Source: Aurantiochytrium sp. KH105
Lineage: Eukaryota > Sar > Bigyra > Thraustochytrida > Thraustochytriidae
Assembly (NCBI GenBank): GCA_003116975.1
Contig: BGKB01000139.1
Coordinates: 130,376-194,375 of the forward strand
Direction: 5' to 3'
DNA: 64,000 nt
Part shown: positions 1 to 64,000 of the stretch, piece by piece
Position numbering within the stretch: the stretch's first letter is position 1
Layout of the letters: each line of letters starts with the position of its first letter
The notes under the pieces: model-generated
Databases searched by the model: none
What the model saw: the letters and a program-made list of their open reading frames with translations, nothing else
Told to the model about the DNA's origin: nothing
Translations under genes and position numbers: made by a program

Positions 1-828
1 CATCACACTCACGTACGCCAGCGACTTCTTCTGGATACTATCTTCGCCCTGAACAGCGATCGATAAATCAACGCAAGGTGAACGACGGTGCGCGCGCCAA
101 ACCCAAACGACCCCGAGATCTATACAGAGCTGGTTCAACTCAAGGCTAACATTTCAACATCATTTAGGACCACAGACACCTAGCTCTGGAGGGACGCTGA
201 CGCAGATGCTCTCAACATGGCTCTCTTCTGGGCGACCTCAGCGAAGAGGCATTTGTGCTCGCTAACGCCAGGCCATGTGCAGGACCAGAACATCGCCGAT
301 GCGGTTCTGGCAGAGATGTCGTCACGTCTGGATCGTTAGCTGTTCGCTGACAAATCTTTGCGCTCGACAATCGCCGCATTCATCCATCACGAGCTCAGTT
401 TGTCTGGTTCACCTTGCTGAAGAAGTGCATGCACACCCATGGCTTTTGTTTGCGCTCTTTCTGTTTCATTTGCAGGGCTCCCGCATTGCTTTAGCTTGTC
501 AGGTTCCCTCGTCCGTCGCTTGCTATACTTGTCGGGCTCCCTCGCCTCATGCAGGCAACACGACAAGCGAGTGATTACGAACGAGGGAGAGAACCCGATA
601 AATCGTGTCATGTGCGCAACGCGCTCGACTGGGTTGCACTCAATGCGCGTGCTCTGCACAGCACGTGCGGACGGCCCTGGCCGGCAGCGAGCGCTACAAG
701 CAAAACCAATGCACTCGAGCAGACCCCGAACTCGGTCAGTGCGAGCGGACACGGCGCAGAGGCCGTGCGCGCGCGCGCGTGGTCGTGAGGCGATCGATAC
801 TCTGGATGGAAGGAAGGAGAAAGGAAAC
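1..828. other. Intergenic / 5' flank of the pseudokinase-like gene
   Basis: No convincing gene is visible. The first ~65 bases could hold the tail of a + strand gene (one frame stops at 64-66), but 21 codons are too few to decide. From 402 to about 603 a short motif of the type TTGTC(A/G)GG(T/C)TCCCTC recurs at about 402, 497 and 530 and once inverted near 588. An imperfect inverted repeat (CCCTCGT...CGCTTG against CAAGCG...ACGAGGG) spans about 507-590. The downstream ORF could be extended in frame to an ATG at 439, but that extension has spacer-like composition. Confidence 0.5.
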
Positions 829-2745
829 ATGGCTGCAAGCGGGGATACGCCGGCGTTCACGCTGTACGACGCGCTCGTTCGCACGCCCATGGCGCACTCC
901 GCTTTCACAGACGAAGTCGAAATATCGATCGGTCCAAACGGGGCCAGGGCAAATCGCGAAGATTTGGAAAGAAGCATGGCCGTATCAAGTTCTGAGAGTC
1001 AACTTCTCGGCGTTGAGCCCAGAAGGTTGGTTTTGTGGGATACCTTCGATGCTGATGTGGCTCCCGAGCCTACCGAGGCTGCCGTCTTTGCAAAACAAGT
1101 TTCTCCATTTCGCTTCGAAACCGCGAGGCGGCAACCAATCTCTATACTAATGAATGAGGCAGATGCCTCCCTTCATATGAACGACCATTTCATCAAAGAC
1201 TGTCGGTATATGTTTGCCAACCCGGACTTTGGCCTCGATGAGATGAGGGTAGCATTTCATTCTCACCCTGAGGAGATAGGTGCAAGACCTGATGCTCTGT
1301 GGTCAAGGTCTTTATATCCCGGAAATAGCGCGCCGTTGTCGCCGGGCTTGTTTGGCACCGAGTTTGGGGCGGGCGATAGAGTCATCTTGGCTCATGAGCA
1401 CAAGTCCCCTTTCAAGTTCCCTTACAAAGCAACGTTTGACGAGATGCTGAACGATGCGGTCGACTTCCTCGTGGATGAGGATCCACATTTTGATAAGAAC
1501 GAGGAATATTCTCGGCACGCCACGTGGATGATCGCCAACCGCCTCCATCAATACTATGCCGAACATGACCTCGTGGAGTTCTCTGAAAGTGTTTCCCGCG
1601 ACACCAGTCTTACAGATGGTAGGAAACACGACCTTCTCTACCCGATTCATCAGGTTTACGCATACATGTTGCGAACCTTTTGCCGCTTTGGTGTCCTCAG
1701 CACTACGAACATCACCTGGTTCCTGAAGTTAGAGCCGGACAACACGCTGAGAATCACCAAAGGTTACGACTGTACCGGCAACACCGAAGCTACGAATCCG
1801 AAGTACGCCTACTTCAGACTTCTTCTCAAGGCTTCGAAAGGTTCTCGTCTGACATTGGACAGCGCAAGCCTTGACAGTCTGGGACGAAATGCCAACCTTA
1901 ATGTTGCGGGGTCTCCGTGGAAAGCGGTTTTCGATCAGATTGTCGCAGCACGCACCGGTACAGACACCAGCATCGCTACCGCATCTGGCTCTGGAGCAGG
2001 TCCAGGTGCCGGCGCCGGCGTTGAGGGAGGATCATCTCACCACCAGGTCTCAGCGGAACAGCCAAGCAGTGTGGCAGCAGACGTGTCTGGTGGTGGTGGT
2101 GCGGTGGTAGCATCTGACGGCGACGACGAAGCGCGGCTGAATTTTCTCCGCCAGACCCTGCCTCTGCCCCAGTCGGTCTTCCCATACTTTGGAGGCGTCA
2201 AGGATCTTCTCTGGCAGAATTCGGACGCGTACGGCCATCTCATTTACGTCGACACCGGAGGCCTGCAGCAATTGATCGCGGTGAAAACGCCTCATCTCGA
2301 CCCTTACCATGAACGAGACGACGAAACCGATTACGAAGACATGAGGCGTCTTCAAGCTTTCACGAACGAGATCGAAGTGTACGAGACTCTTCGGCCGCTC
2401 TGGGGATCGCGGCACGTGCCGTGGTTTCTCTATCGAGGTCGCCACCTCTTTGCGGACGTTATTGTCGCAACAACCTGGGAGGGCCATACGCTGAAGAGTC
2501 ACTTTAGGAAACCCAGCCAATACTCGAAGGCCGTAGTGGACAAGGCGCGGGAGACTCTTCTCATGGTGCATGGGCTAGGTGTCGCTCTTCGCGTGGACGA
2601 ACCGGAAGACCTGGCCTCCACTTTCGTCCTGGACGACCATGGGGAAGTTCGTCTGACCCGTTTCAGAAACGCCACCATCAAAGCAACGCCTGCCGAGCTT
2701 GCGCAAGACATCCAAGATTTCAACAAGCACTTTCTCTCGGAGTAG
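829..2745 (+). CDS. Predicted pseudokinase-like protein (CRN/FunK-type architecture)
   Basis: A 638-residue intronless protein. The ATG at 829 is chosen because it sits in a good context (AAACATGG) and the frame upstream of it has spacer-like composition. Residues ~229-300 (pattern YPIHQVYAYM...FGVLSTTNITWFL) resemble the nuclease-like region that precedes kinase domains in Crinkler and fungal FunK-type proteins. A Gly/Ser/Val-rich linker follows at about 375-430. The C-terminal ~170 residues read like a kinase fold: IAVK with Lys486 at the beta-3 position, an EIEVYETL helix, then a stretch ending DDHGEVRLTRFRNA. The DFG aspartate is replaced (TRF, Arg611) and no clean HxD...N catalytic loop is visible, so catalysis is doubtful. 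No signal peptide or membrane segment is seen. Assignment rests on motif memory; an unrelated hypothetical is possible. Confidence 0.5.
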   Translation: MAASGDTPAFTLYDALVRTPMAHSAFTDEVEISIGPNGARANREDLERSMAVSSSESQLLGVEPRRLVLWDTFDADVAPEPTEAAVFAKQVSPFRFETARRQPISILMNEADASLHMNDHFIKDCRYMFANPDFGLDEMRVAFHSHPEEIGARPDALWSRSLYPGNSAPLSPGLFGTEFGAGDRVILAHEHKSPFKFPYKATFDEMLNDAVDFLVDEDPHFDKNEEYSRHATWMIANRLHQYYAEHDLVEFSESVSRDTSLTDGRKHDLLYPIHQVYAYMLRTFCRFGVLSTTNITWFLKLEPDNTLRITKGYDCTGNTEATNPKYAYFRLLLKASKGSRLTLDSASLDSLGRNANLNVAGSPWKAVFDQIVAARTGTDTSIATASGSGAGPGAGAGVEGGSSHHQVSAEQPSSVAADVSGGGGAVVASDGDDEARLNFLRQTLPLPQSVFPYFGGVKDLLWQNSDAYGHLIYVDTGGLQQLIAVKTPHLDPYHERDDETDYEDMRRLQAFTNEIEVYETLRPLWGSRHVPWFLYRGRHLFADVIVATTWEGHTLKSHFRKPSQYSKAVVDKARETLLMVHGLGVALRVDEPEDLASTFVLDDHGEVRLTRFRNATIKATPAELAQDIQDFNKHFLSE

Positions 2746-3215
2746 GCCTAGTATTATAAGTTTGAAAAATACACAAAGGCACGACAATCAATCAAGGTAA
2801 AAGAGACGGTCTGTGTGACGGCTCTTGTTCGCACATAAGATGCCCCTTTATTTCCTGTCAGTGAATGTATAGACATCTTTTAGTAGAAAAGGAACGATTC
2901 GACAAATCACAAGTGTATACTAAGGTCTCCATCGACCGCCCTTCGGTCGGCCACCTTCCCCTGCTCGTGGCCAGATCGCAGTGGGCAGCATCAGCACGTT
3001 GCTTGGCCGAGGGAAAAAAGGAAACCCATTCCAATCAGTCAGTCTCTGCAAGTGCAAGGTTTGCATCCGTAAGTGGAAAAGCCACGGTTGCAAATGAACC
3101 GTCGCAGCGCAAGTGGCGCAAAAGGAAAAACGATCCTTTGGATAGAGCCCGATTCGGCCTCGCGTGCAGCGCGTGCGGCGCGAGAGGCGCGCGCGCGCGC
3201 GGGCGCGGGCGCACG
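2746..3215. other. Spacer and probable promoter/5' leader of the EPC gene
   Basis: This stretch separates two genes on the + strand. It begins AT-rich (TATTATAAG near 2752) and becomes strongly GC-rich, with CGCG runs just before the ATG at 3216. No AATAAA is evident for the upstream gene. The frame of EPC exon 1 is open upstream to 2865, but that stretch is low-complexity and is not taken as coding. Confidence 0.5.
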
Positions 3216-5765
3216 ATGTCGCAGCGGCGGCCGGGGTTCCGGCCGCGGCCGCTAGAGGTGTACAAGCAGCTGCAAGTGGTGCGCGATGCAGCGCAGTTTG
3301 AGGCCATCGACGAGGACGACGACGGCGTGGCGACGCCCACGCCCACGCCCACGCCCACGCCGCCTGTGCCTGCGGCTGCAGCGGCGGCCGCGGCGAGCGC
3401 GGCGGACAAGTCCAAGGAGAAAACCCCTGCCGCGGAAAACGACGCCCCGGCAGAAGACAAGCCAAAGGAGAAGGACGACAAGCCCGAGACGGTTAAGGTC
3501 GACGCCTCCAAGGGCGACACTAAGGGGCCTAACGGAGAGCCGCACGTTGTACCGGGCACGCTGGTAAGTGACCTGCAGGGGAACGGGGAGGAAATGGCAG
3601 CCGGAGGCGCAGAGAGAAGTGAAGAGAACAAAGAAAAAGGGGAAAAGAAAGAAAGAAAGAAAGAAAGGACAGACGTCGTGAATTTTGAGCACCGTGTACT
3701 AACTGTTGGGAACCTGAACCTGAATGCAATGCGAGCATAGACGGAGCAGTTCAACCTCGAGCAACAAGGGCCCAAAAAACAAAAGAAAGCTACGTTTAAT
3801 CTTCCTGTGCCCGAAACGCAACGTGTCGCCTCGTTCGACAAGGTCGTTCCAGGCACATTTCGCCCGAACAACGCATATGTGCGTTATCGCCCAGACCACA
3901 TCGACGATCATAACTTCTCAGGTCCCGTGGAGTACGAGCTCTCCCTCGAGGACGAGGAGTGGTTGCGCTCGCACCCCAAGTTCAAACCAGACGGACCTTT
4001 TCCGCTTTCTGAAGATGACTTGGAACGCATGATCGACCTTTTCGAGCGGCGTACAGGTCGCGAGTTCCCTATCGGAGTTGACATCGCCATGCAGATTGTT
4101 CAAAAGTACATGGATCTCAACCTTCGCAGCAAAGAAAACACCGTGGTCCAGGACGTCTATGCGTGGTGGTTCCAAAGAAGACAAAAGTTGCGCAAACCGC
4201 TTCTTCGACGCTTCTGGCCCGCCACAGCGGCAGACGACTCGAGTCCCAACTTGACCTTTCGGCCTCTCGAAAAGGAGCGATATCGGCTGCGAAAGAAGCG
4301 GCAGAACAACATGGACTCGTACGAGAAGATGCTGCAGCTCAAGAACGACTTTGAGATGATGCGGTGCTTGTTAGATCTCGTACGGAGGCGCGAGCATCTG
4401 CGTGAAATCGAGGCTGATCTCCTACAGGATGAATTCGAGCAGAACCTGGATGATATTGTATATGGTTCAGGTCGTGCACCGCCACGCGAGTCCTTGGCAC
4501 CGGCAGAGATCCGCGTTGGCCCCCTCATTCCGGAGGAGTACGAGGCCATCTTTTCGATCTACCCAGCACCCACTACGTCCAGCGTCGGCACGCCAACGCC
4601 CTCCGTCTTAGAACGGGGACCCTCCGAGGCGGGTGGTAGCATCGATGTGAGCCTACTTGAAAACGATGCCGATGCGCGCAAAAAGAAAAAGAAGACAAAA
4701 AAGGCCGGCAAGAAACGTGCTCTGGAGGAGGCTATTCTTGCTGCTGGTGCCACCGCAACACCAGGTTCAGAGATGGTCGGGGCCGCAATAAACCCGTCGG
4801 CTGCCGACGCGACCACGGTAAAGAAGAAGAAGAAAAAGAAGATCAAAACCGGTGTCAACGACGGCCAGCAGCCCACCAGCGCCGCTGGTGCCACAGCACC
4901 GGCAGCTGCCGGACTTGCTCCGGGTGGCGTCGTAGATCCTGGATCTTTGGCCGCGGGGGGGGCAGGATCTTCCGGGGCCGCTACTGGGGTCCCGGGAGGA
5001 GCTCCTGGGGCTGCAGGCGCCATGCCGCCGCCCCGCCCAAAGAAACCGAGCAAGCCTCCCATCTTTTTACGGTCCATCGAGAACTTTGCTCACTATGCGA
5101 CGCAAGACTTTGAAGTTATGCACCCGGCGGTGCCGACGTGGCCACCGCCCAACCAGAGCTTGATTGAATTTCAGCGTCGTCAGCTTCAGAATTCAACGTC
5201 AAGCGGCGCACCGTCGCTAGATCCTACAGTGGAACACGAGTACCCACGCAAACTGTATTATCACAACCTCGCGCCGCCACTCAAGGCCCAGCGCTCCGTC
5301 TATAAGGAGCGCCAGCGCTACCGATGCAGGGGTCGCATTGGACGCGGTGGGCGCATACTCATGGATCGTATTCCTGTTGCTGAGACGCAGGGGGGCGTCG
5401 GCGGGACGGGGACGCAGGCTTACTTCCAGGCGCGCAAGCAGCAAATTTGCGACGAATATGTTGGCCGATCACCGCTTCAAAGCGGACAAGATTTTCTCGA
5501 CCCGAGCAAACCTCGTAGTATGTATGGCGCCGGTCTCGACCGCAGCGCTAGGCCCGTGACGCTTTCTGCGCATGCAAGGACCAAGCTTCAGTCCATTTAT
5601 GCTCGCGAAGACAGCGAGGATGAAGAAATTGAGGTGATTGAGTACCCGTATGTAAGCGCCCCACTCAGACCTGATCCAGAAGAGTCTGCGCGTCTCGAGG
5701 CTATGGCAACCAAGGATCGGGTTCAGACAATTCGCGAGGCCAAGTTTAGATTTCTTCTCCAGTAA
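3216..5765 (+). CDS. Enhancer of polycomb homologue (NuA4/TIP60-type subunit), join(3216..3563,3741..5765)
   Basis: Spliced product of 790 residues. Exon 1 (116 codons) starts with FRPRPLEVYKQLQVVRD, matching the N-terminus of EPC1/Epl1 (known family pattern FRARALDASKPLPVFR). It continues into a Pro-Thr and poly-Ala stretch and a Lys/Glu-rich linker. Exon 2 restores the conserved EPcA core: LPVPET...VPGTF, a DVYAWWFQRR block, then FRPLEKERYRLRKKRQNN followed by SYEKMLQLKNDFEMMRCLLDLVRRRE. In the family this domain anchors the catalytic core of the NuA4/TIP60 histone acetyltransferase to nucleosomes in the nucleus. The C-terminal half has two lysine-rich patches (KKKKKKTKKAGKKR type) and Ala/Gly/Pro low complexity. 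The splice joins codons cleanly at phase 0. Family assignment is secure; the disordered regions are lineage-specific. Confidence 0.9.
3564..3740 (+). other. Spliceosomal intron (177 bp) of the EPC gene
   Basis: The donor is CTG|GTAAGT and the acceptor is GCATAG|ACG. Removing these bases fuses two in-frame halves of a conserved EPcA domain at phase 0. The intron is rich in A and G (AGAAAG runs near 3640-3670) and carries a perfect TACTAAC box 37 bases before the acceptor. It is the only intron in the window supported by protein homology on both sides. Confidence 0.9.
3697..3703 (+). promoter_or_regulatory. Branch-point sequence TACTAAC
   Basis: A perfect match to the yeast-type consensus branch site, 37 bases upstream of the TAG acceptor of the EPC intron. 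The position is typical for a branch adenosine. Confidence 0.8.
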
Positions 5766-6300
5766 CCCACGTGCACGTATCACTTGCTTGCTCGCTTGCT
5801 TCTGCAGCAGCATTTGACGGAGTGACTCCTACGCTTTGAAAGACATACGCCCACGTTGCGCTCGGCTGCGCTACACAAATTTTATAAACAAAAGTTACAA
5901 ACTAATGCGACACAACGTTCCATCGAAAACGAAGGAGTAGGGGCCAAATAGGAGTTGTGATGATAATGATGGTGAGGAGGAGGATGAAAATGGTAAAAAG
6001 CCAGGTGCGCGTCGAAAGGCATACATTCTTTTTTATCGTTGCGCTCGGCTACGCTGGGTCGCGCTGCGCCATTTTCACCCAAAGTAAAAAACCTGAAGCG
6101 AAACGATGCGCCTCGAAGAAAAAGGAGAAAATGAAAAGGGTGATGAAAAAGATGAAGTTGATGATAATGATGATGATAAGATGGCGCCAAGTCAAGTTCG
6201 CTCTGACCTTGTATATACTGCAAAATGACTCTGTCGAGACTGGTTTTCTTTTGCGCACCGACCAACCGCATTTGGCAGCCGGCCTAACACTACACCAAAC
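5766..6300. other. Convergent 3' spacer between EPC and TBCD genes
   Basis: No gene is visible. The 19-base element CGTTGCGCTCGGCT(G/A)CGCT occurs at 5854-5872 and again at 6037-6055. Each copy is followed within ~100 bases by GATGATAATGATG-type low complexity (about 5957-5995 and 6140-6182). This suggests a degenerate ~183-bp tandem duplication. A short TTTATAAAC run at about 5880 is the nearest AT-rich sequence. No AATAAA was found for either gene. Confidence 0.5.
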
Positions 6301-9300
6301 TTAGTAACCCATTTGGGTGTTGTGAATGAGAGTCGCATAACTATCCTCTTCCTCGGTAGGAGCTGGAGGTGCTGGTGCGCTATCTACTTCCGCAGAAGCG
6401 GCCGTCTTGCGACCCTCTGGTTTTTGCACACGAAGGAGCTCATAGAGTTTGTCGCGCTGCTCGCGGGCACGACGCACAGGGATGGTGTCCCAGCGCGTCT
6501 CCGCAATGAGGTCCTGAGCGTCCTCAAAGGCTTGCTCCGGGTCAAAGTCTGGAGACAGGGCCGGACGAAAGGCATCGGGACGATCAGCCAGCTCCTGCTC
6601 ATACATTACGTTTTGCTGACGCAAAAAGCCCAAGAAATCGCTGTCACCCTCATTGCTCGGGTTCGCCTCCGGGACGGGAGCAGAAAGCACAGCTTCAGCA
6701 TCATTGCCAGGACCACAGATTGCCGTGCCATCCATGGCAAGCGCCCACATGTTAAAGTCCTTGGCGCAGCTCATGCGAACAAGTGGAAACTTGTGACCCA
6801 AGAGAATAAGCACCGAGGATAAAGCCACGGGACGAATCGGTCCCTCGAAGGAAGCAAGGTGAAAGAGAACCCGACTGCAGTTGACGAGCTTCGACACGTT
6901 GGCCGCGCCCTTGATCTCTTGCTTGATGACATCGTGAGTTTGCAAAAGCCACGAAAGACGCGGGTGCCGAGGAAAGTTAAATACTTCGGCAGCCAAAAGC
7001 AAATCAAGGGCCTTGAGTGCAGGAACGACAACGCGGTCGACGCGCGCATTGTCCTCGATAATGCGCACAAGTGCCTTGGCGATGAGAGTCAGCTGTGTGT
7101 AGTTCTCTCTTGCCTTTTGGGCTTTGCACCAGTCGAGGAGAGCGTCAGCTGCGTTGCTGCTCACACTTTCGGTGAGATCACCAACACTGAGCACCAGGCC
7201 GGAGAGCGCAGCGTTTACATAGTCGCTGAGTGCGAGCACCTGCGAGACGCGCGGAAAGGTGTAGGATTCCACCTTCCAGTTCGTCTCTTCAGAAGAGCTT
7301 TGTTGGTCAAAGATTTCACGCAACACATCCACATGAGAGACAGCTAGAGGAATTCCTTGGGCGGGGCTGTCGGCATCCTTGAGAATTTCAACAAGTGCTT
7401 CGCCCGCACTTTCGCGAACCTGGCCCATCTTCTCACAAAGCTGCTTGATGATGGCGCAAACGATGCGTGCCGTGCTTGGCTCGTCCAATAGGCGGCTGTA
7501 TGCGCTCGGATAGTAGTTACCGAGATCTGCTATTGGTTCCTGGCGCATGACGCTCTGAATGGCACGGGCTCCGGCGTCAGGAAGGAAGATCGCGCTGCGT
7601 TCGTCCTCCGAAGGCACGGCGAAGCGCTCGTTGCTCTCCACGGTTTTCAGGTCGTCTGCAGGGAGCTTGACTGCCCGACCGGATGGCTCGAGCGTTTCGA
7701 CCCAGGCGGCCGCGCCGTCTGCACAGTAGCGCAACACACGAACACGCCCCATGTCCCCGACGGAGGCGATGATTTCCGCTTGGTCATCCTGCACAGCGCG
7801 TGCTGCCTCGAGGGCACGCTGAGGGAACGTACGCACGGCCTTGATGGTTGTCACAAGACCCTTGATGGCCACGACGCGCACCCAGGAGCCAACGTCGCCG
7901 CGGTTGTCGGTCTCGTAGTCCTCGCAAGCCCCAAGAAGCGCGTCGATAACGATGGTGAAGAGCTCCTTGTCGAGCGTGGCGGTACAGAGCACCTCTTCAG
8001 CGCCAGCGACTGCCACGCCAACGGTTGAGGCAAGCTTGGCGAGAGAAATGACAGCATTTCGGCGCGTCTCGGCGTCGCGAAGGTCAGGGTCATCTTCGAG
8101 ACGGGTAGCGGCTGCGAGACATTTGACCACGCGCTCCAAAACGGCGCGGTCGGCACCAAGCATTCGTGCAGGCAGAACGCCAAGCGCAAGCGCGCATCCA
8201 CGACGCACGGCTGGGTTGGGGTCCGGGGTCTCGAGACTCTGGCAGTAGCGGGCGACCAGACGGTCAGTGACGTCTGCCGCCACGGGGGGAAGCATTTGCG
8301 GTAGTAGAGGCCGAGAGATGCGACTCGCTGCTGCCGAGAAGTCCGCGGCATCAGCGACCTCGTACAAGGCGTCGGCGCCATCTTCGGCGTTTGCATCGGG
8401 ACCAAAGTACTCGTCCGCAAGAGCAGCAAGCGCGGCGACTGCGGCCTCCTTGACCTCATCTTTGGGATGTTTCAAGGACTCCTCGACAGATTCCAGCAGA
8501 CGAATCTGTGCGCGGCGCGAAAGCTGATGGCCCGCGCGGGCCATGGCTTCGATAAGCTTGCAGGCAGCCACGCGGATCCACTCACCGCCACGACCGCGGT
8601 ACCAGCGGCCTTTTTCGATGCGCATGACGGTGTTGCGTACATCTGCGCGCATTTCGTCGGAAAGACGATAGGGCACCTTGGCGAGGGCGGCCACGATAGT
8701 AGAGACGGCAAGGGTGGCGCCGTGACGCACCAGCACATCGGGACTGAGCGTCTTGGGCAGGAGGTCACGCAAGACGGTCTCGGCCATGAAGGTCGGATCA
8801 CTCGCCGTGAGGACATGCAGGGCATCAGCGCTGAGCATGCGAAGCTGGAGGTCCCAATGAGAAAGCTTGTAGTTGACAAGGTGCTCGATGAGCGGGCGTC
8901 GATAGACATCAAATTGAGCGACAAAGGGGGCGATCTCAAGGTAGGCATTCTTGCGAATGCCAAGCGTAAAGTAGTCTGCTGCCGTGAGAATCTCAATGCC
9001 GTGGGGAAAGTTGTCATGGCCCTGACGACCGACGTTTTCTTGGAAGGCAGCTGAGGCGGCGCGGCGGCAGTTGACCTCTCTGTCGAAGACAGCTGTGACC
9101 ATCATTTGCGGGCAGAGCTCGGAAACATGCGGGGCCATGACGGCGGGTTCGTAGGCGCGAGCAAAGGCCCAGCATACGTAGCAAGCGGCGTCGCGGACGT
9201 TGGCACCGACCGAGTTGTGGCCTCGCCGCACATCGTAAATGAGAGCTTGGACCACAAAAGGAACAACGGCGCCGAGTCGTTTAGGCAGGAGCAAGCCTCT

Positions 9301-10725
9301 GCGAGCGAGCTCAGCGAGAGCGAGACAGCCACCGTGCCAGGCAGCGTCGCCTTCGGACGCGTCAAAGAGCTCGAGCACAAAGGCAACGACGTCGTCAGCG
9401 TGCGACTCGGGCAAACGGCTCGTCACGCGGCCGATACCCTTGGCAGCCGACCAGCGTACGATGGTGTCTCTGTCGCGAAGACCGCTCAAGAGCTTTTCGA
9501 CGACGTCTTCAACCTCCTCGGGAATGTCGGCGTCGTCTTCATCTTCTTCGAGATCTTCATTGCGCTCGTGCTCGTGGGAGCCATCGGCATCCGCGGCGGG
9601 CGCACTTTTGGCAAGGTTTTGTAGCAGCGAACGTTGGCCACGTTGGTAGCGCCACTTGACAACGCGCGGGGGCAAAAAGTTGAGGCCGGCGCGCTGCACG
9701 AGCTTGACTGTTAGCTTTCGCTCGAGAGAACTGACCTGGCCATCGCGATTGGAAATGCGAAGAACGCGACTAAAGATGACTGGGATGTGCGAGAGAAGCT
9801 TCTCGCGGTGACCATGCTTGAATATCTCGACAAGAGCGTGGAAGATACCGGTGATAAGAAAGGGGTCCTCACTTCGCGATTCACCGCCCTCACGACGATC
9901 ACTGACATCCTCGAGGGTGTCAGCAGCCCAGTTGAGGAAACCCTCAAGGTGGACACTCTCCATGTCTGGACGGGTGAGCAGGCGTGCGAGGCAAATGGCA
10001 GCGGCCTCGCGCGTCGCGCCCGAGTCATTGAGAAAGGCCTTGCACAAGTCTGTGACAGTGGCAACAAGCGAGCACTGCGATGCGCCCGTGGTCCCGGCGG
10101 CGAGCGAAGAGTCGACCGTCTCGAGATCAAAGGGAATGAGGACCAGCATACTCAGCCAAAGGAGAAGCGAGTAGCGTGTCTCCCAGGTGGTGTAGTCCTT
10201 GGCATCCTGGCACTGGAGCAGCCAGAGCGTGGGCTCGAGGTCGGCAACCTCGTGGGGCAGCTGCTTAACGACGGCCTTATAACCGCGCACCTTGCAAAGA
10301 AGGTAGAGGGCCTTGAGCACGAGCTGGAGGCCGGCGTTACGGTAGACCTGAAATGGAAAGGAGTTCACGGCGCTGTCATCTCCGCGCGAGGGGCGGGCCT
10401 CTTCGTCGGCCTCGCGAAGCCTGAGAACGTGTTTGACGGCATCCATAATACGTGTGACGAGATCTTCGAGGTGTCGATCGAGCAGATGAGCTTGTTCTTG
10501 GTATTTTTCGAGAATCTTTTGCACGCCGTCCAAGGCGCGCTCGGCCTCGGCGAGCGTCTCGGCGCCTTGGGCCCCGGGTCCACTGCCGCTGCCGGCGGGA
10601 GAGGGTGGGGCATCTTTGAGGCGGTGACCGACCTCCACAGACGCACAGACTTTATCGAGAAGCGCCAGACACTCGTCCTTGTCCAGGAAGTGGTCGTTCT
10701 CTGACTGCACCACGTTCATGGCCAT
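6301..10725 (-). CDS. TBCD: Tubulin-folding cofactor D (beta-tubulin chaperone)
   Basis: Protein of 1474 residues. TBCD takes beta-tubulin from CCT/cofactor A, forms the supercomplex with cofactors C and E, and in other eukaryotes also acts on Arl2 and at centrosomes. Recognisable landmarks are the N-terminal YKAVVKQLPHEVADLEP and TWETRYSLLLWLSMLVLIPFDL (residues ~147-205), then LLSHIPVIFSRVL and LNFLPPRVVKWRYQRGQRSL. A long HEAT-like helical array fills the middle (~400-1000), and FPRVSQVLALSDYVNAALSGLVLSVGDLTES lies near 1170. The family is usually about 1100-1250 residues. Extra length comes from acidic linkers (~390-410), an ~80-residue insert near 1000-1080, and an extended tail. Intronless. 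The start MAMNVV is the first ATG of the open frame; the second Met two codons on is equally possible. Confidence 0.93.
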   Translation of the reverse strand: MAMNVVQSENDHFLDKDECLALLDKVCASVEVGHRLKDAPPSPAGSGSGPGAQGAETLAEAERALDGVQKILEKYQEQAHLLDRHLEDLVTRIMDAVKHVLRLREADEEARPSRGDDSAVNSFPFQVYRNAGLQLVLKALYLLCKVRGYKAVVKQLPHEVADLEPTLWLLQCQDAKDYTTWETRYSLLLWLSMLVLIPFDLETVDSSLAAGTTGASQCSLVATVTDLCKAFLNDSGATREAAAICLARLLTRPDMESVHLEGFLNWAADTLEDVSDRREGGESRSEDPFLITGIFHALVEIFKHGHREKLLSHIPVIFSRVLRISNRDGQVSSLERKLTVKLVQRAGLNFLPPRVVKWRYQRGQRSLLQNLAKSAPAADADGSHEHERNEDLEEDEDDADIPEEVEDVVEKLLSGLRDRDTIVRWSAAKGIGRVTSRLPESHADDVVAFVLELFDASEGDAAWHGGCLALAELARRGLLLPKRLGAVVPFVVQALIYDVRRGHNSVGANVRDAACYVCWAFARAYEPAVMAPHVSELCPQMMVTAVFDREVNCRRAASAAFQENVGRQGHDNFPHGIEILTAADYFTLGIRKNAYLEIAPFVAQFDVYRRPLIEHLVNYKLSHWDLQLRMLSADALHVLTASDPTFMAETVLRDLLPKTLSPDVLVRHGATLAVSTIVAALAKVPYRLSDEMRADVRNTVMRIEKGRWYRGRGGEWIRVAACKLIEAMARAGHQLSRRAQIRLLESVEESLKHPKDEVKEAAVAALAALADEYFGPDANAEDGADALYEVADAADFSAAASRISRPLLPQMLPPVAADVTDRLVARYCQSLETPDPNPAVRRGCALALGVLPARMLGADRAVLERVVKCLAAATRLEDDPDLRDAETRRNAVISLAKLASTVGVAVAGAEEVLCTATLDKELFTIVIDALLGACEDYETDNRGDVGSWVRVVAIKGLVTTIKAVRTFPQRALEAARAVQDDQAEIIASVGDMGRVRVLRYCADGAAAWVETLEPSGRAVKLPADDLKTVESNERFAVPSEDERSAIFLPDAGARAIQSVMRQEPIADLGNYYPSAYSRLLDEPSTARIVCAIIKQLCEKMGQVRESAGEALVEILKDADSPAQGIPLAVSHVDVLREIFDQQSSSEETNWKVESYTFPRVSQVLALSDYVNAALSGLVLSVGDLTESVSSNAADALLDWCKAQKARENYTQLTLIAKALVRIIEDNARVDRVVVPALKALDLLLAAEVFNFPRHPRLSWLLQTHDVIKQEIKGAANVSKLVNCSRVLFHLASFEGPIRPVALSSVLILLGHKFPLVRMSCAKDFNMWALAMDGTAICGPGNDAEAVLSAPVPEANPSNEGDSDFLGFLRQQNVMYEQELADRPDAFRPALSPDFDPEQAFEDAQDLIAETRWDTIPVRRAREQRDKLYELLRVQKPEGRKTAASAEVDSAPAPPAPTEEEDSYATLIHNTQMGY

Positions 10726-11977
10726 GCTGCCTTTTTTGGGGCTCGTGCCTGTCGATGTTGGTATTATCGATGATCCGGAACCCTCTTCGAGTCCGCTCCT
10801 CTCTGCAGTCTTGGCAACGCCGCGGGCAGACCCGTCCCGCCCAGCTTTACGTCTCTCGCGTTTGTGGAACTGGTGCTGCGCGCGTTGGGCCGGCCGAGCG
10901 CGGCGCCCGGCCGTTGACAGCTTTCCGAAAAAGTTTTTTTTTTACTCGAGTCTTGAAAAACAAATGAAAATCTGAAAATGGCTGCCCTTCGTTGAGGAAT
11001 TCATGCACTTTTGGCGCTCTACGTGGCCGCTGAGAACGTATATCCTTCGCATGTGCACGATCAATTCCAGAAGATGCGCATTTTGTTGAAGCTGGTGTCA
11101 AACTGCGAGGCCTTCGGGCCGGCCAACCTGTAACTATGGATCAGTATAGGCCTACCTCTGTGGAGGATGTAGACGCACGAATGGATAGATGGCAGACGAT
11201 CGGCTTGTGCTCGAAAGCCCTTTCGAATTGGTGATCTGGCTCCCAACAGATTGAAGCAGCGTGAGAAGCTTTCGACTTATAGCGCGGCCTTCAACTCCGC
11301 GCGTACCCATGGCATCATGCCCCTTCGATACTCATCATCGGTAATTTGTCTCTCTCAGAGCAACTTTCCGCCTAACTGTCGTTGGGAAGGTCCACTTCAG
11401 TATGGTGGTTCAATACGAGGAAAACTTGGTTGTTTCACTTTGTTGCATGATAATTTGTAACTACTGCTATCGCAGGCTCAAAAAGCGCGCAAAACTTCTT
11501 CGTGGGGGCCTCGGATTGCTGAAGACGAGCTTAAGATGATGTGTACAAATGAGACGTAAAAAATAAGACAAAAGATTGGTTTTACTGCAGATGAATTCCG
11601 AAGCCTTTATTTTCTTTCCTTAGCTTTCTGCATTGCGTGGCGAAGTCGACCCGAGAAGTTGGTCCACCGTACGATAAAAGTAAAAAAAAAAGAGTATGAA
11701 CGGTCGTTTCGACGGTGATTTTCTCTGGTTTTGGTCAGGTGACGGTCGATGGGGACACGTATGAAAGGAAAAGAGCCGAACGAAAAGAAGCGCAACGAGG
11801 CGGGAAACAACTGGGCAGACGATTGAGATTGCGGAACGAGATGGGGGTGTTATAGAGAAAAGTGCAAATCATCCTGCCCTTCTCGTCCCGCAAAAGAGCA
11901 AGAGAGAGCAAAAGACATTGCCTCAAGTCAGGGATGACAAGTGTCGGTCGCTTGGAAGTTTGGATTGGGTTGCAGAT
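10726..11977. other. Spacer: TBCD promoter side and 3' flank of the cupredoxin-like gene
   Basis: About 1.25 kb with no convincing ORF on either strand; short frames (60-100 codons) lack conserved-looking sequence. The 10.73-10.93 kb part is GC-rich and is probably the TBCD promoter. The 11.5-11.9 kb part is AT-richer and holds a minus-strand AATAAA at 11606-11611. No tRNA-like folds were recognised. Confidence 0.5.
11606..11611 (-). promoter_or_regulatory. Possible polyadenylation signal AATAAA (minus strand)
   Basis: TTTATT on the + strand lies 367 bases downstream of the stop codon of the minus-strand cupredoxin-like gene. It is a consensus hexamer in plausible position; no cleavage-site evidence is available. 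Confidence 0.4.
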
Positions 11978-13342
11978 CTAAGCAGCTTCATTCCATTTCT
12001 GCAACAACAGATCACAGATGGCCTTGCGGTCAAACGCGCTGCTCAAAGGTTCAGTCATCTCCTTGACTTCGTGTGTCTTTGGCTTTTGCTTTTGCTTTGC
12101 CGTAATTTCCGCTGACGAGGCAACAGGTGAAACTTGAGAAGGAGGAGGAGAAGAAGGGGCCACCTCGGGGCTCACGCCGACGTCCTGCTGCTGCTGCTGC
12201 TGTTGTTGCTGTTGCTGTTGGCGACGACTACGACGCTTGCGGCGAGGTGCATCAATCCATTGTGCCTCGCGCTCTACGGCAGCAGCGGCGGCGAAGGCCT
12301 CCTCGAGTCTACGCTGCTCGTCCACAAGTTCGCGAGGGGCTTGTGCGCCAGCCTCGGCGAGGCCTGCAAAGTCAAAGGAATCGTCAAAGTCGAGCGTAGC
12401 AGAGACAGCTTCTTCGTCGCCCTTGCCTTCGAGAACGTGTTCCTCGTGGTCGTCCTCGTGGTCCTCCTCATCGGGGTGACCTTGGCGATGACTCGAGTCC
12501 TCGAGATCGTGAAAGTCCTCGAGAGCGGCAAGAGCTGTAGAGTGAGAGGAGCTCTCGCTCTTTTTCTCAGAAAAATCGTCAAAGTCGGTGGACCGTCTCT
12601 CGGTCGTACCGCATGTAGTGTTGTCCGCGTCCGCATGTGCGTTCGCATCAGAGGACGCAGAAGGCGAGCGTGGCATTTTGGTTGTAAAGGTGGCTGCGCA
12701 AAGGTCGTCGTTCTCCGGTCCAGAAGACGCCGAGGAGTCCGTGTTGACCCGATGCAAGATCTTCTTTTTCGAGCGTTTGCTGGTCTTGGTCTTGCGCTTG
12801 GCGTCATTTTGCTTGGCAGAGGCTGCTGCACTGCTGCTGCTACCTGTGGAGGTGGAGGTGGTGGTATTGGTAGTGGAAATGCCAATCTCGCGAGCGATAC
12901 GTTCGAGGTCCGCCGGGGACACGTCGGTGCTGGTGTTCTTTTGCTGCGGCTGGTCCTCGAGGACCTTGACCCAGCCCATGACAAAGTTGTAATTTGCGCA
13001 GTAGTAAGGGTACACGCCGGGCTTTTCAAAAGTGAGCGTGAAGGACTCGCCGCTGCGGAGGTCTTTGGAGCATGGGAAGCTCGGGTCCTTGAACTTGATG
13101 CGGTGCGTCTCGACCTCGGGGCCGAGGAGAGAGTCTTGCGAGCAGCAGGTCCATGTGACGGAGGCGCCGCGCAGGACGACGGCGCAGTTCGGCACGAACT
13201 CGAAGTTTGACACGCGCACGAAAGCCTGCCTCTTCCACCCTGCGCCTGACTTGACGACGGAGTTCACCGCGGCCTCTTGCCGCCGCTTCTCCACCTTGGC
13301 CTTGAGCCTGGCCACAAGCTTTTCGCGGGTCTCGGTGCCCAT
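11978..13342 (-). CDS. Cupredoxin-fold protein with altered copper site and acidic/polyQ tail
   Basis: Protein of 454 residues, intronless. Residues ~38-130 read as a plastocyanin-type cupredoxin: VTWTCCSQD, His80 in ETHRIKF, SGESFTLTFEKPGVYPYYCANY, ending GWVKVLED. In blue-copper proteins the ligands are His, then Cys-x-x-His, then Met. Here His80, Cys115 and Met122 are present, but the second His position (118) is Tyr. Type 1 copper binding is therefore doubtful. The N-terminus is basic and helical (REKLVARLKAKVEKRR), not a signal peptide, which is unusual because cupredoxins are normally exported or plastid proteins. The remainder is Ser/Asp/Glu-rich and low-complexity, with a basic KRKTKTSKRSKKK patch and a run of 12 Gln near residue 380. 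It ends in a short helical motif (FDRKAICDLLLQKWNEA). A nuclear or cytosolic role is inferred; no function is assigned. Confidence 0.7.
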   Translation of the reverse strand: MGTETREKLVARLKAKVEKRRQEAAVNSVVKSGAGWKRQAFVRVSNFEFVPNCAVVLRGASVTWTCCSQDSLLGPEVETHRIKFKDPSFPCSKDLRSGESFTLTFEKPGVYPYYCANYNFVMGWVKVLEDQPQQKNTSTDVSPADLERIAREIGISTTNTTTSTSTGSSSSAAASAKQNDAKRKTKTSKRSKKKILHRVNTDSSASSGPENDDLCAATFTTKMPRSPSASSDANAHADADNTTCGTTERRSTDFDDFSEKKSESSSHSTALAALEDFHDLEDSSHRQGHPDEEDHEDDHEEHVLEGKGDEEAVSATLDFDDSFDFAGLAEAGAQAPRELVDEQRRLEEAFAAAAAVEREAQWIDAPRRKRRSRRQQQQQQQQQQQQDVGVSPEVAPSSPPPSQVSPVASSAEITAKQKQKPKTHEVKEMTEPLSSAFDRKAICDLLLQKWNEAA

Positions 13343-13390
13343 TTTGTTTTTCTCGACGCCTGCCGCCTGCGCTCGCTGCTCGCTCCTTCT

Positions 13391-13418
13391 CGCTCGCTCG
13401 CTCGCTCGCTCGCTCGCC
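13391..13418. repeat. (GCTC)n simple repeat
   Basis: About seven uninterrupted copies of the tetramer CGCT lie just upstream of the minus-strand cupredoxin-like gene. A second run of the same tetramer is at 16141-16162. Confidence 0.9.
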
Positions 13419-13693
13419 AGCGCCTGCTGGCCTGCCCTCGCCGTGCCAGGGCCCGTCTGTGTCCGGGGCGACGTGCTCGCGGACTCCGACGAGGCCGACC
13501 CGCCGAGCTTGGTCTGCTGCGCAGCCGCGCTCGGGTTGCTTGGGCTTTGCCTATCGCCTTTTCAGCGCACGAGATGTTTTGCGCGCAGCAGCAGCGACCC
13601 CGCTGCACTCGCTGCGAGCACCTTTTGCTCACGCGCCGCCGCGACCTGCGAAGAAAGACCCTCTGCTCCGCCGTGCTCTGCGCTGCGATGCGC

Positions 13694-13742
13694 GCTGCGC
13701 TCTGCGCTCTGCGCTCTGCGCTCTGCTCTGCGATGCGCTCTG
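13694..13742. repeat. (TGCGCTC)n imperfect microsatellite
   Basis: Heptamers of the type TGCGCTC repeat with single-base slips, embedded in a stretch of TGCGATGC words. Confidence 0.8.
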
Positions 13743-14292
13743 CGCTGCGATATGTCGCGGCGTCCCGGGCTGCGCTTAGGAGTCTGGCGGCGCGGCGTGC
13801 AGTGGCGGCGGCAGCTGCGACAGAGTGAACGAATGGCGATTCGCGATTCTGCTCTTGCGACCGGCGATCGCTGCGCACTCGAGCTCTTTCGTCCGCGCGA
13901 GCAGGCAGGGCAGGCGTCTCTGCGCGGCCTCGGAGCCCAGCGAGCGACGCAAGCGAGGCCGCTGCCGCGAGAAGACGCGTCCGAGCTGCGCTGCGACGAT
14001 GAGGAGGAGGAGACGGAGGAAGAGGCCGCAGCCACAGGAGATGAGATGACGCACGAGACGAGACGAGCTGCCGTCGACGACGGCGCCTTTGGCCCGGCCT
14101 GGCCTCGCTCCCGGAGCAAGAACGGTGAAGGTCCTCGCTCCTTCGCGCGTCCAGCCCAGAGCCGTCGCCGGCCAGCCCGCTCGCTCGCTGGCCTGCTCCG
14201 GTCGCGCGGCGATGCAGCACGACGCCACGAGCCAAGCCACGCCACGAGCCAAGCCACGCCACGCCAAGCCGCCTCGCCGGACCGGGCTCCGC

Positions 14293-14316
14293 GCAGAGCA
14301 GAGCAGAGCAGAGCAG
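14293..14316. repeat. (GCAGA)n simple repeat
   Basis: About four to five copies of a 5-base CAGAG/AGAGC unit within the GC-rich spacer. Confidence 0.8.
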
Positions 14317-15107
14317 TGCGCGCAGCGCAGCTGCAGCTGGCCGCTCTTTATTAGAGAGGGCAGAGGAGGAGGGCGGCCGGAGCGCGGAGCAGCTGCACTG
14401 CTGCTGCAGACTTACTTGGCAGTGGCGGCTGCGGCGGTGGGTCACGTCTCCCTCCACACGCCCGCGGCCTCCTTCCTGTTCACGTCTACTACGCCGAGCA
14501 CTTTTCCCGCAATGCCGCTCCAAGCCGCTCCATGCACTCCACTGCGGTGACCAAGCAAGATCCTCGTGGCCACAATGATCGTCACCACTCGCGCCTCGTT
14601 CATCATCTTCGAGCACGAGGACGAAGACCATCACCAATCACATCACAGTTTCATCCGATCAGCCTCAGCGCCAACTTGAACTCAAAGCTGCACTGACATT
14701 GCCCGCGTACGCCACGTCCGCGCCGACCTCGATGTAGTAGCCAACACGGAGGGGCGCGCGACCCACCTTATCGCACTCGTGCGGACCGGGGCGGTCCACC
14801 GTAGTCTTCCCCGGGCCTGCCGCAGCCGGTAAGGCGGCAGCGGCGGCCTCGTTCCGCGAAGCGTCTGCGTGCGGAGGTGAGGAAGGAAAGCACTGCGCTG
14901 GCCGTGCAGGAACTTCTTGCGGTGGGATGTGGTCGCATCGCCGGCCTCCGCGAATCTGGGTGCTTGCTTGTTCATGATGTGATGTCGGCGATGGTGTTTG
15001 TCGTTGGCGTCACTGCTGCTGCGAAACTCTTTGCTTGTGCAACCTAGGAGTCTGAGGGCCGCCCGAGGCTTCGATGGGGCCTGACGCGAGAGCGCAGCAC
15101 CAGCTGC

Positions 15108-15142
15108 AGCTGCAGCAGCAGGTGGCAGCTGCTGCTGCAGCT
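15108..15142. repeat. Perfect 13-bp inverted repeat (hairpin)
   Basis: Arms AGCTGCAGCAGCA (15108-15120) and TGCTGCTGCAGCT (15130-15142) are exact reverse complements around a 9-base loop. They lie inside a CAGCTG-rich tract running from about 15100 to 15165. The composition suggests CAG/CTG repeat dynamics rather than a terminator. Confidence 0.8.
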
Positions 15143-15484
15143 ACATTGTAGCCCCCTGCAGCTGAGAAAGAGGATCCAGTCCTGCGCAACCACACAATCA
15201 TCATTCACTGCATGCACGCGGGGTCGATCGCGCCCTGTAAATAGAACGTTCAGAACACCCAAAGCAGGGAACCGATGCAGAACATTTACAGAACCACGAA
15301 GGAGCCTTTAAAGAACCGATGCGGAACGCTGCGCATGGAGCTCTTTTTTGTTTTCGATTTGGGATTGATTGATTGCACCCATCTGCATGCTGCAGCACCT
15401 AGAGCTGGCACGGGCGAATCCTCGACCCATCCTTGGCCATCGTTCGCCTTCGCAGCCGCCCTTTGCCTGCATCCACCACCACTG

Positions 15485-15504
15485 CCAGCTGCAGCTGCAG
15501 CTGC
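15485..15504. repeat. (CAGCTG)n palindromic repeat
   Basis: Three consecutive CAGCTG-type palindromes in the GC-rich spacer, the same word class as the hairpin at 15.1 kb. Confidence 0.7.
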
Positions 15505-16140
15505 ACCCACCCTTGATGATGCACGTGTGCCTGCCGCTATCGCTCGCAGCGTCTCGTGCGGTCCTCCTCTTGCTCGGGATCTGCTCCACCGTCCTGGACC
15601 TGTTTTTTGCGCGCTGCGCGACGACCCCACCCCAACTTGAAGAAGGTCCTGCGCAGAACCGAGCCTCGAGCGGCTGGCCGCGTCGTCTCCCCGCGCGCAG
15701 TCGCAGTCGCGAATGCTCTCGCGGTCGCAGGTGCGGTCGCGGCAGGCGGCGGTGTCGCAGGGGCTCGAGGGCTGGGAGCGGCGGTGGCGGCCACACCAGC
15801 AGAACCAGAACTGGAAGGGCAGAACTGCGAGGATTTGGCTGCGCCCCGGCAGAGGCCCGAGCGAGCGCCCGAGCGAGCGGCCGAGCGCGCGAGGGAGCGA
15901 GCGAACGAGCGAGCGACGCGACGCGAGCGACGCGACGCGCGGGCAAATTCTCGTCTCGCGCACTTGCGCGCGCTTTTGCGCGTGTGCTTTTGCGTGTGTG
16001 CTTTTGCGGTCTCGAGGCGTCGCTCTTGCTTTCGTTGGTTGGATTTGGATTCAAATTTTGAACGAGAGCGAGATTGCCCGCGGGTCGCAATTCGCCGCTG
16101 ATACGTACACCGCGCGCTCGCAGTGACGCGGTGACGCAGA

Positions 16141-16162
16141 GCTCGCTCGCTCGCTCGCTCGC
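16141..16162. repeat. (GCTC)n simple repeat
   Basis: Five uninterrupted GCTC tetramers, the same unit as at 13391. Confidence 0.9.
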
Positions 16163-16620
16163 CAGGTATACTACGCTCTTCCTTCCTTGGCCCTCCGCCG
16201 CTCCCAGGGCGCGTCCACGCTGCGCCACCACGTCGCGCAAAGCATTTTCCCGCCAATTCTCCTTTCTTCGAATCAGTGACCGCCGCGCCGTTGCCGCCTG
16301 CGCCTGCGAATCGTGTGGAATTGCCACTAGGGTCCGTCCGTGCCGCGACCGCGACCGCTACCGCAACCACTACCGCTGCCGCTGCCGGTCCGAGCGAGCG
16401 TGGCCCAAATTGTTGGGGCTCGCGGTCCTGGCTCATACATCATATCATACCCACGGCCGTCGCGGCATCCTCGTCTTCCTCGCGCCGCGTCCTCGTTTCT
16501 TTCCGCCTCGCGCTCCGTCCTTCGCTTCCAGCCTCCCTCCCGGCCCGGCCGCCTCAGCTCGTCTCGGCTCGGCTCGGCTCGGCCGTCGGCGAGCAGCCGG
16601 GCGCGTCGCCCCTGCCGCCG

Positions 16621-16621
<1 letters not shown>

Positions 16622-16652
<31 letters not shown>
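16622..16652. repeat. (CTG)n trinucleotide repeat
   Basis: About ten uninterrupted CTG/TGC triplets. No reading frame through it is credible as protein, so it is treated as a spacer microsatellite. Confidence 0.85.
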
Positions 16653-17304
16653 GCGGCGAGAGCAAAGCAAACTCGGCGATAGCGACACGAGCGAGCGCGC
16701 GGGCGACGGCGACGGCGACGGCGACCCCAAAGGTCTAACAAACCCAACTCAACATTCTCTACGCGCAGGGCCCCGGGCGTGGCAGGTTCACCGAGAGGAG
16801 AGGCGCAGCAGCAGCACCAAGGGCGACGTGCACGAGCTCGCTGTACAAAAAAAAACACCCGGTAGACCCCGAGCGGAGTCCGTGCCGAGAGTAATAAAGG
16901 GTGAAAGAGGCCCGTCCCGAGGGCGAGCAGGAGCTAAGCTGTAGCAAGGCCGCCTGCCCGGCCGACCCCGACCAAGGCCGAGGGAAGGCTCGAGCAGACC
17001 CGCTCGAGGCAACGGTGAACGAGAGGCGCGGTGAGAGCTGAGGCGACCAGGCTGGCTGGTCGCGCTGGCGTCAGGGCCGCTCGTGTGCGGTGAAGCAAAG
17101 CAGAAGAGACGTACTTGCTTACTTGCTTGCCTTTGCAAAAGAGCTGTGCTGCAGGACTGTTTGTGTGTTCGATCGAGGGCCGGCGAGCCCAATTCTATTC
17201 TCTAGGACCTTCAAGCAAGCGAGGACCTTGGTCACACGCTTACTTTCTTGGCGCGCGCGCAGCAGTCAGGAAAAGCAAGTCCCTCTGGCCTTGCTTGCGA
17301 GAAC

Positions 17305-18945
17305 ATGCAGCAGGCAAGCATGGACGCCGCCGCGCTCGACGTGGCGCTCGACGAAGACGGTCGCGTTGAAGGCGCCTACGCAAAGAAGCTCGCCTTTCAG
17401 TGCCGGGTATGGGAGGACGTCCTCCAGTCAGGAGACGAAAACCCGAGTGCCGGCCCAGAGCACGACCACGAACAACAACAACAACAACAACAACAACAAC
17501 CCGCGCCGCAGCGGAAACGCAGCAGGACCGAGAAAGATGGAGACGCCAAGGAACAGGGAACTGCCTACCTCCGCGCAGTGACTGAGGCATCCAGCAAGCT
17601 TGATGCGCTGTCGAAACGCGAGGAAGAGGTTGACGCCACATTCTGGATCCCTGCCAAAAAGATGGACCACATTCTCGACGAGAAACACGAGGACTACAAT
17701 GTCCTTGAGGCCCTCGCGAGCCGCATCTTCAGGATACACACCAAGGACGCAGATTATGACCTCGAAACGAGTGGCGTCGAGTGGTGGGTGCAGCTTCGCG
17801 ACGCTCCCACGGAAACCCACGAGGATGCGGACTCGGCACCCGATGATGCAACCGCAGCCATGGCGCCCACTCCACAAAAGCGCCGTTGCATCCCCGCATC
17901 CCCGACAAAGCCAGATACCGCCAACGCCACCGACACAACCAACATCACCACCAAGACGACCACCGCAAACACCATCAATATCGGTCTCGATGCCTGCAAC
18001 AAAAGCAACCGGAGCGAGAGCACCGGGAGCGCCGGTAGTTTTACCGGACCAGTCGCCGGTAGCGGCAGCGGCAGCGACAGCGAAAGCAAGCGCAATGGCA
18101 ACAACGACGAACGCCCCAGTAAGAACGAAGCCCGGGCTGACGACGACGACGACGGCGACGACGACGTTGACGAGATGGACGAAGAAGAGGTTTCGAGCAT
18201 CCCCTTCCACATTGACAAGGACGAGACGCTTTCTGCACTCGCTGCCGTCTACGTCTCACCCGCGCTCTCCACCGTCACGTACCTGTCTGCCGAAGGCGCG
18301 CCCACGGTCGTTACCCCACTCGTCTATTCAAATGAAAAGGCTGCCTTTGAATATACGGCCGACGCCATTCCTGGCAACATGGCCGTCTGCTACCCGCAGG
18401 CTGGCCGACATCTCGTCTTTGACGGCCGCCTCATGCACGGTGTACCATCCACCTTTGCAAGGGCTCATTCTGTCCCGACCCAGGAAACGGGCTCCCTCAA
18501 GCCGAATGCGCTCGTTCCTCCCAAGGACCGCCGTCGCATCACCTTTTTGGCCAACGTCTGGCTCAATCATCAACCCGTCGGCATCGAGCCCCTTCCAGCC
18601 CAGGTCAAACGTAGCATTTTCGATGGCATCTCACCCAAGGCTCCCCTGTCCCAGCGCCTCGACTTTGCCCACGAGATCAAACCTACATCTTGCACCCCTG
18701 GTCTCCTCTCCTCGGCATCTGCACCTTCTGCGGACGCGCTTGCTGCAATGAACAGTGGAAATGGTGAAGCCACCACCACCGCCTCGTCGTCCTCTGATAC
18801 CCAGGTCTTCCCCCTTAATGAGGCACCCGAGGATGTTGCAGGCATTGCTCTGCCACCGCCGCTCTCTGAAGGCAGCTTTCACGTCTACACGGAAATGAAG
18901 TACCGCCCCAAGTTGGTCATTCATGGCAGTCAACCGAGTGTCTGA
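17305..18945 (+). CDS. 2-oxoglutarate/Fe(II)-dependent oxygenase-like protein
   Basis: Protein of 546 residues from the first ATG in frame (MQQASMD). The family couples oxidation of 2-oxoglutarate to hydroxylation of a substrate. The double-stranded beta-helix signature is visible. HxD is at His302-Ile-Asp304 (IPFHIDKDE), followed by the strand STVTYLSAEGAPTVV. The distal His378 sits in FDGRLMHGV, and the 2-oxoglutarate-binding arginine is probably Arg411 in RRITFLANVWLN. All expected ligands are therefore present. The N-terminal ~300 residues include a polyQ run (from CAACAA repeats near 17470) and long Thr/Asn- and Asp-rich linkers, and a conserved-looking block around WWVQLRDAP. The C-terminal ~90 residues are Ser/Ala/Thr-rich. 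No signal peptide is seen. The substrate cannot be inferred. Neighbouring genes give no operon-like clue. Confidence 0.72.
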   Translation: MQQASMDAAALDVALDEDGRVEGAYAKKLAFQCRVWEDVLQSGDENPSAGPEHDHEQQQQQQQQQPAPQRKRSRTEKDGDAKEQGTAYLRAVTEASSKLDALSKREEEVDATFWIPAKKMDHILDEKHEDYNVLEALASRIFRIHTKDADYDLETSGVEWWVQLRDAPTETHEDADSAPDDATAAMAPTPQKRRCIPASPTKPDTANATDTTNITTKTTTANTINIGLDACNKSNRSESTGSAGSFTGPVAGSGSGSDSESKRNGNNDERPSKNEARADDDDDGDDDVDEMDEEEVSSIPFHIDKDETLSALAAVYVSPALSTVTYLSAEGAPTVVTPLVYSNEKAAFEYTADAIPGNMAVCYPQAGRHLVFDGRLMHGVPSTFARAHSVPTQETGSLKPNALVPPKDRRRITFLANVWLNHQPVGIEPLPAQVKRSIFDGISPKAPLSQRLDFAHEIKPTSCTPGLLSSASAPSADALAAMNSGNGEATTTASSSSDTQVFPLNEAPEDVAGIALPPPLSEGSFHVYTEMKYRPKLVIHGSQPSV

Positions 18946-19040
18946 TTGGCATGACCAAAGAGTTTGAGTCGATCCTCCTCTATATATTTCCCCCTCGCGG
19001 TCGCTCATTTTACTTGTGAATTTTCCTCTAGCTGTCTGCT

Positions 19041-19042
19041 CG

Positions 19043-19072
<30 letters not shown>
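19041..19072. repeat. (GCCT)n simple repeat
   Basis: About seven uninterrupted copies of CCTG/GCCT in the 3' flank of the oxygenase-like gene. Confidence 0.9.
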
Positions 19073-19073
<1 letters not shown>

Positions 19074-19139
19074 TTGTTGTCCGCAAGAAGCGCACCTCGC
19101 TACAGCCTTTCTTACTTTATATTGCCTTGTCATTGATTT

Positions 19140-19400
19140 TGATACCGTCCCGTACTGTGTCTTGCTCAGCTTGTGAATTATTTGCGAATCACACACGGTT
19201 CCCCCGAAAGATGACTCTACGTCGGTCCGTTTTCGACCACGTCTTGCTTAGCTTGTGAATCAAAGTTGGTTCCCTAAGAAAGAGATGGGTTCATGGTTGT
19301 CCCATTTTCGATTGCGTCTTGCTCTGCTTGTGAACTATTTGCGCATCACAAATGAATCTCCCCCGACAATAGATAGCTCCGCATTGTCCCGTTCTCAGCG
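19140..19400. repeat. Degenerate tandem repeat, unit ~75-82 bp, about three copies
   Basis: Copies begin GTCTTGCT(C/T)(A/T)GCTTGTGAA at 19159, 19241 and 19316. Between them recur a GGTTCCC block and a GTCC(C/G)(T/A)TTTTCGA-type block. Spacing is 82 then 75 bases, and divergence is considerable. No coding role is apparent. Confidence 0.7.
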
Positions 19401-19644
19401 CAACTCTCGCCCGTTTTGTGAGACGTTAATACCAAACGATCCTGCCTGCCTCGTTCTCACTTTTTTCACTTACAACTTGTACTACTACCTACCTACATGC
19501 CCTTCTGAATCAGACGAAACGCCACTACGCGAGCAGCTCTGCATTTCCATCATGCAGAAATGCAGTGTTCTTGATGCATGCAAAGGACAACTTGCTTTGC
19601 CCGGCCGGCTTGAGGGAGCATCAAGGTAAAAAGGTGGAATGAGC

Positions 19645-19650
19645 AATAAA
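19645..19650 (+). promoter_or_regulatory. Possible polyadenylation signal AATAAA
   Basis: Consensus hexamer on the + strand, 700 bases after the stop of the oxygenase-like gene. The distance is long, so the assignment to that transcript is tentative. Confidence 0.3.
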
Positions 19651-19753
19651 GATTCGCACATGACTTTAGACTTGGAAAAAGGAGGAGGAGGAGGGAAAGG
19701 GAAAGGGCGAGACGGGAAGAAGAAAAAAAGAAAAGGAAGAAATTGCCCCGATT

Positions 19754-21979
19754 CTACTGTACACGTCGCTTGCGCATGGCCGTGACGATTTTCTCGCGTG
19801 GGCCGAGCTTGGCAATGCCCAACTCGCGCAAAGTATCGCGCAACGACGGCTCGTCAGCGGCCATCTCTTCGAGCAATTCCATGTCGACTTGCTCGGCGCG
19901 AAAGGCTGCAAGATACTCGGACAGTCCGAGGCTAGCAAGGAATTGGGAAAGCTCGTCCTCAGTGCCCCCGGCAGCAGATCCAGCGTCAGATGCCCCAGAA
20001 ATTGACGGTCGGGCGCGCGTCTCCAGCATTACGTCATGCTCCTCAAACGTGTAGTTGCACCGAAGAGACCAATTCGTGCTCGGACTCCAGTCAATAAGAC
20101 GTAACTCGGCCACAGTCGTGGCTTTAAAGGGTTCCACCACAACCTCCCGTTTCAAGGGGGAATCCTCATCCTTGAGCGCTAAATTTGTTGATCCAGAAAA
20201 GTCACCACGAAATGTCACTTTGGCAGGTTTGCGCACTTCCAGCTTGTAGCGGATGCGCATGGGTTCACCTGGAATACGCAGCGTTGTCAAAAATATGTTG
20301 GAGGCAATCTCCTTGCAGTCTGCCGAGGATTCGTCCTTGTCGGCAACGCCCGAATCGTTCTCAGGCTTTGGTGGCGCCATTGGCACTGACACATGAATTG
20401 GTGGCGCCGTGGTGCCTTCCGACTGCACGCTCGAGACAGACGTTTGGCGATGTGTCACGCCCGGCGGCGAGATCGGTTCCAGCTTGGCACTGTCTTGACC
20501 CAAGTTCAAGGGCGTCGGTGCCGGCCGGCGCGAAGAAAGTGGTGCACCCGGGCGCGTCGCTGACGTTCCTGCCGACGAAGATTGCCCCGCATCAGGCTTT
20601 GCGGCAGGAGCTTGTGCTTGTGTTTGTGTTTGTGCTGGTGCTGGTGCTGGTGCTGGTGCTGGCGATGATACGGGTGACGATGAAGGCCCGGCCGAAGCGC
20701 CCGGACCTTCTGCAGAAATCGCAGGGGCCGAGCGCGCCGGAGGCTGTGCGCTTGGTGTATGCTCGGGCCCAGAAGATGAAAGTCCCGGTGCTGGTCGCGA
20801 CGGAAGCGGAACCGCAGAGGACACACGAGGATCCATGGTGGCGGATCCGAGTGTCCGCTGCGCATCATCACCGTCGAGCGCACCCGAAGAACTTCGCTCC
20901 ACGTGAAAGACGTTGATCTGCGGGTTGTCGTCCTCCGAGACGTCCAGCGACGAAATGTGCTCTGTAATAGCATCTACCGCAGCCCCACTAGCATCGTCGG
21001 CTCCTCCACTACTGCTTGCAGCATTAGTCCCTGGCGATGAAGCTGCAAAGGTTGGCGGTTTCGGTGGCCGCTCCGTCCATGAGAACTTGCACTTGAGCGA
21101 CCATGGTTTGGCTGGGTTCGTTACAATAATCGTGCCCACGTCGACCCGATCCCATGGCTGCACCACTGTACGAAGCTTTGCCGAAGACTCGTTATCCTTT
21201 AGCGCAACGTTGGTGCTATCCGAGCAGTCGAGACGAAAGTCAATGACCGCATTCTTGGAGCACGCCAACTGGTACCGAAAGGCATCAGCTCCGCCAGTTT
21301 CAGTCCGCGTGGTAATGAGCACAATACCAGGGCTCAGCTCGCGACGCTCAGGACGCCCGACCACGGGGCGGTCCGGCAGCTCCTCGGACCACTGATACTT
21401 GCACTTGAGCTTCCACTGCAGCATTGGGTTGATGACCTGCAGATAGCCTACCGTAGCCGTCGACGTCGGCTCCACCACCGTGCGGAGCTTGAGCCCGCCC
21501 GTCGCCAGGTCGAGGTTCTCGCTGCCCGAAAAGTCCATCGTGAAGACGACCCGTTTGTGCAGCGACGAACGGAGCGTGTACTCGATGGCCGTCATGGACC
21601 GCCCCTTGGTCCACATGTCGGTGGTCTCCAGCACGATCCCGCTCGCCACCTCCTTGGAGGTTGTCTCCTTCTCCGTCCACGTGTATCTGCACTGCAGCGA
21701 CCACGGTTTATCCTTGTCGGTGACCATGACTTTGCCCACCTCGGTGCGCGGGCTGCCGCCTGCGATGCTCGTTTTCTTCATGCGGCCCGTGCCTTCGCGC
21801 AGCTCCAGGTTTTCCGACCCGCTCACGTCCAGGTGGAACACCACGTCGCGCCCGCTCGCGGCGTCGACCTCGTACACGAAGCCCACGACCTTGCCGCTGG
21901 CCGCCGCCACCACGTCGCTCGTCACCAGCCGCACCAGCGGCGACAGCTGCTCCTCGCTCGTCGCGCGCCGGGACGCCAT
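19754..21979 (-). CDS. Four-repeat beta-domain protein with C-terminal SAM domain
   Basis: Protein of 741 residues from the ATG at 21979; an in-frame ATG at 22045 would add 22 Ala/Gly/Arg residues and is less likely. Four copies of a ~90-residue unit are visible at residues ~18-104, 110-200, 214-304 and 555-645. Each has the core D-x-SGS-x-N-L-x-L (third copy SDSTN), a V-x-P turn, and a closing strand W-(S/K)-L-x-C-(R/K)-Y-x-W-x-E. This is a predicted beta-sandwich that I cannot name. A ~250-residue Pro/Ser/Ala-rich linker separates copies three and four. Residues ~672-741 form a sterile alpha motif (LSQFLASLGLSEYLAAFRAEQVDMELLEEM...LRELGIAKLGPREKIVTAM), typically a self-association or docking module. 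No signal peptide or membrane segment is seen. A scaffold role is inferred from architecture only. Confidence 0.75.
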   Translation of the reverse strand: MASRRATSEEQLSPLVRLVTSDVVAAASGKVVGFVYEVDAASGRDVVFHLDVSGSENLELREGTGRMKKTSIAGGSPRTEVGKVMVTDKDKPWSLQCRYTWTEKETTSKEVASGIVLETTDMWTKGRSMTAIEYTLRSSLHKRVVFTMDFSGSENLDLATGGLKLRTVVEPTSTATVGYLQVINPMLQWKLKCKYQWSEELPDRPVVGRPERRELSPGIVLITTRTETGGADAFRYQLACSKNAVIDFRLDCSDSTNVALKDNESSAKLRTVVQPWDRVDVGTIIVTNPAKPWSLKCKFSWTERPPKPPTFAASSPGTNAASSSGGADDASGAAVDAITEHISSLDVSEDDNPQINVFHVERSSSGALDGDDAQRTLGSATMDPRVSSAVPLPSRPAPGLSSSGPEHTPSAQPPARSAPAISAEGPGASAGPSSSPVSSPAPAPAPAPAQTQTQAQAPAAKPDAGQSSSAGTSATRPGAPLSSRRPAPTPLNLGQDSAKLEPISPPGVTHRQTSVSSVQSEGTTAPPIHVSVPMAPPKPENDSGVADKDESSADCKEIASNIFLTTLRIPGEPMRIRYKLEVRKPAKVTFRGDFSGSTNLALKDEDSPLKREVVVEPFKATTVAELRLIDWSPSTNWSLRCNYTFEEHDVMLETRARPSISGASDAGSAAGGTEDELSQFLASLGLSEYLAAFRAEQVDMELLEEMAADEPSLRDTLRELGIAKLGPREKIVTAMRKRRVQ

Positions 21980-23566
21980 CGCGCCGCCCGCGCGCGCCCT
22001 CCCGCCCGCCCGCGCGCCGCCGAAAAGCTCCGCGCACGCACGCAAGCCGCCGCTCTCCGCCGCGCCGCCTCGAGACGCGCAAGATCTCGCTTTGCTTTGC
22101 CTTCTCTCTCATGCTTCGATGCGATCGCGTTGATCGGCATTGACGCAGAAAAAGCAAGGGATCACCATCATGGCGTGGGATGTGCAGCAGCAGGCGTAGG
22201 ACTCGGACTAGCCTAGCACGAGCGATGCCGCGCTGGCCGGTCTCGTCGCCCGTCGAGGCTCGGTCATCGATGATCGTATCGCTGCCGGGTCGGCGACGCC
22301 GAAGCGGACTCGCCATCGCGCGTTCACGAAAGAGAGCAGAAGGCGCTTGCTGAGGCTGCAGGACGTGTGGGTGGGCGGACTCGATGAGGGTGGTGGTGGC
22401 GATGATGATGATGATGATGACACCAGGGGAAAGGCCAACTCCAGGTGCACGCTCGCACGGCGAGGATGTTCCAAGAAAGGGGGTGCGAGGCGAAGATGAT
22501 GAGCTTTTGTGGTGCGGGTGGTGCACGCAGGGCGTTCGTACGGAGTCATCCCTTTACAACGTGCGTTCGTGGATCTGGCGGCGAGGTGCTGCTGCAGGAT
22601 ATGCTGCAGATGCAGGTGCGAGCGAGCGTGAGGAGAAAGAGTAGAGAATCTCGTGGGAAGAGGAAGAGAAGTCTTTGCAAGGGATCTATGAAGCAAGCGA
22701 TGCGGGTAAAATGGAGCACGGGCGCAGCGCGATAGGCCCAGCTGCGAAAGATACACGGTAGATTTTTTTCTGAATGCTGGTTCTGCTTCAGAATGCGCAA
22801 TTGAGAAAACTCCTTGTACTAGCCAAGCGTCTTTTTGACCGACAGCTTTGCGCAACATCGAATGCTCCTGGAGACAGAAGAAGCAAAGATGTTCTTGCCA
22901 TGGCCAAGTATTTGTAAAGATGGCCTTGAGGTTGACTGTTCTCTTGAGCATCGCGTGCACCTGTCTGTCTCATCGATGGACGACCAACTTCTCTCAGGGA
23001 AAAACTTTTGGTGACTTGATTCTTACAGTTCGTTCTGTCATGAGCGACTTCGCTGGGCATGCCGCGGGGAGCATTCATTGCCTTGATGCCCGCGACACCT
23101 TCGCCCAGCACCCAGGAATCCACCGACAGAGGCCAGCTCCTCCAGTATTCCATCGAGAGCCCTGCACGTCACCCCCTCCTCTCTTCAAGCCCAGCTTTCC
23201 GTGCCCCTCGATCGGTCGAATGCCGTCCGCGCAAGCAGCAGCAGCCTCTCCGGCGCCTGCATCTGCGCACGACCCGTGCACGCACATCAACGGAAGAAGT
23301 ATCGCGCCCCGGCTTTGGAGCAGGGCGCGTCGTAGCGAACTTTACAGGCGACGAGTAGTAGCACTCTGGACGCGGCCTCGCTCGCGTTGCGCGAGGCGCC
23401 CAAGATAGAGACGCGGCTCCGCCTCCGCCTCGCCGCAGTCCAAGTTCGAGGGCGCGGCGTGCGGGCGGCGCGGCTGCGCGGAGAGCGGGCGGGCGGCGCG
23501 GACGCGGAGCGGGCGGCGCGGGCGCAGGCGCGCGGCGGGCGCTCCGGCCTGGACCGGCGACGCGAC
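21980..23566. other. Divergent promoter region
   Basis: About 1.6 kb between the SAM-domain gene (-) and the PH/EDR2 gene (+). It holds a (GAT)n run at 22401-22420 and GC-rich DNA near both starts. In-frame upstream extensions exist for both genes, but they are Arg/Ala-rich low complexity. No separate gene, tRNA or conserved element was recognised. Confidence 0.5.
22401..22420. repeat. (GAT)n trinucleotide repeat
   Basis: Six to seven GAT triplets in the divergent promoter region. Confidence 0.85.
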
Positions 23567-26275
23567 ATGGCGCAGAACGGCGCGGCGGCGGCGGCGGCGG
23601 CGGCCGCGGCGGCGCGCGAGAAGCAGAGGCCCGCGTCGGCGCGCACGACGGGGCGCAGGCTGCGAGGCACGCTGTCGGAGGTCGTCTCTGCGTCGCAGCA
23701 GCAGCAGCAGCAGCAGACGCCGCGCTTGGAAGTAGACCTCGAGGATCTGCGCAGCGTTGTGGAGCAGGCCGTCGAATTGAAATTGCGCGACTTTGCGCAG
23801 CAGCAGAACCAGCAGTCCTCCCATCAGTTGCAGCAAACCCAGACGATGGGCCGTCAGGAGAGCACCGCGACGGGGGTGTCGACGGTTCTCACTGCGCCCA
23901 GCAGCAGCTTCCGGTCAGCGAGCTTTGACGACGACGAGATGCAACGCCCAGGAACACCGTTATCGAGGCCGCAGTCCGCGATCTTCGACGCCGCTGCTGG
24001 CAACAGCCTCCAGCAGGGAGCCGTAGGGACCTCGCGACTGCTTTCGGCACGTGGCGTCAGCTCCAACATTTCCGTGTCCAGCTGTGATGACGGAGAGCGC
24101 TCCCCACGCGCACCCTCATCTCCGTCCAACTTTGCTGCCCGGCACCTGGGTACATATACCTCATCCACGCTCGACGCAGGCCCTAGTATGCAGACCTACA
24201 TGAGCAACGCGAGCGCTGCCTCCACCCCCTTGCGCGGGGCGACAGCGGCTCAAGAGGATGCCATTTATGCATACGATTGCGACCCCCGCGCGTGGATCCT
24301 CGCCGCCGGAAGGCTCGAAAAGAAGCGCGATGGAAACTGGAAAGCCGGCTGGGGCAAGCGCTTCTTCGTGCTCACGCCAAGCACTCTGTACTACTACTTG
24401 GTCCCCAGGCGCGGTGGCAAGGGTGAAACCAGCGCCCTTCTGGGCGACGAACGCGGCCACATCCGCATCGCAGACATGCGCAACATGTACACGACCGAAA
24501 GTGCAACGGAAGGCAGTCTCATCCATCTCGATTGCGGCGAAATTAAAAAGAATAGCATGACGCAATCGAACAACACCAACATCGTTTTGCGTGCCAAGAA
24601 TAAAGAGCTGGCGGAAAAGTGGGTGGACCTCTTGCGCCGCGCGCATGCACTCCTCAAGCAAGCCCAGGACCCAAACAAAATTGGCGCCGGCCAACCGATC
24701 GACGGCTACGTCCCTTCGTCCATGTTTTCCATTTACGACCGCGACAAGGACAGCGTTGCAGATACATCTGCGACCGAGGCCGTCGCGGCGGAGCTCAGTC
24801 ATGAGCTCACACATCTCCAGGCTGTCATTTTCGAGCATGTTCTCCCCGTCGTGGAGTCCTCGAAAACAATCGTACCTGATAACGGCCAGCGGGCTATCCG
24901 AATCGACCCGTACATGGCGCTCGCCTGCTTGATCGCCATCAATATGATTTGCTACGCTGGGCCATCCATGGGAAATGTCTCCGTCGCCATGCTTCTCAAT
25001 CTGGCCTTTTTATCTTTTATCGTTTACTACGAGAAACTCGCCAACGAGCATGACGCGGCCGTTTTTCGCTACAACAAGGCCGTCAAACTCCTTCAGGGCA
25101 AGTTTGACCGCGTCGCGCATTATCTTCAGAACCCGCACCTTGTTGACGCCGTTCCTGCCGGCGCAGATCTCGCGGCAGCCCCGGGTTCCACTGCCACTGT
25201 GCCGAGCGGGGCCGGAGCTTCGGCGTCTCCCTTGACAGCAAAATCTCCAGCAGCTGCAGCGTCCACCCCAGCTGCTGCTGCTGCCGCCGCCGCCGCCGCC
25301 GCTGGCGCCGCAGCGGTAGCCGCAGCGACTGCAACGGGTGCAGCTGGCGGCGCTGAGGCCATTGACGGCGACGATGCGGGCTCGGCCAGCGCCGCGCCTG
25401 CCGTCATTGCTGCCAAGGTCGCAAGCGGAACTGCGTCTCCTTATGAGATCAACGGCAAGCCCGCGGCTGGCAGTACCATGAAGCAAGCACCCGAAGACGA
25501 CCAGCAAGAATGCACCTGGGACTCCTGCGAAGGATCTGTCTTTAGTCTTCGTCAGGTTGGATACAAGGTGTCAAAACAAAAGGCGGCTTCCGCGCCGCCC
25601 TTGTACGAGCTTGTCGGAATGGATTTGCTTAAAGGCGATAACAAGCTAGACAGCATCCACTCCTTTGTCAATCTGCCTCCGCCGCGCAAGTGCGATGACC
25701 TCGAGGTGATCAAAGCCAGCGGTTGTCCGCGACTTTTCGTTGTCAACATTCAGGTCCCACTCAAAGCGCCAAGCATGTTTGGAGGTGAAGATCCCGGCGT
25801 CTCGGTTGTCTTTTACTTTGCCATCAACCCGGAGACGGCCAAGGCCGCCGCAGAGGATGCGGAGCGGCCCGAAGTGCTCCTGTGGAAGCGCTTCTGTACA
25901 GAGTTCGAGTACAATGAGGACGTACGCCGTCGCTTCAAGGGCATTGGCATGGCTGCAAACATTAGTGATCTCCCCATCCCCAAACGTTTGCACTCTCTCA
26001 ACGGCAAGCCTGTCATTCTCTTCAAGACGGCGCACCTGGAGCGTGCCAAGAATGTTGAGGGTGGCTGCATTGAAGCTTGCATCATGGTTCACAAGTTTGG
26101 CATGATCGCCCGCACGATCTTTAGCCAATTCCGTGAGACCTCAGAGAGCATTCGCATTCGGAGTGCGTTTCTCGTTCAGGGTGAAGAAGACTATGAGCTT
26201 CCGGAGTGCGTTCTCGGCACCGCCAAGATCACTCGCCTCAACTTCGAGGCTGCCAAGCACATAAATCATCTTTAG
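23567..26275 (+). CDS. PH domain / EDR2 C-terminal (DUF1336) membrane protein
   Basis: Protein of 902 residues from the ATG in CGACATGG; the frame upstream is Arg/Ala-rich spacer. The order is: poly-Ala/polyQ disordered N-terminus (~1-235); PH domain (~240-365: GRLEKKRDGNWKAGWGKRFF, YYYLVP, ending AEKWVDLLRRAHALL). Next come two hydrophobic segments at ~449-467 and ~471-489, a poly-Ala/Gly linker (~540-620), and the EDR2 C-terminal domain (~649-902: CTWDSCEGSVFSLRQVGYK, LFVVNIQVPL, RFKGIGMAANISDLPIPK, IRSAFLVQGEEDYELPECVLGT). In plants EDR2 combines PH, START and this domain and acts at membranes and endosomes. No START domain is visible here; two membrane segments occupy its place. Lipid sensing or transfer at a membrane is inferred. 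Domain calls are secure. Confidence 0.85.
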   Translation: MAQNGAAAAAAAAAAAREKQRPASARTTGRRLRGTLSEVVSASQQQQQQQTPRLEVDLEDLRSVVEQAVELKLRDFAQQQNQQSSHQLQQTQTMGRQESTATGVSTVLTAPSSSFRSASFDDDEMQRPGTPLSRPQSAIFDAAAGNSLQQGAVGTSRLLSARGVSSNISVSSCDDGERSPRAPSSPSNFAARHLGTYTSSTLDAGPSMQTYMSNASAASTPLRGATAAQEDAIYAYDCDPRAWILAAGRLEKKRDGNWKAGWGKRFFVLTPSTLYYYLVPRRGGKGETSALLGDERGHIRIADMRNMYTTESATEGSLIHLDCGEIKKNSMTQSNNTNIVLRAKNKELAEKWVDLLRRAHALLKQAQDPNKIGAGQPIDGYVPSSMFSIYDRDKDSVADTSATEAVAAELSHELTHLQAVIFEHVLPVVESSKTIVPDNGQRAIRIDPYMALACLIAINMICYAGPSMGNVSVAMLLNLAFLSFIVYYEKLANEHDAAVFRYNKAVKLLQGKFDRVAHYLQNPHLVDAVPAGADLAAAPGSTATVPSGAGASASPLTAKSPAAAASTPAAAAAAAAAAAGAAAVAAATATGAAGGAEAIDGDDAGSASAAPAVIAAKVASGTASPYEINGKPAAGSTMKQAPEDDQQECTWDSCEGSVFSLRQVGYKVSKQKAASAPPLYELVGMDLLKGDNKLDSIHSFVNLPPPRKCDDLEVIKASGCPRLFVVNIQVPLKAPSMFGGEDPGVSVVFYFAINPETAKAAAEDAERPEVLLWKRFCTEFEYNEDVRRRFKGIGMAANISDLPIPKRLHSLNGKPVILFKTAHLERAKNVEGGCIEACIMVHKFGMIARTIFSQFRETSESIRIRSAFLVQGEEDYELPECVLGTAKITRLNFEAAKHINHL

Positions 26276-26323
26276 GTCCTAGGCGCGGGGTCTTTCTTTG
26301 TCACTGATGCTTGAATGGAAAGT

Positions 26324-26329
26324 AATAAA
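26324..26329 (+). promoter_or_regulatory. Polyadenylation signal AATAAA of the PH/EDR2 gene
   Basis: Consensus hexamer 49 bases after the stop codon at 26275, in a locally AT-rich stretch; the position is typical. Confidence 0.65.
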
Positions 26330-26442
26330 CTGATTTTGGGCTACAATACAAGCTTGCAATTTTGACAGGACCCGACGCAGTAAAGAGACAACCAAGCGCA
26401 ACAAGCAAGCAATCGATCGATCGATCGCTGCTAAAAAAAATT

Positions 26443-26450
26443 TATAAAAG
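26443..26450 (+). promoter_or_regulatory. TATA-box-like element TATAAAAG
   Basis: A perfect TATA consensus in an A/T island (AAAAAAAATTTATAAAAG), 530 bases upstream of the glyoxalase II ATG. It implies transcription starting near 26475 and a ~500-base leader. It is the clearest TATA element in the window. Confidence 0.5.
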
Positions 26451-26973
26451 TTGAAGACAAGACGAGGACGTATTCGACTGACCGCACTAAGTAGAAGAAT
26501 CTATCCACCAAATCACCATCAAAGCGCCAAGCATTGCCTCTTCGCCCTGGACCTCGCCCGTGCACGCGACTCCGCTCGCCTTTCTTCTCGCAGAGTCCCC
26601 ATCGCGAGAGTCCCTCTCCTCCAGGCCTTTACCTCCTCCGCTCGACACGCTCTTCCCTGCTATCGATCGAGCCCGTGTGCGACTGCGAGCTGGCCTCCAT
26701 CTGCGCTGCTAAACTGGGCCTCGCGCAGGGTCGGCGTCTCGCCGGTATCCGCCGACCGGGTTGGTCCCCACAGGTGGGTGATCCCGCCGGTCCGGCCGCG
26801 TGGAATGGTGTAAGCCTCGGGCGATGTGATCTTTCTCGCAAAGCCCGAACGGAGCGCGAGCGCGAGCACGCGGAGGAGGAGGGCGGCGGGCAGCAGCGCG
26901 GCCGCGAGCAGGAGCAGAGGCAGGAGCGCAGCAGCGAGTGGAGCGGAGAGGCGACAACTTGGGACAGGAGAGG

Positions 26974-27762
26974 ATGGAGGTGATCCCAGTCCCCGTCCTG
27001 GAGGACAACTACTCGTACCTGCTGGTGGACGGCGGCAGCAAGACGTGCGGCGTGGTGGACCCGGTGACGCCGAGCAAGGTGATCGAAGCTGCCAAGGAGC
27101 GCGGAGTCAAGATCACGCACGTGCTGACGACGCATTCGCACTGGGACCATGCCGGCGGGAACGAGGAAATCGCCAAGATCTTCAAGGAGGCCGGCGAGGA
27201 GCTGACGGTGGTTGGCGGCAAGAATGATGGCATTCCCGCGTGCACGCTCCCCGTCGGCCAGGGAGACACGATCCAGATCGGCGGCATCGAAGTTGCCGTG
27301 CTGGATGTGCCCTGCCACACACCGGGTCATGTCGCATTCCTGGCCAGCTGCGGTGCCGAAACCCCCGTCGTCTTCACGGGCGACACCCTCTTTGTTGGTG
27401 GCTGCGGCAATTTCAACTCTGGCACGCCGGAACAAATGCACCACGCTCTTATTAACGTTCTTGGCAAGCTCGACGACAACACGCGCGTCTTTGTGGGCCA
27501 CAACTACACCGAAAAGAACCTGCGTTGGGCGTTGCATGTCGAGCCCGAGAACCCGGCTGTCAAGGCCAAACTCGAGGAGACCCGCAAGTCCAATGAAGAA
27601 AAGGTCTTCATCTCGAGCACGATTGGGCAAGAAAAGCAGTTCAATCCCTTTATGCGTTGCGTTATTCCTGAGATCCAACAACATTTCCAGACCCCAGGCG
27701 ACGAGGTTGCCACCCTTCTGCGCGTTCGCCGCGGCAAGGATGAATGGGGTCGAAGCCTGTAA
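26974..27762 (+). CDS. Hydroxyacylglutathione hydrolase (glyoxalase II)
   Basis: Protein of 262 residues; the human cytosolic enzyme is about 260. It hydrolyses S-D-lactoylglutathione to D-lactate and glutathione, the second step of methylglyoxal detoxification. The metallo-beta-lactamase motif THSHWDH gives His54, His56, Asp58 and His59. The remaining zinc ligands are His115 (CHTPGH), Asp137 (TGDTLF) and His176 (VGHNY). All seven metal ligands are thus present. The C-terminal helical domain that binds glutathione is intact, with NPFMRCV and the final RRGKDEW. The start is the first ATG of the conserved MEVIPVPVLEDNYSYLL N-terminus; an in-frame GTG upstream is not used. No targeting peptide is on this form, so it is probably cytosolic. 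Confidence 0.93.
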   Translation: MEVIPVPVLEDNYSYLLVDGGSKTCGVVDPVTPSKVIEAAKERGVKITHVLTTHSHWDHAGGNEEIAKIFKEAGEELTVVGGKNDGIPACTLPVGQGDTIQIGGIEVAVLDVPCHTPGHVAFLASCGAETPVVFTGDTLFVGGCGNFNSGTPEQMHHALINVLGKLDDNTRVFVGHNYTEKNLRWALHVEPENPAVKAKLEETRKSNEEKVFISSTIGQEKQFNPFMRCVIPEIQQHFQTPGDEVATLLRVRRGKDEWGRSL

Positions 27763-27797
27763 GTCCTTACGATCAAAATCTTAAGCTAAACAAAGCA

Positions 27798-27803
27798 AAT
27801 AAA
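27798..27803 (+). promoter_or_regulatory. Polyadenylation signal AATAAA of the glyoxalase II gene
   Basis: Consensus hexamer 36 bases after the stop codon. The transcript must end within ~90 bases to avoid overlapping the convergent giant gene whose stop is at 27894. Confidence 0.65.
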
Positions 27804-27893
27804 GAATATAGTTGAAAGTCCTCGTCAATGTCCGAGTTTTGCTTCTTTCCTTTCCGCGTCTTCTTGACGATGTGACAGCACCAGGGCCCACAC

Positions 27894-30800
27894 TTAGCTC
27901 GCAATGAGCCCATGCGTGCGCAAGCGGCCAAGAACAAGATTCAGTGTAGTGCGTAATTCGTTGTTGAAGTCGCGGAGCTTTTCGCACTCGTCGCGAAGTG
28001 CCATGACCTCGGATTGAGAGGGGGTTGCAGAAAAACTCAACGAACCAATTGTTCCGTCGCCAGGGTCGCTCGTGGTGCCCACATCCGTGACTCCTGCCTG
28101 CTGTGCGCCGATTACTTGAGTGCTCCCGATACTGAGGCTTGTTGCCCCCGAAATAGCGCCCGCATTGAGTGTAACGCCTTCTGCGATCAGATCGCCCCCA
28201 CTGCTCAAGGTGAGAGATGTTGCACCACTGTGAGTGATGGTCGCTGCTGCTTTGCTAAGAGTCACGTCCCCTGTCATGGAAACCGAAGTTACAGACGAAA
28301 GAGCTCCATCATTCACCGTAACGCCATCGACCAGCACACCTCCGCCGCTCGTGATGGAGAGCACCGAATTATCTGCGTGCGTGATACTTTGCGCGCCAGT
28401 CTTGGACAGGACAATGTCCCCACCGGAGTTTGACAACGCGCCACTCATGGCCAAATCGGAAATTTGAGTCATGTCGCCCCCATCAAAGAGAACGTTCTGG
28501 ATTGCAACATTCCCCCCCGAGGAAATGCTCAAGTCTTCATTTGCGCCACCCGTGTGCGTAATGGCTTGCGCCGAGCTCGAGTAAAGCAAAAGATCTCCAC
28601 TGCCCAGAGATACATCTCCATTGGTCGTCCTCAAATTGCCACTTGCAGCGAGTGTGGTCACGGCCGACACGGCTCCAGCGTTGATCGTGACGCCTTCAGC
28701 GACGAGGTCGCCTCCGCTGCTGATCGTCAGCGAAGTTGCGCCACTGTGCGCAATCGTTGCTGCGGCCTTACTCAGCGAAAGATCGTCCGTCATGGCAAGC
28801 GAGCTTACCGAGGACACAGCACCGCCGTTAATGGTCACACCCTCGGCAATGAAGTTTCCGCCACTCGTGATTCGCAGTGACGTAGCCCCGCTATGTGTGA
28901 TGAGGGCTTCGTCGTTACTCATTGTCAGGTCAGCCGTCATGGCAATCGAGCTGGCCGCGGAAAGAGCGCCATTGTTGATGGTGAGTCCGTCCACCACAAC
29001 ACCGCCTCCGCTATTGATCACTAGTTCAGACACATCTGCATGAATAATGCTTTGCGCACCAGGCTTTGACAGAACGAGGTTTCCTCCGGACGCTGTTAGG
29101 TCGCCACTTGCTGCAAATGTCGTGACGGCAGATATTGCGCCTCCGTTCAGGGTAACTCCTTCCGCGACGAGGTCACCACCGCTGCTAATGGTGAGTGAAG
29201 TTGCTCCACTATGTGTGATGGCAGCTGCGGCCTCACTCAGTGTCAGATCATCTGACATGGCCAACGACGTCACGCCCGAAACGGCCCCACCATTCATTGT
29301 CACGCCCTCAGCGATCAGGTCTCCACCACTGCTAATCGTCAGCGATGTAGCGCCGCTATGTGAGATGGTAGCTGCTGCCTTGCTCAACAAGAGATTGTCT
29401 GTCATGGCCAACGAGCTGACGCCCGATACCGCCTCATTGTTCATCGTGACGCCCTCCATGATCACACCTCCACCACTGCTAATGCTCAAAGCAGAGGCAT
29501 CTGCATGCGTAATGCTTTGTGCACCAGTCTTGCTCAAAACAATATCGCCGCCCGAGTTTGTCAAACTCCCACTCATCGATAATGCAGATACTCCAGAGAG
29601 AGAACCGGCGCTGCTCACCGCCACAGACTGAACTTCGACATTTCCATCTGACGAAATGCTCAAATCCTCACCTGGACCGCCTGTATGGATGATTGCCTGC
29701 GCAGTCGTCGACTGCAGTAGAATGTCACCGCCTCCAAGTCTCAGGTCACCCGTCGTTGTTGTCAGATGACCTGTTGCTGCAAACGACGTGACGCCCGAAA
29801 CGGCCCCACCGTTCATTGTCACGCCCTCCGCCACAAGATCTCCGCCGCTGCTGATCGTGAGTGAGGTCGCGCCGCTATGCGTGATGGCTGTGGCTGCCTT
29901 ACTCAGCGTCAGGTCGCCCGACATGGCTAGCGAAGTGACAGAGGAAACCGCCCCACCGTTGATGGTCACACCTTCGGCAACGAGATCGCCTCCACTGCTA
30001 ATCGTGAGCGACGTTCCGCCGCTGTGGGTGATCACAGCCGCTGCCTTGCTCAGCGTCAGATCGTCGGACATGCTAAGCGAAGAGACAGCGGAAAGCGCTC
30101 CGTTGTTCATGGTGACACCATCAACGACAACGCCACCGCCGCTGCTGATTGAAAGCTCAGACCCGTCTGCGTGCGTAATGCTTTGAGCCCCAGCTTTGGA
30201 CAAGACAATATTGCCTCCTGAGTTCGTCATGTCCCCGCTTGCAGAAAGCGTTGTCACCGCAGACATAGCGCCACCATTTATAGTCACGCCCTCCGCGACC
30301 AAGTTGCCGCCGCTGCTGATAGTAAGTGAAGTGGCGCCGCTGTGGGTGATGGATGCTGCTGCCTTGCTCATCGTTAAATCATCGCTCATTGTCAAAGTGG
30401 TAACCGAGGAAACCGCGCCGCTGTTGATTGTTATACCTTCGGCAATGAGAGCGCCCCCACTGCTGATTGTGAGTGAGGTGGCACCGCTGTGAGTGATGGC
30501 GGCCGCAGCCTTGCTCAAAGTCAGGTCGTCCGTCATTGCCATTGTACTGACCCCAGAGACGGCCTGGTTGTTCATTGTCACACCATCGACCACGACGCCT
30601 CCGCCACTACTGATGGTGAGCACGGAGCTGTCCGCGTGTGTGATACTCTGTGCACCCGTCTTGCTCAAAATGATGTCGCCGCCTGAATTCGCCAAACTGC
30701 CGCTCATGGACATCGTCGCAACTCCTGAAACATCTCCGGCATCAAAGATGACACTCTGCACAGCTACATTACCCCCCGACACGATGCTCAAGTCTTCCCC

Positions 30801-33800
30801 TGAACCACCGATATGTGTGATCGACTGTGCCGAGGTTGACTGCAACTCAATGTCGCCGCCTCCAAGTCTCAAGTCACCCGTCGTTGTTGTCAGGTGACTT
30901 GTTGCTGCAAACGACGTGACACCTGAGACGGCGCCAGCATTCATTGTCACGCCCTCCGCCACAAGATCTCCGCCGCTGCTGATCGTGAGTGAGGTCGCGC
31001 CGCTATGCGTGATGGCTGTGGCTGCCTTGCTCAGCGTCAGGTCGCCCGACATGGCTAGCGAAGTGACAGAGGAAACCGCCCCACCGTTGATGGTCACACC
31101 TTCGGCAACGAGATCGCCTCCACTGCTAATCGTGAGCGACGTTCCGCCGCTGTGGGTGATCACAGCCGCTGCCTTGCTCAGCGTCAGATCGTCGGACATG
31201 CTAAGCGAAGAGACAGCGGAAAGCGCTCCGTTGTTCATGGTGACACCATCAACGACAACGCCACCGCCGCTGCTGATTGAAAGCTCAGACCCGTCTGCAT
31301 GCGTAATGCTTTGAGCCCCAGCTTTGGACAAGACAATATTGCCTCCTGAGTTCGTCATGTCCCCGCTTGCAGAAAACGTTGTCACCGCAGACATAGCGCC
31401 ACCATTTATAGTCACGCCCTCCGCGACCAAGTTGCCGCCGCTGCTGATAGTAAATGAAGTGGCGCCGCTGTGGGTGATGGATGCTGCTGCCTTGCTCATC
31501 GTTAAATCATCGCTCATTGTCAAAGTGGTGACCGAGGAAACTGCGCCGCTGTTGATTGTTATACCTTCGGCAATGAGAGCGCCCCCACTGCTGATTGTGA
31601 GTGAGGTGGCACCGCTGTGAGTGATGGCGGCCGCAGCCTTGCTCAAAGTCAGGTCGTCCGTCATTGCCATTGTACTGACCCCAGAGACGGCCTGGTTGTT
31701 CATTGTCACACCATCGACCACGACGCCTCCGCCACTACTGATGGTGAGCACGGAGCTGTCCGCGTGTGTGATACTCTGTGCACCCGTCTTGCTCAAAATG
31801 ATGTCGCCGCCTGAATTCGCCAAACTGCCGCTCATGGACATCGTCGCAACTCCTGAAACATCTCCGGCATCAAAGATGACACTCTGCACAGCTACATTAC
31901 CCCCCGACACGATGCTCAAGTCTTCCCCTGAGCCTCCGATATGTGTGATCGACTGTGCCGAGGTTGACTGCAACTCAATGTCGCCGCCTCCAAGTCTCAA
32001 GTCACCCGTCGTTGTTGTCAGGTGACTTGTTGCCGCAAACGACGTGACACCTGAGACGGCGCCAGCATTCATTGTCACGCCCTCCGCCACAAGATCTCCG
32101 CCGCTGCTGATCGTGAGTGAGGTCGCGCCGCTGTGCGTGATGGCTGTGGCTGCCTTGCTCAGCGTCAGGTCCCCCGACATGGCTAGCGAAGTGACAGAGG
32201 AAACCGCCCCACCGTTGATGGTCACACCTTCGGCAACGAGATCGCCACCACTGCTAATCGTGAGCGACGTCGCACCGCTGTGGGTGATCACAGCCGCTGC
32301 CTTGCTCAGCGTCAGATCGTCGGACATGCTAAGCGAAGAGACAGCCGAGAGCGCCTGGTTATTCACGGTCATGCCATCAACAACGACACCGCCTCCGCTG
32401 TTGATGACAAGCTCAGACGAATCGGCATGCGTGATGCTCTGCGATCCAGCTTTGGAGAGCACCAGATTGCCCCCAGAAGCCGTAAGGTCACCAGAAGCAG
32501 TGAATGTTGTCACCGCAGATACGGCACCGCCGTTGATCGTCACGCCCTCCACAACCAAGTCACCTCCACTACTAATCGTGAGTGAGGAGGCGCCACTATG
32601 CGTTATGGATGTTGCTGCCTTGCTCAGTGCGACATCGCCCGTCATGGCCAACGAGCTTACAGATGACATTGCGCCGCCGTTGATTGTCACGCCTTCCGCG
32701 ACCAAGTCGCCTCCGCTGCTGATCGTGAGTGATGTTGCGCCGCTGTGGGTGATTGCTGCGGCCGCTTTACTCATGCTCAGGTCGTCCGTCATCGCAACAG
32801 AGCTGACAGCTGACACAGCTCCATTGTTGACCGTCACGCCATCGATAGCGACACCACCGCCGCTGGTGATGGCAAGCTCAGACGCGTCCGCATGCGTGAT
32901 GCTCTGAGCTCCGACCTTGCTCAGAACGATGTCGCCGCCTGAGTTTGTAAGGCTTCCACTCATCGATAGCGTAGATACTCCTGATACAACACCCGTATTG
33001 AATGCCACGCCCTCGATTGCCACGTTGCCCCCGGACGTAATGTCCAGGTCCTCGCCAGCGCCGCCAGTGTGCGAGATGGACTGAGCCGTGGTCGATTGAA
33101 GCAGGATATCGCCACCGCCAAGGCTCAGATCGCCCGTCGTTGTCGTCATATGGCTTGTTGCCGAAAGCGTCATGACGCCTGAAACGGCGCCAGCATTCAT
33201 CGTCACACCCTCAGCAACGAGGTCACCGCCGCTGCTGATAGTCAGCGACGTAGCACCGCTGTGAGCGATCGAAGCTGCATCTTTGCTCAGTGTCAAGTCG
33301 TCAGACATGGCCAGCGTCGTCACAGCAGACACGGCTCCGCCGTTGATTATCATACCTTCGGCAACGAGATCGCCTCCGCTGCTGATCGTGAGCGAAGTCG
33401 CGCCACTGTGGGTGATTGCAGCCGCTGCCTTGCTCAGCGTCAGGTCATCCGTCATCGCGATAGAGCTGACCGCAGAGAGTGCCTGGTTGTTCACGGTCAT
33501 GCCGTCAACAACGACACCGCCTCCGCTGCTGATGACAAGCTCCGATGCATCCGCGTGCGTGATGCTCTGCGATCCAGCTTTGGAGAGCACCAGGTTACCC
33601 CCAGAAGCCGTAAGGTCACCAGAAGCAGTGAGTGTTGTCACCGCAGAAAGTGCACCAGCATTAATGGTCACACCTTCCACCACCAAGTCGCCTCCGCTGC
33701 TGATCGTGAGTGATGTTGCGCCGCTATGGGTGATTGCTGCGGCCGCTTTACTCATGCTCAGGTCGTCCGTCATTGCAACAGAGCTGACAGCTGACACAGC

Positions 33801-36800
33801 TCCGTTGTTGACCGTCACGCCATCGATAGCGACACCACCGCCGCTGGTGATGGCAAGCTCAGACGCGTCCGCATGCGTGATGCTCTGAGCTCCGACCTTG
33901 CTCAGAACGATGTCGCCGCCTGAGTTTGTAAGGCTTCCACTCATCGATAGCGTAGATACTCCTGATACAACACCCGTATTGAACGTCACGCCTTCAACTG
34001 CCACGTTGCCCCCGGACGTAATGTCCAGGTCCTCGCCAGCGCCGCCAGTGTGCGAGATGGACTGAGCCGTGGTCGATTGAAGCAGGATATCGCCACCGCC
34101 AAGGCTCAGATCGCCCGTCGTTGTCGTCATATGGCTTGTTGCCGAAAGCGTCGTGACGCCTGAAACGGCGCCAGCATTCATCGTCACACCCTCAGCAACG
34201 AGGTCGCCGCCGCTGCTGATAGTAAGCGACGTAGCACCGCTGTGAGCGATCGAAGCTGCATCTTTGCTCAGTGTCAAGTCGTCAGACATGGCCAGCGTTG
34301 TCACAGCAGACACGGCTCCGCCGTTGATCGTCACACCCTCTGCGATCAAATCGCCTCCGCTGCTGATCGTGAGCGAAGTCGCGCCACTGTGGGTGATTGC
34401 AGCAGCGGCTTTGCTCAGCGTCAGGTCATCCGTCATCGCGACAGAGCTGACCGCAGAGAGCGCCTGATCATTGACCGTCATGCCGTCAACAACGACACCG
34501 CCTCCGCTGCTGATGACAAGCTCAGATGCATCCGCGTGCGTGATGCTCTGCGATCCAGCTTTGGAGAGCATAAGGTTGCCCCCAGAAGCCGTAAGGTCAC
34601 CAGAAGCAGCGAGTGTTGTCACCGCAGAAACTGCACCAGCATTGATGGTCACACCTTCCACTACCAAGTCGCCACCGCTGCTGATCGTGAGTGAGGTCGC
34701 GCCGCTGTGGGCAATTGCTGCAGCCGCCTTGCTCATCGAGATGTCATCCGACATGCCGAGTGTGGTCACTGCAGACATGGCGCCGCCGTTGATTGTCACG
34801 CCTTCCACCACCAAGTCGCCTCCGCTGCTGATCGTGAGTGATGTTGCGCCGCTGTGGGTGATTGCTGCGGCCGCTTTACTCATGCTCAGGTCGTCCGTCA
34901 TCGCAACAGAGCTGACAGCTGACACAGCTCCATTGTTGACCGTCACGCCATCGATAGCGACACCACCGCCGCTGCTGATGGCAAGCTCAGACGCGTCCGC
35001 ATGCGTGATGCTCTGAGCTCCGACCTTGCTCAGAACGATGTCGCCGCCTGAGTTTGTAAGGCTTCCACTCATCGATAGCGTAGATACTCCTGATACAACA
35101 CCCGTATTGAACGTCACACCTTCAACTGCCACATTGCCGCCGGACGTAAGATCCAGGTCCTCGCCAGCGCCGCCAGTGTGCGAGATGGACTGAGCCGTAG
35201 TCGATTGAAGCAGGATATCGCCACCGCCAAGGCTCAGATCGCCCGTCGTTGTCGTCATATGGCTTGTTGCCGAAAGCGTCGTGACGCCTGAAACGGCGCC
35301 AGCATTCATTGTCACGCCCTCAGCAACGAGGTCGCCGCCGCTGCTGATAGTCAGTGAAGTTGCGCCGCTGTGAGCGATCGAAGCTGCATCTTTGCTCAGT
35401 GTCAAGTCGTCAGACATGGCCAGCGTCGTCACAGCAGACACGGCTCCGCCGTTGATTGTCATACCTTCGGCAACGAGATCGCCACCACTGCTGATCGTGA
35501 GCGACGTTGCGCCACTGTGGGTGATTGCAGCCGCTGCCTTGCTCAGCGTCAGGTCGTCCGTCATCGCGACAGAGCTGACCGCAGAGAGTGCCTGATCATT
35601 GACCGTCATGCCGTCAACAACGACACCGCCTCCGCTGCTGATGACAAGCTCCGATGCATCCGCGTGCGTGATGCTCTGCGATCCAGCTTTGGAGAGTACC
35701 AGGTTGCCCCCAGACGCAGTGAGATCGCCAGAAGCAGCGAGTGTTGTCACCGCAGAAAGTGCACCAGCATTGATGGTCACACCTTCCACCACTAAGTCGC
35801 CACCGCTGCTAATTGTGAGTGAGGTCGCACCGCTGTGGGTGATTGCTGCGGCCGCCTTGCTCATCGAGATGTCCTCCGACAGCGCAAATGAGGTCACGCC
35901 GGAGACGGCCTGGTCATCCATCGTGACTCCATCGACAATCACGACTCCGCCAGAAGAAAGAGTGAGTGCAGAAACATCAGCATGTGATATGCTCTGCGCT
36001 CCAATTTTGCTCAAAAGAATGTCACCGCCCGAGTTTTCAAGCGTGCTAGTCATGGACACCGTCGTGATCGAGGATAGCGCCCCAGCATTGAGCGTCACTC
36101 CTTCAACGACTACATTGCCTTCAGAGACAAGGCTCAAGTCGTTGCCAGCTCCACCCGTATGCCGTATCGCCTGACCCGCGCTTGCCTCAAAGACAACATC
36201 TCCGCTCTGAAGCAGAACGTTACCCGTGCTGGAAGAGAGATCATCCTCCAGAGCAAGCGTCGAAATGCCCGACACAGCTCCAGCATTCATTGTCACGCCC
36301 TCGGCAATGAGATTTCCGGCGCTAGTCAAGGTCAAGGAAGTGGACCCCGTGTGGGAGATCAACGCGGTTGTTTCCGTGAGAATGAGGTCGTCCGCCATGC
36401 TCAGAGTGGTCACACCTGATACACTGCCGCCGTTCATAGTAACGCCTTCCGCAATGAGATTACCTCCGGACAAAATACTGAGCGAAGTTGCTCCCGAATG
36501 CGATATCACTGCCTCTCCGTTGCTCAACGTAAGATCGCCCGTCATCGCCAGAGCCCCTAATGCCGAGATTGAACCACCGTCCATCGTGATCCCTTCAACG
36601 ACTACTCCACCCCCGGAAGAAATGCGCAATTCCGAAGCGTCTGCGTGCGTGATACTCTGCGTGCCGGAACTGCCAAGGACTATATCACCGCCCGAATTCA
36701 AGAGATCCCCCGACTGCGAAAGTGTCATAATGCCCGACATTGCGCCAGCGTTCAGAGTTACACCCTCTGCAATGAGATCCCCAGCGCTGCTGAGAGAAAG

Positions 36801-39800
36801 GGACCCCGTCCCCGTATGGATAATTGAAGCAGCCACTTTCGATAGCGTCAGATCGTCGGACATGGACATCGAGGTTGCTCCCGAAACCGCCCCATTGTTC
36901 ACGGTCAAGCCTTCTGCAATGAGACTGCCCCCACTGCTAATGGTCAGCGAGCTTGCGCCACTGTGTGTGATTGAAGCTGCTGCCTTTTCGAGCAAGATAT
37001 CGCCCGTCATCGACAGTGAGCTTACTGCCGAAACCGCTCCGCTGTTGACAGAGATACCGTTAAGAACAAGGTCTCCGCCAGAGCTTATACTCAGCGCAGA
37101 GGTGTCCGCGTGCGTGATACTCTGCGCGCCCGCCTGGGTTAGCAAGATATTACCGCCAGAATTAGTCAGAGAGCTGGTCATGGTCATCGTCGAGACACCA
37201 GTCAGGCTGTTGCCATTCACAGTAACTCCTTCAACAACAACGTTGCCACCAGAGTGAATGTAAAGGTCTGCGGCCGCTCCCCCTGTATGGGCAATGGACT
37301 GTGTCGTACTCGCTTGCAGCAAAAAATCGCCCTCTCCAATTGTCAGGTCACCTGTACTCAGGCCAATCGCTCCGCTTGCGTCAAGCGTGTTAACGCCGGA
37401 GATAGCCCCGCCGTTCATTGTCACGCCCTCGGCGACAAGATCCCCGCCGCTGCTGATCGTCAGCGAAGTTGCGCCGCTGTGGGTGATTGCTGCAGCCGGC
37501 TTGCTCATCGTCAGATCGTCGGAAATTCCGAGCGTTGTCACAGCAGACACAGCTCCCCCATTGATTGTGACGCCCTCTGCAATCAGGTCGCCAGTACTGC
37601 TGATGGTGAGAGACGTTGCGCCGCTGTGACTTATAGCGGCTGCTGCTTTACTCAGCCTTAAATCGTCCGTCATCAGCATCGAGCTTATGCCCGACATAGC
37701 ACCTTCGCTCACGGTTGCGCCATCAACGACGACGCCGCCTCCACTGCTAATGACTAGCTCAGAGGCGTCCGCGTGCAGAATGCTTTGCGAGCCAGATTTG
37801 GAGAGGACCAGATTTCCTCCTGTGTTCGTCATGTCCCCGCTCGCCGACAACGTTGTCACGGCGGACATTGCTCCTCCATTGATCGTCACGCCCTCGGCAA
37901 CAAGATCACCTCCGCTACTTATTGTAAGCGATGTTGCTCCCGTGTGCGCAATGGCGGTGGCAGCTTTGCTCAAAGTGAGATCGTCCGTCATGGCGAGTGA
38001 GGTCACTGCCGAGACAGCGCCGCCATTCAAGGTCACACCTTCTGCAACTAGATCCCCTGCACTGCTTATTGTGAGCGATGTCAAGCCAGTGTGCTTGATG
38101 GAAGCCGCATCTTTAGTCATGGTGAGGTCATCTGACAATGACACTCCATCGACACCAGAGAGAGTGCCGTCGACCATGGTTACTCCATTGACAATGACGG
38201 CGGCTCCGCTCGAGATAGAAAGATCCGAGGCATCCGCGTGGACAATGCTTTGCGCTCCGACCTTACTGAGGAGAATGTTGCCCCCTGAATTCGCAAAATC
38301 CCCGCTCATGGAGAGCGATGATAGAGCAGACAATGAGCCCGAATCAAAGAGGACGTTCTCAATTGCAACATTTCCCCCAGAAGTGATGCGAAGGTCTTCG
38401 TTAGCTGCCCCTACGTGCGTGATCGACTGTGACGTTGTTCCCTGCAGCAAAATGTTGCCACTGCCAAGGCTCATGTCTCCTGAAGCGCTCGATAGCGTCC
38501 CGCTGGCTGCAAAGCTACTAACAGCCGAGACGGCGCCGTTGTTGATTGTGACGCCCTCTACGACCAAATCTCCTCCACTGCCGATCGTAAGCGAGGTCGC
38601 GCCGACATGAGTTATTGCTGCAGCGTCTGCGGTCAGCGTCAATGCATCGGTGACGCTGATTGTCGTCACAGCCGAAACAGCGCCGTTGTTGATGCTCACA
38701 CCCTCGGCAATCAAGTCGCCGCCACTGCTCAAGGTCAATGAGCCAGCTCCGGCGTGCGCAATCGCAGCACTGCTGCTCGTCATAGTGAGATCATCTGACA
38801 TACTCATCGAGCTCACTGCAGACACCGCCCCTTCGTTTAAGGTGATACCTTCGACAACTACGCCTCCACCGCTGCTGACAATGAGCTCAGAAGCATCTGC
38901 ATGCGTGATACTCTGTGCTCCAACGTTGGAAAGTAATAAACTTCCCGCAGAAAGAGTAAAGTCCCCGCTTGCGGAAAGCGTCGTCACGGCGGAAACGGCG
39001 CCACCATTGATGGTAACGCCTTCGGCAACGAGATCACCCCCGCTGCTAACAGACAGCGAGGTTGCTCCAGTATGCGCGATTGACGCCACATCCTTGCTGA
39101 GCGTCAAATCGTCGGTCATACTCAAGGTGGAAACGGCCGAGACGGCCCCGCCATTCAGAGTTACGCCCTCGGCCACGAGGTTGCCACCACTACTGATCGT
39201 CAACGAAGTCGCCCCGCTGTGGGTAATGGCTGCAGCCGCCTTGCTCATGGAAAGGTCATCCGTCATGATCAGCGAGCTCACTCCGCCGACAGCACCGTCG
39301 TTCATTGTCACGCCATCTACTGCGACGCCTCCTCCGCTGGAAATGATAAGCTCCGAGGCATCCGCATGCACAATCGACTGCGCGCCAACGCCGCTCAGCT
39401 CCAGATTTCCGCCGGTATTCTGGAAATTGCCTGACATTGAAAGCGTTGTCACAGAAGATATCTCGAAAGCGTCTAAGACCACGCCCTCAATGACTACGTT
39501 TCCACCCGACGAAATGCTCAAGTCCTCGCCCGCCGCACCCGTATGCGTGATTGACTGCGAAGTGCTTGACTGCAACAAAACGTTTCCACTATCGAGCAAC
39601 AAAGCGCCTGCTGAGCTCCCAAGGTCTCCGCTTGCAGAAAATGTGGTCACTCCCGAAACAGCGCCACCATTCATTGTAACACCCTCCGCAACGAGGTCTC
39701 CGGCGCTACTGATGGTGAGAGAGGTTGCGCCACTGTGAACAATTGTCGCAGACGCCTTGCTAAGTGTCAAGTCGTCGGTCATACTCAGCGAGCTGACGGA

Positions 39801-42800
39801 TGAGACAGCGCCGCCGTTAATGGTCACGCCCTCGGCAATAAGATCCCCACCACTACTCAACGTTAGCGAGGTAGAACCGCTGTGGGTGATTGCTGCTGCG
39901 GCCTTGGCAAGAGTCAGGTCGTCGGACATGGACAGAGAACTTGCGCCCGAGATGGCCCCTTCATTCACCGTCACACCGTCCACAACAACCCCGCCTCCGC
40001 TTTGAATCGTCAACTCTGAAGCGTCCGCGTGCAAAATATTTTGCGACCCCGTTCTTGAGAAAATGACGTCCCCTCCGGAAGTCGTCAAATCTCCACTTAA
40101 TGTCAGGGTGCTCACCGAAGATATTGCACCGCTATTGATTGTCACACCCTCGGCGACCAAGTCTCCGCCACTGCTAATTGTGAGCGAAGTCGCACCAGTG
40201 TGCGTGATAGCAGCGGCTGCTTTGCTCAGCGTTACGTCGTCGCTCATTGCCAGAGAGGTGACCGAGGAAAGCGCGCCACTATTGACTGTGACGCCCTCCA
40301 CGATCAAGTCTCCGCCGCTGCTAATCGAAAGCGAGGTAGCGCCGGTATGGGTGATGGCCGCCGCAGCCTTGCTCAGCGTCAGATCATCACTCAACGTCAG
40401 CCCTGCCACGCCTGAAAGAGATCCATCGTTCATCGTCACACCATCGACGACAACCCCGCCTCCGCTGCTAATGCTCAAAGCAGAAGCGTCTGCATGCGTA
40501 ATGCTCTGAGGTCCAGCTCTACTTAAGACAATGTCCCCTCCTGAGCTCGTCAAGCTTCCACTCAAAGACAACGTAGCGATTCCGGAAAGAGACCCGGCGC
40601 TGCTCACCACAACAGTTTGAAATGCCACATTTCCGCCAGATGAAATGCTCAGGTCTTCGTCTGGGCCGCCCGTGTGAGTGATTGCTTGTGCTGAGGTCGA
40701 CTGCATCAGAACATTGCCGCCACCAAGCCTCAAGTCGCCAGCAGTCGACGATAGATGATTCGTTGCCGCGAATGAAGAAACACCCGTAATCGCCCCGCTG
40801 TTCATTGTCACGCCTTCCGCGACAAGGTTCCCGCCGCTGCTGATGGTCAGCGAGGTCGCACCACTATGTGTGATTGCCGAAGTCGCCTTGCTCAGCGTCA
40901 AGTCATCGGACAGGGCCAATGAAGTCACAGACGATACGGCGCCGCCGTTAATGGTCACGCCCTCGGCAACCAGATCCCCGCCACTGCTAATTGTCAGCGA
41001 CGTCGCACCCGTGTGAGTGATTGCCGCTGCTGCTTTGCTCAACGTCAAGTCATCGGTCATGCCGAGTGTAGAGACAGCCGATAGTGCCCCGTTATTAACC
41101 GATACACCATCGACAACAACGCAACCGCCACTGCTGATGATGAGTTCAGACGGGTCTGCATGCGTAATACTTTGGGAGCCAGCTTTGGATAAAATAAGAT
41201 TGCCTCCGGAGTTCGTCATGTCACCGCTTGCAGAAAATGTCGTCACCGCCGACATTGCTCCTCCATTGATCGTCACGCCCTCCGCAACAAGATCACCTCC
41301 ACTACTGATAGTCAGCGAAGTTGCTCCACTATGCGAGATGGACGCTGTCGCTTTGCTCATGGTCAGATCGTCGCTCATCGTTAAAGTAGTGATCGAGGAA
41401 ATGGCGCCACTATTGATCGATACGCCTTCAACAATAAGAGCGCCCCCGCTACTAATTGTGAGCGAGGTGGCGCCGCTGTGGGTGATGGTGGCGGCGGCCT
41501 TGCTTAAGGTCAGGTCGTCCGTCATTGCCATGGTACTTATGCCTGAGACAGCCTGATCGCTCATTGTCACGCCGTCGATAAGGACCCCTCCACCACTACT
41601 GATACTTAGAACAGAGGCATCTGCGTGCGTAATACTTTGCGCACCTGTCTTGCCCAGAACCATATCGCCGCCCGAGTTTGTCAAACTCCCACTCATCGAC
41701 AATGCAGATACTCCAGAGAGAGAACCGGCGCTGCTCACCGCCACAGACTGAACCTCGACGTTTCCGCCCGATGAAATGCTCAAATCCTCACCTGGACCGC
41801 CTGTATGAGTGATTGACTGTGAAAACGTCGATTGAAGCTCGATGTCGCCGCCTCCAAGTCTCAGGTCACCCGTCGTTGTTGTCAGATGACCTGTTGCTGC
41901 AAACGACGTGACGCCCGAAACGGCCCCACCGTTCATTGTCACGCCCTCCGCCACAAGATCTCCGCCGCTGCTGATCGTCAGCGAAGTCGCGCCGCTATGC
42001 GTGATGGCTGTGGCTGCCTTGCTCAGCGTCAGGTCGTCCGACATGGCCAGCGAAGTGACAGAGGAAATCGCCCCACCGTTGATGGTCACACCTTCGGCAA
42101 CGAGATCGCCTCCACTGCTAATCGTGAGCGACGTTCCGCCGCTGTGGGTGATCACAGCCGCTGCCTTGCTCAGCGTCAGATCGTCGGACATGCTAAGCGA
42201 AGAGACAGCGGAAAGCGCTCCGTTGTTCATGGTGACACCATCAACGACCACGCCGCCGCCGCTGCTGATTGAAAGCTCAGAAAAATCTGCGTGCGTGATG
42301 CTTTGAGTCCCAGTTTTGGACAAGACAATATTGCCTCCCGAGTTCGTCATGTCCCCGCTTGCAGAAAGCGTTGTCACCGCAGACATGGCGCCACCATTCA
42401 TAGTCACGCCCTCCGCGACCAAGTTGCCGCCGCTGCTGATAGTGAGTGAAGTGGCGCCGCTGTGGGTGATGGATGCTGCGGCCTTGCTCATTGTCAAATC
42501 GTCACTCATTGCCAGAGAGGAGACACCAGACACTTGCGCGCCGGCAATTGTAACCGACTCGACGCGTACGTTACCTGCAGAAGAAACGATACTGAGATCT
42601 TGGCCCGTGCCCCCCACGTGTGTTATGGATTGCCCACTCGTGGACGTAAGTGCAATGTCGCCGCTCGAGATCGTCAAGTCTGAGGACATTTCCAGCGTAT
42701 TGATGTTGTCGACCGCTGCTCCCGAAAAGCGAACGCTCTCCACGGTGACAGCAGCCGCCGATTCGATCAAGAGCCCGGTTGTACCCGTGTGAGAAATGGT

Positions 42801-45800
42801 TGCTGAAGCCGCCGAAAGCTCAACGTCACCACTCATTGCGATGTTGCCAACCCCAGAGAGAGAGCCGTCTGCAATTGTCATGGCGTCCAACACCACATTC
42901 CCTCCGGACGAAATGATCAAGTGCTTATCCGCCGCACCAGTGTGGGTGATTCGCTGCGTTGATGATGATGAGAGAAGAATGTCTCCGCCGGAAGTGCTCA
43001 AATCGCTTGTCATGGAAAGCGTTGACACACTTGTGACGGCTCCACCATTAAACGTGACGGACTCAATGGAAACCGTGCCTCCACTGGTCACCGATAACCC
43101 CGTGGCGCCCGTGTGCGATATGCTCGCAGAGCTTGCGCTTAGCGTAAGCGAACCACTCATCGCAAGTCCAGACACTGCAGATATGGCCCCATCTGCAATT
43201 GTCACTCCATCAACCACAACATTTCCACCAGACGAAATGGTCAAATCTTTCCCTGCTCCACCCGTATGCGTGATTCCTTCGGCATTGGTTGACCCCAAGG
43301 TGATTCCGCCTCCACTACTCGAAAAGTCGCCCGCCATTGCCAAGTCACCAATGCCGCTCATGTCGCCGCCAGAGATGGCCACGTCTTCGATGACGACCAT
43401 GGTCGAAGATTGAATGGATAGCGACGTCGTCCCAAGATGCTGTATTGTCGCCGCGGCCTTGGTCAGTGTGAGATCCCCACTCATTGAGACTGACTTCACC
43501 GCGGACAGGTCTCCATTTGCCACAGTCATACTGTCCACAATGACGTTTCCGCCAGACGAAATGACCAAATCGGCACCGGCACCGCCCGTGTGAGCCACTC
43601 GCTGCTCCCCTGCGTTCGACAAGACAAGGTCACCGCCCGCAAGCGTTAAATCTCCGGCCATGCCGAGTGTGTCCACGCCCGAGACATCTGCTCCAGCGAC
43701 GATCATGGACTCCACCTGGACAAATCCGGCGGATGAGATCGACAACGACGTTGCTCCGGTGTGTGATATCGATGTTGCCGCTTTGCTGAGAGTCAGGTCT
43801 CCACTCATGCCAAGCGAGGAGACCGCAGACACGGCCGTGCCGCTCACTGAGATTCCATCAAGTACTAATCCACCGCCTGATGAAATAGTAAGCAAGCTTG
43901 CATCAGCGTGACGAATCCGTTGCGCACCTGCACGAGTGAAGGAAATGTCACCTTCGTTCAAGGTTAGATCGTCAGACATCTCGAGGGTCGTCATGCCAGA
44001 GACAGCGGCCCCGTCAAGCGTCACCCCCTCGATGACGACATTTCCCGTGCTTGTTACGGTCAGCGCATCGGTTCCTGTGTGCTGTATTTTCGCCAAGGTC
44101 TTGCTCATGATCAGATCCCCGCTCATTGCAACACCAGAGACTCCAGACATGGCGCCTCCGTTTAGTGTAACGCCCTCTGCAATAAGGTCGCCCCCAGAAG
44201 ATATGGTGAGTGAGGTCGCACCCGTGTGCGTAATCGCCGCGCTCGTTTTGCTCATTGTCAGTGAGTCCGTCATGGCAAGCGTTGTGATGCCACTCATTGC
44301 ACCCTCGTTCACCGTGACACCCTCTGCGACAAGGTCTCCACCTGACGTGATGGTGAGTGCCGAGGCGTGTGCGTGTGAAATTGACTGCGCGCCCGACTTG
44401 GAGAACACTAGATCACCGCCCGAATTTGTAAGATGCCCTTCCATTGTCAGTGCTGACACCGCCGAGACCGAACGCTCGTCAAAGGTCACACCTTCAACAA
44501 CCAAATTCCCTGCTGAAGACAAGGTAAGCGAGGTTGCACCAGTATGAACGAGCGTGGCTGCGGGCGCAGACAAGGAGAGCGAGCCAGACATTGCCAGCGT
44601 CGAAACCCCGGACACGGCTGCACTCTGCGTTGTGACCCCCTCAATGACAACACCTCCAGCAGAACCTATGACCAGCTCCGAACTATCAGCATGCTGTATC
44701 GACTGCGCGCCTGCCTTTGCGAGTACAATATTGCCCGCCGAAGTCGTGAGATCGCCACTCATCGAGAGCGAAGTTACGGAAGATACAGCGCCTGTGTTCA
44801 TTGTGATACCTTCAACGATAAGATCTCCGCCGGATGATATTTCCAACGACCCCATGCCTGAGTGCGAAATTGCAGCCGACGTTGCGCTCAGCGAAATGTC
44901 GCCCGACGACGAAAACGCGGTCACGCCGCTCATTGCGCCGTTGTCAACAGTCACCCCGTCGACACTTACGTGCCCGCTGCTGCTGGAAAGAGATAAGGAG
45001 CTAGCACCGCCATGCAAAATGGAGGCAGTGTCCTCTGAAAGCGTCAACGTTCCGTCCACAGAAAGTGTAGTCACGCCGGACACCGCACCTTCGCTGAGCG
45101 TCACGCCGTCGACCTCCACCCCACCACCCGACGTCAGAATTAGCGCAGAGGCGTCAGCATGAATGATGCTTTGCGAGCCTGTCTTGGAGAGTACAAGATT
45201 TCCGTCGGTGGTTTCAAGAGCGCCAGACGCAGCAAGCGTCGAAACGCCACTCAGGGCGCCATTGTTTGCTGTAATACCATCAAGCACCAAATCGTTTGCA
45301 CTTGAAATGACCAGAGCAGTGGCGCCAGTGTGCTGCAAGGTAGCAGTATCACTCGAAAACTGCAAGGTGGAGGCTAGCGCGAGCGAATTGGCACCTGAAA
45401 TGGCACCGCCCGCAACCGTGACGTCTTCCACTATGACCGGGCCTGTTGTCGATGACAGTGAGAGGGAAGTTGCCCCAGTATGAACAATCGCTGCTTCGTC
45501 TGACTCAAGTGTAAGACCACCCGTCAATGCGAGATCATTTAGGCCATCCAGAGTACCAGAATCGATCGTAATGCCCTCAATCACGACATTGCCCCCTGAA
45601 GATTGTATCTTCAAATCTGCCCCTGATCCCCCTGTATGCACGATGGATTGCTCGCTGGACGAGGAGAGTACTATATTGCCACTACTTACGGCGACATCAC
45701 CACTACTTGTCGTGAAGTGCCCGGTCATGCTCAACGTCGAAATACCCGAGACGTCACCCCCAGCAAACGTTACTGACTCGAGGAGAACGTTTCCACCCGA

Positions 45801-48800
45801 CGCGATGGCCAGGTCTTGACCGCTTCCACCAGTGTGCGATATCGTTTGTGTTGACGAGCTCTCAAGAAGAAGACTACCAGCAGCAAGGCGGAGGTCTCCG
45901 CTTGAAACGCGCAAATCGTTTGCCATGTCAAGCGACGAAACGCCAGATACGACACCCTCGTTGACGGTGACGCCTTCCAGAATGAGGTCTGCTGCACTCG
46001 CCAAAGTCAGCGCCGTAGCGCCCGTGTGACCAATGGTCACCGCTGCTCCAGAGAGCGTCATGTCGCCATCCACGGAAAGCGTATCAACTCCAGAGACGGC
46101 ACCCGAGGCTATGGTGACGCCTTCCAAGTCGAGACCGCCTCCTGAAGAGAGCGAAAGAAGTGATGCATCGGGATGACTGATAGATTGTGCTCCAGCAAAA
46201 GAAAATTGCAAGTTCCCCGAGCTGGACACGAGATCGCCGCTCATCGAGAGAGAGCCAACCGCGGTGAGGTCGCCTTCGTTGATCGTGACGCCGTCAAGAA
46301 CCAAGTCTCCGCCGGAAGTGATGGAAAGAGCTGACGCGTCAGCGTGGGTGATACTTTGCGTCCCTGACTTGCTGAGGAGAACATCTCCTCCCGCGTTCTC
46401 AAGATTGCCAGACATGTCGATCGAGGATATAGCTGACACAGCGCCGCCATCATCAAAGATTGCCCCTTCAATCTGCACGCGGCCGGCTGCGCTAGAAAGG
46501 CTCAGTGAAGTCACGCCACTGTGAACAATGTTTGCTGCGTCAGCACTCAATGTAAGGTCGCCAGCCAGTGCCAACGATACCACTTCGCTGATCGCACCTG
46601 CGTTGACGGTAACGCCGCCAACAACAACGTTCCCTCCAGAAGAAATGCTTAGATCAGCGCCAGCGCCTCCGGTGTGCACGATGCTCTGCGCAGCAGAGGA
46701 CGTCAGGGCGATTCCGCCTTCTGACGATGTCAGTGATCCTGACATCAAAATGGTGGAAACGGAAGAGACAGCGCCGGCATTGAACGCAACTCCGTTCACA
46801 GCAACATCTGCCCCGGATGAGATGGTCAAGGTTGATGCGTGTGCATGTGATATACTTTGCGGTCCAGAAGCACTTAAAACAATGCCAGAGGTGTCTGATG
46901 TTGTCAGAACGCCCGTCGCAGCTAGACTTGCGACCGCTGAAATGTGCCCGCCATCGAAAGCAACACCTTCGACTATCACGGGCGCTGCCGAAGACGATAC
47001 TGTCAGCGAGGTTACACCGCTGTGAGATATGAATGCTTCGTCCGCGCTCAAAGTCAGTGCACCAGCCATGCTGATTGCGTCGACCCCAGTGAAGGTCCCT
47101 GCGTCAAGAGTGACAGACTCGAGGACGAGATTTCCGCCCGAGGAGATGATGAGGTCTGCACCACTGCCACCAGTGTGAGTAATGCGTTGCGATAATGTTC
47201 CAGCAAGGCTCAAATCACCGGCGTCCAGTTCCAGATTGCCGCTTGTGGAGGTCAGAGAACCACTCATTGCGAGTGACGATACGCCAGCCACTGCCGCCCC
47301 ACTGAACGTGACGTCCTCGATGGCAACATTACCGGCCGTCGAGGAGATTGATAAGTCCGCGGTCCCGCCCGGAGCCCCTGTGTGTGTGATCGATTGTGCA
47401 GTAGTTGCCTCGAGATTCAAGGTTCCAGCAATGCTCATGGAAGCAACCCCAGAGACATCCCCTTCGTTGAGCGTGACACTTTCAGCAATAAGATTTCCCG
47501 CACTTGCGATTGTCAGAGAAGTTGCGCCAGAGTGAAGGATAGAAGCCGCGGGTTTGCTCAAGGTCAAGTCATCCGTCATACTCAATGTCTGAACATCTGA
47601 GATTGCGCCAGAGGCAAGTGTGACGCCTTCTGCAACGATTCCGCCCCCAGAGCTGATGACAAGTTCGCTCGCATCTGCATGAGTGATACTTTGACTTCCA
47701 GTGCCACTCAATAGAATATTCCCTGCGCTATTTGAGAAATCCCCCGAAATTGACAGCGTCGATACATCTGAGATAGCTCCCGTTGCAATGCGAACGCCCT
47801 CGGCGACGAGGCCGCCGCCCGAAGTGATAGAGAGTTCACTTCCATGGGCATGCGAAATCGACTGCGAGCCTGCCTTGGACAAAATGAAGTCTCCCCCTGC
47901 ACTTGTTAGATCCCCTGAAAGAGAAAAGGATGTAACTCCGCTCATTGAGTTTGTATTGAAGAGTACGCCATCAACTGCAACATTACCTCCTGAAGTAATG
48001 ACGAGGTCTGCACCGGCTCCGCCTGAATGCTGGATGGATTGCGCGCCACTTCCGCTCAGCTGCAGGTTCCCAGCACTTAGCACAGCGTCACCCGCCGTCA
48101 AATCGAGATTATCGCTCATCGCCAGGGTGCTGATTCCTGAAAGAGCCGTGTCGTCAACGGTGACACCTTCGATGATGACGTCACCACCGGAAGTTATAGT
48201 GAACGACGAGGCGCCAGCATGCGAAATGCTCTGGGAGTTTGCATTGCTGAGCTGGATGTCTCCCGATGCTATCGTCAGAGTTCCCGAAAGCTCAAGGTCC
48301 TCAACACCGGACATGTCACCGCCCGCAAAGAGGACGTTCTCGATTGAGACCGAACCCAAGGTCGAAGCGATTGAGAGTCCTGTCGCACCAGTGTGCGAAA
48401 GCGTCGCATCGTCTTGAGTCAATGAGAGAGAACTTGCAATTGTGAGCGAGGTAGCACCCGAAATCGATCCATCGTCGAAAGTAACGCCGTCGACAAGGAT
48501 CGCTCCAGAACTCGAACGAAGAGAGAGTGAAGTGGATCCACTGTGAGAAATTTCTGCAGTTGCTTGAAGAAAGGTCATGTCTCCACTCAACTCCATTGTT
48601 GAAACGCCACTCATTGCTGTTGAGGCTATCGTAACGCCTTCCACAACGACATTGCCACCCGAGGATACGAGCAAGTCCGCACCGGTACCTCCAGCATGCG
48701 AAATAGATTGGCTGGCAGAGCTGGAGAGAACCAAACCGCCTGCAGAAGTCCTAAGGTCTCCAGTCATGGAGATCGTGCTAACGCCACTCAAAGCCGAGCC

Positions 48801-51800
48801 ATCGAAGGCAACCCCTTCGATCGCAACAGTGCCCGACGTGGACTCGATGGTGAGCGAGGTCGCCCCCGCATGCGTCATGAATGCAGCATCGTCAGCGAGA
48901 GTCAAGCGATTGGCGAGCGAGAGTTCTGTCACACTTGAAATAGCGCCACTGTCGAACGCCACCCCGTCGACGAGAACACTACCGGCCGATGAAGATATCA
49001 TCAAATCTCCACCACCAGCACCACTTCCAGTGTGGAGAATCCGCTGAGTTGTGCTCGAACTCAACGTAAGATCGCCAGTGGCGATGGAAAGTTCGTTTGT
49101 CACGGCCAGGGAATCGACGCCCGTGACGTGTCCATCATTAAATGTGACAGACTCTACCGCAACAATACCAGATGCAGAGGTCACGGTCAGAGAGGTGGCA
49201 CCGGCGTGCGAAATCTGAGCATCAGCTGCAAGCATGGAAATATCGCCACTCATTGCCAAGCTGCCTACGCCTGAAACCGCGCCCGAGTCGAAGGAGACTC
49301 CCTCGACAACAACGTTACCTCCAGACAAAATGGACAAATCTGCGCCCGTGCCACCCGTGTGTGCTATGCTTTGTGCGCTAGAACTGCTGAGAAGAAGGTT
49401 ACCAGCAGTTGACTCGATTGTCCCGGAAAGTAGCAGAGAGCTCGCTCCTGAAATCGCACCCTCACTGAATGTTACACTCTCGACCGCCACGGTGCCCGTC
49501 GCGGAAGAGATGGAAAGCGAAGTCGTACCCGAGTGGGAAATGGTGGCCGTGTCATCGCTCAAGCCTAGACCTGTAGAAAGATCAATGGTGGCAAGACCAC
49601 TTAAACTGGTTCCAGCAAAGGTAGCTCCTTCCACTACGACATGTGCGCTGGAAGAGGCAATCGTTAGAGAGGTTGCACCGTTATGGGTGATTTGAGCTGC
49701 GTCTGCCAAAAATTCGAGTGCATTGTCCACCTGCATACTCGTGATTCCATGCAAACTTGTTGCATCAAAGGTGACGCCTTCGACAACAACATTGCCGCCA
49801 GAGCTCACAATAAGATCGGCCCCAGGACTACCAGTGTGCGCTATGCTTTGCGATGACGACGCGGTGAGGTCAAGACCTCCGCCAGAGAGCGTGAGCAACC
49901 CACTTGCTGCAAAAGTGGAGACTCCCGAAATGGCTGCACCATCAAAGACCACACCCTCAATTGACACAGTGCCTCCGGTTGAAACAAGAGCCAAAGCACT
50001 TGCTCCCGTATGCGTTATGGTTGCTGTGTCATGAGCCAGACTGATGTGACCTGTTGCAGACAGGTCCGACACGCCAGATATATCTTGCCCAGTGAAGATC
50101 ACGTCCTCCACGGACACGGTTCCGGAGCTTGAGGATATCGATAGACTTGTTGACCCCGTATGTGTCACTGTTGCAACATCCGCGCCAAGACGCAGAGAAC
50201 TCGATAGATCTGCGGTGTCAATACCCGAAACAGATGTCCCATCAAACGTCACACCTTCGACGCCAACTGTACCTAAAGTTGACTCAATTTGCAGTGAGGT
50301 GGTGCCAGAGTGAGAGATAGAAGCCGCGTCTTTCGCGAGCAGGATGTCTCCATTCGATGCAATATCCCCAAGGCCTTGCATGTTGCTTCCACTCATTGTC
50401 ACGCCATTAACGACGACGTTTCCCCCTGACGAGATTGTTAGATCGTTTCCAGAGCCGCCTGCATGAACAATGCTCTGGGCAAGAGAACTTGACAACGTGA
50501 AATCGCCCACAGCAATATCAATGTCACCTGAGGCGGATAGCTGCGTCACGCCTGAGACGGCACCATCTGTGACCGTAATATCATCGATGACGACGCCTGT
50601 ACCTGCTGATGAGAGAGCCAAGGACCCTGATCCGGAGTGAGAGATCTGTGCATTTGAAGCAGTGAATGTCATATCACCAGCCGTCCAAAGATGGCGCAGT
50701 CCAGAGGTAATGTCTGGACCCTGGAATGTCACGCTCTCAACCACAACATTCCCGCCAGAGTATATACTCAAGTCTGCACCTGGGTCGCCTCCTGTATGCG
50801 CAAGTGTTTGGGAGCCGCTGCTGCCAAGAGTCACTCCACTTCCTGTCGTCAGCAGCTCACCGGAAGCGCTCAGAGCTCCAATGCCAGATACTGAGCTTCC
50901 ATCAAAAACCACGTCCTCAATCTTGACAGTACCTGCAGAAGAGACAATCTCTAGCGAGTTGGCTCCTACGTGTACAAGCTGTGAATCATCATGTGCTAAA
51001 GAGAGGTGCTCGCTCATCATGAGCGAAGTAACCCCGGAGACAGCTCCATTCGCAACCGTCACATCATCGACCACGACGTTGCCGCCCGAAGACACCGTCA
51101 AGTCTCCGCCAGCGCCGCCCCCCGTGTGCAAAATGCCCTGCGCTCCTGTCGAGCTCAATACCACATTTCCAGACCCACTTGTCAAGTCCCCGCTCAGGGA
51201 CATCGAAGCAGCCTGCGATATATCGCCTCCCGCAAAGACCACGTCTTCAACCTGCACTGTACCAGACGTCGAAGACACCCACAGCGACCCACTGCCTCCG
51301 TGATCGATCTTTGCGCTGTCCTTGCTCAGACTCAGGTCATCCGTCATGCTCAGTGAGCTCACGCCAGATACCACATTGCCGTCAAATGTCGCGCCCTCCA
51401 CGATCACGCTTCCGCTCGTTGACGTCACGCTCAGCGAGCTGGCACCGCTGTGCTCGATCACGGCGACATCTGCTGGCAGTCCCAGACTCGACACACCGTC
51501 GACATTGCCGCTCTTCACAGTCATGCCCTCAACGACGACGTTGCCTCCACTCGAAGTCACGAGAAGATCTTCGCCAGCTCCGCCCTGGTGCGAGATACGC
51601 TGTGCTAGGGTGCTCGAGAGAACCATGTCTCCGCTCTCTAGCGTCGCACTTCCGCCCATGGTCAGATCTGCGACGCCCGAAACGTCGCCNGATGACACGG
51701 CGAGGCTCGTGGCGCCAGAGTGCGTGATTGATGCTGTGCTTGCGCCAAGCAGAAGATTGCCGCTCATGCTTGCTTGCGATATGCCAGAGAGCGCTCCGTT

Positions 51801-54800
51801 CTCGACAGTGACGCCGTCCACAACCACGTTGCCTCCGGAGGAGAGGATGAGATCCTGTCCCGAGCCGCCCACGTGCACGATGCTCTGAGCAGAGCTCGAG
51901 CTCATGAGAATGTCGCCAGTCGAAGTGGAGATGTCGCCGTCGACTTGCAAGTCAGTTAGAGAGGACACGCTTCCGTCTTCGAAGACGACTCCCTCGACAT
52001 CAACGTGTCCATCGGAAGAGATGAGGAGACCCTGACCGGCCGCGCCGGCGTGCGAGATACTCTGAGAGCTCGATGAGCCGAGCAACACGTTTCCAGAAGA
52101 CAGCGTGAGGTCGGCAGAGGCTGCAATGGAGGATACCGACGAGATCTGGCTGCCGTCAAAGACAACATCCTCGATCTTGACTGTGCCGGAGACTGATGAA
52201 ACATGCAGTCCTGTCGTTCCAGAGTGCTCTACGACTGCTGTAGGCTGCGTCATGGAGAGGGTGTCGGTCATTTCGAGCGAGGAAACTCCAGTGAGAGCGC
52301 CATTGTTGTGCGTGACGGCATCAACAACGACATTGGCTCCAGAGGAGATTGCAAGATCCTGACCAGCGCTTCCCGTGTGGGAGATGCTCTGTGCCAAAGT
52401 ACTTTGCAGCTCAATATTACCAAAGGCGAGTGTGAGAGGCCCCGTTGCTTCTATTTGACTCGCGCCGTGAATTGACCCAGAATTAAAGGTGACCCCGTGT
52501 ACTACAACATTTCCTCCCACAGAGGTAACAGCGAGATCGGCACCAGCAGCGCCCTCGTGTTCAATGCGCTGAGCTGCAGAAGATGAAAGCTTGATATCGC
52601 CAGCAGCAAAGGTGGCGTCTCCAGAAAGCGCGAGATCATTAACGCCGGAGACCGTACCAGCATCGAAAACAACACTTTCCAGAATGACAGTCCCAGATGC
52701 GGAGGCGATGTCAAGACTTGTTGCCCCAGTGTGTGATATGGCTGTCGTGTCGCCAGTAAGCGTGAGAGAGTTTGTTAAATCCAACGCAAGCAGCCCATTG
52801 ATGGTATTGGCGTTCATAACAACCCCATTAACAACCACATTGCCTCCAGAGGTAATATCAAGATCCGCACCAGAGGCACCTGTGTGAGTAATGGATTGTG
52901 CACTTGAGGATGCAAGGTATATGCTGCCCGAGGAAAGACTGACATCTCCGCTCGTGGACAGCGAAGAAACCCCTGAAAGGGCGCCTCCATTGTGCGTAAC
53001 CCCATTCACCACAACGTTACCTCCTGAGGCGATTGTTAAATCTTTGCCAAGACCGCCCACATGCGTGATGCTTTGTGATGCTGCTGCGTTGAAAAGAAGA
53101 TCACCGGTTGCGCTTGCAATATTTCCCGACATGGAGATACTCGACACACCCGAAAGAGCTCCCGCGCTTGCTGAAACTCCGTTTACAACAACGTTACCGC
53201 CCGAAGAAATCGTCAGGTCCTCACCACTCGCTCCCACATGAAGTATGCTTTGAGATCCAGTAGAGTCGAGCCTAAGATTTCCTCCCGACGCAACCAAGTC
53301 GCCAGAAAGCGCAATATTTGTCGCGTCAGATATTGCTCCTCCCGCGAAAGACACGTCTTCAACCTGTACTTGCCCTGATGATGAAGAGATGGCGAAATTC
53401 CCGCTGCCCGAGTGAATGATAACCGGGCTGGTGCCCGTCAACTCAACAGTCGCGTCAATGCCAATACTTGAGACCCCAGAGATAGAGCCCGAATCGAATG
53501 ACACTCCTTCCAGGTCAACCGTTCCAGACGTCGAGCTGATCTGAAGGTTGCTCGCGCCCGTGTGCGTCAGCATTGATAAGTCTTTTGACATTTGCAAGTC
53601 ACCCGTCATGCTTAGAGTCGAAACTCCATGGAGTGCAGAGCCATCAACCGTGACGGATTCAAGCACCAAGTTTCCACCCGAGGAAAAGCTAAGATCATCT
53701 CCTGCGCCGCCAGAGTGCACAATACGTTGCGCTGACGTGCTCTGAAGCTCAATATCACCGCTTGCAACCTGAAGGGACCCACTCAGGGCTAAAGCGCCCA
53801 CGCCGGAGACATCGCCATCAGAAAAGACCACGGACTCAATTCCAACTGTTCCACTGGTCGACTCAAGGGAAAGTGAGGTTGCCCCCGAGTGAACAATTTG
53901 AGCCGTATCGGCTGTCATTGTAATGTCCGCGTTGACCTCTGCAGCACCAAGGCCCATGACATTGCTCGAATCGAAGGTTATACCTTCAACAACAACATTG
54001 CCTGCAGTTGATACGACATTGAGATCAAAACCATCTGCCCCCGTGTGCCGAATGGTCTGTGCCCCGGTGCCTGGCAAAAGAATGTTTCCCGATGCAATGG
54101 TTAAATCATCTGTCATTTGTATGGATCCAACAGATTCGAGGTCCCCGTTGCTCACAGTAACGCCATCTACCACAACGTTTCCGCCGGAGTTCACTTGAAG
54201 GTCCGCACCGGTCCCTCCAGTATGCAAAATGCCCTGCGTACTGGTGAGACCCAAGATCAAGTTGCTGCTCATCATAAGCGAAGTAACCCCGGAGACAGCT
54301 CCATTCGTAACCGTCACATCATCGACCACGACGTTGCCGCCCGAAGACACCGTCAAGTCTCCGCCAGCGCCGCCCCCCGTGTGCAAAATGCCCTGCGCTC
54401 CTGTCGAGCTCAATACCACATTTCCAGACCCACTTGTCAAGTCCCCGCTCAGGGACATCGAAGCAGCCTGCGATATATCGCCTCCCGCAAAGACCACGTC
54501 TTCAACCTGCACTGTACCAGACGTCGAAGACACCCACAGCGACCCACTGCCTCCGTGCTCGATCTTGGCGCTGTCCTTGCTCAGACTCAAGTCATCCGTC
54601 ATGCTCAGTGAGCTCACGCCAGATACCACATTGCCGTCAAATGTCGCGCCCTCCACGATCACGCTTCCGCTCGTTGACGTCACGCTCAGCGAGCTGGCAC
54701 CGCTGTGCTCGATCACGGCGACATCTGCTGGCAGTCCCAGACTCGACACACCGTCGACATTGCCGCTCTTCACAGTCATGCCCTCAACGACGACGTTGCC

Positions 54801-57800
54801 TCCACTCGAAGTCACGAGAAGATCTTCGCCAGCTCCGCCCTGGTGCGAGATACGCTGTGCTAGGGTGCTCGAGAGAACCATGTCTCCGCTCTCTAGCGTC
54901 GCACTTCCGCCCATGGTCAGATCTGCGACGCCCGAAACGTCGCCNCGAAGACGACTCCCTCGACATCAACGTGTCCATCGGAAGAGATGAGGAGACCCTG
55001 ACCGGCCGCGCCGGCGTGCGAGATACTCTGAGAGCTCGATGAGCCGAGCAACACGTTTCCAGAAGACAGCGTGAGGTCGGCAGAGGCTGCAATGGAGGAT
55101 ACCGACGAGATCTGGCTGCCGTCAAAGACAACATCCTCGATCTTGACTGTGCCGGAGACTGATGAAACATGCAGTCCTGTCGTTCCAGAGTGCTCTACGA
55201 CTGCTGTAGGCTGCGTCATGGAGAGGGTGTCGGTCATTTCGAGCGAGGAAACTCCAGTGAGAGCGCCATTGCTGTGCGTGACGGCATCAACAACGACATT
55301 GGCTCCAGAGGAGATTGCAAGATCCTGACCAGCGCTTCCCGTGTGGGAGATGCTCTGTGCCAAAGTACTTTGCAGATTGATATTGCCAGAGGTCAGCTGA
55401 ACGCTTCCTGAAGTGGAGTGTATATTCCCGGACATGGCAATCGATCCGACGTTGGAAACGTCGCCGTTGTTTATGGTGACGTCTTCGGCAATAAGATCAC
55501 CTGCAGAGCTTATTGTTAGCGAGGTTGCGCCCGTATGCTGAAGCGCTGCAGTGTCCTGAGAAATAGACAAAGGCCCGGCCGCGGAGAAGGCGGTGACACC
55601 CGACATCGATCCTTCGTTGAAAGTCACAGACTCTACGACGAGGTCCCCGCCTGAACGCAATGTAAGGCTTGACGAGTCTCCATGTATGATTTCCTGATTT
55701 CCAGCTTTTGCGAGAAGAATATCACCATTGCTGTTCGTCAGATCTCCCGCCATCGTGAGTCCAGCCACACCGGCGACCTCGCCTTCGTTAACAGTGACGC
55801 CATCAACAATGAGGTCTCCGCCAGACTCGAGAGCGAGTGCGCTCGTGTCGGCGTGGACAATACTTTGCGGCCCTAGTCGCGCCAAAGCAATGTCTCCTGT
55901 ATCGACAGTGAGATCTCCGGACATGTGCAGCGTCGACATCCCCGTAAGTGCCCCCTCTGCCATCGTCAGTCCTTCAACGACAACGTTCCCGCTCGAGGAC
56001 ACGATCAAATCGGCACCTAGATTACCAGCGTGTGTGATACCTTGCGATCCCAACGAGGTGAGAAGCACATCACCACTCGTCAATGTAATATCACCACTCA
56101 TCTCGAGTGAGGTGACCGCTGACATTGCACCTGACTCGATGGTGACGCCGTCGACAACGACATTGCCGCCCGATTCGACCACGAGGTCTGCAGCTGCGCC
56201 GCCTGCGTGCTCAATGCGCTGCTCTGCTCCAGCGCTGAGGCGTAAATAACCTGCTTCGAGCGTCACGTCTCCCGTGGTTGAAGTGATGTGCGATGAGACG
56301 TCCAGCGTGGTCACGGCAGAAACAGCACCGCTGTTCATTGTAACGCCTTCGAGTACAAGATTTCCACCCGATGAAACGTCCAGGTTTGTTACTCCTGAAT
56401 GAACAATGCTTGCCACGTCGTCGCTGAATGTGAGCGTACTCGACATCGCGAGAGTTGTGATGGCTGAAACTGCTCCCTCATCTAGCGTTACGCCCTCCGC
56501 GACAAGCCCGCCACCGGAAGCGATGACCAGCGGTGACGCATCCGTGTGCTGGATGGTTTGCTGGCCAGTACCAAGCAAGTCGAGGGTCCCACTCATGGTC
56601 AGCGTTGTGATGCCACTCGCAGCACCTGCTGCCAGGCTCACACCCTCCGCGATAATACCTCCTCCCGAGGAGATGGTGAGCGCGGAGGCATGATTGTGTT
56701 CGATCGTCTGGGGGCCGGATGCGCTCAGTGCAATGCCTGAGCCAGATGCATCCAATAATCCGCTCATGCTCAGAGATGATACCCCGGCAACAGCAGCATT
56801 CTTCATCGTGACACCTGCAACAATGACGTTTCCTGCGCCAGAGTCGATTGTGAGTGACGTCGCTCCAGAATGGACAATCACAGCCTGATCGTTGGATAGC
56901 GCGAGGTCGCCAGACATGGAGACATCCACAGCGCCGAGAATATCTCCGTTGCTCATTGTGACACTGTCAACAATAACGTTGCCTCCAGATACGATTTCTA
57001 AATCTTCACCGGCGCCCCCAGCATGTGAGATTTGCTGCAAGGTGGAGCTTGAGAGCTCTATGTTGCCCGTTGATGACGAAAAAGTACCGGACAGACTCAA
57101 GTCTCCAACGCCGCTCACCGTGCTGCCATCAAAGATGACGTTTTCAACAGACACTGAACCACTAGAAGAAGACACCGCCAGGGAACTAGCTCCTTCGTGA
57201 AGGATAGTCGCCAAGTCTGCATCAAGGGAAATCGACCTGACGCCAGACATTGCGCCATCGTCAACGGTTACAGAATCGACCACAACATTGCCACCAGAAG
57301 CAAGCGTCAAGTCTTGGCCCGACCCACCGGTATGCTGGATGGTCTGCGGTGAAGAGCTCGTGAGCAGTACGTTGCCTGCAGACGAGGTGAGATGACCGTC
57401 CATCTCTACATCTCCCACAGCACTCATGGAGCTTCCGGAAAAAGTGATTTGCTCGACAGCGACTGTGCCCGAAGATGATGCAATCGTAAGCCCGCTACTA
57501 CCTTCGTGCGTGACCACTGCGTCCGCGGCACCCAGCGAAAGCGTCCCACTCATTGTCATGTCCGTGACGCCATTCATCACTCCGCCTTCAAACACCACAG
57601 CCTCAACCGCGACGCTTCCGCTACTCGACTCGATTGTAAGCGAAGTTGTACCCGTGTGAGTAATGCGTGCCTCGTCACGCGCAAGAGTGAGGTCACCATC
57701 CATTGTGAAATCGTTGACGCCAGAAAGAGCACCTTGATTCATCGTCACCCCGTCCACAACAACATTTCCGCCCGATATGACACTAAGGTCCTGACCAGGT

Positions 57801-60800
57801 CCGCCAGCGTGCGCCAGACTTTGTGCATTGCTCGATGAGAGCAAGAAGCCTCCGTCTGTGCTTGTCAGATCCCCTGACATATCAAGGGACGATATGCCTT
57901 GCATTGCGCTCGCTTTGACTGTGACGCCATTCACGAGCACATTGTCTCCCGAGCTGATCTCCAGATTCTCGCCCTCGCCCCCTGTGTGTGCGATGCGCTG
58001 CGTGGATGATGCGGTCAGAAGAACGTCGCCCGACAGCATGGCTGACCCAATGCCGCTGATCTCATCGCCCGCAAAGACGACGTCTTCTACATGCACCGAA
58101 CCAGCCGTCGAGGTGATTTCCAAAGCAGTGGCACCTGCGTGAGTAATATGGGAAGAGTCCTTGTTGAGCGTAAGATCGCCAGACATGGTCATGTCCGAAA
58201 CAGACGAAATTGCCGCGCCCTCGAAGACAACGTCCTCGATGCGCACGGCACTGCTTGTTGACACAATCGTGAGTTCCGTTGCTCCCGTGTGGTCGATGCG
58301 CGCGTCATCCTTTGACAGTGTCAAGTCGTCGCTCATCTGCAGGGTGGACACATCTGACACAGCAGAAGCATCAAAAGATACGCCCTCGACAATTACTTTG
58401 CCCGCCCCAGTGGACTCAATGACCAAATCAACACCAGTTCCACCTGCATGACGCAGGACTTGCGAGCCCGAGCCGGAAAACAGGACGTCGCCGCTCGAAA
58501 CTGTCAAGTCTCCTGCGAGATCAAACGACCCAACGCCGGAAATGTCCCCCGTATCAAAGGCGACGCCTTCAACAAGTACTGTTCCGGAGGCAGATGCAAT
58601 AGAAAGCGAGGTGGCGCCGGTGTGGCTGATGGATGCGCTTGCGTGACTCAGCGAAATGTCCCCCGTCATACTCAGAGACGAGACAGATGAGACCGCACCG
58701 CCATTAAAGATCACATCCTCGAGCTGAACGGGACCCGCATCAGACAGGAGGCTCAGCCCCGTCGCTCCCGTGTGGCGAATGGTCGAGTCAGCTTGGGTCA
58801 AGGTAAGATCATCTGTCATTTCGAGAGTGGATACTTGCGAGATCGCATTATCCGAGAACGTGACACCCTCCACAAGGACACTTCCCGAGGAGCTGGCGAT
58901 GGACAGCTTCGAAGTTCCCGAGTGCATAATATTTGCAATGTTCGAAGTCAGCTCCAAGTCTGCAGACATGGTGAGTCCAGAAACTCCAGAAACCGCCGCA
59001 TTATCAAGCGTAACGCCGTCGACAATGACATTTCCCGAGCTTGAAGAGATGATCAAGTCTTCTCCCACGCCTCCAGCATGAGTGATGCGCTGCTCTGTGG
59101 CGGCTCCAAACATGAGGTCCCCAGAGGCAAGCGTTAGATCTGCTGACATGGCAAGCGAGGAAACCGAGGAAATGGCATCGCCTTGGAACACAACATCCTC
59201 CACTGCAACGGTACCCGAAGAGGAAATGATCTGAAGCGAGGTGGTGCCAACGTGCTCAATCTGCGCGGTGTCGCCAGAAAGCTCCAGCGTCCCTGACATG
59301 GACTGACTTGTTACTCCATCGAGCGCACCACTGCGAATCGAGACGCCGTTGACCACGACATTGCCGCCGGAAGTGATCGCCAAATCTTGTCCCGAACCGC
59401 CCACATGAGACACGGTCTGAGAACTCGAAGACGTAAATGCGATGTCGCCCCCGTTCAGTCGAAGATTGGCCGACATGTCGAGTTGAGAGACCCCTGCAAC
59501 AGCAGCACCATTCACAGTGATATCTTCGAGAGAAATGCTCCCACTTGTCGATTGAATCGCAAGCGAGCTTGCTCCAGTATGTGTAATTGAAGCGGCGTCC
59601 GCACCGATGCGCAGAGGCCCGTCCATATGCACTTGTGCAACGCTCGAGATGTCTGCGCCGGCAAAGGTCACATCTTCAACAGATACGGTCCCTGAAGCCG
59701 AGGCGATGGCCAAGCCTGTGGCGCCAAGATGCGAAAGGCTTGCTGCATCATCCACGAGCTCGATAGTGCTTCCGACCTCGGCGCTTGATATGCCAGACAC
59801 TGCACCGCCCGAGAAGACGACGTCTTCCACCCGCACGCTTCCTGAAGTTGACTCAATACGGAGCGAGGTGGCACCAGTGTGCTGAATGGTTGCGTCATCT
59901 GCAGCGAGCGTAAGGGCATTGTCGATGGCGGCGCTTTGAATGTCGCGCATAACCTGGCCATCCACGGTGATACCCTCTATAACAACGTTTCCGGCAATGC
60001 TTGTCACCGTCAGATCACTCCCTGCGTCCCCAAGATGAGTAAAGGCTTGCGCCGAAGTCGAAGTGAGCTGCACGTTGCCGGAAACTTGCACATTTTGAAG
60101 GCCTGTGAGGTCGGTGCCATCAACAGTAATTCCTTCAACGGTGACTGCGCCTGCTTGCGACAACAGATGAAGCCCCGTGGTGCCCGTGTGTCGAAGGACA
60201 GCGGCGTCCATGGACATGGTCAGCTCGTCACTCATTGTCAGTGTCGTCACAGAAGACATGGCAGAACCTGAAAAGTGAACGTTTTCAACAACAACGTTTC
60301 CTGCCGTACTGACGAGATGGAGATCCCCGCTCGGTCCACCGCTGTGTCGAATTCGCTGCGTGGCAGAATTCTCCATGAGAATATCTGCGCTCACCGCCAA
60401 AGACCCGACGTTGGCGACGTCAGATCCAGCAAAGGTCACACCCTCCACAGCCACTGTACCTGCTGCCGAAGCGATGTTGAGACCATTTGCCCCGGCATGT
60501 TGAATGTTTGCATCATCGTTTGTAAGTTCAAGAGTCCCCGAAAGCGACGCGCTTGTGATGCCAGAAAGTGATCCTCCGCTGACCAAGACGTCCTCGATCT
60601 GAACGTCACCACTGGAGCTGTGTACATGGAGATCCCCGCTTGACCCATCGTGGCGGATTTCCTGGGTAGCATCAGCAGCAAAAAGGAGATTTCCGGTTGT
60701 CAAGGTGCCATCGCCAGGTACACTCATACTGCCAGAGGCAAAGGTGACCTCTTCAGCAATGACATTGCCATTTGTAGAGACAATCAAAAGATCCTCACTG

Positions 60801-63800
60801 CCGACGCCACCCTGATGCCGGATCTGCTGCGTTGTATCAGCCTCAAAGACAAGATTGCCAGCAGCAAGAACGACGTCAGTCGGAACATGGACATTGCCGT
60901 TGGCCATTGTCACGCCATCCACCTGAACATTTCCAGCTGTGGAGGCAATGAGTAGGTCCTCGCCGGGCCCGCCTTGATGCGTTAGACGCTGAGCGGCAGA
61001 GTTCGTCAAAGAGATGTCGGAAGGTAACGTGAGAGTTCCAGCGTCCAAAACAACGCCCTCGACAATGACCTCGCCTGCAGAAGAAGAAATCTCAAGCCCT
61101 TGCGTGGATTGGATGCTTGCGCTCGATACGGTCGCGTCGAATTCCACTTGCTGTAGCTGAGAGAGATTTGGTCCGGAAAAAACAACGTCTTCAACGGAGA
61201 CAGTCCCCGTGGTAGACTCGATTCGTAATGGACCCGCAGAGGTCTCGAGAGTTTGCGTATCGAGCCTGAGCGCATCATCGAGAACGAGTGCGCCGCTGTC
61301 GTACCGTAAGGCTGCGCTTGAAAGCAGACCCCCCACACCGTACACGGCAACGTATCCGTTTGGTTGCGAAGTCGCCCGAAGATCGAGGGCGGCAAATTCA
61401 TAGTTGCCTATGTCAAGATCGGCAGAGGCAGTAAGCTGCGTGACGCCAAGTATCTGAGCACCCCCAGCGACCTCGCGCCAGTTCGCGCCATCAAAAACCA
61501 ACAAAACTGCGCCCCCGGGAGCAATGACGAAGTCACCGGAGGTAGCTTCTTCGTCGTTGTTCCGAATGACGAGAATCTGGCCCGCCGCAGCGCCTGCAGA
61601 GGTGATTTGGAGGTCATTGACCTCCACAGCCCCATCGCTGGAAATTTGTACAAAACTTGTATCTGCAGAGAGAACAATCGTCGCTCCTGCAGGAACGGAG
61701 ATTCCTGTGAGTATGACGTTTGCATCAGCTGTAAAGGTGCCTGAAGCCGTGATAGGAGCCCCATCCTGTGTTGCAATGGATTCAGCAGTAAGGATGGGTC
61801 CGAAGCCGGGCTCAATGCTTCCTGCACGTAATGAGCCCGTTGCTGTGATATCGGCAAGATTTCCGGTAGTGAGAACGAGCCCAATTGTGATGTTGGATGG
61901 AAGCACGAGGACTGCGTCTTGGTCTTCTGGGGGACCCTCTATTCGGAAAACGACTTGGAAGTCGTCGCCGCGAGCCTGCTTAAAAATGAGCGGCTCTGTG
62001 CCGGTAATAACGGTATCAAAGCGGGCCGCATCATTATGTCCTGCGAGACCAAAGACAAGATTGCCAGGGAGATACGTTGTGCTGTCGGCATCGCGATTAT
62101 TTTCAACATGAACATCGCCTTCAGAGATAAGCTGATTTCCTGTGATACCGAGTCCGCCTTCGATGGTCAGGTTGTGTATGAGTTTGAGATGCATTTGCTC
62201 GAAGTTGAGACGCGTGAGATTGATGGCCCCGACGGTAAGATACTCGATAAAATTGGGCGGCGTGAGCTCGCGGCTAACGATGGTCGCGTTTGTGATGTCG
62301 ATTGTGTCGAGAACATTGATCCGACTTGCGTCAAGGGCCCCCTCGATGCGCGCCTCCGAGGTCAGAAGACTGCCTGCGCGAATACTGTTGTCGAGACCAA
62401 TGTCAATATCTCCAAAGCCTTCTTCAATCGTACCCGTTTGAATGCTACCTCCAACGTTGAGATTCCCATCAACGTCGGCATCGTGCGCGGCTCGCAAGAG
62501 GGAAGTTTCGACGATGGTGGCATCAGGCGTGACGCGAATCAAAGTCTCGGACCCGATCTTCGTCTGAAGTTCGTCCGAGGTTCGCACAATAGCCGCGCGA
62601 TCTGTGTCGCTACTTGACGTGTTGTACGCAAGCTCGAGTGCGGCGCCTTCACTTGTGGTGCTTACTTGAACAAAAGGTCGGTCTTCGTTGACAGCGAGTG
62701 AGGGAGCGATAATCACTCGTGGTGACTCTACGGTCCCTGAAGCAGTAAGATGACTCGAGACTGTCAACGTCTCATCGGCACCGTCGCTTTCGTCGCTCTT
62801 TTCAATGACAAGAGTCGTTTTGTTTGAAAGAGCCAGAGGCCCGTCGAGCTTGGCGTCGCCCGTGATATGCAGTTGCGCCCCTGGTGTGCGGGTTCCAATA
62901 CCGACTCGTCCCTCCTGAGCGGCATCACTAAGCGTAATAACGCCGTTCAGACCGGGATTGACGATGACATCGTTGCGGGCCCGGACCTCCAGCTCACTGT
63001 CAGTCGAACGGAGATAGCCTGTGAGTCGAAAGCTGTCATCCAGCATGTGCTCGCCAAATTCCAACGCAGTGTGTGTGTTTGTGCTGGCGGCGGCATTATT
63101 GGCAGAAGTTGGGGCAGAGGTAGTGGTCTGTAGGCTTCTACTCTTTGGGGTGACGGAAAGCCTCCAAGGTAGAGACCACTTGGACGTCGATTTTTGCTTT
63201 GGTACATTTGTCGCAGATTTCTCGCCGGTGCTTTGCTTTTGGGACTCCAGCTGGCGTCTCGCGCGACGTTGCTGTGTGGTCTCCGAACCTTCGACTTGCT
63301 TGGTCGTGAGCCGTATTGTGCTCGAGAATGGGTCGGCGTCTCGTGCAGAAACCTCGAGCTCAACGTCTGGGCTGAGACTGTGAATTCCGATGCTCCCGTC
63401 TGGCGTCACTGTCGAGGCCTCCTGAATGAGGAGATTTGCAACATCAAATTCGATTCCGTAATACTGCCGCAACAACACCGACATGACCCACAGGACGAAG
63501 AGGAGAGACAGTGAAAAGACAGCGCATGTGAGCACGAGACGGAGGGCGTGCTTGCGGTACCTGTAGGGGTTGTACGAGAGATCTCGTGCGGTGAGAAGCT
63601 TTTCTGCTTCTTTGTCAGGAAGAATTCGTGGCGCGCGCCCTCTACTGGCCATTCTTCGCAAGAGTGTCGCGGCTCGTGCTCCTCTCCGCTTGTCCCCAGT
63701 TTCTCTCTCGTCTTTTTTGGCCTCGCCATTCTCCTCCTCATTATCGATCGGATTGTCTCCGGTTTTGGTCTTCTCGTTGGAATTGAGGACGGCGCCCGTG

Positions 63801-63982
63801 CCAGCCTCGAGGAGCGCCTCTTTCAGGATCTCCTTTTCGTCCCCTACGAGATCTTTCATCTTTTTTGACCCTGCGACCGGCGACTGTTCTGCCTTTGGCC
63901 CGGGTCCATCCCAGGCCGTTGCTTGTGGCTCGACACCGACGGATGACTTTTTCCTGCCGCCAAAGATTCTGCGTTTCCCCAT
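27894..63982 (-). CDS. Giant repetitive type II membrane protein (>12,000 residues), two assembly gaps inside
   Basis: One reading frame runs from MGKRRIFGG (63982) to a TAA at 27894, interrupted only at single ambiguous bases at 54945 (apparent frame change) and 51690 (frame kept). The segments give 3021 and 9006 residues. N-terminus: ~145 charged cytosolic residues, then a membrane helix at ~147-170 preceded by RYRKHALR, so type II topology. Residues ~190-920 form a non-repetitive ectodomain with N-glycosylation sequons. It includes GIGTRTPGAQLHITG (~361-375) and VFDGANWREVAGG, which resemble bacterial/phage tail-fibre proteins. From ~920 onward come about 200 repeats with a core ITHSGxxxLxISSxGxVxVExV. 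The last ~40 residues (ALRDECEKLRDFNNELRTTLNLVLGRL) form a coiled coil. The repeat region almost lacks Cys, Trp, Tyr, Pro and Arg. No intron is visible. A surface adhesin, scale or ectoplasmic-net filament is inferred; no family is recognised. Confidence 0.85.
28642..43023 (-). repeat. Higher-order tandem array, period 1128 bp (variants 981 and 1131 bp)
   Basis: The homologous point in successive A units lies at 28642, 29773, 30901, 32029, 33157, 34138, 35266, 36247, 37375, 38503, 39631, 40762 and 41893. Spacings are 1128 bp (seven times), 1131 (three) and 981 (two), all multiples of three. The full period is A-B-C-C-B-C-C = 66+57+49+49+57+49+49 = 376 residues. The 981-bp form lacks one 49-residue C unit. 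Copies at 29773-30900 and 30901-32028 differ at only a few bases. The right end (43023) is approximate. Confidence 0.9.
51012..51689 (-). repeat. 678-bp near-identical duplication R1, copy a
   Basis: Matches 54267-54944 at a constant offset of 3255 bases with no indel and only a few substitutions. Both copies stop at the same base, directly before an ambiguous N. This is the signature of contig ends in a collapsed repeat. Confidence 0.85.
51690..51690. other. Ambiguous base N: probable compressed assembly gap 1
   Basis: A single N falls at the end of R1 copy a. In the protein the usual unit text is cut: the C-like unit goes from TSLAVS straight to GDVSGVADL, missing the VxVExV half. Sequence is therefore absent here even though the frame happens to continue. 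Confidence 0.75.
51980..52409 (-). repeat. 430-bp duplication R2, copy a
   Basis: Matches 54946-55375 at a constant offset of 2966 bases. Here R2 is separated from the N at 51690 by 289 bases, whereas copy b starts immediately after the N at 54945. Confidence 0.85.
54267..54944 (-). repeat. 678-bp near-identical duplication R1, copy b
   Basis: Partner of 51012-51689. Differences are scattered substitutions such as CCATTCGTAACC for CCATTCGCAACC. It ends directly before the N at 54945. Confidence 0.85.
54945..54945. other. Ambiguous base N: probable compressed assembly gap 2
   Basis: This N joins the end of R1 directly to the beginning of R2. At the other locus 289 bases (a length that is 1 modulo 3) plus an N lie between them. 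The missing sequence explains the only frame change in the giant gene. Confidence 0.8.
54946..55375 (-). repeat. 430-bp duplication R2, copy b
   Basis: Partner of 51980-52409. The two diverge abruptly after the TACTTTGCAG word at 52409/55375, marking the true edge of the duplicated segment. Confidence 0.85.
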
Positions 63983-64000
63983 GCGTGACTTTGTGGCAGC

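Follow-up and report, generated by a model that had tools for sequence, protein, structure and literature searches.

The window, the whole 64-kb stretch analysed here (G000:C139:130376-194375), comes from a 76-Mb genome assembly of 367 contigs. We found on its minus strand two consecutive frames in a program-made ORF list, 54917-63982 (3021 aa) and 27894-54914 (9006 aa), that most likely encode one giant protein; the joined frames give 12,036 residues, 1.17 MDa and a computed pI of 4.1. The longest open runs in the other four frames of 27894-63982 are of 176-375 codons. Upstream of the ATG at 63982 the frame stays open for another 180 codons, and a further in-frame ATG lies 60 codons upstream, beyond the window. 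The features are as follows.

27894..63982, minus strand: giant gene, two ORFs that meet across an N gap at 54945; its frame extends 5′ past the window
63548..63982, minus strand: N-terminal charged tail, presumably cytosolic, 145 residues from the ATG at 63982, with 32 K/R and 24 D/E
63467..63547, minus strand: single transmembrane helix by hydropathy (bounds set by eye), a probable type II signal anchor
61247..63466, minus strand: ectodomain with fibre-like motif VGIGTRTPGAQLHITGDA, reaching about residue 912, with six N-glycosylation sequons
61475..61618, minus strand: Phage_depo_C-like stretch (phage depolymerase C-terminal beta sandwich), scoring under the gathering cut-off and aligning with an S74 protein of the genome
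54946..61246, minus strand: 5′ part of the repeat region; the first frame as a whole has 42 repeat-HMM matches
54945..54945, no strand: single N, probable collapsed assembly gap, with phase change
51690..51690, no strand: single N, second gap, in phase
28131..54944, minus strand: repeat region, 3′ part; 166 repeat-HMM matches and a 376-aa higher-order period
27897..28130, minus strand: C-terminal needle-like module with a 34-residue helix, common to an EGF-headed paralogue and weakly like the P22 tail needle

A preliminary description of this DNA had claimed an open frame of about 12,000 codons. Its length stands, as the sum of the two ORFs, but the frame is broken by a phase shift at the N of position 54945, the only place where a stop interrupts it. 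DNA self-comparison (at least 92% identity over at least 250 bases) pairs 54260-54944 with 51004-51689 (99.0% identical) and 54946-55392 with 51980-52426 (98.7%), and an N adjoins three of these four copied stretches; two further pairs of ~1.1 kb are 93.8 and 95.1% identical. In the 51.7-kb copy there are 289 bases (51691-51979) with no counterpart at 54945. Because 289 is 1 mod 3, matching the phase change, and the flanks are copied, the break is probably a collapsed assembly gap within a local duplication, and the gene one frame; alternatively, the copied flanks are possibly a false duplication in the assembly. The true length is thus uncertain, we estimate by several hundred bases if not more. 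The coding frame is consistent with an intronless gene. We found no second copy of the giant: its first 930 residues are single in the genome, retrieving themselves alone at E≤0.01, as is the left flank as tested; the right flank is single but for a ~90-base match of 75% identity.

The same description had called such a frame exceptional for any eukaryote, which overstates the case here. The neighbouring TBCD gene is one 1474-codon frame, frames with PfaA-like (polyketide-synthase-like) matches reach 5,831 codons, and frames with an S74 domain are larger still than the giant (14,562/15,312 codons). The mastigoneme genes of this genome, described below, and the PfaA-like frames fit a probable labyrinthulomycete origin of the DNA without proving it. 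The PfaA matches lie below the family cut-off, and such sub-cut-off matches also occur in 11 of 14 control genomes. If correctly read, the giant would rank among the longest continuous eukaryotic reading frames.

The proposed architecture was borne out: charged tail, one membrane helix, fibre-like ectodomain, repeats and C-terminal helix follow one another, and the sequence supports a giant, repetitive, membrane-anchored, fibre-like surface protein. Only one helix is strongly hydrophobic, with a Kyte-Doolittle value of 2.54 at residue 149 (runner-up, 1.62), and RARR at residue 240 of the ectodomain is a possible furin-type site. The ~208 repeat units (42 + 166 HMM matches at i-E<1) are mostly of 49-64 residues, spaced chiefly by 49, 50/51, 57-59 and 64 residues. 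In the second frame, which is low in Cys, Trp, Tyr, Pro, Lys and Arg, the strongest self-match falls at a lag of 376 aa, with 33% identity. The C-terminal helix occupies residues 128-161 of the last 167 and is predicted with pLDDT block means of 83-95; it is the sole confident part of that model, 94 of whose 167 residues score below 50. A single-chain AlphaFold model of the repeats has mean pLDDT of 64 and hardly any paired strands, and a fold search with it gave no PDB match and a best viral E of 0.63. Tail-fibre and YadA-like phage proteins are among the viral hits of that search, but with E values of 0.6-10 these are no evidence. Since the single-chain models are poor and no fold match is significant, a beta-fibre and a trimer, both discussed below, are putative for this protein.

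Selection was examined in 11 repeat blocks of 266-381 codons each, taken only from 28476-44483 in the 3′ part of the repeats, making 55 pairs. Synonymous difference (pS) ranges over 0.12-0.81, and in 50 of the pairs it is near saturation at 0.63-0.81, while non-synonymous difference (pN) is 0.02-0.35; dN/dS could be calculated for 36 of the 55 pairs, not for the other 19, and lies at 0.05-0.29. Because synonymous sites are mostly saturated between blocks while the protein is kept, we conclude from sequence comparison that this is a translated gene and that long-standing purifying selection acts on the repeat protein. Divergence is lower in the remaining five pairs (pS 0.12-0.59), which indicates that some repeat copying is more recent.

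Several features of the giant recall phage proteins; individually they are weak, and they are mutually consistent. The C-terminal module matches the PHROG tail needle (phrog_1219) at E 1.6e-5, or at 4e-4 with the 78-aa module alone. Its match to the needle in PDB is weak (E 0.018; 0.0098 with a three-row profile), and it draws 65 matches among phage records at E≤1, the best of them at E 0.01 with 38% identity. The best ectodomain match to Phage_depo_C (PF25692) has E 5.8e-5 and 23.9 bits, below the gathering cut-off of 25 (a longer piece scores 20.1 bits). In the genome search the query 61003-61900 also matches two other contigs, C85 (5.9e-5) and C83 (1.6e-4), in frames of 1,231 codons each; the C85 protein ends in an S74 chaperone domain (PF13884, 9.6e-16) and aligns with the Phage_depo_C-like region of the giant (BLASTP 8e-10). 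S74 has 10 match places elsewhere in the genome and none on the giant's contig.

Against 50,697 phage records there was no match for the ectodomain (E≤0.1), for the initial ~1,100 residues of the repeats (E≤1e-3) or for residues 451-950 of the paralogue (E≤1e-3). Viral contigs gave 1, 94, 23 and 44 pattern stretches for the ectodomain, the C-terminal 167 aa, the repeats and the C-terminal 78 aa, respectively, none of them confirmed, and prokaryote genomes gave 500 for the 78-aa module, likewise none confirmed. A phage origin of the repeats or the ectodomain was set aside on these results.

That the whole gene is an assembly artefact, a pseudogene or an endogenous viral element would account for the phase change, the two Ns with their copied flanks and the phage-like modules, but is very improbable. 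Purifying selection holds between the repeat blocks, no stop occurs across ~12,000 codons save at the N junction, ectodomain and repeats have no counterpart in the phage records or confirmed one in viral contigs, and the neighbouring genes carry TBCD, EDR2/PH and SAM domains in a domain scan. Selection and neighbours led us to reject a viral or pseudogene nature.

The repeat query matches at E≤1e-3, besides the giant itself, only two genes in the genome, and a search with the last 167 residues finds the same two, 58% identical across residues 21-166 of that query. These EGF-headed paralogue loci are:

C136:76404-85547: 3,040 aa
C120:109279-120267: 3,655 aa, in a frame that crosses 638 N bases

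Both proteins start with a hydrophobic, signal-like segment, as judged from hydropathy and sequence. In the C136 copy, the one scanned, EGF domains follow (EGF_Teneurin, 1.9e-14; EGF_2, 7.2e-9). Its PDB matches at E≤1e-3 are six, all chains of 9ufe named tubular mastigoneme protein or OCM3/5/6 (E 1.4e-35 to 1.1e-25); the seventh match, 4z80 (E 0.031), is not a mastigoneme protein. We set aside reading the two loci as separate genes. Their 24-kb stretches match at 93.4%, 95.6% and 96.0% over 8,868, 4,520 and 2,116 bases in the longest matches, with two shorter matches of 86-89% on the other side, and dS is 0.05 over the first 945 codons; given the matching flanks and this dS, they are probably two alleles that differ in repeat number. 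Across the genome the EGF head is matched in 31 places, which fall at 20 loci if both alleles are counted, and several of these loci look like allele pairs; one match lies on the giant's own contig at 234958-235650, ~40 kb 5′ of the giant. The earlier statement that the repeat text resembles no family thus holds in part: the repeats have no significant match in Pfam, PHROGs or NCBIfam, nor in sequence searches of the PDB, but repeats and C-terminus recur on an EGF-headed protein of mastigoneme type.

The repeats of both proteins are nearly devoid of N-glycosylation sequons. N-x-S/T is absent from 183 aligned repeat units of the giant, where 300 column-preserving shuffles of these units lead one to expect 58.3 ± 5.1, and the whole repeat region, 11,020 residues, contains a single one. 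The mirror motif is not depleted (129 observed, 118 expected). Among 96 residue pairs tested at the sequon spacing N-to-S/T is the most depleted, and at spacings 1, 3 and 4 it is near expectation (ratios 0.88, 0.84 and 0.99). Other pairs are also wholly depleted, K-G at spacing 1 (0 vs 42.9) and K-Q at spacing 3 (0 vs 25.1), probably through linkage between repeat types, which may account for part of the sequon deficit as well. The missing sequons in the 183 units suggest that the giant transits the ER. The six sequons of its ectodomain before the repeats occur among 34 Asn. Paralogue repeats have 0 sequons where simple shuffling predicts 29-34; its 891 pre-repeat residues (32 Asn) also have none, so the deficit there is not limited to the shaft. 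As a simple genomic sign, the deficit may aid recognition of lumenal fibre shafts elsewhere.

The giant is itself, as judged from its sequence, not an Ocm/SIG1-family member, since it is without the EGF head. No EGF domain was found in the five pieces scanned, and residues 1-930 gave no Ocm match in the PDB sequence search. Nor does it show a signal peptide without a transmembrane helix; instead, its hydrophobic helix at residue 149 follows a charged tail. Three Phytophthora mastigoneme proteins are described as having a signal peptide and EGF-like domains, without a membrane helix (PMC12223298). A membrane anchor is, for this reason, a role that these three leave unfilled. The giant would thus be a phage-fibre-like protein tied to, yet outside, the mastigoneme protein family.

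Our leading reading, held tentatively and at slightly less than even confidence, is that the giant is a type II membrane-anchored, probably trimeric fibre of the zoospore flagellar-hair system. We propose this role because the gene closest to it in this genome encodes the same shaft and tip, there preceded by a secreted-looking EGF head of Ocm type; flagellar hairs are the only functional link that we found, and that link rests on the shared shaft and tip, not on the head. The extracellular part would be a beta-fibre of great length, largely free of glycosylation and most likely homotrimeric. The needle-like module with its C-terminal helix would probably nucleate trimer folding and become the distal tip, the ~208 repeats would form the shaft, and the N-terminal helices would fix the fibre in the membrane. 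Phage fibres offer an analogy, with trimers that fold C-terminus first into a rod; likewise, three giant chains may fold from the C-terminal module toward the membrane to give a stiff rod. From the dimensions of T4 tail fibres we would guess some hundreds of nm to ~1 µm for 11,000 residues. Tubular mastigonemes of Phytophthora measure ~1.5 µm in length and 0.03 µm in width (PMC9068220). The giant might act as a membrane-rooted hair, or link the mastigoneme to the flagellar membrane; as a membrane-anchored fibre with the shaft and tip of a mastigoneme-headed protein, it is a good candidate for a root, link or companion hair. Mastigonemes are present on the zoospores of labyrinthulomycetes (PMC11412368), and when Aurantiochytrium zoospores settle, one putative mastigoneme protein declines (PMC12221091).

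A less probable but still credible alternative is a fibre or adhesin of the vegetative cell surface or ectoplasmic net, having no more in common with a mastigoneme protein than its shaft and tip modules. The giant has a membrane anchor and not an EGF head; shaft modules shuffle easily, and may have moved between proteins that serve different functions. Among the candidates for the Aurantiochytrium ectoplasmic net are extracellular and membrane proteins that lack clear homologues (PMC12221091). Nothing positive ties the giant to the net, however, and the sole relative with its repeats and tip bears a mastigoneme-type head. Rather unlikely is a non-tubular flagellar hair, a stand-alone membrane-rooted fibre outside the tubular mastigoneme. 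A fibre-like, membrane-anchored protein would suit it, and non-tubular hairs are described beside tubular ones in Phytophthora zoospores (PMC9068220), but the tip and shaft that it has in common with an Ocm-headed protein point to assembly together with tubular hairs.

Beyond a fibre of the flagellar-hair system, we offer a broader and more doubtful idea, namely that a stramenopile acquired phage-fibre-like modules and made them part of the organelle that defines its group, the flagellar hair: the EGF-headed copy would be a fibre of the mastigoneme and the giant its missing root or a molecular ruler of hair length, with further fibre-like giants, in frames of up to ~15,000 codons, kept in the genome. 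A literature search (mostly open papers, best-ranked matches) turned up no paper recognisably on a giant thraustochytrid fibre gene or on phage-fibre modules in mastigonemes. If our reading is right, it connects phage-fibre-like modules with the tripartite hairs characteristic of stramenopiles, and the giant would be a candidate for how these hairs may root in the membrane.

Among known systems, phage tail fibres and tailspikes with S74 resemble the giant in its fibre-like motif and in the Phage_depo_C-like stretch shared with the genome's S74 protein; they differ in that the giant's contig has no S74 and its repeats match no phage record. The P22-type tail needle (gp26, phrog_1219) is alike in its long terminal helix and in a weak alignment to the last ~80 profile positions, reached also by the paralogue module (E 9.4e-4), whereas the giant has a eukaryotic anchor, ~208 repeats, weak scores and no other needle domain that we found. 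The tubular mastigoneme proteins, OCM (PDB 9ufe) and SIG1/Mas of stramenopiles, are linked to the giant through the paralogue alone; the giant differs in its membrane helix and in having no EGF or Ocm match. In the paralogue a signal-like hydrophobic N-terminus and EGF head replace the charged tail and membrane anchor of the giant, and its 3,040 or 3,655 aa compare with ~12,000; it is like the giant in its repeat shaft, long single frame, sequon-free repeats and C-terminal module, 62% identical over 78 aa.

The first frame of the giant window gene holds a single R-x-K/R-R site, according to a motif scan of that frame alone:

window 63254-63265: RARR, at residue 240 of the giant, outside the membrane helix

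Its sequence makes this a possible furin-type site; if it is one, cleavage could free the fibre.

The same contig, C139, also carries a match to the EGF-type head of mastigoneme (Ocm-type) proteins:

C139:234958-235650: Ocm-type EGF match, about 40 kb from the giant on its 5′ side, in two matched pieces, one of them with one stop

Several other genes of the assembly (G000) occur in allele-like pairs, unlike the C139 region tested (window 6301-10700; stretch L001:3400-9000), which is single and may be homozygous, be collapsed, or lack its second haplotype.

The EGF-headed paralogue, which carries the giant's repeats and C-terminus behind such a head, differs in repeat number between its two probable alleles (L036/L037 and L034/L035), one of which contains a 638-base N gap; hair-fibre length might thus vary inside one diploid genome. 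Residues 217-323 of this mastigoneme paralogue (L036) match phage profiles, namely PHROG head-closure (1.3e-10) and baseplate-wedge (1.9e-8).

A second giant is encoded by open frames of 14,562 and 15,312 codons, seemingly two alleles, on contigs C159 and C208; the stretch read was 155001-162500 of C159 (L059, L061). Its repeats are rich in Ser/Gly/Ala, and it was unmatched by the window gene's repeats in the genome search (E<=1e-3). Each probable allele has two matches to Peptidase_S74, a phage-fibre chaperone domain. A smaller host-encoded, fibre-like protein has a hydrophobic N-terminus and, by domain scan of the C85 copy, an S74 chaperone at its C-terminus:

C85, L057:2335-6027 (-): fibre-like protein, 1,231 codons
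C83, L058:2516-6208 (-): fibre-like protein, 1,231 codons

Against PDB, the S74 region of this protein also matched myelin regulatory factor (7dc3, 1.3e-4).
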